Below, one piece after another: positions 1-64,000 of a stretch of 64,000 nt of DNA; within the stretch, counting starts at the first letter, position 1, and each line of letters begins with the position of its first letter. Source of the DNA: Heliopora coerulea (lineage: Eukaryota; Cnidaria; Anthozoa; Scleralcyonacea; Helioporidae); NCBI GenBank assembly GCA_030142905.1, contig JASJOG010000253.1:86001-150000 (forward strand), given 5' to 3'. The translations under genes were made by a program, and so were the position numbers. Below the pieces are notes generated by a model that saw nothing but the letters and a program-made list of their open reading frames with translations, did not search any database and had not been told where the DNA came from.

Positions 1-2720
1 AGTATTGCATATCCTCATTAAAAAGTTTAAATTGGCTAACAATTACACGATGGTGCACAAATTCATTTCCATGAGACTGTGTGCAATCTAGAATTTAAAC
101 TACACAACTAAAGCAAATCGTCATGACAAGTTATACAAGAGGATTGGTAACATCCAATGTCTAAGCACCCGAGTAGTGTGTTGGAAAAATAAAAAAGCCA
201 AATTCTTTAATTCACATTCTTGAAATCTTCATGCATCTTCATAAATGTTTCTGTATATCAGAGAAAAGAAAAAAAGTAATGTTCACATAAATTTTCCAGA
301 CAAATATTAAGGTTGCTGTCCATCAAAAACCACGACCACCATTTTGTAAATACAGTGCGACTGATAACAAAAGATAGTGGCGTAGTGAGAGAGAGTTTGG
401 TGGTTTGATGCGCCCATTACTAGCTTTAAAGTCCAAATCTAAGAAGCCCTATAAAACCCTTACGACATAGATCATGTTCGACGTTAACCCCACTCACAAA
501 TATCTGACAACTTGCCGAACAAATTCTACGCAGACTTTAATTGCGTTCATCATCTAAAATACGAGTGTCCTAGAGCGAGATCAAGTCACACAACCTTTTG
601 ACCTGCATAGCAAATAAATACCAGCTAGACTATTTAAGCGCTCAACATTTCAAGTGGTAAATAAGGAGGGCTGGCTCGCTTCCATATAAACACCACCTTA
701 GTTAGTGGACAATTTATGACTTGAAAGAGCAGGTCTAAAACTCAGCTCTTTGGAATATGCATTGGCCAACTGTTCACTTTCTGTAGCAACGCTTTGACTT
801 GGTTCTTTCTAAAAAATATGCACAAAAGACGTAAGGGAACTCGCGTATTGTCAGAACATTTGCGAAGCGACTGAGTGCGACGCTGAAGTTGAATCGATGC
901 TGATTTGTATGAATCGAGACTTTTCACATTCTGCTAATCACTCAGCTGGGCTACACAATCACAGGTACGTCTGAATTGAGTTGCTTTGAAGTACAAGTTT
1001 TGTGAACGGAATAGTTTTGAGCAGCTTTCATTAGTGGCTTCCCGGCATCATTCTTCCCAAAGGGAGACTTCTTGTACCAAATATTATGGTCTGGATTTGG
1101 CTGGTGTTCAATGGCTTCTTTCGACAAATCTTGCACAAGGTTTGCTTTTCGTATTTTGTTGTATGTTTTGTATTTTCTGATTTTTGGTCAAAAATAAAAA
1201 TGCAAAATTCGTTCATGTTTTCTTTGTTTATTTTGTCGGTTTCGTAATTTTTTTCATCTTCGTCACCAAAGTCTTGTACGTCTGGATGAATACTTAGCAT
1301 AAATCTTAATCATAGCACGTATAATAGATTTTTGCAACCAACTTTGAAATAATATAGGATTTATCAGTTTTTTAAGACAAAAAAAACATCAAAACAATTA
1401 TCCAATCATAAGCCGTCCGTAATGGTGGTATCCAACAGGTAACCTATGAGAATGCTTCACTTTTAAGACGGAAAGTCTGGCTATCTAATAAAAATTTTTT
1501 CTATGAAGCAAAATTAGTGAGAAGTTTGATTGGAAATCGACACGAAATACCTCAAGATCGCACTAAATACAGGGTCTTGATACGAACATCCATTGTTTAG
1601 CAGTAGAATTGTGAGAATGGATCTCTTATCATTTGTTAAAGCGTTCAAGGTTATTCTCACCAAATGTATTGTTTTAATAAAAGAGAATCGAAATTTTAAA
1701 CGTAAATATGATGACAAGCAGTTTAAATATAATATAATGTCCAGTTTGGGTTGTTAATATTTGTGGCCAAATGTTGTTTTTCTTTCATTGCATTCCCTCT
1801 TCCAGTTACAGTAAGGGCGCTTTGTCTTTTTGACAATTTTGAAAAATTATCAACGTTACTCCTTCTCGAGGGATATATTGGAAGGGTGGGTGAGGGTTTG
1901 TTACGTACACGTATTTCTAGTATAGAGCGCACGAGCATCACAGACTGCCGGTTTGAGCGTTGTCTGTCAGACAATCGACGTTCGACAGTGACTGATATCA
2001 GTTCAATATGCTGCTTTGAGTTGCCCAAACATCCACGTTCTCTTTTCTGCACTTGAGATAATACGTTTCCACAATTTATTTTATCGCGACGCCGAGATTG
2101 GTTTCAAGTGGGCAAAGCTAGCCAAATTGTGAAACTGTCTAATGACGGTCATGGTCTCACTATTGAGTGACATATTCAAGTTTGTTGCAGGTAAAGGGAG
2201 GGGAGTTGTTTAAATCCTCCTAACCCTTCATGACTACGCCAATGCTTTGGAACTTTGTCCTGTTCCATTTTAAAATTGAGGGTTCACTTAAAAAATAATA
2301 GTTAAAAAAAGAACTACCTAGTCGCCTAGTTGCTATTCGTTGACCAGCGGACGAGCACTTACAGTAGATTGAAGTACTCTGCGACCCTACGAGCGACGCA
2401 CTAGTTTTCTTCGTTCGCGTCTTTCAACATTTAAACGGGTTTTCAAAGTTTACCGTCTGTTGTAACTGTTCTACATCCTTCTGCTGTACCGATGACTTAG
2501 TATACACCGTGCAGAAAATCTGCGTAAAGTAGCTCTAACTTTAATGAGATTCACGCCCTCCAACGTTTGTGCTAGTTGTCTTATTTAATGCTCCATCACT
2601 TGATTTTATCACGATGCTGGAAATTCTCAAGACGTTCTCAAATTTACAAACATATTTTGTACCGTCACAACGACGATAAACCGTACGTTCACGTCGTTGA
2701 ACCTAATTTCTCAAACGTAT
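1..2720. other. No gene recognised; AT-rich, partly repetitive
   Basis: I see no coding exon or RNA gene with support here. The stretch around 2040-2160 resembles 50520-50620 in the same orientation (shared runs such as GATAATACGT and CAATTTAT), so part of it is a dispersed repeat. Short open frames on both strands lack recognisable domains. Confidence 0.5.
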
Positions 2721-2726
2721 TCATAA

Positions 2727-2732
2727 TTTATT
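2727..2732 (-). promoter_or_regulatory. Candidate polyadenylation signal of the receptor gene
   Basis: An AATAAA on the minus strand lies about 520 nt past the receptor stop codon. Another occurs near 2075-2080. In AT-rich sequence this hexamer is expected by chance, so it is only a candidate for the 3' end. Confidence 0.25.
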
Positions 2733-3253
2733 AAATTGTTATCCAAACACGGCTCTGTTTTGCGTCGGGTGTTTGAGGTTTGATGCACCGGTGAAACATC
2801 AGATCACACCAGATCAATTACAAGTGTTTGATAAGTGATCAAATTCGAGAGTTAAACACTTCGTCGAGCACAAGTGAACAATTTATCTCATTCTTAAATT
2901 CTTAACAGACTTGACATAAAGGCCCCCGTGAATACCCAAAAAAATCATTCAAACTATACTAGTTGCCCATTTCTTCAAGAAGACATTTTAACAAGATGTT
3001 CTGCCTCTGTCACTAAAAACTTGAAAAAAATAAATCTCTCGGGGTTCAGTTGTTTCCTTGTGTTTTGATACCGTGACCAAGCACTTCAACTCGTTGAAAC
3101 AGTACGTGATTTATGAGAAAGTTTATCCTAGTTAATTAAAGGCTAAAGGTCCGCTTTTTTTCGTGCAGAAAAGGTTTTTCTGACGATTACATTATGTGTC
3201 GTGACTATCACTTACCGTTCCGTCACAGCTAAATATCTGGGTTTTTTTTAGTT

Positions 3254-3391
3254 TTATACCAAGTCGCTCTGGAGTTTCCCAAGGTCAATGTCTGCGTAGT
3301 TAGTTTCCTCGCGAGACCGGTCTCTCATCTTAGAACTGTCAGGTTGTAGATCAACCGGATCTAAACTTGCGTAAGTTACACTGGCTGGCTG
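3254..3391 (-). CDS. Receptor exon 7: C-terminal tail with ITIM
   Basis: The final coding exon starts at a tandem NAGNAG acceptor (TTTTCAGCAG) and ends at a TAA at 3254-3256. It encodes SVTYASLDPVDL and, 25 residues on, EETNYADIDLGKL, ending QSDLV. VTYASL matches the ITIM consensus (V/I/L/S-x-Y-x-x-L/V/I) and TNYADI is ITIM-like. ITIMs recruit SH2-domain phosphatases in known immune receptors. Phase 0 matches the donor of exon 6. Use of the first or second AG would include or omit one Gln without changing the frame. Confidence 0.87.
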   Translation of the reverse strand, partial: QPASVTYASLDPVDLQPDSSKMRDRSREETNYADIDLGKLQSDLV

Positions 3392-6300
3392 CTGAAAATC
3401 AAGAAATGAGATAAAGAGAAAGAGATTAGGACAGTTCTCGCTAGTCATTCCGACAACCTGCAATATCAAATCTAAAATAGTTACAAGGCTCAATGAATGA
3501 CAGGCAGTAAAAATAATAAACAGGAAGAATTGTGGTAGCTTGTAGCGTGTCACAATCCTGATTCGATGACAAGTACAGTCTAAATACTTGAGGAAACGCT
3601 TGGTCCAAACGCCAAAAACCGAGGAAAACTATGTGCTTTCTATTATCTCCATTATCACAACTATCAAATATTTCCTTTTTAAAATCACGCTCGCCTAACA
3701 AGCGTAAAAGGCTCAAGGCTTCTTACAAGCAAGCTATAGAGACGCATTTGATGTCACTTGTCAAGGACATGATTTGATTGTTGCAAGTTGTGTTCGAACA
3801 TTGCGTTATTAATGTTTCAATGGTTTACGTTTTGAGATTAAGAGGCTTTCTCTTATCAAAAGTTCAGGAGTTGAATTGCAAGAAGAAAGAATTTGAAATC
3901 GTCAAGAGATGATTAAACTAAAAACTATGATTACGTTATGATATTTTTGCGTTTTCACATTAAGATGTTGATCATAATGTTGAATGTTTTGATAATCAAC
4001 ACGACAGTTTTGATCGAAATCTTTATTTGCAACATGTTTCAGAATAAGCTTATTCCTTCATCAGGGAATTTAAAGTAGATTCGTAATATTAACAGTTAGA
4101 TTTAATTTAATGACGCTAAATTGGTTTGCGTAAGCTACAGCGTAATGTACGTTGTATTAACCAATACTGGAAAAGTCAACTAAAAAAACTGACCTGACTT
4201 TAGCGGTATCCGAACTCGCCTCTTGGCGTTATCAAATCGCTGCTCTACGAAATAATCATCGCGTCAACTAGAATTAATACTTTGGTAGAATGTAATTCAT
4301 GTGCACAAAAGGTCCTTGCGACAACTCAACGCATATTCGTAAGAATGTGCAATGTTTCGATCAAATCGCTGCTCCACGAATTAATTATCGCGTCAACTAG
4401 AATACTTTGATAGAATGTAATTTAAGTGCACAAAAGGTTCTTGGGACAATTCAACACATATTCGTAATGTGCAGGGTTTCGATTCTATTCTTGAATCATT
4501 CGGAGGGTAATATGTAGAAAAAATTTCAATTCGTCACCTATGGAGACTTAGAATGACTGTCCAAGTATAGGGAAAAATTACATCGTTAGAGGATTACCCG
4601 TTACATTCCACATTTTCCCGCCATTGTTTCATCACGGTTACAGTAGTCCACGTAGAGTAAAACGACTTACCGACTTTGGGGGAGGTTTTTTTGTTTTTTT
4701 ATTTTTGTCTACTACTGCGTAGACGGGTGGTAGGCCAGAGGGTGGCGGGCTCGTATCGCCACTAGGTCCAGCTTGCTGATTTGAATTTATCCTCTCACCA
4801 TCCACCGATTCGTAAGGGTTTTCAGTCCTTGAAGGTTGATCATAAGGACTTAAACCATCATTTACGACTTGGTCACTTTCTCTGCAGGATTATAGACAAC
4901 GAAAAGTTTTAACTTACAATGCAAAGAATACCAAAGTTATCATAAATAAGCCAGATGGGGTATTTTCCCTTATTTTCACTTACAAAGTAGTAACCAACTG
5001 TGCGCCGCCATGTTGGGCTATCTGAGGGACGCATAGAGATCTTACAAAACTAGAGGGGGCATTATCAGACAGAATGAATTTTGTCTGATAATGACTTTGC
5101 AATAAAGTCGAAATATTAGTCTCACTTTTGTCTTGCCCTAACTCGAATTCTGAGTTCACAAAATGCTATTTTTCGGAATCTGCTTTGTTTTATATTTCTT
5201 AAAGTTGTCGGCTGGTTGTGGTTTCCGGGGGAATTGTAGCATGCAGCTTTTACGAAATGTTAAGCTATGAAATCTGGTGATATAATTAAATAGCTAGAAC
5301 ATATTATGAAATTTTCAGCATTGGTTTTCAAGGGCCAATAGCATGGAATTCAATTGAAAACGATAAATCTTCTACATTGTCAATGTTTGAAGAAACATCT
5401 AAAAAATTCTTTCTTTGATCATTATTAGTATACTTGGTCCATGATTTCAAGATGGACTGTTAGATGTATTTTATTAATATCATAATTATAATATCTATCC
5501 GCTATAGGATCAAAATTAAGATATATGTAACTAACTGTTTGAATTTATGCTGATTGATATATTGAGATAAATTAGTTCATTTTTCTTTCAGTGTCCACTC
5601 ATTCTCCGACCAACATCAAATATATTGAATTTTCTTATTTCTTCAATTGGCCTCCAGGAATTTCTAGCTCCAGATATTTATTTATGGAAGCTAATATCCA
5701 ATCTATATTAATAATCTACAACTATATTAATACGTACAAATGTGAATAGGGATGTGAATAAAATGATTTTCTTCTAATCTAAGAAATTGGCATCACGTCA
5801 TAGTGTACTGCTCTCTTTGTACCTAGAGATGTATTTCTATAACGAGTGTTCATTCTCTTGTCCTAGGAAATTCTAACTTTGTCTAAACTATTTTACAAAT
5901 AGCATTATAAACAAATGCAGAAGTTGTACTCTTCTTTACCTCATGTGACCATAAAATATTTGAGTATATTTCTTGTATGCAACTCCTTGCAGATACCTAA
6001 CTGTGAAATTGTGATGCATTATTTTATCACTCCATGAATCAAACGTTTTACAACAGAATGAAACCAATTACTAAGTTTTGAATCAGATTTATCATAACTT
6101 AGCTCATCTATTTTCCTACACTTTCATCGGCCAAGACAAAGTGACCAAGTTTTCAACATATAACTCAAAAGCCGGCATGTAGAGTAATAATTTGCGATAT
6201 AATGCCAACTTTAACTACTCCAACATAGTTCATGAATTCGACATAGATGTCAACGTTAGAGCAGCAACGCCATTCCTTGACATTTTCCAAAAACTGCATG

Positions 6301-9300
6301 CTACAATTCCTACATCTACACCTCAACATCAGGGAGATATACTAGAAAATTTCATGCAATCCTCAGCGTTATTGCCTTGAGTGATCATGCGTTTCAGTGG
6401 CTTTCCTAAGAGCTATCAATCGAATCATTTCACCTACGTCAGTCTTCATAAACCTCCCAAATATCCACATTCATTGTTTCCATTGAACGAATTCGAAGTG
6501 CTTGAATACCTACGCCTTCGTTTTGACTTTTAACGTTGTGCTTTAAAATCCAGTTTTCCTCGGCAAAGTGCGTCACCTTAAGGTTTAACGAATTCGTGTT
6601 TCTCCTGCGTATTTGACGAAGACGTACTGCATTCATGCTGAGCATCCAACACGGGGGCGAATATATAACTGGGATAAAATTCGTATCGGAGTAGTTCTGA
6701 CTGTTATCATCCTCTAAGGTGGTAGTTGACATAATTATGTCTGTATGAATTTAAAAGGAATTTTGACCAATTTCAAGCTATTGGGAATCAGTCTTATTGC
6801 TCAAGTACGCCTATCCTCCTATGTTTTTAATTTGCTCGTCTTAACGTCGGTCCCTGGGTTGACGTCATGTCCAGCAATTAGTTACCAGTTTTTTCCCGGT
6901 CAGGTTTGAAATTGGCAAACTTTGGGATCAAAAATCAGCATAAAGATTAAATTTCGGTTGATTACAGTAGTAAGCAATTTTGTTCAGCGATGTCGAAAGT
7001 AGAGAAATATGTAATAAAAAAAAAAAATGATGGGATCGGTACTTTAATTGTTTTACATTCTTTTCAAAAAACAAAAACAAGAGACGAAAGTGAAGTTGCC
7101 ATTTACTATGACCTTGCACTTACCATCTGGGCATGTTTGTTGGGCCCCCAATTTATTAAATATGGCGGCAATCAATTTTCCCCCGCGGTTGGGTGACATT
7201 TAGCTGCAACGCCCCGTCTAGTTAATTTATGATCTCTATGGAGGGACGAACATTTGGCGCGTTTTCACCTAAAAGACTGGCAATAGTACGTTTCTCCACA
7301 AACTGACCGTAACGGCGTATTTGGCGGTGATTATGTTGACTGCGAGACTTTGAAACCAATCCTTTCTTTTTTCCGCTTATTATTTGTATGTAGAATACAA
7401 CATGTGATTTTCAGACTTAGTCTTCGAAATCGTTTCTCGCAACAACTCTAAACTTAAGGAAAGAACTTCTTAACCCAATAATCGCAGAAAATTTCTTATC
7501 TACACATTTTATATAAAAACGATTTATTTTTTTCTAATCAATGCCTGCCATCTGTCAGTCAACGCGTGAGATGTATTACGCAATAGTATGTTGTAGAATA
7601 CGAGTACACAAATGCGCGGTCAATAAGCCTATTTGCAATAACCTCAAACATCTGTTTGGAGTTTTGAAACTGCCAGTTAAAGTCATTCATCAAACTTTCT
7701 TCATCGACTAGGTATCATCATGATATTACTGTAATTCCACTAAAATATACAAACAACCGGTGGTTTTTGAACATGCAAAAATAAAACTGATGTAACTTGA
7801 AACGTAATCAAATAAAGCCTGATCAGATTAACAGATCGTGAGCTCTAACACTTAAAATGCTGCGTTATGTGGGCTTCAGATTTAGTACCTTTCTAAAGGA
7901 ATGTTTTGCAGACAAAGTATGTATTACTTTAACTGAATCGAGTAACGATTTTTTCTTTCAGTCTCAACAGTTCTTTCAATTACATTTTTATTACATTTAG
8001 TGATTGTTTCAAAACCTTAATAATAATAATTAATGAATTGCACTTTTTTGACTTAATCAGAAAGCAAAGAGAATTAAGTAACGCAGGACATGATTTTCGG
8101 AGAACCCGGAGATATTTAATGAGGAAGCACAGCATGAGTTAAAACGAAACACTTACCCCGTGCCTTCTTTTTCTAAAAGAACAAAAAAGACGTATTTTAG
8201 GCGATTGTATAATATCGGAAGAAAGGCAAAAGAAAGTAGAACTGATCTTTTACTTGAATTCATGACATTGAAGTGGGGCAAGGAATCCAACAGACAAAGG
8301 TTAAAAAATCGCTACAGTAAAGCCACGATAGCGCGCAAAAATAGGGTCTTTTACCCGAGAAAATAACGTTGCTAATACAAGCTGCGGCTAAAATAACCTG
8401 GGAATAGTGCAGTTGTACGTGCAATTTTGTGCCTCTGATTAGCCGCGGCTCATTTTGGTCGCGAAAAACTTCAATGTGGGGCCATGAATATGAAGGTCCA
8501 CGGCTTTATTTTTCTCTGGTACAAACGACCCTCCTAATGGCTCATTGCTGTGTTGTATTGTCCGATATCGTATGGAGGCTAGTTTTATAAGTTCAGGTAA
8601 GTGAGAGTGGAAATAGCTGTATTGAGTGGCTTTATGTTTAATTTAATAAAGTTGTTTTACTTACTGGTGCAACCGCAGATGCCCCGATCGTTTGGATTTT
8701 TAACGTAACACCAATAGATAACTGCAACTGCTACTATGACAGCAAGCAAAATCCCAATTACAATTCCAGCAATTGCGCCCGGTCCAAGAATTTTGTCAGA
8801 TTTAGTAGGAGGACGTGTTGTAACTAAACAAACAAACGTATCGCATGTAATGATCTGTAACAATTATCTAAACTATATTCAAACTAAGACAATGCAAATA
8901 AAAAAAAAGGATGAATGTGCATGCTGTCGACTGTTTCGCTTACTGACCAAGAGCCGGTATACGACGCACTAGAACATTTTGAGCGTGTAAAAACAGAAAG
9001 GACTATGGGATATATTGCCCAGAGCTATATGAATTCTAGATAGTGAAAAAAGACATATATGCATAACTTCTCTACTGTCCCTATAATTCCTGCAACTGAG
9101 ATACGGTCGTAACTAGTTCCCTTTGAGACCGCTGCTCAATTCCGGTTGGTGAAATTTTATAAAGCTTCTAACGATAAAAATAGATTACCGGTGTTATGTT
9201 TACAAAAATGAAGTATTATTAAAACTGTTAGCCATAAAATTCTTAAGAGAAGTGTTTGAAGGAGGAAGTGGAAGATCTTTAACATCGTCAAATAGGTTAA

Positions 9301-12300
9301 GTTGCCGAAGCATTTGATGGAATCCCAAGTTAGGAAGTGACTGGCTACGGCACTATTTTTGACGACGGAAGAATACTCAGACAGAGGTCTGTCCAAAGAA
9401 CTTTCTGCTTTGCTTGTATGTTGGTTGCATCCTGGACACATAATTTTATAAACGACATCGCCACGCAAGAAAGGCGGGATTCTTTGCTGGACAGAAAGTA
9501 AGACAGCTTTTTAGTTCGATAACCATAAATCTATAAAAGGGTATTAAGTTTATACAACCCTTCCTAAATTTCGACCTACAATTGACACCACCAACACTCC
9601 TCACTGTAACGCCAGTAGATTAATTTCGTCACTCTTCAACCTCATTACTGTCAACGAATTTACAAATTCGTTTGATTTTATATTTTCATAAATTTATAAA
9701 TTCGTTAACAGTAAATGAATCGGAAAGTGACGAAAGGAATCTATACACTCACTGATTCTTTCGAAGCAGTTTCAATCGTTAAATCTATTGTGGATAATCC
9801 TTTCGCAGAAGGCCATCAGATTATCTCCTACGATGTGGAATCCCTTTTCACTAATATGCCTCTTAACCGGACAGTTAACATTATACTAGATCGCAATTTA
9901 CAACCAAAAAGCTAATGAACACTTCCTTGACCAAACACAACTCAACCCTTTTGGCTGCATACCCAACTTGTGTATTTTACCCTGGCTGAGGCAAGATGAT
10001 TTTACTCGTCAAGGGGAGACGTCTTGGACAAGAAAGGGGTAAAAAATATCTTACTAACTCATGCACCTACACTTTCTTTTCTTTTGACAATACAATTTAC
10101 GAACAATTTGATAGGGTTTCCATGGATTCATTAATAAACCCAGTCCCGGCTACTATTATTCTCATTGAATTTGAGAACGTCATTTACTCTGATCTAGTTA
10201 AATCCGGTATCTTTAAATTTTGTCGTCGTTACGTTGAAGAGACCTCTTGTCCTACTGAAAGTTTTCGACATTTCTGATGTGCTAAAAAATTTTCAGTTTT
10301 CAAAAAAATCTGAACTTTACGATTGATATGCTTTAGCCGATGATTATGTTCATTTTCTCGACCTAAAAATTTCTGAATTTGATATTGATGTTTTTCGAGA
10401 AGACACCCACATCAGTCAATATACTAATTTCCCCAACTTCGAATCCTTTGGTCGCAAAACGGCCTGAATCACATCTTTATTTGATACAGCTTTTGAAATT
10501 TGCTGTAACTCTGATTTAAAAACACGAGAATACTTTTTAAAGACATGTTTCGGCAAGACTTATGCCATCGTCAGTTAACAGAGTGATGTTTGTAAGGCTT
10601 TGAATAGAAATTACAGAATGAATAAATTAATTAATTACAGTGACGATATGCTAAGATGATTAATTACAATAACAGTATGTTGTGTAAAGACTGAAAGAAG
10701 CGGGATCAAACGATAATTATGAACAGAAGAAGGTGTTGATATGTTGAATTTGTGTGTTTAATTCTGGTTTTCTATTTTGGATGTGAATAGCTTCTTTCAG
10801 TTTGAGTGTGTAAGTGGTTTTGGCCGAATCTAAAATTCTAAAGCAGTTTGGTGTGTAGTAGTTCTTACAATTGGTAGAGTTACTGAGGTGTTTAAAGACG
10901 TGAGTATTTCGATCAGTTAAGGTATGCTCTTTAATCCGTGTTGAGAAAAGGTGAGAAGTTTCACCAATGTAGCGGGAATTACATCCCGCGGAAGTAAATT
11001 CATAAACTACGAATGATTTTAGAGCGGTTGGAATCGGGTCCTTGAAACTGAAAAAGCTTTTGATTTTGAAAGTAGAGAACAATAGTTTGATGCTAAGGTC
11101 TTCACAGGAACGTTTACACAATTGTCTTATTTTGATTTGGGTAAGATAAAACAGACTCCGAATATCAAAGTCATCTTGAAAACTCAAGATTTGAGTAAAA
11201 TCAAGACAATTATGGTATTTGCATGATATTTCGTCTCTATGTCTTTGAAATAAAGACGAAATATCACGCAAATACCATAATTGTCTTGATTTTACTCAAA
11301 TCTTGAGTTTTCAAGATGACTTTGATACTCGGAGTATGTTTTATCTTATATTTCTTCAAATTGTCGGCTGGTTCTTGATTTTGATTTGGGTAAGTCTAGA
11401 ATAATTACCAATGTAGAGGAGTTTGAGGTATTGTATATTGGTGTTTTCTGCGTTGTTGAAAACATTTTTGTTAGGGTTTTGTCTGGGTGTCTTTAAATAT
11501 TGTTTAGTGATTTTCTCAATAAAGTGAGAAGGAAAACAATTACGTTTGAAAATTTCTGACAGTTGGTTGTGATCTTTGTTTAAGCCGGCGTTGGTGTTGT
11601 AAATTTTGAATGTCCTGTCAACGAGAGTGCGAATCAGAGAACGAATGAATTAGAGTGCGAACGAGAGTGCGAATTAGGCCTGTTTTGTAGTTTAACGGCG
11701 TGAAACTGAAAAAATTTGTTAAAAGTCCAGTGTAGGTTTTTTTGTGAAAAAAAGAACTTTCTTATTTTGGTTTTTTTTTCACATCCAAAATAGAAAACCA
11801 GAATTAAACACACAAATTCAACATATCAACACCTTCTGTTCATAATTATCGTTTGATACCGCCTCTTTCAGTCTTTACACAACATACTGTCATTGTAATT
11901 AATCATCTTAGCATATCGTCACTGTAATTAGTTAATTTATTCATTCTGTAATTCCTATTTAAAGCCTTACAAACATCACTGTGTAAACTGGAGATGGCAT
12001 AAGTCTTGCCGAAACATGTCTTTAAAAAGTATTCTCGTGTTTTTGAAATTTATAACTCTGATTTACTGAATACTTAAATATGTACGATCAATTCTTTCAT
12101 GTCCTAGAACGATTTTCCTGTCTTTAGTGGCCACATAACTTTGAACAAACTCGGAAGAACTTATTTCTATTCAAATCCTCAGTCTGCAGTTGATGCACTC
12201 CAATTTCATTCCATTCTTAAAATTTGGGTACATCTACTATACCTTGGTAGAAGAGGTGAGAGTTTGGTTAAAACGTGCATCAAGATATTTCGCCAGGTCC

Positions 12301-15300
12301 TTAATAAACCTATTTAATTTATGGTTATTTATCAAACTAAAAGGCTGTCTTATTTCCTGTCGAGTAAAGATAAAGTCCCGCCTCTCGCGTAGCGATGTCG
12401 TTTATGATATCACCTGTCCAGGACGCAACCGACACTCTATAGGCAAAACAGAACGTTCTTTGGACAAACGTCTACCCGAGCACTCTTCCATCATCAAAAA
12501 TAGTGCCGTAGCCAGTCATTTCCTTACTTATGATTCCATCAAATACCTTGCCAACTTAAACAACCTCTTTGACGATGGTGATGATCTTCCCACTTCCTGC
12601 TTCCACCTTGAGAACCTAATCGATAACAATTTAAAAATACTTCATTCTTGACAACATAACAATAGTAATCTACTTTTATCATCAGCAGCTCTACTTAGAA
12701 ACTTGAACTAAACAGAATTGAACAGCGGTCCTAAAGCGAACAAAGAACCTGAAACCCATCCCGTAACCATTCAAAATTGTCAAATCAATCTATCAATGGT
12801 GCGATCGTACGCTAATATTTTCTCACTCTGTCTTTACTTGATGACGTAATCACTCAATATTATAAACAGGAACATGGCTTGCTTGTAATTTTTCTTTAGG
12901 TTTCAGAATGAGCTTGAAATAAACTCGAAATATCACCTTTCTTCATCTTTCGTCTTGGCATTAAGCCCAAATTTTGCGTACAAAGGATGCTATTTTTCGG
13001 AAATTTTTCCCCCCAATATTATTACTTTTGATGGCCATAGATTATTTTGTCTTGATTGTATGTTTTGATTTCCGCAGCTATATTTTTTTTCTAGGAATAC
13101 ATTGTTCATGAAAGCAAACTTGTGACGGCTTGCTTTACGAGAACACCACGTACTGGATTATTTTATGCCGTGATTCTAGCAACCAACACAATAACGCCTC
13201 TTCAAAGCACATTCAAAACTGCTAATACTTGTGGTCAATTTAACTTCTTACTGCAGAAAGAGAACAAAAACGGTGAATAGCTGATTCATTCAAACGAATC
13301 TGTTTTGTATATTAAGTAAAACCATTTCGTCGGGAAATTCACTGTATTACAAATACTAGGTTTCAACCGTTGGTCTTAAATGTGGCAAAATTACAGATGC
13401 CCAAGAGAAAGTCGCCATTTGGTTTTCCGAAACAGCAATATTGCATAATATCCAGAATTAGAATAATTACTCAGGGTGAATATCCGCTGCTTTTATAAAA
13501 GCAATAGCGATATGAATGGTTCCCGTCTACTGCAACAACTGTTACTTGCATAAAAGCGAATACACCGCCGATTAAAACATGTTCTATCCCAACTTCAATT
13601 TACACACTGAGTGACCAGGCAGTTTTGACCTGATTTCGGAAGATGAAGAATATTAAATAGAGGGGAGAAAACTAAAGTCCGAGAGATTACTTTGTCCTTT
13701 GAATTTTATCTTTTACTCAGTTCTTTTTCTGTTATTTTTATTGACCTAAATATAATGTCATATTGCCAAATAAAAATCTACGCGCAAGTTAAAGGAAAGA
13801 AACAGTTCTTCGCCATCGTATGGCTTGCATTTTAACTATGTCGTTTAGACTGGTAAGTCTTCAGGCACTAGCCAAAGTCTAGCAGGCAAAAATACTGCCT
13901 TTCAGAGCTGGGTGGATACTTACCGAGACACCAGGTATCGGAAAAATACCCTCCGTTCATCAATGACACGTAAGTGAACGATCATTTTAGCATATATCAA
14001 ATTGCTGAGAATATTTAAGCTTAAATTAAGCTGCAAACACGATTGAAAAACAGGTAAAAGATAACTTGAGGTCATCCATAGAACAGTAAATTTTTCCGGT
14101 GAAATAATATTTTGCAGGTTAAAATTACATAGAAATCACTGGGACTGTATTCTGGAGTTTTTGAAAATCTTAACATTTCCTATGAAAAATTTTCGTTGGG
14201 ATCAATTAACAGAGCTTTCATCGAACGTGTTCACTGGTGCCATATTAATAACAGACATCTTCATCTTCAAGAAAAGTCAATTTCTATCTCGCTCGATGAA
14301 ATTTGTTTGCAGAAATTTAACGTACGTATTTTGCCGACGAAGCTGGAAAGTGCGTTACTGAGATTAAAAAACTTAAAAATTTTCAAGAGCAGCGATCCTC
14401 TAAAAGTTGGCCACAGAGAAAAATTTACAAGTAGACAATTATTTTAGATGCACGTTCCTAGGCCAGCGAATTACGGGCGAAGAAAGAAAACAAAACACAA
14501 AAAACACAAAAAACAAATCAAAGCAGAAAACTAACTTTAAGCAGTTTCACTTGTCGTTGCCCGAATACTTACGTTTTCGATCATTTCTTAAAGAATAACA
14601 GAAACTAAAAGTGTGATACAATTAGCTGATTGTAAACATATAACTGAATCTACCTACTCAGCACCTACAGTTAGCTTTCGCCAAAATGTACCTCTTACAG
14701 GCACGCATTATCATATTACAAAATTTACTGTTTTAGTGTATTGGACCGTGACTACGTGATACAGTCTTCAACTGCCACCAGAACTTTTAAGACTGCTCGA
14801 CGATGTCTAATAATCGAATTTAAAAAATGGAAAAACAAAACAAAGGAAAAACAAAACAGAAAAAAAACACACCCCAAAAAGCCCCCCCCCCCAAAAAAAA
14901 AACAAAACAAAAAACAAAAAACAAAAAAAACCAGTTTAAAGAAGTTATTTGTTTGGACTCCAAAACTTGACTAAAAAGCCGCTTTTCCAGCTTTTTCTTC
15001 GTACTTCGTAATTGTTAAATCAATGATGGAAAACTGCTTTTATTGATAAAATGAAACCCTAAACTATTTAAACCTGAGCTTTTGACCTGTTCAGCCAAGC
15101 CTTCACAACAGTCACTATTACTGCAGTTTTTTGTTTGGGAAACGTGAGAGCTTGGATCTCACGTTTGATCAGAAGGTTGCGGGTTCGATCCCCGTCCGGG
15201 GCTCAGAATCGTTTTCTGCGTACAGGGCTTGACGATTATTCATCTCTCTTAAGCCACTATTATTCTAAAATTTCGGGGTATTCAATACCGCTCTAAATTC

Positions 15301-18300
15301 ATTTCGGTTGGTTCATAATTTCGACTAACAATGAAACCGCACGGGTTACAAGTATGCAATAATTATTCAGCGGCAAAGTTTGATGAAACTTTTCCGGGGT
15401 ACGGTTTGAAGTTTCTTCCTGAATTTACCTGGGGAGAACGATTCGTGCAGTGGGAATAGAAATAACTTTAGTAGAATATTTCAAACCAGAAAATATAGCT
15501 TTGGTATTTACTTTTACCTGCAATATTAGGGGAACTGCCAGAAGGAGTGTTCGACGTTGTTGTGGTCCTCTCACCTGTGATATTTAATGACAGCTCTTTC
15601 GACGAATTTCCGATGATATTACTCGCGATGCATTTGTATGTTCTAACACCATAATTGGTAACGATGGTTTCCTTGACCCCATTTTGGGAATCATCAAGAT
15701 AGGTTCCATTAAACATTATCCAATATGTAGTGGGAAGTGTTTCCTTGGCTTTGCAAGTAAGTGTGAAAGGTTCGTTGACAGCGACATCTTTATCAGCCGT
15801 AAAGGACATAATTTCTGGTTTCTCTGTTAGCAAATTAAGAGAGGAGTCAAAAATTACATAGAAATTCGCAAACAATTTAAATCATCAGATACTGAATGAA
15901 CGGAAATACAGACAGACTGAGGTGGAATAACGGACGGGAGGATAGACGGTAAGACACGAAAACAAATGGACGGAGAGAGGTGATGAGGGAGAAATGAACG
16001 GGGAGGGAGAGGTAGATAAAGAGTAGAAACAAGGAGTTGAGAAGAAAAGGCAGAAGGAGAGAGACAAAAAAAGAAAGGGAGATGATGGAGACAGACTGAG
16101 ACAAACACACTTGAGAGGAGCTGAAGGAAGTATGTGAGAAAGGATTACGGGAGGTGGGGGAAGTGGAAGAAAGGCAGCGACGGAGAGAACGAGGACGGAA
16201 AGTGGGAGGCACAAAGACAGCGAGGGATCAAGTAAGGTATAGGAGGGGTACTGGAAAGTAGCGTAACTGGTGGGGGGCAGGGGGGGCAACTTCCCCCCAA
16301 CAGAAAATTTCGTCGGAAAAATTGGCTCTATCGGGAATAACCAAAATGGTCATTTTGTATTTTACTAGCTAGGTTTTATAGAAGCTCTTTTCAACAAATT
16401 ATTTATATTGCTCACGGTCTCGGTATTCAAAGCAATATACCTTAATTATATTTTAAAGATTGAACTAAATCGAACTGCCTTTCGCCGATTTTATGAGCCA
16501 GACGGCTCAGCTGCGTGCTCTTTTTGTGCAAAGCAGAATGAAGCAATACGCTGTGTTGATTTGTTTACAATGCGCTAGTGATAGGTCTCACTTTTGGGAT
16601 CTGGAATACAAGACACGCCGCAATCGAGAGAGCTTTGGGAGTTTCACTTGATCAGCCTGTTTAATCGTTTAAGAAATCATCGATATGTCAACGTGTCCTG
16701 CGTTGTTTCGTTTTGCAGTGAAATTTTTGACGACTATCGCAATAAACGTAATTTGAAATATCATAAGGCCTTGGTCTTAAATCGTAAGGAAATTCCGTAT
16801 GAATTTCTTGGTGCACCTTCTAATCGTTTCGCAAGGTTAGATAATTCCAAGGATAATCTTAAACATGTTATAAAGTTTGTCGGAAAAATTAGGTTTTCGG
16901 CCCCCTCTGAAAAAAATAAAAACAAAAAAAAGAAAAAAAAAAACCGCCAGTTACGCCACTGGTACTGTAAAGGAAGCAGGGATGCGAAGTATAAGTGGAA
17001 GCAGAGTAGAAGGGTGCAAAAGAATTTCATTTTTCATACATGTATAAGCAAACTATTTTGTAATAATCAATGTTGTTTTAAAGCAAGTGAAAGCGATAGT
17101 CTGTCCAGCTATTTGTAAATTCGATGATAATCAATCCCGCACAACACAAAACAACACAACACAGAGCCAGTCCAAGTATGGTTCAATGATGAAGTTATCC
17201 TAATTACAGAAACTTCTGTTTTTCTCAATTTTGGTAAGCACTAAAGACAATACACTATTTGCCTCAGACAATTGACGACCATTCTTATCTGAAGTTTAGT
17301 CATCAAAACCCAACACATTTAGCTTCATCAACTCTAGAAAGTGAATGACAAATTAACAGAACCACCGCTTACTAACAGCCTCAATCTTGATCCAATTATT
17401 GTGAATTTGTATTTTTCAATATTCAATTTGAGTTTCTTCGCCAATAGTCAAGTAGAGGATGCATTTATTTCGTAGTAAAAGTATTCATTGGATAGTAACC
17501 AAAATGCGTAACAGTACTAAACTACATGTTGGTTTACTAACTGGGGAAACGCTCGTAAACTATCCGCTCAAGAAAGAAAAATTGCATGGGGGAATCCCCA
17601 CAGAATACTAACCTAATGTAATCCTGTATCTGTAATATTCCCTTCACTTTCCCACAGACATATTGCATATAGTGCTAACGTTTAAAACATGCATTGTTTT
17701 AGCACTGTTTAGATTGGGTCTTTTTTGCACTGTTGTGGCCGATGACGACCAAATAGATCTTCCATTGCCTTAACGACAATTTTTTTGCTGATGTACTTTT
17801 CCCACGAGATGAAGATTCCTTCGTTTTTGCATACGTAGATGACCTACTCTACCGTAGACATGAATGGAAACTCCTTTTAATAAGAATATTTATTAGATGT
17901 AACAAAGTAAGACCACCTCTCAAACCATCTAAATCGTCCATAGCAGAATTTCCTTTTACAAAATCAATTATGTTGGAAGAGAATCACACCCAGCTAAGAT
18001 TAAAGCAATTCCTTCATTCCCTAGCCCGAAGAAAACAACTGATATTCAGCAAATTCTAGGAAGACCTGGATACAACCGCCAACGTATCGTTTTTCGCATT
18101 AAGATCATGGCACCCAAGACAACTGAAGGTATCATCTAAATAGGGAACCAAAGATGAAGATCATTGTCAAGACCTAAAGTCTACCCTTCCCTGTGATTCC
18201 GTTATGTTACATCACACAAACAGGAACAACCCCTTCATGCTTCAAACTAATGCCAGTGCCACAGGACTTGGCGCAGCCCTTACACAAATTGTTAAAAGTG

Positions 18301-21300
18301 CAAAAGAACACCCCATTCGCTATGCTAACTGTGTGCTACAACAACAGGACCACAAAAGAGTAAGAAGTTATTGCAGCGAGGCTTCGATATCGATCTGGTA
18401 TCTCGAATGCTAGTGCAAGTGTATGAAAAAACAGAGTGCTGCGTGGGGCAGTGCTGAAAACAGATTAAAAAGTTTAAAGGTAGTACACTGGCAAAAAAAA
18501 AGAGAACAAGGTACCAAATACCACGTTAAGCTTTTTCAGAAACCATGGGAAACAGGCATCGACCTATTTGGACCATTTCCCGAAACACACGGTTACCTAG
18601 TAAGTAAACCTAGTAAGTAAACCGCAGTAAACTTTTTTACATTGTACCTGGGTTCAATTTGTTAACTCTTGTGTTTACGATCTATGGATATCCGACGAAA
18701 CGTATGAGAGACCGTGGTGCAGAACTTCTCAATCAAATCTAAATCAATCTTGGAGTGAACTTTTATTAGTGAAGTAAACTTACACAAGCACTAATCGTCC
18801 AAAACGCAACCTTGCAACGGAAAGACTACACCATTTCCTCATTGATAGTGTGCTCATGTTTGTGCATAACTTTTCTCATGAATAGGACGTTTGAATTCAC
18901 GCAGCCAACTTTGTGAGCAAAGCAACACCTATATCGGGTACTGACGGTCTTACACCTTTCCGTTTAATGTATGGAAAAAATGTTGTAATGCCTACCGACC
19001 TAATGCTTCGTTCTCCTGTAGTGATGCTAGGCGAATCATTACTTATGCGCAACAGTTAATTTAACGCCTATTCCAAGCTCATAAATACATAGCTGATATA
19101 ATCCAAGAACTTCGAAGACGCCAAAAACAGAATTACGACGTAGGAAGATCTTCTGTACAGTTCGAAGCTGGGACTTCCACTATGCTATGGAACGACCATT
19201 CATAATTGAACGCCTTTCAGATTCCAACAACTATTGCCTTCACAAACGGCAGACACGGACTATGTCGTTATCTATGTCATACATTACATGTTTTCATCCT
19301 TCCGGCTCGTGAACCGGACATGATTTACTAACGGTCCTCTAGCCATAGAGACCATATAAAACTAGAGAGGGCATGAGAGCCGCATATTAGGTTGAAATTG
19401 TACTCTGCCATTTTGAATAACTTGGAGGGCATATTGCTCTTCTCCAGGCCCTTTTCCGTCTATTCGAGAACCTCAAGGTCGAACAACTGAAGTTTAGGGA
19501 ACTGCTTCGTGGTTCTTTCCGTTCGTCGAATAGCGGAAAACCGCTGTTCTGGTTATTAACTTAGTCAGCTACTATATTTACTATAGCTTTAACTAGTTTG
19601 CATTCTTAAAAAAACAAAAACAAGAGACGAAAGTGAAGGTACCTTTGACCCTGACCTTGAAATTTTCATCTCGGTATGTTCGTTTTGCCCCCAATTTGCC
19701 CAATATGGCGACAATCAATTTTTCCAGCACGGTTGAGTTGACATTTAACTGCGATGCCCCCTCTAGTTTTTATATGATCTCTATGCTTCTAAAAATAAAC
19801 TTGTTCTGGTTAAACCTTGGTTTGATTCAAGTGATCAGCAAAGAAAATGCTGCAAACAACGAATTGTCTGCCGAAAATGAGTCAACACTCCTTTATAACA
19901 CCAGATGAAGTCACTAGTAATTTTTGCTATATTTGAAATAAGGGCAGAGACCACAACGGATGATGAACAATAAACTCTACACATTCTTTTCCAAGATCTG
20001 AAGACCAACCAAGGAAAGATGTTTACTAGAGCAATTTGTAAAAGTTAACACAGTTTTCGCCCAATTACAGCAAGTTCGTTAAAAGTTTTGGTGGAATTTG
20101 AAAATCATTACCACATACGCCGCTTATCGAATTTGTCACGTTAAATTTTCGAGGTAATACTGTAAGTACCTGTAGTAAGTAGGCGATTACAACAAAATAT
20201 TCTTGGTGGGATTAGAATGAACCTAAAATCCAGGTTCTTGTAAATGTTTTGGATCGTATTCCGTATTTTCTTAAGCGGTATTAATATTTTTCCAATTCTT
20301 TGCCACAATGCTGGACAATTTTATGACACTTACATACATAAAAGAAAATTTGTTTATACTGGTCTGACGTCATTCTTGTCAGTCCAGCACTCGTAACGAG
20401 CTACACGAATGCTGGAGAACGACCTGGAGATCGACCTGAAATCGTGCCTAGGAATCACAAGCATCTACATTTGATCCCATAAATGGAGTGCATGTGTATT
20501 ACTTGAAAATAAATTTTTGAGAGTCAGAATCGTACATTTTACATCCAATCTGGATCAGTTGCGAAAAATGCAACTCTTGGGCGTCGGGCTGGGAAACGAA
20601 CCTACGAATGTTCAGTACGCTAATGGAATATTAGCCACTTACACTCGATCGAAGTTATCATCAATATAAATAACATTGATATTTCCATCTTAAGTCGGCA
20701 ACGTCGTATCCCTTTGCAGACGATACCCAAATTGCTACTTCATCTGCCAACGTTCATGACATTGTTAAAACTTTATATGACCGAGCTAACGTGTCAATAC
20801 GGATGGTACTAAATAGAATATCTTTAAATGTCACTAAAACTGATTATAATTTATGATAATCGGATAAAAACATGATCTCAAAACAAATTTTCTAATAAGC
20901 CGAAAAATAAGTATTGGTGGATTGGAAATTTCGCGAAATTAAGTCTAGTGAATCATTCCCGCTTTATTTATATTCCCGAGGAACTAATTTTTTGTGAGCT
21001 GGTCGATCATATAACCAAAGCGATGGCCAGCTTGGATGTCCTAACAACAAGAGCAGATAATGTAATAAGCCAATCAGCGCGTTTGTTTACAGAGATGGGG
21101 CGGACCAATCAGGCTGCTCGATTTTACCAACATGTCTGAATTTACTTGGACATCACTGCGAAAAACTATACCTCAGAAAAAGCCTTCCGTGCACGCGAAT
21201 TTTACATTTTCAAAGAGAAAACGAACTGATTCCGATAGTATATTAGTTTTTCTTCAAACCTGTCGTGGGGATATGTAATGCGTTCCTTAACAAGAAAAAT

Positions 21301-24300
21301 ATCGGCTTTCGAATCGGGAGTTACGAAATGCTCACGACTGAGTCCATGTTTCATATTGTCTGTGCGAAAAAGCCAACATAAATTTATTATTCCGTACGGG
21401 TTTTGACATCCTAGAGCTTTCAAGGCTCTCCTTATCTCATAAATATGAAAATACGTAAAGTGGTACTTTTCTTAGCTCTAAAACTGGTTCGAACACCTGG
21501 AGTTGGTATCTGGCTGATATCGGCGGATAATTTTGGCCTCTCTGTATCTTCGTGGCTTACGAGAACGAAGTTGAGTGAAGGAAAGGAGTGTTGATCAAAT
21601 TAAACTCAAAACTAGTTTAGGAAAACATTTGCTCAAAGTATGCCACTCGAATAAAAATGAAGAATGACGAATTTATTGTTTTCGTACATCTACCCAGCGA
21701 CAATTGCTTACCCTTGAAAGCAAACAAGAGAGACTTTATTCGCCTAGAAATTCACCCAAGTCGTCCACCTGCTCGAGACCTTCCCTCGTCTGTCGTCGTC
21801 ATCATTGTCACTCTTTTCTTCATCGTAGTTTTAATAAATGGTATTACTTGAAGATGAGGTCGTTCACTGGTCTCCCTGGGCGTTTAACCTTAAATTCTGG
21901 GATGACAAGGCAAATTCGATAATACTGACGTCCATACGTTTCTTGCAAAAGAATGTCTGCATCCTCAAAAGATCGGCCGTAATGGAATTTTAGTTCTACT
22001 CAAGGTTATTGAGACAGTCTTTGAAATTTAGTACTGATCTTGCCCATATCCACTGCTGAACTCGCAGGGTCTTTTTTGATGAAGCTATCACTGGGACGTA
22101 TTAACAGCAAAAGTCAGAGACTTTATGAAACCAGTACCAACTAGGTCCTGTTGATTGACATCATGATATTAGATACACTTTTGAATTTTGATGCACTTAA
22201 TATTTATGGATTTGAAGGGTTTTTTACTGATATAAATCCAAGTGACAGAATTTTGTTTGTAACAATCTCTTCACCAGAAAGATTGGGAAGTTCACACCTT
22301 GATGGGTCGATCCTAGAGGTGTTGAGCAATTCCGAGCAATTCAACAGGCTCTTTTTAAAATTACAGTCAGATAATCTGAAGAAACTTAGCAGCCTTAAAT
22401 TTCAAACTTTTAATTCTTTTCCTGCTATGAATTCAAACGTTTAAGTGGCACAAATGTACATTAAAATTAGCGCGGTTCATGCTGGCAGGCATCTACCTCC
22501 TTGGTTTTCTCAGTTATCCAACCAACTCTATCAGTTTCCTTTGTACTTCCTAGTGAAAAGGGGTGGAAATTTTCCACAAGATATTCATCAAAGATTACCC
22601 TAGAATGTAGCATAGGTTGGGATGTTAGATTACGATTTTTGTGCTGATAAATTGAAGTAAAAGTACAACAAGAATAGCCACATGATAATGATGCCTGTGG
22701 TGCACCATAACATTACCCAGCAATGTAACAAATACTTGCAATACAGATTGTAATTATTGCATTAGGACAGTGACTGAAAACAGACAAAGTGTGATCCCCT
22801 AAGTTTCAAAGGTGCAAACTCCATAAATAACGTCCAGCAAGATGGGGACATGACTTTATCGCTGGTGCTGATACTGATGGAGCTTTAATGAGGGGATCTG
22901 CTGTAATTCCCAAATTTCTTAAGGATGCCAGGATTGCAGTGTCCTGGATAATGCTACATGAAACCAGTTTGGTCTTTGTGTATATCATGAGTATATCATG
23001 ATGTCTTTCACAACTGTGACCCTAGTTTTTGTCGATTATCTTTGCACCAGCTTTAAAACAATTTTAAACAAATTCATGTGGGTCCATCTCTGAGCTTTGC
23101 AAACATTTAGAATAAGAAAAGTATTGATTAAGTATTGTTAAGGTCAACTTTAACCCATTAAGAGGCAAGGGCACACTCTCTGTCATTTTACTTTGGCTAA
23201 CACCAGAGGTTTTCACTCATGAAGGGGATGAGCCTTGCACCTCAATGAGTCAACAGCCATCTCCTTAACCCAATAAGTGACAAGGACACACTCTTTATTT
23301 TACTCTGGCTAATGCCAGCCAATTTTACTTGTCAAGAGGATGAGCCTACTCGTAAGTTAATATTAATACATCAAGATTCTGAATTAAATCAGGGTTATTG
23401 TCTTTTTTAAAAACAAATATACAATCATTTGTATGACATTCCTTTTCTTCATTTGTTTCTAAATGGACGACTACAGTCTCGTGTGAGTCAATGGTTATCG
23501 ATCTATAGTTTCTGAAGAATTTAGTGTATTATAGCAGAATCATTGCTGGATTGTAATTTTGATATACTAAATTGGCTTCATTCTGAGTCATCAGTTCTTT
23601 TTGACTATTGTGTGGTTGCAATTGACATGTTCAAATGAGGCCAGGGGTGGTCCCTTCTGAACATGTGAACACAATTTGTTTCTAAATAAGAAGACATGTA
23701 CTAAGCTATCTGATCTTTTTGTGAGAATATTAGAGAAAAGTAATATTTTACGTTAATTCAAAATATTTTAAAAATGGAGAAAATATGAATGTTATCTGAA
23801 TTTTTTGCTTTTGTAACAATACCTAAACTACATAATGAAAAATGAAGTCTTTTCTTTTACAGTAAACTTCATTACACTGTAATAAGGATTTGTGCCTTGC
23901 CTCTTTCTGCTTTTGCTTGGCTTCCTTCACTAAAACATGCTGTCAAATATTCAGTAAAAGTGCACTATTTTATACATTATATGAAACAGGCGCTGCAAAG
24001 AAGCCTGTGAATCACTCTGTGGTTTTGCTACTATTATTTACGAAACTCGCAAATGCTTTGGATATCTCAGTCAAACTATGAACCTTTTACGGCTTGCCTG
24101 TTGCTTTTGACCATAAAACTTTGACCACTGGTCATAAAGGGGATGGTTACGACAAGTTTTGTTAAGAGTTTAAGCATTACACCAAACTTTTGGAAAAAAC
24201 TGAACTATTTTAACATTTCCCCGCCGTTCGTGGCTGGGGATGAATGGAACGAAAACTAGACGTCAATGAGGAAAAGTACCACCTTAGTTACTTTATAAGG

Positions 24301-27300
24301 TTCTTTGTGATATATTTATGAGATAAGGAGGGTCTTGAAAGCTCTAGGACGTCAAAACCCGTGCGGAATAATAAATTTATGTTGGCTTTTTCGCACAGAC
24401 AACGTGAAACATGAACTCGGTCGTGAGCATTTCGTAACTCCCGATTCGAAAGCCGATATTTTTCTTGTTAAGGAACGCATTACAAATCCCCACGACAGAT
24501 TTGAAGAAAAACTAATATACTATCGGAATCAGTTCGTTTTCTCTTTGAAAATGTAAAATTCGCGTGCACGGAAGGCTTTTTCTGAGGTATAGTCTTTCGC
24601 AGTGATTTCCAATTAATTCAGACATGTTGGTAAAATCGAGCAGTCTGATTGGTCCGCCCCATCTCTGTAAACAAACGCGCTGATTGGCTTATTACATTAT
24701 CTGCCCTTGTTTGTCCTAACAGGTTACAGAAACTATGTTAATCTTCACATACTTCTCAGTCGGTAAGTCAATCATACAGCCACACTTTGATTATTGCGAT
24801 ATAAATTTTGGAAATATGGGGGCTTGGAGATGTGTTGAATGAATAATAGATGAACGATAGTCAAGCTCTTACCTCAGAGAAAACGATTTCTGAGCCCCAG
24901 ACGGGGATCGATCCCGCAACTTTCTGTTATAATTTTGATGTTAATAATTTTACAGCTGCCGTTTAAACACCCATGGCTTAAATACATTGAATTTATTTGA
25001 TATTGTTAAAAGGAGAGACCAGCAACCGGCCACTTTTATAAAAGCGATTGAGATACTAGACGGGAATCGGAATCGAGTGCTACATATTACTGGCCAGCAG
25101 GCAACCTTCAAAAAAACAATCGTTCAAGGAATAAACGCGCGTTTAAAAAAAAATCCTGTATTTACAAGCGTCTTGTTACTGGACTATTGTATGAGTAACC
25201 AAACTAAGGTCAATGGGTAAAAATTGAGATTACTTTTAAGCGATGGGTTTAAATTAGAATTCAGTAAACTTTGCTGGATTAGGACGTCGAATTGAGAAGT
25301 TACCAAGGCTAAAATTGAAAAGTCGCAAAGAGAGATGCAGTGACTAGTTTGCTTATTGTGAACCAGAACACTAGAACAGTTCGAATTTCAAATAGTACTT
25401 TCTGTATATGCAGAAACGCCCACGTGATCCGCAATCCTAACATTCAAATGTCGACATGTGTCGCCAATATACAACACATCGCAGCCTGGGCACTTATGTT
25501 TATACGCATGCTATAAGGGATCTCAGTTTCATAGAATCAAAGGTTATGTGCTGGCCACTTTAACGTATAAACTAAGTCAACACCTGACGCCCGCAGAAAA
25601 AAAAAATAATCATAAAGCAAAAACAAAAGAAATACATAATTAACCAGTATTTGTAAATCGGAGGAAGATTACAGTAGAATTTTGCCAACTTGCGGCTGGA
25701 CTTTTGCCTGAAATACTGATTCGTTAGAAAAGTAATTTCAAACACTTGTTAAGTGTTCTACTTCCGATTTCTAAATACCTCGAAATTCGTTAAAAAAGGT
25801 CGGCTTCGCCTCGTTTTTAAACTCGGTTCTGTTTGTTTAGAAATCAGAGGAAGAACACCAACTCGTAAGATTATCGTTCGTCAAGCTCTATCCTCAGAAA
25901 AACGATTTCTGAGCCTCAGACGGGGATCGAACTCGCAACCTTCTGATGACCGGCGAGATGCTCTAACCATTGAGCTACCAAGACTCAGATGGTGAGCTAA
26001 GGTGCAAGTTGGACATACGTGCGACCTAAGCGGAAACCACTATATGTTAATAATGATATTGACGAGATATGTTTTAGAAGTGTGGGAGCTTGGAAATATC
26101 GTACATATACCTAAAAGTTCTTCATTATACCCTTCACTTCATCAGTTTTAGCTTCTGTATAAACACAGATACCGTGTTTATACTCACGGCAACCGCGTTT
26201 GTAGCTCAGTTGGCAGATCACTGCGCTAGATTCGCAGGCTCGCGGGATTGTTTCGCAACATGAGGCCTAAGTGTAGCATTCTTCCCTGCTGCTCCGGTAA
26301 AGTCTTACAATGAACGATTTCAACACGAAGATTTAATTTCGCATGACATCGACTCCAAAATGTCGCACCGGCTGACTTCATACTTTTTCAAGTAATCAGC
26401 CCCTTAGAGGCTTACAAAATGCAAGTTTGACAAAATACTTCCAGAAGTAATGTAGCCTTATCGACAACCCGAATTCTTCAACGCTATGTGTAATGCAAAG
26501 CAACATATCTAGGAGATTTCAAAAACACCTCAGTCGAAAGAGAAAGGACGAGAACAATATCCTTTGCAAAAAGTATCTAGCTTCAACCATTCTTACCGTT
26601 TCAAAATCAACTCCACAACCAACTTCAAGTCAAGATTAATTTTCTATCCCAACTTTAGAAAAGGTGGAGTCAAGATCTTTTCCGCCATATTGCAAGGGTT
26701 GCAAAACCATTGGGGCGAGCCCACGGCCAACGCTATTTATCCCTTGAAAAAACTCGTCTTGGATTTACTGTCGTTTGAAGGAAATCACTTCGTTCTTTTC
26801 GTAAAAACGCTTTTCATCTCTCGTAAGACTTGGTGATGTTACAAAGCGAACATTCCTTATGGCAGACGCAGTACTATAGATAGAAATCAGCGCGAAGAAT
26901 GGCTAGAACATCAATATCTTCTTCGTTGGATCCTCACGTCACTCAAGGATTTTCTCTCAATACGGGTCCTCAAAAATACCAGTACAAAGGCAGAACAAGG
27001 AAAATTTCGAGTGTTTGAATATTACAATTCTTAAGAGTCAACCGGGACCCCAACTTTTAGCCATCCGGCTGGGAATCGGACCCACGACCTCACGAATCTA
27101 GTGAAATTTTCTTTTACCAGAAACAGAAGACAACCACCGGGCTAGAGCATTTGGCGCATTTGAATCAGATGTTCCTCGAAAATTTCGCAACAAAAGATAA
27201 TAAAAACTATCACGACAGAGCACTGGAGAAGCCTCACCTCGAATAATGTGAAGGCAGATACGAACTCGCAGCCGGACTGTGCATTGACAGTCAACGTTTC

Positions 27301-30300
27301 AAACTGGCCTCAAATCGAAGACGACAAATTATTCAGCTGTATATGGAATGTAAAAGCTTTTTACGTATCGGTACTTGGAAACCACACCAAATACAGACGC
27401 AAAATCTATTTCATGATAATTTGGTGTTCTTTTCACGATTGAAAATTGATTTGACAAATTACAGTACATTGTAATGTTTGATCTAGGACAGGAAGTTTGT
27501 TTACTGAAGTCAGACCAGCGTTAGCTATGTCGTGTGGCAGAGTTTCAGCTGATGAGTACGGAAGTTTCAGTTGTAACCGGTTTCGTTTGTGAGAAAACGT
27601 TCAGTTTGTTCTTTGCAAATAAAGATTTAAATACAAACCCTAGTTGATTTTACTGTTTGGTACGTTACATTATTTTCTTGACGCATCCTGAGCTAGGTTA
27701 AGAACTTTTCATCTATGCTTGCACCGAAGTCAATTTCTTGTTCTTCGGGCACTTACGAAAGAAAAGTTTTGAAAAGAAAGACAGACGTGCGATCTCTTCA
27801 CATAATACAGAGGTATAACCCTTGTCGTTACTGTAGTATCCAAATGCACGAAGATCATGTTTTGGCACAGCTAATTCAGTCAATCCGTTTTGGCTGTCTT
27901 AATAGACATGATTTACCGCGCACTAGTTGAGAATCTTTGAATTCGGGCCTTTTTTTTAGGTGAAATTGCAAGTAGTGTAGTATCTTGACCAATAATACTC
28001 ATGTCCCACCACAAATGAAACACGTTTCGGTGAAAACGAGAATATTTTTCAAGAAGAATACGAGCTCCGCCACAGGTTTTACAAAGGATAAATAACGTGT
28101 GTCGCGTGCTCGCCCCAATGGTTTTGCACATTCCACAAGTCGGCGAACCCAACCCCCCTTGACTTCACGTATTCATTGACCAGAGTAAAAAAGGTGTTGT
28201 GGTGGCTTTAAACCCACAGAGAGCAAAATCTTCCGGTGGTTCCTGCGACACCAAGCCCAATTTCTTTAAACAACTACAAATTCTTAAATTTTAAGAATTC
28301 CCTAATATCTCTTCCGAAATACATTAATATTGAGAATATTTCTCAGGTCCTAGAAACCATATGTTTTGAACGAAATACAAAGGTTAGACTACCATTTAGC
28401 GACCACCTTAGTAACGCTTTTCCTGATAATAGTGTTAAGTTAAACATTATAACACTGACTTCAACAGTACAGCCTAATCATATAGACCATATAAATCAAG
28501 TTTTACCTATTTACAAGCATATTACAGCACATTTTCTCGTAATCGTCAAGACCACCATTATAATCATGTTTTCTCTCGCGTATATTTGAAGATTTCAACA
28601 GTTTAGTTTGTTTCGGTAACGTTCTATTGAAGCTGATTCGACACTTCCTTAACTTGTGAATATTATGCTGTTGGACACGAATCGCCTTTAATGTCGTAAA
28701 AATATCACAAAATTGAGAACTACCTTTCATTTTCTTCCAATCAAATCGTTTTTGAAAAGGTGTGAATAGGTTTTATTTTTGAAAACAGTAACGATTGGGC
28801 ATGATTTAACCAAGGAGCTATCTTCATAAAGAGGAAACGTTCCTTAATAGTAGACATGCTCGGATTCCATTATCCTGATTACAAGCAATCGGTAAACGCG
28901 GTGTTCGCTTAATAAAAGGTGAATCATGCAGAGTTATTCTATGCAGAGGCACCCATACACCTCAACTCGACTTTTACTCAAACTCTTTGAAATTCACGAA
29001 GGTTTGCCGGTAGGGCAAACCTTTGCACCTCCCCACTTATAACAACGATGGCAACTCAATCACACTGCACTGGAGAAGGAAGCGTTTCAGTCTCAGATTG
29101 TATTCCACGGCTCAATACAGGTTCCAGTCTTTCTCTTAAATCTCGAATTGTATAAGCTCTTCAAATGTACACAGTCAGTGAGACCAAACGTAATGTAACC
29201 CCCATATAATGCGACCACTGTTTCTATGCAGCATTAATAACTGTCATTAGTACCATTACCGAGTATAATGGTATCGAGCTTAATAGCAAACACTTGCTCG
29301 CAGGATTGCGCATTCACTTCACTGGCACAACAGCCATGATTTCTACTGAACTCAAAAGTAGCTTTCTGGGAACGGCCGTCGTAGAGAAGTAGTCTAAACA
29401 CAAATTCCCAGGCTTCGCATGGTGCTTGAACGCAATTGTCCCTGTCGAATTCTTCAAGAATTTTCAGTTTAAAAAGAAAGGAAAGAGAAAAGAAAAGAAA
29501 GGAAAAAAGAAAGGAAGAAAGGAAGGAAGAAAGGAAGAGAGGAAGAAAGAAAGGATGGAAGGAAGAAAGAAAAGAGGAAAGAAAGAACGAAAGAAAGGAT
29601 AGATTCGAAAGAAGGAAAGCAAGAAAGAAAGAAAAAAAGAAACAAACAAACAAAGGAAGAAAGGAAGAAAAGGAGAATGAAAGATAGAAAGACAGACAGA
29701 TAGACAGACAGAAAGAAAGAAAGGTAGAAAGAAGGAAGGAATGTATTTGACAGTTTAGATAAAGATGTAAAGTAGTAGCAGGTAAATCACTCCCAAAGTA
29801 CAAAGTACACATTTTCTTCGTTCTTCTAATTTCCATAACGTGCATTTAGCAGCCAAAATCTAAACGGGTTGGTTTTAAATACATTCGAAACCGGAGTGAG
29901 ATTTCCTTCGGCAATAAATAAAGATCCAGTTGTAACATTACAAGCATTGCTAGTATTCCAGATAGTTTAACACATCCAGTGAAGGTTCATTGACATCCTG
30001 CACAAGCGACAAGTGATCCCGGAAAACAAACAGAAAAGAGTATACGTTTGTGCCAATTGATACAAAAGACGATCTTCCACGGAATGATTCTCAATGATAA
30101 TTTGTAATGCAATTGAAGTTGCACAAGAGATTGGCAGCAAGTGTCGGTTTTGTTCAATCTAATTTGCATTATTAATGGAGGTTAAAAGTCGCTGTGAAAT
30201 AACATTACGAAAGTTTATAAGTGAATAAAAGTTGGTAAAGGAAATGTACAATAGGAAATGTACAGAGTATCAAGTATGTGCAGCATTACGCTTAACGTTT

Positions 30301-33300
30301 GTTATGAGTTTACTTACCGAAAGTTATATTTTGGGTGTCTGTTAAGTTGTGACTTTTCACCTTACACATATATGTTCCCGATTCTCCTCTCGTAATATTG
30401 TCTATGTACAGGTTATTCTCCAAATAACCAAAATGGCCAATCTGTCCACTATTGCTATACCAACATGCCGACGGAGGAGGATTACCGACATTTTCTTTCG
30501 ATTTGCACACACATTGAAACTCTCTGTTTGTTGTTCCAGAACAAGTTATATTGGCGACTGGTTGAACTATAAAGAGAAAAAATAGCAGGAATTAAACTTT
30601 ACAACGACAACTAACGGCCTACTTGAATCTTGGAAAGTTTCCCTTGGCATGAGGGTCACCCAATCCTATTAGACATGCAGAGCAATACAAGTTTTGACAC
30701 ACTTGTACACAACCAGAAACCTCAAAAGTTGTTACCGCGTTAATGTTTGGACAATGGTGGAACGACGTTACCGTAGCTGAGCAGCAATGATCGAAAAACA
30801 ATGTTGTTCACCGTTGTTTGAAAAATATTTTTAACTTTTCAGGTAGCAAAAACAGTTCTCGCTCCAGCTGTTCCAGCTTATAAAATGCAATGATAGAACA
30901 ACCATATTCACCACTCTTAAAACGATTGACTCAACCTTGTGAACAAATTGTTTTACCTTTGATGGCTGAATAGTACGGTAGCAAGATTGTTATTATAGCA
31001 AGAACTTGTTGATAACTTTCCTGACTTGGTACAGCAAAACATGGATACCGTCTCTAAATAGCCGGTTCCCCTTATTACGTCAGCTGAATATAACTATCAG
31101 AATACTTTGCGGTTTTTACATTTTCATGCAAACATTGAAGTCAAACAGTCAATGGAAAGACAATTGCTCCGACTAACATTACAAATAAGATTTCGAAAGG
31201 CGTTCTGGTAGGTGTATTCAGCAGTTAATAAAGGGAACCGGTCATTATAAGCGTGAAGCAGTTGCGCGTTAAAGCGCGTAAGATGTAGCGAACTGTTTAT
31301 ATGAGAAACCGCATAGGTATCTCGAAGGAAGAAATAGTGACCCTGGGAAGAGGGTTACTAATATAGCAAGGTAGAGTAAACTTGAGGTGAGACAACTTTT
31401 CCTTTGTAAATTGTTTAGCTCTCTCGATAGGGACACTCCTGACGTGCACAGCATTGATTAGAAATTGATGCCACGAGATTCATATGATCTGACTGGTTAA
31501 AACGTGGCTCTGAGATGAGGGGTTCCGAAAGGCTGGTACTTCAGTTAATTTTTCTGCTAATACACCCTTCGTAGAACTCTACTACGGGGTCCCAACGTTG
31601 CATCTGGAAACACTTTTTCCCATGCAAACAGTTCCTAAGTTTATGCCTCCCTTAAAATCTAAAATAAAGATCCCCGTGCTAAAACAGAGTAACCGTTCGC
31701 AAGAATTTAACAGTTGCCCAATGTCTTGGAAGAATGCTTTAGATTCCAGTGCAAGCTAAACATCAGACGTGGATATCGAAAAACTGATGGCGGTTGTACA
31801 AATCAGAGGCGCAACCAAGATGGGAGGTGTTGAGGGTTTGGGAATCTCCACTTAACCCTCCTTCAGTTCATTTACCACTGACTCAGCAATTCGTCAAAAG
31901 CACCTATCAACTAGATTTCGCGTAGAAAAGCGGCTGTATTGCTTAATATGTATATTTCAAATGTCATTTAGCTTTCTAGAAAGACAGATCACACACCACT
32001 TCTTCCGTGTCGCAAACAGACTCTCAAGTACATTTGCAAAGACAGACGACGACGCAATAAGCTACTGCACGAAATAAGGTAACCAAGATTACCTAACGTT
32101 TGCAAGCCAAAAATTAACTCTCTTTTTGTCACCAGAATGCTGAAAATGATTACTAAGAAGTTCGACAATTTCAAAATTTCCTAGCCTCCAATGGAGCCGC
32201 GCAACACAAGATCCTACTCCTCAGCATAATTGACTAATCAATTTTAATCAAAGAACTTAAATAATCAAAGAACTAAACCGAACAATTATAAATGGAATAA
32301 GAAGGTGCAACAAAATATATAAAATACAGTTTTGCTTGGACAGCAGCTTGCAAAATATAAAAACTTTAAAGTTTCCGTACAAGAAACTCACGTTTCGATG
32401 GCAGGCTCTTCGTCAGAGTAAAATGATCGGCGGAGAAGCTACGGAGTAGGAAGAGTTCCAGTTGGGAAATGCATGTGGCCCTGTGTTGACAAAAGTCATC
32501 TTCGTGTATGAGATCAATTCGGTGTTTCATAGGAGCTCTTTTCAATTTTAGTTTTCGTTACAAGTTCAAAGAGGCTCACAAGCTGAAGTTATACGGCAAA
32601 ATTGAAAATTAATGACAAAAATTAAACTACTAATGGATGTTTGCTTTAGAACTTTCTGGAAAGTTAGTTAAATTTGAACACTCGACTCGAACAGTGTAGA
32701 ATGGATTTCGCTTAGAACGATATGGTCAAGTGAATAGGGATTTCAAGCGGAATTAGACTAAGTTAAATTGCTTGGCTCTTTCTGCATTTTCCTATATTGT
32801 TTGTTTACGTGTTGACATACAGTATGGCTGATCTATACGATGTGCTTGTCTTGATCAACTTGGCTCGAGCAATTATCTCTTAAGAGCATGACTGGTACTT
32901 ACCATCTGGTCGTGAATGTCGCACTACCTGCTGAAGACTTTCGCGACTGATTCATATGGATCACAAGGACCTATCGTATGCAACAATCAAGTCATGTACA
33001 GAACCTCGGGTGGAACGTTTGCTCATATAAAGACGAAAATAGGAATGTCGGGATCGGAGAAACAGGAAAAAATTGGAGTTTCAACAGCAGATTGATGGAT
33101 AGAGATAGCCTCATTGCACCATTATAGCAATTCCAATCTACCACTCTAGACCATCAACATTAAGAAACTAATGTGAAAGAGAATACTTCAACATTAAAAG
33201 GTACTGTTCTACCTCGTGTCTAGTATCGACAAATCTGACTACCATTAAATTTGTATTTATATTAGAGAACAAACAGCAAACAAACGGCAGTGTAAACAAG

Positions 33301-36300
33301 GAAAGTACAAGTTTGTGAACGTCCAAAAAGTATAGGCATGCATGGCCGTACAAATATTTATCCGTTTAATTTCTCGGTTTTGTCTTTGACTCAACTATTT
33401 CAGTTTTGATAAGTGCAAAGCAACGTCTTTTCATAATTTCAACTAAGCAACTACAGGAACTAGGAAACAAAAAAAGTATGAAACTTCGTGATGAAACTCC
33501 GACTAAAATACAAAACAACGGTAACTCCGAAAAACCAGCTTAGGCAACTTATCAATGAACCGACAAGATCAACTAGAACTTCAAATGCTCTAATTGATTT
33601 AATAATTACATCTACACCGGAACTGTTCACATCAACCGGAGTAATAAAGTCGACAATCAATGATCAATTTCCAATTTATGGTGTACTGTGTTCTACAAAT
33701 AACGGAAATCGAAACGAACAAAACATTAATAGTACAAGAAAAAGTGATCCTGAGGTATACCACGATCCATTTATTAATTCAATTAACCTTATATAGAGGA
33801 ATGTGACGGAAATTTTTGACGACCCAGAAGATAAACTACTTATTCAAGTAATGAATAGACATTTTCCAGTTAAACTTAAGCGCATCAGGAAAAGGTCCCA
33901 CCCGTGGATAAACAGAGACATTCTATTTCAAATGCGTAAAAGAGATCGTGCAAGAAAGAAAGCATTGAACAGTAATCTTGACAAGGATTTTGATCTATAT
34001 AGACAGCTCGGAAACAAAGTTGCTAATAATGTTTGTAGGGCAAAAATAAATTACTTTAAAGGGCAGTTAGATAAAAATGCGGATAATCGTAAAACGTTTT
34101 GGAAATTAACGAAGAAGGTTTTACCACCTAAGAAGAAAAAGACGCAAATTGACAAAATTACTGTCGAAGGAGTTGACCTGACAGACTCCAAAAGTAGAGC
34201 AAAATCTCTAAATTTATATTTTATTCAACTGCAACAAGGCTACAAACTGCACGTGACCAGTAGTCAGTCTAACAATGCCAATGATGGAAATATAAATGTA
34301 CCCCTTCAATCAACTCAAGAAATTATGCATCCAAACTTTAACTTCCAATTTCGTCCCACTACTGAATCCAATAAAAACTAATAAAGCTACTGGAAATGAT
34401 AATATCCCTGCAGCAGTTCTCAAGATATTAGCAAATCACGTCGCAAGAAGCATATTCTCGTTAGTAAATAACTCCATTACAACTGGTATATTTCCAAGTA
34501 AATGGAAAATTGCGAAAATTATTCCTATCCCCAAAGGAAATCCAGCATATGACAGAGACAGCTACAGACCAATATCAATCTGGCCATATCTATCCAAGTG
34601 CTGTGAATCCTTAGCAAACAATCAAATGAAGGAGCATGACGAAATTCACCATGACTTTCAGGAATTTAAGCAATTTGCATACACGAAACACTGTTCAACA
34701 ACTATAGCTTTAATACAAGTAGATGACTCTTGGAAGTTAGCAATAGGTCGAAAAAGTATACGGTGGCAGTCTTTCTTGACCTCTACAATGCATTTGACGT
34801 AATTGATCATCACGAACTATTGGTAAAGTTAAAAAAATATGACTTTGGAGAACCAGAAGTTAACTGGGTTAATTCTCATCTGACAAAAAGACAACATTAC
34901 GTAGTTTGTGATAACGACATATCATATGTCCAAACGTTGACCAGCGGTGTTCCACAAAAATCCGTATTGGACCTGCTCTCTTCAGTTTTCATTTCAACTC
35001 TGTTGTAAACAGTTTTTTTCCGATCGCGATGCCGAAGATACAGAAGCTCGTTATTCTCATCCAAATTTGATTACAGCACAGTCAATGGTAAATAGCGACT
35101 TAAACAACTTGGAGCAGTGGCTGTCCAAGAACAAGATAATGCCAAGTATAACAAAGACTAAAGCTAAGGTAACAGGCTCGAGTCCTGCCAAAAAGCGGAT
35201 AAACTCAAATTTTATCTGCAGAATGAAATGGCTGAAGTAGTCACTAACTTTGACTATCTCGGTGTTCGCATAGACAATATACTATCATGGGAACCGCAAG
35301 TCAGCAAACTTTGTAAACGAACTAATTCAAAGCTTCATTTCTTAAATCGTATTTCAGCATTTTTACCGAAATATGTTCTGCTTCCAATATACAAACAATT
35401 TTACCTATCATGGATTGTTGTTCAACTGTATGGCATGATTGTGAATCCACCCTAACGAGTCATGTTGAAGAAGTTCAAAAATAGAGCAATGAGAATCATT
35501 CTAAACCAGGCAAGACGTAAGTATACTCAGGAAATGAGCTTAAACTATTATTCTTATATAGTCAAAGATGTTTCCTGAGATTTGTCTTAATTTTTAAAAT
35601 TATCAACAATGGAATGTCCGGTAGAATTGAAGGGATTTTTCAAACTTCGAACCACTTTGTTAGGAAGGGAATTTAGGGACGAAACACGTCTAGACCTACC
35701 AATTGTAAAACCAAGACTGGTCAACTTATGTTTAAGTATGCTGGAGCCAAGGATTGGAATTCTCTACCAAACAATATTAGGGAAATCACGTCGATAAATC
35801 ACTGTAAACGTACACTTTTTAACTAACTTCTGAAAATTAATAGTACACATACTTGTAGCTTGTTAGGTGACTTTACTTGTAAATATTTTAATATATCTAT
35901 GAATTTTTAAATAACCTTAACATATCTATACTTATATTTATACTCATTTAGATTTTTAAGTATTGTTCATCCCGTTAAATACCAGCTTTTTTAGCTGAAA
36001 TAATTCAACAATTGAAATAAAGTTCATTCAAATTGTCAATATATTTTTATTGAACATTAACTACGCTTCGACTAGGTTTTAGTCATCATCAAGAATGCTA
36101 CAGGAGAACGTGGTGCCAGCTCTATTTGTAGGCAAGAGTAGTGAGTAGTCTGCTATTAATAGAACAGTATTACAGTGGAACCCCGCCGTACGACCACATA
36201 GTTAATACGACCACTTTTTTTTCTCTCGAATAAGAGCTAATTTTTTTTCTTATCTGAAAACCTCGTAAATACGACCACCTCGTTAATACGACCAACGACC

Positions 36301-39300
36301 ATATTTTGATGTCCCCCACTGTTTAATACGACCACTCAACGTGTTGAGTAATGCCTTTTTTGATATCAAATTCTGATATGCGGTGTATCTTAATCAATTA
36401 CACATACGGCAAATAATTAACACTTAAACGTTTTTCAATATTCATTTTAATTTTTATTAAACAGATAGAACGTGATTAAATATGTTTTTGGGTCGTTTTA
36501 TCTTTTTCTTGCCTCCTTTTTTCTGCCACTTTCCTCTGCTGTTCTCTTTTGGCCACATTCCATTTCGACTCTAACGAATAGGTTATTTAGGATGTCCAGC
36601 AATTTGCTTAGCAAGTCAATGTTTTTTTCCTGCCCCATAAATTTGTAAATGCATGGAATCTCCATTCCATATCCCCCGCCCCGATTGACAGCTGTTCCAA
36701 CAACTTTAGCTTATGCTTTACTGCCGCTCTTTGCTAAAAAATGGCGAACTATCCCAGTTCCATGATTTGTAGAAGCTAGTGCCCTTGGAATGTGACCAAC
36801 TACATCTTCTTCCTTAATCACCGCAAAAGCGTTCTTGTCTTGTTCATTGTCGTGTTCGTGCTTTAGTTCAAGAACTTCATCAATCTTGAATCTCCAGTAT
36901 TCTTTGTCAACATGATATCCCCTTATCCAAGAAGGAACTTCGATTACTTTTGTGCTAGAAATATTTTCCATCGGGCCCGACATGACTCCTTCGACGTTGC
37001 CGGCGGAAATACGAGTGTATGCACGCGCAGGTTATGAAAAGCGCCGAATCTGTCATCGATCCATATTTCACACTTTTTCTAATTTAATCAGTGCAAAATG
37101 TTCACACATGTCTCGAGGATTTTCTTGATTTATTACCTTTTGTCCTAACACGCTTTGCAGCTTTGTACATAAGCACTTTGACCGGTCATCATGTCTTTAA
37201 ATTGTAAGCGAAAACGGCAGGAACTTGACTTACAAAAATGTTACGAAGTCGTGATATTTAAGCTAAAGAACCCAACTGCCAGCGCAAGAAAAATTGCAGA
37301 GCACTTTAACTGTGGGAAAACCCAGATTCAAAGCATCTTACTAAAGAAAGATGAGATTGTTAAAGACTATGAGGCCAATGTAACGGGCACTATCAAACTA
37401 TCAAGAGGTGCCTTGCATGTAGATATCGACAACGCTTTACTCGACTGGTTTCGAAAAGCAAGATCAAAAAATATTCCAATTACAGGACCAATGCTTCAAG
37501 GAAAGGCTACAAAAATAGCAGACGTTCTAGAAGTTCCACAAGAGAAATTCAAGGCTTCGAACGGGTGGCTGGATCGTTTTAAAAAGAGATGTGGCATCAA
37601 GGCAAAGGTCATTTCAGGGGAGTCGGGATGTTAGAGAAGAAACAGTAGATTCGTGGAAGGAAAAGACTCCCTTAAATTTTGGAACGACGAGAACCTCGCG
37701 ATATCTGGAATATGGATGAAATAGGTCAGTTTTTCAGAGCCCTTCCAAACAAATCACTGGTCGAAGTTTCTCAGAATTGCACCGGCGGAAAAAAAGCCAA
37801 AGCATAGGATTACATGTGCGTTCTTTGTCAACGCTAGTGGCGGAAAAGAAAAGTCAATCGTGATAGGAAAATCAGCAAGACCAAGATGTTTTAAAGGCAT
37901 CCGAGATTTAGATAACTTACCGTGCCAATATTTCAACCAACCAAAAACCTGGATGGAAGGTAGCATCATGATGGAAATTCTATCAAAACTCAATAGGAGA
38001 CTGAGACGAGAAAACAGAAGAATTCTTATGTTTATGGACAATGCCCCTTGCTACCCTGAAGACCTGGATGAAATGTATGAGCAAATCAAAGTCGTCTTCT
38101 TACCCAAAAACACGACATCACGACTGCAGCCACTTGATCTCGGTATTATTCAAGCTTTTAAGCTCCAGTATTATAAACGCCTGCTTACACACGTTGCCAG
38201 TAACGTGGATGAGTGTATTTCTGCGTCGGAATTATGCAAGTCTGTTGATATTCTTCAGGCAATTAGATGGACGGCCATGGCGTCCGAAACAACAGTTGTC
38301 AAGTGTTTCATCAAGGCACGTATCTTGGATTCCGAAGGAAACACGAGAATACAGTAGATTCCAGTGGCAGTGACGTTGATTCATTTGCAGATCTTGAAAG
38401 CGAACTTGTTGCAGTTCAAGACTTGGCAAACGAAACCAATGAAGACAATACAGTTTCATTGAGACAAGTGGTAGATGGATGTCTTGATGCACCATTTTGT
38501 CAAGAGCTTCCAAACAATTGGGAAGACATCTTTTTTCGGCAAGTAGGGCGTGAACAAATCGATTCAACCACTGCAAGCGAAGAAAATCACGAGGACAGTA
38601 ATGAGGTTGAAGAGCTCCCGGCACCGCCAAAACTATCCTCGCATCGAGCGGCAATATCCTCAATGCAGAATGCTTTAGTTTTTCTCGAACAGAAAGGAAG
38701 TTCATAAACGGCAAATGAGCTCGCCAAAGTAATCTGCCAAGCTCAAACCAATTGGCTTGAGTGTCGGAAAAACCAACGGAAGCTTACAGATATTTTTAAA
38801 CCTAAAGAAATTAAAATAACTAATATAGGGGCTTACTATCAAGGTTATTCAACTCATTTGGTTAATTTTGTTGAATTGTGTTCAGTTAATAAAATTTATT
38901 TGTGGATTATTTTGTGGTTTTAGCGTTATGCTAATTGAAATCTGACTCCGTTTGCCAGACGTCATTTAAAAAAAACATTTGTTACGTATCTGATCCACCC
39001 CCCTTAATACGACTACTCCATTAATACGACCAAATTTTTTCGGCCCAACAGTGGTCGTATTAACGGGGTTCCACTGTAAATCTTTTGGCGCCTTTGTTCC
39101 GTGCTTTAGCGATGTACGCTGTCGGCGAACGGCGACGGCGTTTTTAAAAAGCGACAAGGACCAATGTTTGGCTTTAACATTTTGCAATCATTTAAGTTTA
39201 GTTGAGTTAAACTAGATTCTACGCTTGTGATTGTCAGGAGAAAGCTCCATTAGAGTTTTTAGGAATTCAAAGTGTTCGCAGGATTTAATGTGCTTGTAGA

Positions 39301-42300
39301 CTTCAGAATTTGGGTTTGCAGAGTCTTCATTGATGTGGTTAATTAAGCAATGTTCTGTTTTGCCGATGTAACTATCTCGACAACCAGGACATGTGAATTT
39401 ATAAATAACAGAACTTTGGTATCCCGTTGGTGTACCGTCTTCACAGGAAACGAAATAGTCAGATTCGATGCTTGTTCAATTTATAAGGAGTTTGCATGGA
39501 TACTTGTGGAGGCGAGTGACTTTGCGAAAGAATTTCCGCCTTAAGGCTGTTTTCCATTTCATCCGCTTGGCCCGCGCGGGCGTAGCGGCCTCTGTCGAGC
39601 ATGCGCCAACGCAGACCAACTACCAACGTTTGCGCAATACTTAGCTCGTTCGTTATGCACGAGCGGATACGCGTTGGTAGTTGGACCGTTTTCAACTTTC
39701 ACAGCGAACTTCAGCGAACTCGCTTGACTTGCACATTCACGTGATTGGTGTAAACCAATCGGATTATCTGAGACTGCCACTTCAGTATAGACCAATTGCA
39801 ATTCTGCCAACAGTGCCAAGTACAATGACAACAGTACTAAATCAATCAACCGAAGAACGAAGCCAAGACGAAGCTGGTATTCTTAAAAACAGTTTATGAC
39901 GAAGATGATCGACTTGATGAGTATCTAGTGGAAGAAGTCCGCAAATATAGATTACTGTGGGATACTTCAGGCAGAGGTTATTGTTCCGTAAAACATCTGC
40001 CTCCTTTGAAATCTTGCTAGCACTTCTAACATTATAAGCGATAAAGCCATTTCCTTTAATTACTCGCCCTTGTATTTATCTGTTTTTATTCGAGGATTTG
40101 AAAGACGGATAATGCTTAAGACTGCGCGGAAACACAGGACTAGTATTTATGATCAGTTTGACTATTCTTCAAAATTCATGCACTAGTGCTGATAACAGTT
40201 TAAAATAAAGTTTTGAATTCGGATTATCCATTTTTTACAATAAAACAAGGCTTATCTGATATACATGTACCAGCCCCATTGTTTGGATAGGTCTGTCAAC
40301 AGAACGTAAGCCATCTTAAAATTTTCCACAGGAAAGTTGAAACGAAAAAGTGACGACCTAAATATCATCTTAACTATGACCCTCTCCCAACAAACATTTA
40401 AGCTTACAGTTGCCGACGGGAGTCGAAAAATATTCACAAGAATATACATAACCATAGAAGTACAACATAATCTACTGTAGTGCCAAAATTGAAGTGCCAA
40501 TTCCGTGTGTGAGGATTTTATATATTCGCATTCTTTGGAATTTTTCCATTAAAATGTATCTTGCTTTTAAAAAATTCATCTTCATGGAGATTTTTGAGGT
40601 CAAAGTTTGGTTTTCTCTTAGCATGGACGGGAGAAAAAACACTGGTACCCGCTTACCGGAAATGACGTTAAATTGGGAATGACTAAGAACAGCAGTAAGT
40701 GATTTACATAGCGGAAGGTTAGATTTCCGTTTGAAGAACTCGAGTTTTGTTTCGAAAAACTGCTGAGAATTGTTCGGAAACATGCAATAACACTTTCAGG
40801 TATCTCTTCTTCCTCAAATACGGACTATAGCCAAACAGACGTCATTGAGGTCAAAGGTGATTCACGAACCTTTGGCGGACGAAGAATAGATGTCCCGTGA
40901 AATCGAAGAAAGAATTGCGGAAGAAAAGCGCTTAGAAGACTTCGGAGTCGGTTAGAAGGGTCAGAAACAGTGGATAACTGACACGTGAGATTGCCATTAC
41001 GCTTCTCTTCAGCCTTCAATCTGCCAACATTTTAACACAATCCCTAGTAAGCGGGCAACCAGGCGGGAATTGTAATTTTTGAATAAATATAATAGCATAA
41101 CACAATACAAGGAATACGTCCATAATCAGATATAATAAAAGTGCTGCAACGTTTCTTGGCGTGATGCGACATCATCAGAGTAAGGATAAAATTATAGTTT
41201 GCAATGAATAAACAGATACTTTAGAAGTATTCTATTACGGAATCTTTAGTAGTCGGAAATATAATTTAAGAATATTAAAATAAGGAAAGATGAACGGAGC
41301 AACTATTGCCAGTTAAAGAAAGCATAAACTTAGAAATTAAGACTGTCTTTGATCAGCGGTTGAAGAAGACAGAATTATAAGAGACAGTGTGGCAAGTTTC
41401 GGAAAGACGACACAGTTAAAAACACTAGTCAGTGAACAAGAAACATGTCTTTTTCCAGGACAGACAGAGATTCCCGAGGGATACGAGACTCGTGCGTGTA
41501 AATGGCGAGTCGTTTGACCCACACACAATTCGGTACAGACTTGACACGTAAAAGAATAGACATAACTTCTGAACTCCTGAATTTCTGAAAAGAGAAAGTC
41601 CCTTAATTTCTAAGTTTAAACCTTCTTCAAGTGGCAATATTAGCTCTATTCGTCTTTCCTTATTTTAATATTCCTAACAAATTAGACTTTCAGCTACAAA
41701 TGATCCATTAATAGAATACTTCTACCCATGAATAATTATTGTAAACTTGTCCTTTTATCCATACTCTGATGAGTAAAGATGCTGCTTGGAGCGACGCAAT
41801 TTTAGAGCACCTAATAAAACTTTATCTGACTATGGCTATATTTCGTGTATTGCATTGGGCACTGATATTTATTCTAAGATTACGATGCCCGCCTGGTTCT
41901 CCACTTATTTAGGACTGCGCTAAATATTGATACATTGAAGACTAAAGAGAAACGTAATGACAATCTCACGTACCAGTTATCCACTGTTTCCGACCTTTCT
42001 AACCGACTCCGAAGTACTTGTAAGCGCTCTTCTTTTGCAATTTATTCTTCGTTACGAAGGGACATTCATTCTTTGCGCGCCAAAGGTTCTCCATCGTAAG
42101 GTTGGACGCTATCGTCAGCATCATTGTTGGATGCGTGATCTGTCGTGCATCCCCTTCGACTTCACTGATATCTGTCCCTGACTCATTTTGGCTATTATCC
42201 GTACACGAGTTAGAAGACATGCTTGAAAGTGATTCTGCATGTTTCTAAAAAATCCTAAGCAATTCTTCGAAACTAAAATCGAGTTTTTCAAACAGAAACC

Positions 42301-42655
42301 TAACCTTGCGATTTCCGGTAAGTAGTAACAAGTGTTCTTTCTCCCAGCCATGCTAAGATAAACCTGCGAAATTACAAATTTTGACCTCGAAAATCTCCAC
42401 GAAGATAAAACTTCTAAAAACAAGATATATTACATTCTTAATCAGATAACATCCAATGAATGTAAATATATAAAATCCCAACATACGGCACAGGCTTAAG
42501 AGCTTCATTGATAATAGCAGACATTCAGTAAATTATTTAAGGCACTTTTCTAAAAATATTTGTGTTGATCGATGACGAAAATCAAACGGTACATCAGTGG
42601 ATACTGAGAACATTCTGGAGAGAGGAGGTTTAACGTGTCAAATTTTAAAGACGTA

Positions 42656-42693
<38 letters not shown>

Positions 42694-45600
42694 AGTTGTC
42701 CAATCGTAGGTTTTTCTTTTTTTGTGACGGATATAGTAATTTTAAGTAGAGAACAGTGTCTAAACAGAGTGTAAGCACCAAGTGCGTCATGGTAAAGAAA
42801 TATCAAATGGATCAAGAGTGATAATATAATAAATCATTACTTCTGAGGATGCACAAAGACAGCCTAATGCTTTGAAATTTGCTTACCCTGTGAACGTATA
42901 AAATGCTTTTTTAGCAGAATCATTACAATTCCGAATAAGAACATTTTAGTTCACAAGTTGAAATTTGTCCCACAAACACTTCAACCAACTTTGAGCTGTC
43001 TTAAACCATCCTTTAGACTGTAGTATTAGTTTGACGTTTCATGAAAAAGGTTCTAGAATTTTGGCATAACCCGGATGGATCATCGCTTTACTCAATTTCG
43101 GCCCTGATCATGAAGATGTCTAGACATATCTTTAGCACACCAAACCTTAAAATGTCCCATGCATGGGCATGGCGCTATCATTCCATGTTAAGCCAAATAT
43201 GTTGGGCATTTGCTACGAGTTAGTTTTTTCTGGGTCTACCGCCTGATCTAATGACGAAAGGTCGGAAAGTTCGAAGTGATGAAAAAAAATTACTAAACAA
43301 AAATTCATATCGCGAGTGAACGTAGATAACTTGTTGGGACAAACTGTAAGAATAGACATGACAGAGCTGGTAACTATGTAGGGAAAGTGATATGAATGCG
43401 ACATATAGATGCAATGAGTACAAACTTGATAAGGTAAAAGAAAGTGGCTAAACAAAGAGACAGTACGATTTTAATATTCAATCCGATAGAGAAATAAAGG
43501 TCCGCGGACCAGATATCGTACTAATAAGGTAGAAAGAGAAGACCTGCTTCGTAATAGATATTGCAATTCCTTGGATGAGGCAATTTGAAGCAAAGAATTA
43601 TAAAAACTAAAAAAAGTATAAGAGTCTCAGACGAGAATTAAGGAGACTACGGGGTGTGAGAGGACACGTGATACCTATTATTAATGGTGCATCAGGATCG
43701 TCTGAAATTATCTACGTTATTGGCTTGAAGGTAGGAGTAACAATCGTTATTGAAGGGTACGGGCACAGGAAAGAAAAAGTTAGTGAAATATTATGTTCTG
43801 AAACTGGAAGTGAAAAGGACTTGGAACTGCATAGAGGTCGTGATTATACCTATCACTACTGGCAGTTTGGGAACAGTAAGCAAGTCACTCAACAGGTTCA
43901 TGAGAAAACTGTAAAGATAAAAGTGAATTTTCACGCTCTTCAGAAATCGTGTTTACTGGGAACAGAAGAATACTTCGAGAGGTGCTGGATACCTGAAAAA
44001 CTACAAGAGATCTTGGTATTTATTTAATACCGTGCAGCTACAATAATTAAAGCTGACAGAAGATGAGATAACAGTCAGAGGATGTATCACCAAATTAAAG
44101 GATGTGTAGGGAGTGATATGAAACAATCGCGCATATTGTACCAGAATGCTTTCAACTAGCCCAGAACGAGTATAAAATTAGACATCATAAGATGGTTGCC
44201 ATTATTCATTGGGACCTATGTAAAAAGTGATTTCCCTAGTAAAGGCGACAATCATGAGCAACGAGAACAGGATACTTTAGAATTTCCAAAAGTAACGACC
44301 TCCTCGAAAGTAGTGCCTTTACCGAAAGTAACGGCATATTTGCGATGCCTATAAAATTTCCCGAAAGTAGCGGTATCCCTGAAAGTAGCGGTCTCCCTGA
44401 GAGTAGCGGTCTCCCTGAAATAAGCAGTGTTCGTGAAAGTTCCGGTCTATTTACTATCTATTTAACGCAATGAAAAAAATAAAAAAACAAACACCTTAAA
44501 GACTCAAGAAATGCTTGTCAACGAATACCTGAAATTGTCAAAGTTTTTAAGGCTTTCTTCAAAAACGATTATGATCAATGTTATAAATGCTATCGGAAGC
44601 TATTCCTTACATAAGCGGGTTTTTAAAAACTATCCCAGTCTAAAATGAAGCGAATATCATGCAAAACAAGTTCGGCACTAAACGAAAGGTTTTTTAGAGA
44701 TAAATGCAGGAAGACTTTCTCAACAGTGTTTTAACGTATTTCCACGAATCGAAAATACAGACCCCGAAAGTAGCGGTCCTCAATGGCTGCTAAATCCAAT
44801 AGTAACGGTAGCCATTACTTTCGGAATTCTACGGCATCAGAAAATGATAGGGCCAAAACTTATGGCATTTGAATTGACATGGAACTTGTTGACTCAGCAA
44901 ATCCCCTGTTGCCGGGGCGACTACGTTTTCAAATGGTAATGTTTAAGTTTTTGGCTCAAGCACCCCTCTTGGCAATATTAACTAAGCGAGTCAATAAATT
45001 TTTTGTCAAACCCAGGAAATGATAAAATGGCGTGTTCGTCAAATTTTATCGGTTTTCTGGGTTATGTGTACATGTTGTTACACACGTGAACCATTATGAG
45101 GAAATTTCCAATCCTTTTAGAGATGGGTTCCGTTCGAAACCATTTTCAACAGCCAATTTTGTTTTTTTTAATGGTGTGATATGTCTCGAAGTGTTTTAAA
45201 TTTTTCCCCAGTTTTTCTCAATAGCCAAGATAATGTCATTTTATGTTACTGTGTAAACGAGACTCTTGTGTTTTAAGAAAATTGCTGCAAGAGATTCTAT
45301 GCATGAAATAAGAATTTATAATCCTAATTTTGTTAGTCAATTTTTGCGTACATTTGATCGCGGAAAAAAGCGATGATATAGGAATTAGCATCGCATTCAT
45401 TTCTGGGCCTAGCAGGGCATCGCGGTTAACGACTAGATTGACGTGTGCACGTGTGGCTGTTTGAGATTTGAGATTTGAGATTTTTTGTTTCCATGTTTTT
45501 TTTCCAAATGTTACAATCTTCTACGTACCACAGCATCTGAAAGAGCTATTCACAATCTATTAGAGTGACGGGAAGATTAAGCATAGAAAAGAAATTTAAT

Positions 45601-48600
45601 GATTTAAAAAGCTTTCTGGTGGAGACTAATTTGAAACTCGTCAAATCCAAAGAATTGCTCAATTTGGCTGAACGAGAAGGCAATACTACCCCAGGTGAAG
45701 AAACAAATACTTCTCTCATCACTCGAGACTTTGAGAAACATGGTGACAACGTCCAATCAATAGCGGCTTTGTAAAAAGGATAGAATCTGTACTCAATCCA
45801 GACTATTACGAGTCTGGAAAGTTCTCGAATATTGACGTCATACGTTATAAATAATGTTGAGTCATAACATCTGCTTCCAGAATATTGACGCACCGTTGCT
45901 ATTAATAGCTATGAAACATTCTACATTTGTCTGCACCGGAAAAATTGAGCAATGAGAGACAATTCCAGTAACGATCACTGTGCAGATTTTTAAGATAACT
46001 TGATATATTTGGTATATTACGACAACGGATCGGCCTGATTTTTGACGAGTTTGTTCACACGTATTTGTACCACACGGCATAAACATAAACGAAACCATTT
46101 AGGGACAATTTTCGTCCCGACAAACTAGATTGCAAGAGGTCCCTACTATCTTAAAAAGACAAATATCACTCGGACCAGTAGTTTAAATTTTATCCTTTCC
46201 AAGGCAAATATGAAAGATTTGGCGTCAAAAAACGAAAGAGCATCAGCTGATTAAACAATTTAATTGACATTTCAAAAATATCGATTTTTTGAGTGGAGGA
46301 CCACCTTAATAACATATCACTGGAACAATTTATACGTCCTACGAAAGTCGTATGTCGTTTGAATCTTGGTAGCGAGACCGATTTTTAGGGGAAAAATGAA
46401 ATTTCCTGCATATACACTTTAAAGCATTCCTGGGAAGCGAGGTTGATGATTTCCATTTTCGTAGAAAAAAGTTTATAATACACGACATAGTAAAACTGTT
46501 CGAAAATTGTATTTTGATCATCCCATAATTTAATTTAATTGTTGACCTATGACTATTTAAACTTACGGCTTTATAATCCTATAACAGTTGCGTATTAAAT
46601 GCAATTAAATTTCGAGGATAATAGATTAATCGGAAGGCGATTTTTCTGGAGAGAGTGAACAAGGAGAGCGATATCTCTAGGTATATCGGCCTAGTGGGGC
46701 GTAATCACCGGCGGTTTCGCCCCAGGGAGGACGAAATAACTTGGGCCGATGTCTCTGACTCAAGATCCGGCACATTCTTAGTAAAATTAATCGGTTTCTT
46801 ACCTAATATGATGACCAGAATGTTAGACATTTGTTGGCCACCACCGGCACTGGTGCTCAAGGTTACTGTAAGGGAGTACGTTCCATTGTGACTAAGATTT
46901 GCATTTCGAAATACAAGTGTAGCTCCGTCTATGGTGTACGTTTGATCAAAAATATCTGGAACTGAGGCCCTACGAGTTTTCTCAGCCAAGTCTTTAGGTT
47001 GAATTGAACCAGATCTGGTAAACGACCATTGAGTAAGAGCAATATCTGACGATGTAATATTAATTTCCCATGGCAGTTTAACCGTTGAACCTGGGAGCCA
47101 ATATGTAGCATTACCATAAGGAAACGAGATCTGCGCTAAGAGAAAAAAAAAACATCAAAAAAAACCCAAGAAAAACAACAGAAACTTGGCATCTGAGCAG
47201 ATTTCCCACCTGATAGAAGAACGGAAGTCAAAATAACTTCATTCTTTACCAGTGATCCCAAGTATACTTTCCGACTGGCTATATGCAATAATTGTAGCCA
47301 GGCGCGTAGCCAGGAATTTTTCTTGGGGGGAGGGGGTGGTTTCAATGTCGAACAACTTTTGACGCTGGAAATTTTCAACATTTCAAAAGACGCACTGCCT
47401 TCTTGTACTCTAGTTTATCACATACGAGAGTTATCTGAGCGTCATGGTAATAGAGAGTTAGCCTAATGACCGTGCCTTTTAAAGCCCTTCGTTTGTGTAT
47501 TTCACTTCCGTTAACTGATTTTTTTTTTATTTATAAACTAAGACTGGAGTAGATGATGACTTCAAATTTTTCGCTTCACTCCAGCTACTTTTTGAACTAA
47601 GGTCAATTTTGAAGGTTCCAGGCTCCAGGTATTTTATTGCATTTCAAAAAGTAGGGTCTAATTTGGATTTTCCTGAATTAGACTTCAAAGATGGAGATTA
47701 ATTTCCGTACTTGGTATTCGGTATATTAATCGACAAAAAGTACGAAAATATGTGGCATAAAATGTTTGTGTAGTTTCAAAGTACCCAGTCTAGGACTAGT
47801 AAAACAGAATTAGGCGCATGAGCCTCCTGGGGACGTTGACGGGTATATGCAATCGACAGTAACGCCATCAAACACAACTAGAGAGAATATTTCGCTACAG
47901 AAAGAGAATGGCAATTTTGGTAACGCTTTCTCCTTAAAAACGTCATTAATAATGCTCAAATTGTGAGTAATATAGAGCAGCGGTCCCCAACCCCCGGGCC
48001 GCGGCTCGGTACGGGTCCGTGGGTCATTTGGTACCGGGCCGCACAGAAAGAATAAATAACTTATGTTATTTATTCTTTATTAACGTTATTCTTCATTAAC
48101 GTTATTTACGTTACAAAGACACTGCTAATAAAGTTGCATATGAGTACACAGTGGATTCACGTTTATTATTATATTTACAATATACCACAGTTTTTATGCC
48201 GTCGTATCATTTTATTTTGTTGTATTTATCCGCCACACCTTAAAGGCCGGTCCGTGAAAATATCGTCTAATATTAAACCAGTCCGTGGCGCAAAAAAGGT
48301 TGGGGACCGCTGATATAGAGCATAAAAGTACCACAATCGTTCGACACTAGAACGTAACCACTGAGACCAGGCAACCGTGTAGAGACTGGGACAGAACAAA
48401 AATTAGGAACTTTGTTTATCGGATAATTAATATCCAAGTCACACTGTGTCCAAGTTATCCCAACCGATTAAACAATAAAGAAGTTTCAGCGAGCGAACGA
48501 GAGACAAATTCATCTACCGAGTTTTATTTGAATAGTATTTTATCCTCTATGGTCACATTTGTGGACAAAATGGTCCTTTTTGTTCAATAAGTACTTGACC

Positions 48601-51396
48601 TCTTCGAACATGATATAAACATACGTGAACTGGCGGCAGATCTTATGCAATCTACAAGTCTGCAATATCCACTGACATTTAAATACTGAGCTTCAACATC
48701 TGTGAGGTTAAGCAGAATGTATTTGACTAGTTCAACATCCAGTATGGTCAGGCAGAGTGAGGTTAGGTGGGCAGAGTGTATTTAAATAGTTCAACATCCA
48801 CTAAGTTTAGCAAGAGTGCCTTTGGATAGTTCAACATCCACTGAGATTAGGCAGAGTACATTTAGACTGAATAGCTCTACATGCACTGACGTTAGGCAGT
48901 GTGTTAATTGCTAAACTAAATTATTTACTTTGCTGTGTCCTCTTCACTAATTACTGCCTGACCTCAATGAAAGTTAAGCTGCTATTTAAATAACTTGTGC
49001 CTGATCTCAGCCAACATTGAGCAAGTTAAATACACTTTGCCTTACCTCACTGGATACTAAAATATTTAAATATGCTTTGCCTAACCTCAGTGGATGTTGA
49101 ACCATTTAAATACACTCTGCCTATCCTCAGCCAATGTTTTATGATTTAAATACACTCTTGCTTAACCTCAGTTGATGTCAAACTATTCAAATACAACTAA
49201 CCTCAGTGAATGTTGAATTATTTAAATACTCCCTGCCTGACCTCAGTGGATGATGAACTATTAAAATACAATCTGCCTGACCTCAGTGGATGTTCAACTA
49301 GCTAAATATACAGTACCTAACGTCAGTGGATGTTGAACTATTAAAATACATTCTGCCTGACATCAGTGGATGATGAACTATTAAAATACGCTCTGCCTGC
49401 TCTTAGTGGATGTTGAACTACAGCAGTGTTCAAAAGTTTGGGAACCCATGAGCATAAACAGTGTTGTCAAGCTTGAGTTAATTAAAACGTGATTGAGTCA
49501 AGAAATAGTACAGCACAAAAACTGCAACTACCTGTCGACCTGTTCGGCTTGAGATTTTGCGTGGTCGGCCACTTCGGGGAACATTTTTGTTGTCTTAAAG
49601 TACCTCCATTTATAAACAACCTGACGCATGGTTAAAACATTAACGTCAGACCGCTGAACAATCTTCTTGTATCCCTCTCCGGCCTTATGAGCGATAATAA
49701 TCTTCTCTCTCAGCTTCTCTGACAGCTCCTTAGACCGTGGCATTTCAAATCTTGCGTGATGTCGATGCTGCACAGCGTGCTATATTAGTCGGATGAACAT
49801 CGGTGGTTATGTTGCTACTGATACGGTTCACTTACTTTTGCACCCTCAATTTTTTAAATTTTGACAATATTTTTCACTAATATGAATAGGGCTTCAAAAC
49901 GGTGCTATGGATAGAGATATATTTTTGAAATAGATACTTTTTTCTATCTATTTTTCATTGGAATCACAAATAGCTCGATTACATTTTTCATATTTCTTTT
50001 TAATCCCGGTGTTCACAAACCTTTGAGCACCACCGTAGTTAAATACGTTCTGCTTAACCTGACAGATGTTGAAGCTCAGTATTCAAATATCACTGGATAT
50101 TGCAGACTTGTAGATTGCATAAGACCTGTTGTCAGTTCACGTATGTTTAAATCACGTTTGAAGAGATCAAGTACTTATTGAACGAAAAGGACCATTTTGT
50201 CCGCAAATGTGACCATAGAGGATAAAATACTTTTCAAATAAAACTCGGTAGATGAATTTGTCTCTCGTACGCTCACTGAAACTTCTTTACTGCTTAATCG
50301 GTTGGGATAACTTGGACACAATGTGACTTCGATATCAATCATCCGATAAACAAAGTTTTAAACTTGCTCTGGTGCCGACCCACAATCGACTGGTTTTGGC
50401 GCTGACCATACTCAATGGCCAGCGAACGGTTTTGTCCGACAATCGACATTTGTCAGCGATTAACGTAATTTCAATATCTTGCTGACAAAGGACCAAACAA
50501 TCACATCCTCACGTAATCACTTCAGATAATACGTCTCGACAATTTATCACGACGTCAGACGAGTGGTTTAATACTGGCCAGATTGTGATACTGCCTTATG
50601 ACTCATTATGGAACTGGAAACTCAAGGTCGTTGCGTCTCGTGGGGGGTTTAACCCCACGAGACCCCCACTGGCTATGACACCGTTTGTCGCAACGTAATA
50701 TTTAGGATGCAGTAAGCACTTGCCGTATTTCTATCAAGTTTTAGTATAAATATACCATTCTATTTGACAAATCGAATTTCGTAGACTAAAAAGAACGCGA
50801 TTAACCCTTAAAGATAATCTTCTATCACAAATTGACCAACCAAACTGACAAAATGTATGATAAATTACATAATCCGTCTTCATTTTTCATGAGCGACATT
50901 CGACTAGGGCTTCACCCTTGATGACTATCCGTTCATGGAAAACTCAGGCTATAGTTGTCTAGTTATTACTTATAAACTCGAGTGGAGGTGGAAGGAAAGG
51001 AAAAATGGCTGGAGGAAAACGAACCGATAGGCATGTGCTAAAATCAGGACTACTGACTCCAAATGAGTGAAAAAAACCTCCAAATTTCACCACTTATTAG
51101 CCTGTAATTAAGTGGGAAGTACAATTTGTACGGTTGTCTCCGAAAGGAATTGTTTGGGTATCAATTCTAAATTTCGCAAATATTACGAATTTTGTAATGA
51201 TATATTCTCTACCGATGTACCGGGTCGCACGCTAATCAGGCATCACGGTTTATGCATACGTTACTTGCGCGGCGTCGTGCAATCTCCCATGCCTGACTGA
51301 ACATTTTTATAGAAAGTGAAGATCTTTACCTTCTAGATGAACTGGATATAAAACCAGTAATTGTAACACACCAAATATGCTAAAGGTTACAATCAT
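3254..51396 (-). CDS. IgSF type I transmembrane receptor with ITIM-like tail (seven-exon gene model)
   Basis: Exons run from high to low coordinate: 51396-51330, 47135-46803, 30566-30318, 15823-15575 (or -15518), 8823-8665, 4879-4671 and 3391-3254. Every border has AG/GT. Exon phases chain 1-1-1-1-1-0 and the summed coding length is 1404 nt, giving 467 residues plus stop. Domains are: signal peptide 1-22, V-set-like Ig 23-134, Ig 134-217, Ig 217-300, stalk 300-314, transmembrane helix about 315-340, cytoplasmic tail 341-467. Tail tyrosines sit in YDQP (365), YESV (375), YAVV (406), YASL (429) and YADI (454), with a lysine/proline-rich stretch near 411-421. This is the layout of a signalling cell-surface receptor: ligand recognition outside, phosphotyrosine/SH2 recruitment inside. 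Function is inferred; immune or allorecognition use is plausible by analogy with cnidarian IgSF receptors. Further exons in the 14-16 kb introns, or a small exon between the fifth and sixth, cannot be excluded. Confidence 0.82.
4229..4482. repeat. Two-copy tandem duplication of about 125 bp
   Basis: The segment starting ATCAAATCGCTGCTCTACGA is followed directly by a second copy starting ATCAAATCGCTGCTCCACGA. The copies share the runs ATCGCGTCAACTAGAA, TGTGCACAAAAGG and CATATTCGTAA with scattered differences. The duplication lies in the intron between receptor exons 6 and 7. Confidence 0.85.
4671..4879 (-). CDS. Receptor exon 6: cytoplasmic tail, tyrosine motifs
   Basis: The 209-nt exon is open and encodes SPYDQP, NPYESVDG, GLPPVYAVVDK and the lysine/proline run KKTKKPPPKS, followed by donor TCG|GTAAGT in phase 0. 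YDQP fits a YxxP SH2-ligand pattern; YESV and YAVV are YxxV. The proline run could bind SH3 domains. The acceptor region reads CTGCAGAG. Only the second AG (exon starting at 4879) joins exon 5 in phase; use of the first would run into a stop. An unseen small exon between exons 5 and 6 would be the alternative explanation. Confidence 0.82.
5072..5235 (+). repeat. PLE-associated tail sequence
   Basis: The run from AATAAAGTCGAAATAT to GCTATTTTTCGGAA recurs at 12913-13002, directly downstream of a PLE endonuclease, with the same order of short blocks. A further block (ATATTTCTT...TTGTCGGCTGGTT) recurs at 11341-11372. It is best read as a 3' tail of a PLE lying inside the 2.2-kb transposon. Confidence 0.45.
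6439..6732 (-). CDS. Unrecognised 97-codon ORF inside the 2.2-kb transposon
   Basis: The ATG-started frame begins MSTTTLEDDNSQ and ends WEVYED with a stop. It has no recognisable domain, no zinc-binding pattern and no transmembrane segment. It could be a degraded piece of the element's protein or chance. I do not assign a function. Confidence 0.15.
   Translation of the reverse strand: MSTTTLEDDNSQNYSDTNFIPVIYSPPCWMLSMNAVRLRQIRRRNTNSLNLKVTHFAEENWILKHNVKSQNEGVGIQALRIRSMETMNVDIWEVYED
7249..8656. other. Intron sequence, no feature recognised
   Basis: This AT-rich stretch lies downstream of receptor exon 5 in the transcript. The open frame at 8160-8366 lacks a recognisable domain. I see no RNA gene or repeat with clear boundaries. 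Confidence 0.4.
8665..8823 (-). CDS. Receptor exon 5: stalk and transmembrane helix
   Basis: The acceptor TTTGTTTAG|TT and donor ACCA|GTAAGT bound 159 nt, phase 1-1. The peptide starts with a Thr/Pro/Lys juxtamembrane stretch (TTRPPTKSDK). A helix of about 26 hydrophobic residues follows, beginning GAIAGIVIGILLAVIVAVAV, then the basic/polar stop-transfer KNPNDR. Glycines at positions 1, 5 and 9 of the helix make two overlapping GxxxG spacings, a known helix-helix packing motif. Cysteines at the inner face (WCYV and ICGC) are possible palmitoylation sites. The type I orientation follows from the upstream Ig domains. Confidence 0.88.
9150..9545 (-). mobile_element. Penelope-like element, endonuclease fragment (inverted copy)
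   Basis: The minus-strand translation reads GDVVYKIMCPGCNQ followed by SSLDRPLSEYSSVVKNSAVASHFLTWDS. This is the GIY-YIG endonuclease region of a PLE with the CPGC knuckle-like pair. It is the inverted counterpart of 12310-12660, where the same protein region reads on the plus strand. The two nucleotide stretches are recognisably homologous, for example GCGGGA and GTCTTA blocks in mirrored order. A PLE copy flanked by an inverted partial copy is typical for this class. Confidence 0.75.
9550..10486 (+). mobile_element. Penelope-like element, reverse transcriptase part (degenerate)
   Basis: Plus-strand frames carry PLE reverse-transcriptase motifs in order: FRPTIDTTNTPHCNAS, then SYDVESLFTNMPLNRTV, then FSFDNTIYEQFDRVSMDS and FCRRYVEETSCPTES. 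The last sits where the catalytic YVDD is expected, so two catalytic acidic positions have changed. Stops and frameshifts separate the blocks. The reading continues after an inserted element, at 12051. It is a dead copy lying antisense to the host receptor. Confidence 0.8.
10717..11271 (-). pseudogene. PLE GIY-YIG endonuclease domain (nested copy)
   Basis: The 184-codon open frame contains KSFVVYEFTSAGCNSRYIGE followed by TSHLFSTRIKEHTLTDRNTH, the core of a PLE GIY-YIG nuclease. The upstream part (LTQIKIRQLCKRSCEDLSIK) is the usual RT-to-endonuclease linker. The frame's N-terminal end is formed by a hairpin inversion at 11142-11353, not by a natural start. Upstream on the minus strand (11650-11380) the same linker and RT tail appear again, including DRTFKIYNTNAGLNKDHNQL and ENTNIQYLKLLYIGNYSRLT. 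Confidence 0.8.
11142..11353. repeat. Near-perfect ~100-bp inverted repeat (hairpin) inside a PLE
   Basis: The arms 11142-11241 and 11258-11353 mirror each other around a loop of about 16 nt centred near 11249. Shared runs include CAAGATTTGAGTAAAATCAA and CAATTATGGTATTTGC, with only a few mismatches. The inversion duplicates part of the PLE linker and breaks its reading frame. Confidence 0.88.
12051..12660 (+). mobile_element. Penelope-like element, endonuclease part (continuation)
   Basis: This resumes the element begun at 9550. It encodes SDVVYDITCPGRNRHSIGKT, then ERSLDKRLPEHSSIIKNSAV and ASHFLTYDSIKYLANLNNLF, a GIY-YIG nuclease followed by the usual C-terminal segment. The second Cys of CPGC is Arg here. 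A tail like that at 5072 follows at 12900-13030. Confidence 0.78.
13030..14830. other. Intron sequence, no feature recognised
   Basis: Open frames around 14161-14598 have no recognisable domain and are lysine/asparagine-rich as expected from A-rich DNA. No exon with Ig-type phase-1 borders was found on the minus strand here. Confidence 0.4.
14831..14935. repeat. A-rich low-complexity tract with a C-run
   Basis: Runs of AAAACA-type units enclose a run of about eleven C. The lysine-rich reading through it is a by-product of composition. Confidence 0.85.
15135..15250 (+). repeat. tRNA-derived SINE (partial)
   Basis: The sequence contains an intact B-box-like GGTTCGATCC within GCGGGTTCGATCCCCGTCCG, followed by GGGCTCAGAATCGTTTTCTG and GGCTTGACGATTATTCATC. 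The same module appears inverted at 24840-24935 and 25860-25992. The A-box region is disturbed. Shared flanking body across three copies marks it as a SINE family rather than a tRNA gene. Confidence 0.65.
15518..15823 (-). CDS. Receptor exon 4: Ig domain with alternative stalk extension
   Basis: The acceptor CTAACAG|AG opens an Ig domain of I-set/C2 type: FTLTCKAKE (B-strand Cys), YWIMFNG (Trp) and YGVRTYKCIASN (F-strand Cys). Two in-frame phase-1 donors follow. CACAG|GTGAGAGG ends the exon at 15575 (249 nt) and ATTGCAG|GTAAAAG ends it at 15518 (306 nt). The longer form adds 19 residues rich in Thr and Ser (about GERTTTTSNTPSGSSPNIA), a likely O-glycosylated stalk. Both forms join in frame to the transmembrane exon. 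Sequons NGT, NSS and NIT are present. Confidence 0.87.
15885..16246. repeat. Purine-rich (GA/GGA) low-complexity region
   Basis: The plus strand is dominated by GAGA, GGAG and AAGG runs for about 360 bp. Three overlapping minus-strand frames rich in Ser, Leu and Pro arise only from this composition. It lies in the intron just upstream of receptor exon 4. Confidence 0.75.
16257..16960. mobile_element. MITE-like element with inverted ends and ~10-bp target duplication
   Basis: The left end AGTAGCGTAACTGGTGG mirrors the right end, which reverse-complemented reads AGTGGCGTAACTGGCGG. GGTACTGGAA precedes the left end and GGTACTGTAA follows the right end (9 of 10 identical), indicating a target duplication of 9-10 bp as made by Mutator-type elements. 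An A-rich run precedes the right end. An open frame from about 16594 through the right end has no recognisable domain. Confidence 0.62.
17120..17755. other. Intron sequence, no feature recognised
   Basis: AT-rich sequence between the MITE-like element and the decayed Gypsy copy. I see no exon, RNA gene or bounded repeat. Confidence 0.4.
17760..19215 (+). mobile_element. Decayed Gypsy-type LTR retrotransposon (RT, RNase H, integrase remnants)
   Basis: In successive, frame-shifted stretches the plus strand encodes FAYVDDLLYR (RT catalytic YVDD), then PAKIKAIPSFPSPKKTTDIQ and QILGRPGYNRQRI (RT thumb/connection). These are followed by NPFMLQTNASATGLGAALTQ (RNase H; the catalytic Asp after QT is Asn) and PWETGIDLFGPFPET (integrase). 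SGTDGLTPFRLMYGKN (integrase C-terminal end) comes last. The order is that of Ty3/Gypsy pol. Many stops and indels show an old, dead copy. No LTRs were identified. Confidence 0.82.
19353..19790. mobile_element. Short relative of the 2.2-kb P-like transposon
   Basis: The left end CATAGAGACCATATAAAACT and the right end, reverse-complemented CATAGAGATCATATAAAAAC, form ~31-bp inverted repeats followed on both sides by CTAGAG and a GGGCAT-like block. The right 180 bp (19607-19790) match 7067-7240 of the larger element in order and orientation, including ACAAAAACAAGAGACGAAAG. The target duplication is imperfect (CCTCTAGC against CTTCTAAA). This is a non-autonomous deletion form. Confidence 0.72.
20700..20870 (+). 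mobile_element. LINE reverse-transcriptase fragment
   Basis: One frame reads ADDTQIATSSANVHDIVKTL followed by YDRANVSIRMVLNRISLNVT and KTDYNL. This is the catalytic ADD motif and downstream palm segment of a CR1/L2/Jockey-type non-LTR retrotransposon. Only about 55 codons remain. Confidence 0.72.
22151..22444 (+). CDS. Unrecognised 97-codon ORF within the inverted-arm element
   Basis: The frame contains LLNFDALNIYGFEGFFTDIN and ends FQTFNSFPAMNSNV. I recognise no domain, and the codon before the usual ATG cannot be judged. It is possibly part of an element-encoded protein, possibly chance. Confidence 0.12.
   Translation: MIDIMILDTLLNFDALNIYGFEGFFTDINPSDRILFVTISSPERLGSSHLDGSILEVLSNSEQFNRLFLKLQSDNLKKLSSLKFQTFNSFPAMNSNV
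23153..23350. repeat. Two-copy tandem repeat of about 110 bp
   Basis: AACCCATTAAGAGGCAAGGG at 23153 and AACCCAATAAGTGACAAGGA at 23268 start two related units. Each continues ACACTCT...ATTTTACT.TGGCTAA.GCCAG and GGATGAGCC. It lies inside the inverted-arm element. Confidence 0.75.
24840..24935 (-). repeat. tRNA-derived SINE fragment
   Basis: In minus orientation it carries GCGGGATCGATCCCCGTCTG and GGGGCTCAGAAATCGTTTTC followed by a GAGCTTGACTATCGTTCATC-like body. This is the same module as at 15135 and 25860. The 5' tRNA half is missing. Confidence 0.6.
25330..25520 (-). mobile_element. Penelope-like element, endonuclease fragment
   Basis: The minus strand encodes YKHKCPGCDVLYIGDTCRHL followed by NVRIADHVGVSAYTEST. 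The YKH...C-P-G-C...YIG...R core of the GIY-YIG nuclease is visible within about 60 residues; the rest is absent. Confidence 0.75.
25860..25992 (-). repeat. tRNA-derived SINE with both pol III boxes
   Basis: Read on the minus strand: an A-box-like TAGCTCAATGGTTAGAGCA near the 5' end, then a B-box GAGTTCGATCC within GCGAGTTCGATCCCCGTCTG. A body GGCTCAGAAATCGTTTTTCT and GAGCTTGACGAACGATAATC follows. The anticodon arm does not fold cleanly and the body is shared with two other copies in this window, so I call a SINE, not a tRNA gene. Confidence 0.72.
26196..26266 (+). repeat. tRNA-like SINE head, decayed
   Basis: GTTTGTAGCTCAGTTGGCAG matches a tRNA A-box region, and about 40 nt further GCGGGATTGTTTCGCAAC stands where GGTTCGAATC would be expected. 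The T arm is degenerate. It is probably an old SINE or tRNA pseudogene. Confidence 0.4.
26270..29230. other. Intron sequence, no gene recognised
   Basis: Several short open frames exist but none shows a known domain. The 20-base run GCAAAACCATTGGGGCGAGC at about 26700 recurs inverted at about 28110, pointing to an inverted dispersed repeat. No Ig-type exon was found. Confidence 0.4.
29470..29745. repeat. Polypurine microsatellite (GAAA/GGAA/GAAG)
   Basis: About 275 bp consist of GAAAG, GGAA and AAGAAAGG units ending in a GACAGACAGATAG stretch. Long frames over it on both strands (Lys/Arg/Glu-rich one way, Ser/Phe/Leu-rich the other) are artefacts. Confidence 0.92.
30318..30566 (-). CDS. Receptor exon 3: Ig-like domain
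   Basis: The exon lies between acceptor CTCTTTATAG|TT and donor TTTCG|GTAAGT, 249 nt, phase 1-1, open throughout. It encodes NITCSG (B-strand cysteine), ACWYSNSG (C-strand region, Trp with an adjacent extra Cys), LYIDNITRGESGTYMCKV (E strand, turn and F-strand cysteine). A CVC pair after the B strand plus the extra Cys before the Trp suggests an additional disulfide. Sequons NIT, NIT, NLT and NIT indicate dense glycosylation. It is exactly the same length as the short form of the next exon, consistent with domain duplication. Confidence 0.85.
30570..33470. other. Intron sequence, no gene recognised
   Basis: AT-rich sequence upstream of receptor exon 3. The stretch near 32385-32420 (CTCACGTTTCGATGGCAGGC, CTCTTCGTCAGAG) resembles the tails that accompany PLEs, but no PLE protein is readable beside it. 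Confidence 0.4.
33480..36030 (+). mobile_element. Degenerate LINE (CR1/Jockey-like) with endonuclease end, RT and 3' tail
   Basis: In order the plus strand encodes the end of an apurinic-type endonuclease (NALIDLIITSTPELFTSTGV, then NDQFPI for the usual SDHxP) and a linker (RSHPWINRDILFQMRKRDRA). RT motifs follow: NKATGNDNIPAAVLKIL, DSYRPIS, VAVFLDLYNAFDVIDH, TSGVPQKSVL and DAEDTEARYS, where YADD is expected and damaged. The C-terminal TNFDYLGVRIDNILSWEPQV and FKYAGAKDWNSLPNN close it. At least six frame changes separate the blocks. A 3' tail with AATAAAG ends near 36030. It is 5'-truncated. Confidence 0.87.
36498..36983 (-). pseudogene. HIRAN-domain-like protein carried by the pogo element (one in-frame stop)
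   Basis: From the ATG at 36983 the frame reads SWIRGYHVDKEYWRFKIDEV, LKHEHDNEQDKNAFAVIKEE and DVVGHIPRALAS. This is the W-x-R-G-x-H, N-x-x-D-x-x-A-x-x-V and V-G-H-x-P signature of a HIRAN domain, known from HLTF as a DNA 3'-end-binding module. A single TAA at 36711-36709 interrupts it. The same frame then continues open (VVGTAVNRGGGYGMEIPCIY) to a stop at 36500-36498, ending in a Lys/Arg-rich stretch. About 161 codons in all. It lies antisense to the transposase, inside the inverted ends. HIRAN identity is from motif memory. Confidence 0.68.
37191..38707 (+). pseudogene. pogo/Tigger transposase, frameshifted
   Basis: The ATG at 37191 opens a 147-codon frame with a psq-type helix-turn-helix (NPTASARKIAEHFNCGKTQI) and a CENP-B-type second HTH (EKFKASNGWLDRFKKRCGIK). 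The DDE core follows in shifted frames: WNMDEIGQFFRALPNKSL (Asp at 37715), then LMFMDNAPC (Asp at 38037) and LQPLDLGIIQAFK (Asp at 38136). The second-to-third spacing is DD32D. Four frameshifts are visible (near 37622, 37670, 37800 and 38330). An acidic C-terminal region ends at 38707. All three catalytic aspartates survive, but the reading frame does not. Confidence 0.9.
40490..42495. repeat. Large inverted repeat (arms of about 580-600 bp) around a PLE fragment
   Basis: The arm 40490-41068 returns reverse-complemented at 41885-42495. Shared blocks include GGATTTTATATATT, CTTAGCATGG, GGGAGAAA, TTACCGGAAAT, CTTCGGAGTCGGTTAGAA and GAAACAGTGGATAACTG. The arms differ by point changes and short indels. 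Both still read parts of one protein with LRSRLE-SETVDN near its end, so a coding element was duplicated head-to-head. Spacer 41080-41880 holds a PLE piece. Confidence 0.78.
41330..41660 (-). mobile_element. Penelope-like element, endonuclease fragment
   Basis: The minus strand encodes, across frame changes, YSFTCQVCTELCVGQTTRHL and HARVSYPSGISVCPGK. This corresponds to the GIY-YIG core of a PLE (C-x-x-C, then G-x-T-x-R-H-x-x-x-R). It sits in the spacer of the large inverted repeat. The tail near 41150 (CAACGTTTCTTGGCGTGATG, ACATCATCAGAG) is PLE-like. Confidence 0.65.
42658..42690. repeat. (TA)n microsatellite
   Basis: About fifteen uninterrupted TA units. Confidence 0.95.
43470..44030 (+). 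mobile_element. LINE 3'-terminal coding fragment
   Basis: The plus strand reads YDFNIQSDREIKVRGPDIVL, CFVIDIAIPW and RRELRRLRGVRGHVIPIING. This is the C-terminal part of a non-LTR retrotransposon protein in which a D-x-x-I-x-x-R-x-P-D-I-V block and an I-D-I-A-x-P block precede a VIP-x-I-x-G-A motif. Two frame changes occur. The remainder to 44027 is open but divergent. Confidence 0.65.
44270..44840. repeat. Short tandem units CGAAAGTAGCGGT, probable transposon end remnants
   Basis: From 44287 to 44450 a unit close to CCCTGAAAGTAGCGGTCT repeats about eight times with variation. One more forward copy stands at 44764, and a mirrored form ends near 44822. Arrays of this kind within both ends are seen in the pogo element at 36173, so this may be a decayed relative without its transposase. 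Confidence 0.5.
44845..46700. other. Intron sequence, no gene recognised
   Basis: Frames such as 45565-45774 (IEKKFNDLKSFLVETNLKLV) look helical but belong to no family I recognise. No bounded repeat seen. Confidence 0.35.
46803..47135 (-). CDS. Receptor exon 2: V-set-like Ig domain without cysteines
   Basis: The acceptor TTTCTCTTAG|CG and donor TTAG|GTAAG bound 333 nt, phase 1 at both ends, with no stop. The translation has an Ig V-like pattern. A B-strand-like STVKLPWEI is followed by a C-strand Trp (LTQWSF), and the E-F segment LVFRNANLSHNGTYSLTV has the usual N/D-x-G-x-Y turn. There is not one cysteine in the exon: the B-strand cysteine position holds Trp and the F-strand one Leu. Four N-glycosylation sequons are visible (NAT, NIT, NLS, NGT). 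As the membrane-distal domain it is the likely ligand-binding face. The Ig fold call is from motif reading. Confidence 0.8.
47978..48312. mobile_element. hAT-type MITE with perfect 8-bp target duplication
   Basis: The 335-bp element starts CAGCGGTCCCCAACCCCCGG and ends with the complement GGTTGGGGACCGCTG. ATATAGAG flanks both ends (47970-47977, 48313-48320). A CAG...CTG terminus with an 8-bp duplication is diagnostic of hAT. GGGCCGCGGCTCGG near the left end and GGCCGGTCCGTG near the right give a second inverted block. There is no coding sequence. It lies in receptor intron 1. Confidence 0.93.
49421..50035. mobile_element. Internally deleted Tc1/mariner element
   Basis: TA flanks both ends (49419-49420 and 50036-50037). 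The left end CAGCAGTGTTCAAAAGTTTG mirrors the right end, whose complement is CGGTGGTGCTCAAAGGTTTG. Only the N-terminal part of the transposase remains, so the 615-bp copy cannot move by itself. It inserted into the foldback element at the edge of its right arm. Confidence 0.9.
49528..49743 (-). pseudogene. Tc1-type transposase N-terminal DNA-binding domain
   Basis: From the ATG at 49743 the frame reads MPRSKELSEKLREKIIIAHK, AGEGYKKIVQRSDVNVLTMR and QVVYKWRYFKTT. This is the first helix-turn-helix of a Tc1 transposase including the typical V-Y-K-W end. After AKSQAEQVDR the frame stops. The second HTH is only partly present and the catalytic DDE domain has been deleted. Confidence 0.85.
50380..51325. 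other. Intron sequence with a dispersed repeat
   Basis: The stretch 50520-50620 resembles 2040-2160. The rest has no recognisable gene. The open frame at 51112-51300 lacks domains. Confidence 0.35.
51330..51396 (-). CDS. Receptor exon 1: signal peptide
   Basis: The ATG at 51396 opens 22 codons starting MIVTFSIFGVLQLLVLYP, a short hydrophobic leader with small polar residues after it. The exon ends at a good donor (GAAG|GTAAAG) in phase 1, matching the phase-1 acceptor of the next recognised exon. The split codon becomes GCG (Ala), giving a plausible cleavage region before AQISF. An A sits at -3 relative to the ATG. About 28 nt upstream, a pyrimidine stretch ending TTTTACAG could be the acceptor of a 5'UTR intron. 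I chose this start because it is the only hydrophobic leader with a phase-1 donor that I found upstream of the Ig exons. Confidence 0.7.
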
Positions 51397-51429
51397 CTTC
51401 ACCAACACACGGCCACAGAATACACTGTA

Positions 51430-52850
51430 AAAGGAATGAATTTATCAGTCATGCTGTTATTAATAGCCTAATATAATAACTGAATTATACACATCCTCTT
51501 TTGAACGCATCTCGTAACACACTAGTACAAATCCCTGCAGCGCCTTCTTCACGATTTCCATTTGGACCAGGTTAAACAAGTTCTTTGTTTGTGTTTGCAG
51601 TAAAAAGCATAAAACATTACCGCACGGATTCATTGGGAGTTGTAGCAGGTTCGGGTGTCATCGGCATTTAAAAAATTAGCCCCCGTTTTATGGGCGTCGA
51701 TCCACACGCGGAAGTGCGGGGGTACAGGTGTGGTCAGGCCACTGTGAGCTCTACCAAATAGAAAAGTAAACCCTCTTAGCAAGGTCCGTAGCAAAAGTTT
51801 TAAAATATCAAGTCTCTGAAATGCCTTCGTGAATTAGAACTTTGTTTAAGCAAATTCTACACTTTAAATTTCTTCAGAAACAAAGCTGTAAATGTTGCGA
51901 TTTCACGACAGCTTGTACTATCTTAAAATTCATGAACAAAAAGTTCACAAAGTTTGCTATCACTCGACAGTTGAAACACCAAATATGGCTCAGTTGAGGA
52001 TCCGCCATTAGGACATGTAAAGGCAGTGCACCGTATGGCAACATTGAGGCAATGATAAGACAAACCCCATTTTAATTTGACAGCCGACTAAAATGTTGGA
52101 GGGAACAATTGATATATTGTCCCCCTCCTCTTGAACTGTGGCGGACATGTCCCCATGTCCCACACCATTCCACCAAAACTGCACATCACTGACGTTGTAA
52201 TGAAGTGTGCATGTTCTTTTTTTTTTTTTTTTTTTTCAGGTGTACCTCTAGCTCGTCACTTCAAAATGAAATAAAAAACAGAAAAAAACAGAGATGGCTG
52301 AGTTTGGCTGTAAAAAGAGTTAAACGCTAACTCAAATAATCTTCTAGGCCATGGAAAAAAACTTTCATGACGCCAGTCGTGATATATACCCACCGTTCAT
52401 AAAAAAACCCCCTGAACTCCAGTTTACAAACCAAGCGGTTTCAGTCCGGCACTCTCAATTTTTAGCACCCGAAACGCGGGATTTTTGCACCGTAACTGCT
52501 ACGTTTACACTATAAATTTTGGCTACGCGGACCAGAGTTTTTCGTATTTAGACAATATTCGTGGGTGCCATGCTAGAATATTTTGGAATATGGACTGAAA
52601 CTGAAGAGCCCCGCACCAGAACAGATCAGTCGGATAAATCGAATATAAAGCCACGTCTACATAGACGCATTTTTAAAATTTTGCGACAGTGCCTAACATG
52701 GCCTTTTCATACGATTTTACTGGAAACGATATCGTTGCTATGTGGACATGACATAAAAATACAAAAATAGCCTGCAAGTTCAAATAAAAACGTTTCCGAG
52801 TTAAAGGGGTCCGAGTGTCAAAGTAATCATTACAAAGAACTGGGTAAAAC
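51430..52850. other. Upstream of the receptor gene; no gene recognised
   Basis: The promoter and any 5'UTR exon of the receptor should lie here or beyond, but I see no clear core promoter. A run of 20 T at 52217-52236 followed by CAGG is notable only as low complexity. Confidence 0.35.
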
Positions 52851-53428
52851 AAGGACTACATCCAGCATACGGCATACTCTACTAGGGCCAAGAAGGAAAT
52901 TCCATTTGATTTTGATGAAAAGTCCAATTGTAAGAACCCATCATTGTTGACGCTCTCGGTTGGCAAACACTTGATATGAAAAGATTAGAGAATAAATTGA
53001 TATTGATGTACAAAATACTTAACAACCACACTGCCCCTAATCTAAATTAACTTTTCTGTAAAAGAAATATAATTCAGAATAATTATAATTTACGTAGTAG
53101 CGATATAGACCTAATCTTGCCTAAGCCTAATAGTAAATTTTTGAAGAAAAGTTTTCGATATAGTGGTGCCATGCAGTGGAATCATGTTCCTGAAGATTTT
53201 CGAAAGTCTGAAACTCTTTCTTCTTTTAAAAAGAAAATACGCCTGACGTAATTGTTATTCGATCGCACCAATTTTAACTTAAGTTTTTTATTTTTATTTG
53301 TTTATATTGTTTAATTTGTATATAGTTCAGTTTGTCTATAGTCGTCGTGTGACGCCCCTCGTGGAAAGCAGCTTATGTTGATCGAGGCTAGCGTGTTTAA
53401 ATAAAGTTTTACTACTACTACTACGTAG
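52850..53428 (+). mobile_element. LINE 3' end (L2/CR1-like) with (TAC)n tail
   Basis: Across frame changes the plus strand reads YKILNNHTAP, NYNLRSSDIDLILPKPNSKF and LKKSFRYSGAMQWNHVPEDF, the C-terminal end of a CR1/L2-type RT protein. A 3' untranslated part with CACCTTAG-free AT-rich sequence follows and ends GTTTAAATAAAGTTTTACTA in an ACT repeat. Microsatellite-like 3' tails are typical of L2/CR1. Confidence 0.85.
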
Positions 53429-53989
53429 CCATTACGGACCTTAAAATTTACCTCACCAACTTGAACGACAAGTCCTTTGAAATTTCAGTAATTTAGGAAA
53501 CCCTTGTTAATTGACCACCGCATTTGATGCTGGAGACTTGTTTTGCCAAAAGCATTCGAATTCTTCTACAATGATTCTAGTCTCAGATTGAACACAATCT
53601 TAAGTAACTGCTCAAGCAATAAACTTTGTTCCTCCATGGAGCATACGCCGTCCTCAAGACATAGAAGTACTCTCAGTGGTGGTGTATATATTCTAAAACA
53701 ATGACTATGTATAGAATATCCCAGAACACTTTTTCGTTCTCTTTGCTTTGAATTAAGAACTCTTTTGTTTAAAGGACGTCGTCGTTTAAGTAGACTTCGT
53801 AGGTCTTAAGGTCTCGATCGTATTTACTCATATTCCCTAAAAAGCCGAAGGCAACGTTAAAGTAAATACAAGTTTAAAGGATGTTGGCAACAAATTTTGA
53901 AATTTCGTTTTTTTCAAATTTTTTTCATGTGGTTGACAGAAGTTGGAGTTTTCTAGTAGCTTATGGTCCACTGTTGAGAGAAGGGGTGC

Positions 53990-54245
53990 GTCATTCGACA
54001 TAAAGAGCTTCTGTATAAATGAGGATCTCCCACTTGTCTGATGAGTCGATCATTCTAATGCGACGGATTTGTTTTGTTTTTCGACGGAGCTTAGAGTAGA
54101 ACTTCTATCGCAGGATGGATATTATGGGTAACTGCACTTGCCCTGTCGGAATTGGCATGGTCTTTGATTCTTCCTTTTAGACTTTGACATGTTTTTTCTA
54201 TGTAGCTTGGACAGGTAAATTCGAATACAACATTGGGTTTATCCG
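53990..54245 (-). mobile_element. Penelope-like element, short endonuclease fragment
   Basis: The minus strand encodes KPNVVFEFTCPSYIEKTCQS and then LKGRIKDHANSDRASAVTHN. The middle of the C-P-x-C to YIG segment has been deleted, but the K-T-x-x-x-L-x-x-R-x-x-x-H order of a GIY-YIG domain remains. Confidence 0.55.
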
Positions 54246-54479
54246 ATTTACGACTATGGTCTTTACTATTAGCTAAGTGTTATATAGTTTTTGCTGACGC
54301 AGCAGGAGAGCCTAGTGCAAGAGAGCAAGGAAGGCGACCTAAACTAGGTAGTGGGTCAATTTTCAATAAATTCTTAAGGGCACTGCATCGTGGTCGTGTG
54401 CAGTAATGGTATGGTGCTATGCGCGTGACCACAGTGCAATGTGTTGATGAGTATAGCATCTCAAATTTGTTCACACCTA

Positions 54480-55600
54480 AATTTTCTATTCGATCAACTT
54501 ATTTTGACTGACAAAGGAAACTGTGATTCCTGGACTGATTTACCCATATTAACAACAAGTTCACTTTTACTTGAGCTGTAACACGTTCGAAAAGAAGAAT
54601 GATGAAAGAACATTTATCAAGAAACAAATGCAAATTTCATGTTACGGGCGGCTGAATATTACAATTAGTCTATTGATGTAAAATGTCTGTGCCCTGACAA
54701 ACGTGAAATTACTCGGAGTTCATATTGTTAATCATCCGAATTGTCATACATGCCTTTTGGTGTTGTGTTCTCATTTGTTGAGACGAGTCATCCATAAGTA
54801 CCTATTCCATCCTCGGTGTACGCTTCTTAGTTTGCATTGTTTTGAAAAACAGATGTAGTGGAATAAGCGGAGTTTAGTTTTTTGTCTAATAGTTTAGTTC
54901 TCCCTAGGGTAATTTTGCCCCCAGCGCTTCTACACCAAAACGTGGAGGCCAAGATTTCACTCCCGTTCGACCAGGCGGTCGAATTTCGAGAATCCCTCTG
55001 ATACGGATATGCCGCTGAACAATCGACACTCAAGCCCTCGTCAAAAACGTATCAGCGCACACTGTTTAGTGGACTTCATTTGAACATTACGAATTCTCGT
55101 AACCCCCTAACCCTGCAAACTAACTAGTTTTTATTACATAGCTCATACGGTAACGGCGATTAACTGGTTCACCTAACCTAATTCAAATTCTAACCAGCAT
55201 TGGAAAACAAAGATTTTACACCCACAGGTAACAAGTACTACAGTTACCGACCTCCCCTCACTAATTAAGACTCAAATATGATGAAATCAATTGATTCTAA
55301 AAAAAAAAAAATACTTAACCTAGATTGAATCCTAATGACGTAGATTGAAACAGATTGACTTGAAATATAAATTACATATACATTTACAAATACATATACT
55401 TTTATCTATACATTTCCATACATATATGTATGCAAACAGCTATATTAACAAGCTCAGCTATATCATATACGTTCAGTAAAATTACACAGGTGATTATAGA
55501 TATCCCGACAGGTGATTAGTCCGAAAATTACGTTTTAATACTTAGGCTCAACTCACTCATTGTTGAATAATCCAACAATATTCAACAATATTCACTTCGC
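54480..55600. other. Intergenic, no gene recognised
   Basis: AT-rich sequence with scattered short open frames; nothing with a recognisable domain or RNA fold. Confidence 0.35.
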
Positions 55601-55609
55601 TTTCAGCGA

Positions 55610-55616
<7 letters not shown>

Positions 55617-55652
<36 letters not shown>
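55617..55652. repeat. (TA)n microsatellite
   Basis: About sixteen TA units adjoin the SINE copy that follows. Confidence 0.92.
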
Positions 55653-55655
<3 letters not shown>

Positions 55656-55795
55656 AAAAGTTTGTTCTCAAGCTTTATCTCAGAAAATTTCTGAGTTCCC
55701 CAACGGGAATCGAACCCCTGTCTCCCGATTGCCGGTACGGTTGTTTTACCACTAGACTAGACCACTAAACTTTTCATCATATATATCCAAGCTTA
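55653..55795 (-). repeat. tRNA-derived SINE, copy 1 (minus)
   Basis: Read on the minus strand it carries GTCTAGTGGTAAAACAACCG (A-box-like) and GGGGTTCGATTCCCGTTGGG (B-box) about 35 nt apart, then CTCAGAAATTTTCTGAGATA and AAGCTTGAGAACAAACTTTT. The anticodon arm pairs only three bases, so it is not a functional tRNA. It is enclosed by ATGATGAAAAGTTT and its complement. Confidence 0.72.
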
Positions 55796-55929
55796 CAAAC
55801 ATCTACACTTAGTAAGATGAAATTTACTTATACACAATATCACATTACAGGTATGTTCAGCTTTCAAGTACGAAAGAGGCATATCAATATTACGAACCAG
55901 GTCTCTAATTAACATCATACTTGCGGTCT

Positions 55930-56045
55930 GAGACCCTATAGTCTAGTGGTAAAACAACCGTACCGGCAATCGGGAGACACGGGTTCGATTCCCGTTGGGG
56001 AACTCAGAAATTTTCTGAGATAAAGCTTGAGAACAAACTTTCCAT
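55930..56045 (+). repeat. tRNA-derived SINE, copy 2 (plus)
   Basis: Near-identical to copy 1 but on the opposite strand: AGTCTAGTGGTAAAACAACC, then CGGGTTCGATTCCCGTTGGG and CTCAGAAATTTTCTGAGATA. The downstream ATATATCCAAGCTTAC and ACATCTACACTTAGTAAGAT follow both copies in the same orientation, although the SINE bodies are inverted relative to each other. This suggests inversion of one body by recombination. Confidence 0.72.
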
Positions 56046-56104
56046 CATATATATCCAAGCTTACGAAACATCTACACTTAGTAAGATGAAATTTACTTAT
56101 ACAT

Positions 56105-56128
56105 ATATACACATATATATGATATACA

Positions 56129-56176
<48 letters not shown>

Positions 56177-56185
56177 TGTATATCA
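56105..56185. repeat. (TA)n palindromic microsatellite
   Basis: A long TA run is bounded by GATATACAGTATA and TATACTGTATATC, forming a perfect palindrome. Confidence 0.92.
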
Positions 56186-56369
56186 ACGAGAAAAACTTTT
56201 AAAAACTTTATTGCTACTATGTTTCGAACCTTAGCCACTTCATCAGGTCAGCTTGACCAGTTCACCACCTGATGAAGACACTATACCTCAAAACGTAGTT
56301 CTAATAAAAAACATTTTTAAAAGTTCCTCTTGTTGCTATATCCGTTTTGGATGAAGGCTGGCTCCCAGT

Positions 56370-56377
56370 ATATATCT

Positions 56378-56412
<35 letters not shown>

Positions 56413-56450
56413 AATATACATATACATATACATATACACATAAAATATCA
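56370..56450. repeat. (ACATAT)n microsatellite
   Basis: About twelve hexamer units with minor variants; a shorter array of the same unit stands at 57338-57365. Confidence 0.92.
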
Positions 56451-56451
56451 A

Positions 56452-57290
56452 TTTTAAAAATCTGGTTGACTTTAATAACTTTTCAAAAAACATAATATTT
56501 CGGGGCACAGCCCGAAAATGAAAAAATGGTTTTAATTCTTAATTATCACCCTGCTTTGTTGAAGATTCACTGCATCCTCAGAGAATTACAGGTATTGGTT
56601 GAATGGTTACCTTTGTTAAAAAGTATATTACCTGAACCACCTATTGTAAATTTTAGACGGCCAAGAAATATTAAAGATTTTTTGGTTAGGGCTAAATTAG
56701 AACCAGAAATTCAATCCGACAAGCGAATGTTTGGTTGTAGAAAGGTTAGATGTAAGATTTGTAAATTTGTTAAAACGGGTTCTATTTTTGAAAGTACAGT
56801 TGAAAAGAAATCTTTCCATATCAGCCATTCCTTTGACTGTTATTCGAGTGGGGTGGTTTATTTGATTACATGTAAGAGGTGTGCCAAACAGTATGTAGGA
56901 AGTACAATAACGGAATTTAGGAAGAGACTTAATAACCATAAGAGCTCGATGAATCGATATGGTAAGGGACAGAGAGGTATTTGTGGAGAACATTTATGTG
57001 TACTTTTTTTTGAAGAAGGTCATTTGGGACCAGAGGATTTGGAAGTTCAAATAATGGATGTTGTGAAAAAGAGAGACCCTACGAAAAGGGAAAGCTTCTG
57101 AGCAGAAAAAAATTAATATTTTTGTCCCTTTGGGGCTTAATGTGAGAGACTTGTAGTACGCAAATGAGTTCTGTAAAAATATATAAAGACTCCCGTTGTT
57201 TATGGTAGGTTCATCTGAAAAAGGGGCTGTGCCCCGAATTATTATGTTTTTTGAAAAGTTATTTAAGTCAACAAGATTTTTAAAATTGAA
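56452..57290 (+). mobile_element. 5'-truncated Penelope-like element between inverted terminal repeats
   Basis: The segment 56452-56515 (ATTTTAAAAATCTGGTTGAC to GGGGCACAGCCCG) returns inverted at 57222-57290 with only a few differences over about 65 bp. Between them lies the PLE coding end. GGGGCACAGCCCG is itself a small palindrome in both copies. Inverted copies of the terminal repeat around a truncated body are a known arrangement of PLEs. Confidence 0.85.
56526..57101 (+). pseudogene. PLE RT C-terminus plus GIY-YIG endonuclease
   Basis: The 191-codon frame begins inside the RT (VLILNYHPALLKIHCILREL, LPEPPIVNFRRPRNIKDFLV, RAKLEP). It continues with FGCRKVRCKICKFVKTGSIF (paired cysteines before the nuclease) and GVVYLITCKRCAKQYVGSTI, then TEFRKRLNNHKSS, the GIY-YIG core with its Arg and following Asn-His. 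RGICGEHLCVLFFEEGH and EVQIMDV complete the C-terminal half. After a TGA at 57099-57101 the expected ending (FVPLGLNVRDL) is still readable. There is no start codon of its own; it is a truncated copy. Confidence 0.87.
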
Positions 57291-57369
57291 GTTTTATATG
57301 GTTGACGAGTTGAGGAGCTGGTCTTGATGTTTTTACATATACATATACATATATATACATATACCTAGT

Positions 57370-58240
57370 CGAAGATTCACTCAGTTGAAGAGCGCTCAAT
57401 ACATCGTAGAGCATACGTACACACAATTAGAACTTCGTGTCTATGTATAGATAAAATCCATGCTAAAACTTAGTACTAATTAAAATGTCAGTAACTCAGA
57501 GTTTCACGCTCGTGCGCGATCATCAGACTGATGCTATATACACTGGCGGTTAAAAAGAGCTGCTAAAGCTTCATTTCTTGGGTAATGAAGGGTTGCAGCA
57601 ACGGTTTTTGCTCACTCCTATGGCAAAACAGTCAATTTCAGATAATTTTAACGTATCTTCCACATTTTTTGATAGAGCTCCAGTCATTTTAAGGAATTTT
57701 TTACGGGAAAGTCAAGATGTATTCCTGGTTCCCCAGGAGATTAGTTTTAATTGTTGGTAAAACAAAAATTTCAAGCAAGATGCAAAATCATGGGTCCAAG
57801 GCCAAGGATCACCCTTGAAAATGGAGGGAAAGTTACTCATAACAGGAGACTGCTAATCAAGTGGGCTGTAGCCAAAGTGTCAGCAATATTTTGAAGAAGC
57901 CGAGACTTACTGGAAGTGTTAAGCATTTGAAGATCCCTGGACAAAAAAAGGAATACTACGAAGAGAGAGGACAGACTCATGGCGAGCAAAGCATCTCCAA
58001 TCGCTCTAAGACTGCACCGGAAAATTAAGCAGAGATGAAGATTGAACACGGTGAGAGTGTCTCTACTTCCACTAGCCGACGAAGACTGAGCGAGGCTGGT
58101 CCCAACGGCCGCAAACCAAGTTACAATCTGCACAAGTGAGCAGTTCTTTTTGACTGCCAGTGTATATATAATCTTTACAAACCCGCTCAACATAAAGTTT
58201 AAAAATAAAATATATAACTTCAAAATAGCAAAACTTTAAT
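57370..58240. other. No gene recognised; possible PLE tail material
   Basis: GTTTCACGCTCGTGCGCGAT and CATCAGACTGATGC near 57510 look like the turn sequences in PLE tails. The minus-strand frame 57837-58223 is leucine-rich without a recognisable domain. Confidence 0.35.
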
Positions 58241-58575
58241 AAAAATACGTTTCGGGGTCCAGCCCCCTTTTTTTTCCCCCCAGTATATCAGATAACACTC
58301 CACCGTCCTTTATAGATACTAGATCTCTACATTTGCATAACTCCTAAATTTCCATAACATTTCAGCATAATGGCGAATAACATTTTAACATTTCAATCCA
58401 ATAAGCCTCTCTCCCAGTTGGTTCACTTACATCCGTAATATCAATGATTTGCACAAACATAAACTCCAAAACATTATGTCCCTCTTCACAAAAATGCGCA
58501 TAAAAATGTTCCCCGCAAATACCCCTCTGTCCCCTCCTATATCGTCTTAAAGCACTCTTATGATTATTGAACATA
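58241..58575 (-). mobile_element. Penelope-like element, endonuclease tail
   Basis: The minus strand reads FNNHKSALRRYRRGQRGICG followed by EHFYAHFCEEGHNVLEFMFV and GREAYWIEMLKCYSP. This is the C-terminal half of the same nuclease type as at 56526, in opposite orientation. TTTCGGGGTCCAGCCCCC at 58249 corresponds to the terminal palindrome of that element. An ATT repeat at 58568-58585 marks its junction with the next PLE. Confidence 0.8.
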
Positions 58576-59480
58576 ATAATAATAATGATAACTTGACGTG
58601 GGCATCCTGCTGGCGTGACTATTCGCGTGGTTTTCTTCTCGCGTCTAGTTTGTCTTTCGTTCGCAACAAGTCTCGAATAAGTGGCTGGTAGCTCGTAGTA
58701 AACGTTGATGGAATTCTTTTCCGCATTGGTGTACCACCTTTCCAAAAAAACGCGTTCAAAATAATTTGTTGTATACGCTAGACAGGTTGCATTGTCCCAA
58801 TCAATACTGTGTTCAGTTCGCATATGATGGACAGCTATGTTGTTGGTCCAGTTCCTCCAAAGCAGGCATCTCTTGTGTTCTTTTATCATTGTACACAGAT
58901 TTCGATTTGTTTCACCTATGCAGCTGGATTGGCACCCCGAACAATTTATCTTGTAGATGGCTCATCTCCTACATTCAGCTGGTGTTGGGTCTTTTAGTTT
59001 GTTCACGACACTTCGCAAGGTTGTCGTTCGTCTGTACGCAACTTTGGCGCCATATGGTCGAAGAATCCGAGATATCTTTTCAGACGTATCTTTGATGTAA
59101 GGGACCGTCACTGTTTTTATTGCGTCCCCCTTCTTCTTCGTTTCCTGTTGGTTTGAAAGGATCGAGTGGTGCAGTTAGTTGTCTCTCGGCAAACGTATAC
59201 ATTGGTTCGAAACTTGTCATTGTCTTTCGTTACCAGGCAGTCGAGGAACGGGAGTTCTCGATTTTCCTCATGCTCCACTGTGAATTGAATGTATCGATTT
59301 TGCTTGTTCAGATGTTCGAGGAAATTGCTTTTCAGATGTTTCGGTAAGCTCGTTAGTGTGTCATCTACATCATCAATGTGTGAAATTTTTACAGATTTGT
59401 CCTCTTCTTCGGCGTATGTGTTTTCTTTTCGGACTCATTCATAGAAAAATTAGAACCGGGTTCACTGATGTGTACTTAAC
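58576..59480 (-). mobile_element. Penelope-like element of a second family, RT end and endonuclease
   Basis: In order on the minus strand, with frame changes: SHIDDVDDTLTSLPKHLKSN, YIQFTVEHEENRELPFLDCL and VTKDNDKFRTNVY (RT thumb), then AIYKINCSGCQSSCIGETNR and NLCTMIKEHKRCLLWRNWTN (GIY-YIG). AEHSIDW-like TEHSIDWDNATCLAYTTNYF and ERVFLERWYTN follow. The ending differs from the neighbouring PLE, so two families are joined here. The copy is dead. Confidence 0.8.
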
Positions 59481-59708
59481 ATCAACAAAATGGTTTGCAT
59501 AAACTGTAGTATTAGGCTCTGGTCGAAAATTCTTCCGTCCCTTTTCTACACTTGTCTTCCACTGCGTTTTACGATGGCCCATAAGTGCAATGCACGAAAC
59601 TCAATTCGCATACACAAAAAACGCGATTCTCATATACAAAACTCGATCCCCAAAACACAACGTATGGGGATGTTAGTGTGTTATAGTCTAATAAATTTAT
59701 CTTGATTA

Positions 59709-59832
59709 ATATATGTATACTGAGATGTATTAGTTCATTTTATTTTGAGTATCCCACTCATTCTCTGACCAGTATTAAATATAGTGAATTTTATTTTTCG
59801 TCAGCTGGCTTCCAGGCATTTTTAGTCCCTAA
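59709..59832. repeat. Dispersed repeat shared with 5560-5690
   Basis: TTAGTTCATTTT, CCCACTCATTCTCTGACCAG, AAATATAGTGAATTTTATTT and GGCTTCCAGGCATTT match the segment at 5572-5665 in order and orientation with scattered changes. Its class is unknown. Confidence 0.6.
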
Positions 59833-60423
59833 TGTAACTACAAATATAGCTGGTGCTCATATTTCCATACTGTAATGCATTAGGGAAAATAAAATTTCAC
59901 TTATGCAAGATATTTGTCCAGTCTGTTGGAAGGTTGATTTAAGGTTATACAGAATCCCAGCAAGTATAAAAGGTAAGGGAATAAAACTATCAAAATTCAC
60001 AAATAAACTGATTTTGGTTGGACAGTTCAACCTTCTTTGATTTGGCCTATTTGTCAATGACTGCTTGGCCAAAATTTAGTTCTGCTGATCACGTTTTCTC
60101 TGCTCAGTTCTTTTCAGAATTATCTTTAGCAACTCACAACATTGAAATGTCATATTTTCTTGTGAGTTACATAGTGATATCATTCTCCCATTCTTCGACA
60201 TCTTATTTGATCACAAAAACGACTTTTCAATCAGTTTATCAGAAATCCACATTCACCAGTTTATTAAATTTTGAAAGTTTTACAAAGTTTCCCCTTATTT
60301 TTTAAACATGGTTACGTTTACATTCTACTACGGTTCAGTATATGTTAATGGTTATTTTAAAATTTGCTCCTCATACCATACGTTTCCTGACATGCATATT
60401 TAAAGCAGTTAACCAATTTTATC

Positions 60424-60586
60424 TCACAGCACTTTGCTAATGCACATCAACTTTCATGTCTTAGACAAAACACATTTTGCAATCAAAGCTTGCAGTACAT
60501 TGTAGTACTGCATTCAAGCTTTGATCTCAAAGGATTGATTGCAAAACAATTTTTTTCTGAGAGGTGAAAGTCAAAGTGCTGTGAAG
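60424..60586. mobile_element. Palindromic MITE-like element
   Basis: TCACAGCACTTTG at the left end mirrors CAAAGTGCTGTGA at the right. An inner block CAATCAAAGCTTG...GTAC mirrors AGTACTGCATTCAAGCTTTG, and TTTGCAATC mirrors GATTGCAAA. The ~165-bp unit can fold on itself. No target duplication was identified. Confidence 0.6.
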
Positions 60587-60865
60587 TTAAGTTCATGAAC
60601 AGTTTGAAAAACATGTTAGGATTCTATTTAGCCTTAAATGCAGACCTGGAAATAGTTTTTTTAGTTCTGTCTGTCAAAATGACAGGTACAAATAAATTTG
60701 TACTGGTCACAAAAAAAAAATTTTTCTATCACCATTAGTTACCATCTTTCATAAGTTAGCAAATGTCTTAATTAAATACAGCAACAAAACTTCCCACAAT
60801 TAATGTTAATTTACGCAAAACTGAAACTTAACCACTTTCCCTCATTTCACTCAAGGAAAAGCAAG

Positions 60866-60996
60866 TGTAATATCTTCATGTTTACGCTCAGACCTCCAGA
60901 CAACAACAACTGACTTCAATAATCGTGCTGAGTAGAATACAATCAATTATGCTAATATTGCGTGCCTAATTTGCATGCTAAGTAACATATATTACA
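60866..60996 (-). repeat. Candidate 3' LTR of the Gypsy element (131 bp)
   Basis: Read on the minus strand it starts TGTAATAT and ends ATATTACA, a perfect 8-bp inverted terminal repeat with the TG...CA rule. It directly follows a purine tract (AAAGGGGAGT, 61006-60997), the expected plus-strand primer site. The 5' LTR would lie outside the window, so identity of the two LTRs cannot be checked. 131 bp is short for Gypsy. Confidence 0.6.
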
Positions 60997-61000
60997 ACTC

Positions 61001-62059
61001 CCCTTTCATGGATACATCGACTGGGGTATTTCGGTATTCCAATATTGCTAAGTACGAATCTTGCTGACTATTGAGAGCCTTGTTCGATAGATTCTTTACC
61101 GAATGTATCGTCTTTTCAGCTAAACCATTGCTTCTAGGATATCTGGGACTAGAGGTTGTGTGATGAAACTTCCATGTCATAGCAAAGTGTTGGAATTCTT
61201 GGGATGCATATTGTGGACCATTGTCCGATTTCACTTCTTCGGGAATGCCAAATCTTGAAAACATCTTTTTCATTTCAACGATGATGTGCTCTGCTGTCGT
61301 TCTTGTGAGCTTGACCAATTCCCAGTATCTGTTATAGTAGTCCACTACCAAGAGATAATCATTGTTCTGCCAATGAAAAATGTCACTTCCGATAACTTGC
61401 CATGGATACGATGGAATTGGATGTGGTTTAAGCGGTTCTTTCGGATTGGCGTTCCTCAATTTTTGACAATAAGGGCATTTTGATACCACACCTTCGATGG
61501 CTTCATTGATTCGTGGCGAAAACACTGTTTGTCTCACGTGCTGCTTCGTCTTTTCTATTCCTGGGTGGCCCTGATGTAACTTCTCGAGTATCTTGCTTCT
61601 CATTACAGTCGGAATCATAATTCTTTGATCTTTAAGAAGAATTTCTTCACTCACACTAAGTTCGGCTTTGTGCTTCCAGTATTCTTTTAGATCATCGGGC
61701 AAGGCTTTCTTTGACAACGGCCATCCTTTTTGCAACATCTGGATAACTTTCTGCGAGACAGGATCTCGGGCTGTTTCTTGGCGCACTTCTTCCAGAACGT
61801 CATTGGAACACGGAAGGCTTGCATATATTAGATGAACTTGAGATCTCATTTCTTCCTGGCCGATTTCTTCCGCCGTTTCCACCAACTGTGCTCTAGACAA
61901 GGTATCTGCGATTTGGAGAAGCTTTCCTTGTTTGTAGATGAGGTTAATGTCATATTTCTGTAGGCGTAGAAGCATTCTCTGTAATCGAGCAGGGGCAGTA
62001 GCTAAAGGTCTTTTCAATATATTTACGAGAGGCTTATGATCTGAGTGAACTTCGATTGT
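61001..62059 (-). pseudogene. Gypsy pol continuation: RNase H end and truncated integrase
   Basis: Directly after the stop at 62062-62060 the same frame reads IEVHSDHKPLVNILKRPLAT (RNase H end, with its catalytic Asp) and GKLLQIADTLSRAQ. Integrase follows: an HHCC zinc finger (HQGHPGIEKTKQHVRQ...CPYCQKL), core residues in IGSDIFHW, VKSDNGPQYASQEFQHFA and RYPRSNGLAEKTIHSVKNLS (the D, D, E triad is present). It ends after EYRNTPVD with ten further residues and a stop, losing the C-terminal domain. One nonsense change and one deletion would explain inactivity. Confidence 0.88.
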
Positions 62060-64000
62060 TTAGCCATAAATGTTCTGATGGAATCGTTCACATGCGAATA
62101 CCACAGCCAAAAGTTCTTTTTCGATCGGTGCATATCTGGCTTGAATTTCAGTCATCGTTCTGGATGCATACGCAACAGGAGATCCATCTTGTAAAAGTAC
62201 CGCGCCCAGTCCTTTGCTTGAAGCATCTGTTTGCAATACCACTGGTTTCGTGACGTCGTAATATCTCAGAACGAGATTGGTAGAGAGGACCTCTTTTATT
62301 TTCTCATATGCAACTTGATGTTTTTCAGTCCAATGCCAAGGAACGTTTTTCTTTAAAAGTTCTCTCAGGGGTGCTAAGATCTCTAACATTCCTGGGATGA
62401 ACTTTGCTAGGTAATTTACCATTCCAAGTAGCCTTTGTACACCTGGTTTATCTAGCGGTGCTGGCATGTTAAGGATTGCCTCAACTTTAGACTGATCAGG
62501 TAGAACTCCTCCTTCGGTTAGCTTGTGACCAAGGTAGGTAACTTCTGTAACCCGAAGCTGGCATTTGTCTGGGTTGAGGGTCATTCCGATCATTTTAGTT
62601 CGGTCTAGGGTCGCTTGCAATCTCTGATCGTGCTCTTCGATGGTTCTTCCCCAAACCAATATATCATCGATATCCATCTCCACTCCTTCCAGATCTTCAA
62701 ATAGGTGATTGACTTTCTTGTGGAATATTTCTTGTGCTGAATGGATACCAAAGGGCATTCGTAGGAAACGGTAGTGCCCAAATGGAGTGTTGAAGGTTTT
62801 CAATAATGAACTTTCGTCGTCGAGAGGTATCTGCCAGTACCTCTGATTAGCATACAAAATGCTAAAATATTTTGCGCCATGTAATCGACTTGCAATTTCT
62901 TCCCATGTTGGTAATTGGTACTGCTCTCTCTTCAGATACTTGTTCAGCTTTCTAGGGTCTAAACACACTCTGAGTTTTCCGTTTGGTTTTTCAATGATAA
63001 CAGGATTGTGCACCCAATCTGTAGGCTCTTCCACTTTAACAATAACTTCCTTTTCCATACGATCGAGCTCTTCCTTTAGCTTTCTTCGTAACATAGCTGG
63101 AATCTTCCTTGGGGCTTGCGCAATAGGAACTGCTCGTGGATTCATTTCCACATGATAACACCCGTCGAGTTTTCCAAGACCATGAAAAACCTCTTTGAAA
63201 TTTTCTTTAATCTGCTCCGTTGAACAATCACTGACTTTGCTGCTAGACGTTAGACAGTGCATGACTTTAATAACATTCAATTCCTGGCAGGTTTCCAAAC
63301 TGAGGACTGTTCTGTTATTAGTTTCAACAACGTAGAACTCCGTCTCAATTTCTTGCTCTTTATACAAACACGGTAGTGTGCATCTCCCCTTGACTGGTAT
63401 TTCTGTTCCACCGTACCCCGTCAACTTCGTGTTGGTTGCTTTGATCTCGGCATCTTTGGGAACGTTCTTGTTTGTCGCCAATTTTTGATACACCCGATCC
63501 GGCATTACATTGACCTCAGCGCCGGTATCTAACTTCACGCGAACTTTCTCATCTAAAATGTTGACAATTGCCAGGGCTTCGTTCTTACTCACTGCTCGAG
63601 CTTCCAAAATGTTCACCGTCTCGATTAAAAAGTCATCGTTTGAATCTGCTATAATCTCTCTGACTTCTTTCTTCGGTGCGCGACTTTGTTTTAACCCAGC
63701 TGTTCGACACATTTTCGCGAAGTGATTTTTCTTCTGACAATTGTGACACTCTTTGCCGTACGCGGGGCATTTTCGTACTTCATGGTTTCTACCACAGTTT
63801 CGACATGACACGACATTTATCTTATCTGTTTTCCCGTCCTGAACTTGTTTACCACGATCTCTAGCTGTCGAGCTTTTGTCGTTTGCAATGTAACGTTGTC
63901 TGCTTCTTTTGTCTTGCTCTGACTGACTCTTGTGTAACGTATCTACTTCTAACTCCCCATGGAATAACTTCATCTGTTGTTGCGTAATTTCATGAGACCG
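62060..64000 (-). CDS. Gypsy gag-pol part: zinc knuckles, protease, RT, RNase H (partial at window end)
   Basis: The frame is open to the window edge, so the true start lies outside. It shows two zinc knuckles (CRNCGRNHEVRKC and CHNCQKKNHFAKMC, the second a CCHC) and an aspartic protease active site (VKLDTGAEVNVMP). RT follows with KPNGKLRVCLDPRKLNKYL, LRMPFGIHSAQEIF and the catalytic MDIDDILVWG. RNase H starts VVLQTDASSKGLGAVLLQDG, then ASRTMTEIQARYAPIEKELL. Pol order is protease, RT, RNase H. The frame ends at a TAA (62062-62060) after FHQNIYG, inside RNase H; the same frame continues beyond it. Confidence 0.9.
   Translation of the reverse strand, partial: RSHEITQQQMKLFHGELEVDTLHKSQSEQDKRSRQRYIANDKSSTARDRGKQVQDGKTDKINVVSCRNCGRNHEVRKCPAYGKECHNCQKKNHFAKMCRTAGLKQSRAPKKEVREIIADSNDDFLIETVNILEARAVSKNEALAIVNILDEKVRVKLDTGAEVNVMPDRVYQKLATNKNVPKDAEIKATNTKLTGYGGTEIPVKGRCTLPCLYKEQEIETEFYVVETNNRTVLSLETCQELNVIKVMHCLTSSSKVSDCSTEQIKENFKEVFHGLGKLDGCYHVEMNPRAVPIAQAPRKIPAMLRRKLKEELDRMEKEVIVKVEEPTDWVHNPVIIEKPNGKLRVCLDPRKLNKYLKREQYQLPTWEEIASRLHGAKYFSILYANQRYWQIPLDDESSLLKTFNTPFGHYRFLRMPFGIHSAQEIFHKKVNHLFEDLEGVEMDIDDILVWGRTIEEHDQRLQATLDRTKMIGMTLNPDKCQLRVTEVTYLGHKLTEGGVLPDQSKVEAILNMPAPLDKPGVQRLLGMVNYLAKFIPGMLEILAPLRELLKKNVPWHWTEKHQVAYEKIKEVLSTNLVLRYYDVTKPVVLQTDASSKGLGAVLLQDGSPVAYASRTMTEIQARYAPIEKELLAVVFACERFHQNIYG

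Follow-up and report, generated by a model that had tools for sequence, protein, structure and literature searches.

A predicted family of immunoglobulin-superfamily receptors with a fast-diverging V-set-like domain and a conserved ITIM-type tail, probably from an anthozoan

Among the described receptors closest to the gene reported here, vertebrate CEACAM1 has a V-type N domain without cysteines, followed by further immunoglobulin (Ig) domains, a transmembrane (TM) helix and a tail with an ITIM, a cytoplasmic motif of the consensus [IVLS]xYxx[ILV]. Domain 1 of CD2 is also a V-type Ig domain without a disulfide. For the hydrozoan Hydractinia, Alr is described as forming clusters in which V-set/I-set genes, with pseudogenes among them, number in the tens; they are polymorphic and believed to act homophilically. 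Which receptors distinguish self from non-self in corals is still an open question as far as the literature searched shows, and no paper on ITIM-tailed families of the immunoglobulin superfamily (IgSF) in Anthozoa was found in open-licence PMC text.

The focal gene lies within the window, the whole stretch of 64,000 nucleotides that was analysed (C172:86001-150000), and runs on its minus strand from 51396 to 3254, over about 48 kb. Its product shares with CEACAM1 a Cys-less V-type N domain, further Ig domains, a TM helix and an ITIM-type tail, although the two are phylogenetically distant and the layout may be convergent. A protein search with 7702 candidates returned only two whitefish CEACAM-like proteins at E<=0.001 (1.3e-7 and 2.2e-7), in partial alignments that are best in Ig2-Ig3, and no Alr protein was among the matches at this threshold; a MAFFT alignment with fish CEACAM proteins placed the focal Ig1 on their last Ig domain. 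The layout of the family fits that of Alr, and the Alr clustering can be set against at least five Ig1 loci on contig C172 and at least 18 more on 15 other contigs. CD2 is found weakly by a profile of 13 Ig1 domains (E 0.14, non-significant), the best-scoring match being otk, which aligns along a short stretch (E 0.0034), and the tail of CD2 is unlike the focal one. By sequence, the best solved-structure matches belong to the contactin/Robo/DSCAM group (contactin-2, E 4.2e-9), from which the focal protein differs in its three-Ig ectodomain, in the absence of any FnIII domain reported by Pfam, in its ITIM-type tail and in its fast Ig1. Hydrozoan Alr and vertebrate CEACAM1 are the best analogues, and the focal receptor probably works like such receptors.

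In our judgement, the gene is likely to belong to a family of single-pass IgSF surface receptors that is large, actively duplicating and probably anthozoan, and in which a diversifying V-set domain is coupled to a near-invariant ITIM/ITSM tail. Such a family would provide an example from outside vertebrates in which a receptor combines a Cys-less V domain with an ITIM tail.

Gene model and paralogues

In the model we prefer, eight exons encode 492 residues (product P0001); when the gene is rebuilt from the sequence, AG/GT borders are found at every exon.

51330..51396, minus strand: exon 1, start codon and signal peptide MIVTFSIFGVLQLLVLYPVHLE(A), the signal by reading; donor in phase 1
46803..47135, minus strand: exon 2, Ig1, V-set-like, Cys-free and accelerated
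30318..30566, minus strand: exon 3, Ig2, with cysteines; found elsewhere in the genome as intact copies that share its borders
15518..15823, minus strand: exon 4, Ig3 and a Thr/Ser-rich stalk; a second donor is possible after 15575
8665..8823, minus strand: exon 5, stalk and TM helix GAIAGIVIGILLAVIVAVAVIYWCY, the helix by reading
8157..8172, minus strand: exon 6, 16-nt micro-exon, KKEGTG; counterparts in L023 (C291) and L024 (C191)
4671..4881, minus strand: exon 7, tail 1, with SPYDQP, NPYESV and PVYAVV
3254..3391, minus strand: exon 8, tail 2, with VTYASL (ITIM-type), TNYADI (ITSM-type) and the stop

An earlier, sequence-only reading had proposed a complete gene of seven exons. All seven exist within the limits it gave, on the minus strand and with AG/GT borders, and its 467-residue product was reproduced exactly; this product needs a tail-1 exon that starts from 4879 and the earlier Ig3 donor, after 15575. 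What that reading missed is the micro-exon (8172-8157), which a scan found between the TM and tail-1 exons and which adds K-K-E-G-T-G, and its tail-1 acceptor was two bases off (4879 instead of 4881); with the micro-exon included, the canonical acceptor, with the exon from 4881, fits in phase. A near-identical 16-nt exon stands at the same place in two of the three paralogues for which both neighbouring exons were fetched (C291/L023 and C191/L024), and none was found in C547 (L027) by a regex scan between the neighbouring exons. For Ig3, either of the two possible donors (15575 and 15518) may be used, because the at least 87 genome matches listed hold no Ig3 paralogue besides the one Ig3 row itself. 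Exon 1 has counterparts in five other loci (78-96% identity), and a candidate 5' UTR acceptor, CCTTTTACAG, ends 28 bases upstream of it (by reading).

Searched against whole P0001, the Pfam models Ig_2 (47.6 bits), Ig_3 (44.5), I-set (36.7), ig (36.4) and V-set (28.8) all score above their curated cut-offs, whereas the Ig1 exon alone reaches 23.5 bits with V-set against a cut-off of 26. The domain order first read from the letters, a signal peptide, three Ig domains, a TM helix and an ITIM-type tail, is thus borne out by Pfam for the Ig domains and by paralogues for the signal, Ig1, TM and tails. Five tail tyrosine motifs had been called ITIM-like; all five exist, and by the consensus only VTYASL is taken to be an ITIM, while TNYADI fits the ITSM form and the other three fit neither. 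VTYASL is found in the focal gene, C118 and C291, and appears as VTYANL in C191; TNYADI is present in all four. NPYE and PVYAVV are kept in five of five genes and the first tail tyrosine in four of five. A protein search with the tail alone gave one match, at E 9.1.

The family was searched in the gene's own genome (429.8 Mb, 769 contigs, E<=0.001), where 87 of 360 candidates were scored, so that all counts are lower bounds. Sorted by query range, the at least 87 matches listed comprise 54 to Ig1, 19 to Ig2, 11 to tail 1 and one each to TM, Ig3 and tail 2. The Ig1 rows represent at least 23 loci on at least 16 contigs, namely the focal gene, four more on C172 and 18 on 15 other contigs, two of the 18 being tandem arrays (C337 with 24 rows and C766 with nine). 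The C172 loci, at least five in number, share one strand and span about 285 kb. One Ig1 exon was extracted from each of 22 of the 23 loci (C9, whose match is in pieces, was omitted); C369b and C191b, which have no exon end, were dropped to leave 20, and C337, C547 and C327, which carry stops, were excluded from selection counts to leave 17. The AG acceptor is kept in all 22, and the G|GTAAG donor, phase 1 to 1, in 19 of the 20 with an end, the exception being the pseudogene C327, with A before GT. Since five of the 22 have a stop or lack an exon end, part of the family is dead.

The borders and phases of the Ig1, TM, tail-1 and tail-2 exons recur in paralogues. At C191, exon 1 (164386), Ig1 (162290), TM (155288), the micro-exon, tail 1 (153246) and tail 2 (145571) follow each other on one strand within 19 kb; Ig1 and tail exons therefore form one gene there, as far as DNA can show. 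Tail 2 is present in all three of the tail-1 loci for which a further 4 kb was fetched, at 98% identity to the focal gene in C118 and C291 and 86% in C191. The paralogues thereby confirm the predicted splice sites, phases, order, micro-exon and both tail exons. A chance assembly of unrelated open frames, the concern behind the earlier argument that the structure lies beyond chance, is ruled out because the signal, Ig1, TM, micro-exon and tail exons retain borders, phases and order in paralogues. The focal gene is real, and its product is a predicted IgSF receptor with a signal peptide, three Ig domains, a TM helix and an ITIM-type tail.

The earlier claim that Ig and tail exons belong to one gene stands, at C191, for Ig1 through the tails; the joining of Ig1 to Ig2 and Ig3 is the part left unconfirmed, with no recognisable Ig2 or Ig3 in C191. 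This locus gives some weight to an alternative in which Ig2 and/or Ig3 come from a different transcript and the focal gene is really signal-Ig1-TM-tail, as C191 looks. The four fetched close relatives of the focal Ig2 (69-92% identical) also sit on contigs without a listed Ig1, and the Ig2 matches near Ig1 loci are only 36-39% identical to it. Against this stand the presence of such matches within the same 10 kb in eight Ig1 loci on five contigs and the integrity of the close copies, which keep reading frame and AG/GT in four of four fetched, with a dN/dS of 0.26-0.56 over ten pairs. We consider separate transcripts unlikely and retain the eight-exon model. As the exon phases are 1-1, forms with and without Ig2/Ig3 would both be in frame.

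Divergence of Ig1 and of the control exons

Nei-Gojobori estimates for Ig1 over 17 genes (136 pairs) gave a median dN/dS of 0.91, with dN above dS in 46 of the 136. The exon diverges more than the unfiltered 300-bp upstream flank in 103 of these pairs and more than the downstream flank in 88. Among ten genes chosen for alignable flanks, 44 of the 45 pairs, all but C766-C526, have an exon more diverged than both of its 300-bp flanks; the exon also exceeds both 600-bp flanks in 44 of 45 when 50-base bins more than 35% different are removed from exon and flanks alike, the filtered medians being 0.213 for the exon and 0.107 and 0.112 for the flanks. With unfiltered flanks, the exon exceeds both in only 20 of 45 pairs at 600 bp and in 22 of 36 at 500 bp without the focal gene; the unfiltered count is low because the flanks of C172_255k, C191a and the focal gene lose homology at some distance, as a table of bins indicates. 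Where the flanks are homologous, Ig1 divergence in these alignments is about twice that of the flanking introns.

Synonymous sites of Ig1 are raised too, and dN/dS is near 1 and not clearly above it, so part of the pattern may be intron homogenisation. A recombination signal was obtained for the whole region (p=0.002, nine genes), and none within the Ig1 exon (p=0.84, 13 genes). Four pairs are nearly identical and represent either alleles or recent duplicates; Ig1 is more diverged than its block in three of them (p 0.0009, 0.073 and 0.088) and less so in the fourth (p 0.91).

Changes in Ig1 are unevenly placed. A fixed framework runs through 13 genes (AQI.F, GS.VKL, S.I, W, SGS, P.I.D, TL..NA, G.Y.L, VIIL), and the variable residues of the same genes cluster at 4-11, 33-38, 45-59, 68, 80-83, 90-95 and 100-103, presumably on the C, C'-C'', F-G side of the domain. 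All 13 genes have Leu at the two canonical Cys sites, which were located by motif, and Pfam V-set matches ten of the 13 at E<=0.01; single-sequence prediction did not yield a fold for Ig1 (pLDDT 40.5). These data also bear on an ordinary neural or epithelial adhesion family, of contactin, Robo, DSCAM or CEACAM type, in which Ig1 would be under relaxed constraint. The median dN/dS is compatible with relaxation, and the closest solved structures by sequence, contactin-2, contactin-1 and Robo1, match the Ig2-Ig3 part. A relaxed exon, however, would be expected to keep roughly to the pace of the introns, whereas Ig1 diverges about twice as fast as homologous flanks; in addition, 13 genes agree at 33 of the 110 Ig1 positions, with splice sites kept. 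An adhesion family therefore seems to us an improbable explanation.

The Ig2 and tail exons behave differently from the fast Ig1. Ig2 diverges less than both its flanks in nine of ten pairs, six of the nine having barely alignable flanks, and in three of the four pairs with homologous flanks (the exception is L042-L043), so that this control rests on four informative pairs. Tail 1 has a dN/dS of 0.17-0.44 (ten pairs, five genes) and lies below both flanks in eight of ten pairs. For tail 2, amino-acid versus silent changes are 1/10, 1/12 and 0/7 in pairs among the focal gene, C118 and C291, and the copy in C191 is more diverged (dN 0.066-0.076). The TM exon has a dN/dS of 0.47-0.72 and, like Ig1, exceeds both flanks in some pairs (slightly, in two of six), which tells against the contrast. 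At the level of these comparisons, a fast Ig1 beside conserved Ig2 and tail exons is the pattern that marks a recognition receptor whose ectodomain diversifies while its inhibitory-type tail is held under constraint.

Possible recognition function

As a diversifying receptor of this kind, the protein would bind its ligand at cell contact through the outermost, disulfide-free V-set domain, which would be the ligand-binding, diversifying part, with a fixed framework and clustered positions that vary from gene to gene; Ig2 and Ig3 would serve as a spacer. The tail tyrosines of VTYASL and TNYADI may then become phosphorylated and dock an SH2 protein, by analogy an SHP-type phosphatase, whose recruitment could damp or tune a response. 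Candidate ligands are a receptor of the same type, another family member or a microbe, and cell-cell recognition is the option we favour.

A more specific possibility, which we put forward tentatively and would not expect to be the case on present evidence, is an allorecognition (histocompatibility) family of an anthozoan, perhaps an octocoral, with homophilic, allele-diverse Cys-less V domains, ITIM/ITSM tails and the C172 cluster as its core. The many copies and the presence of some pseudogenes also resemble the birth and death of immune receptors, and Ig1 divergence with a frozen tail fits equally well with recognition of pathogens or symbionts, in which the diversified V domain would bind microbial ligands and the tail would tune the response, as in vertebrate paired receptors. 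Nothing in the analysis points to a microbial ligand, however, and we regard this role as possible but rather doubtful. For the study of self/non-self recognition in corals, the members of the family make up a definite set of candidates that could be put to crosses, grafts and binding assays.

Repeated copies and mobile elements

Several Ig1 copies are arranged in repeats. At L009/L010 (G000:C337:89542-98181), a stop-bearing Ig1 exon has turned into a satellite of 24 copies with a 360 bp period, 23 of them more than 99% identical to the reference unit and the first 96%. At L011/L012 (G000:C766:726089-738727), eight cut-off copies and one complete copy follow each other with a 1528-1529-bp period downstream of a signal exon and are 99.4-100% identical over 340 bp. 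A Dscam-like array of complete alternative exons was considered and rejected, since eight of the nine C766 copies are cut off before the donor and the 24 rows of C337 each contain one TGA. In the C172 paralogues (L013-L016), the full Ig1 exon is preceded at a distance of about 0.6 kb by a partial Ig1 copy that covers residues 1-46 or 10-46, and two of these loci have a further partial copy about 1.5 kb upstream of the full exon.

The Ig2 exon (30318-30566; L040-L043) has at least 18 other copies among the matches listed, 16 of them on contigs without a listed Ig1. C403 and C107 share a 4.1-kb block around Ig2 that is 95% identical and ends on one side in what reads as a reverse-transcriptase-like frame. 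A comparison of C107 with C74 puts the start of this block elsewhere, and we saw no clear terminal repeat in it; segmental duplication therefore fits as well as transposon cargo, and Ig2 has perhaps spread by one or the other.

The description of the introns as filled with transposons holds for intron 1, which contains the following features.

47979..50380, no strand assigned: intron 1 insert of about 2.4 kb, absent from six of seven fetched loci matching on both sides
49528-49779, minus strand: Sleeping-Beauty-type transposase HTH (PF25787, Pfam), within the insert

In the six loci without the insert (L009, L011, L019, L020, L021 and L025), matches to the focal gene end at 47977-47978 and restart at 50381, only 11-12 bases apart in the relatives, and the focal gene therefore has about 2.4 kb extra; in L036, the seventh, the match jumps from 47195 to 50390. 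For about 2.1 kb upstream of 50381, the focal gene can be aligned with L019, L020, L021 and L025, at 81-83%.

Elsewhere in the window, a HIRAN-domain protein fragment lies at 36498-37031 (minus strand; PF08797 in 36711-37031), its frame resuming after an in-frame stop, and Pfam reports Tc5-type HTH and DDE_1 transposase pieces at 37188-38357 (plus strand), a GIY-YIG fragment, which we take to be Penelope-like, at 56496-57101 (plus strand) and a gypsy-type integrase fragment at 60992-62059 (minus strand). Among the best 120 of 1144 matches to the integrase piece (60995-62059, minus strand), the closest with a species name is from the octocoral Paramuricea clavata (69% over 56% of the query); another protein of this species matches at 45% over 89%, other named animals reach 40-47%, and matches without a species name reach 92, 80, 74, 72, 70 and 66%. 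This similarity of one retroelement places the host weakly among the octocorals, since such elements can pass from one species to another. Finally, tRNA-like matches occur at 25912-25984 (minus strand) and 55934-56000 (plus strand); the first stretch recurs three times in L041 and is thus perhaps a tRNA-derived SINE.
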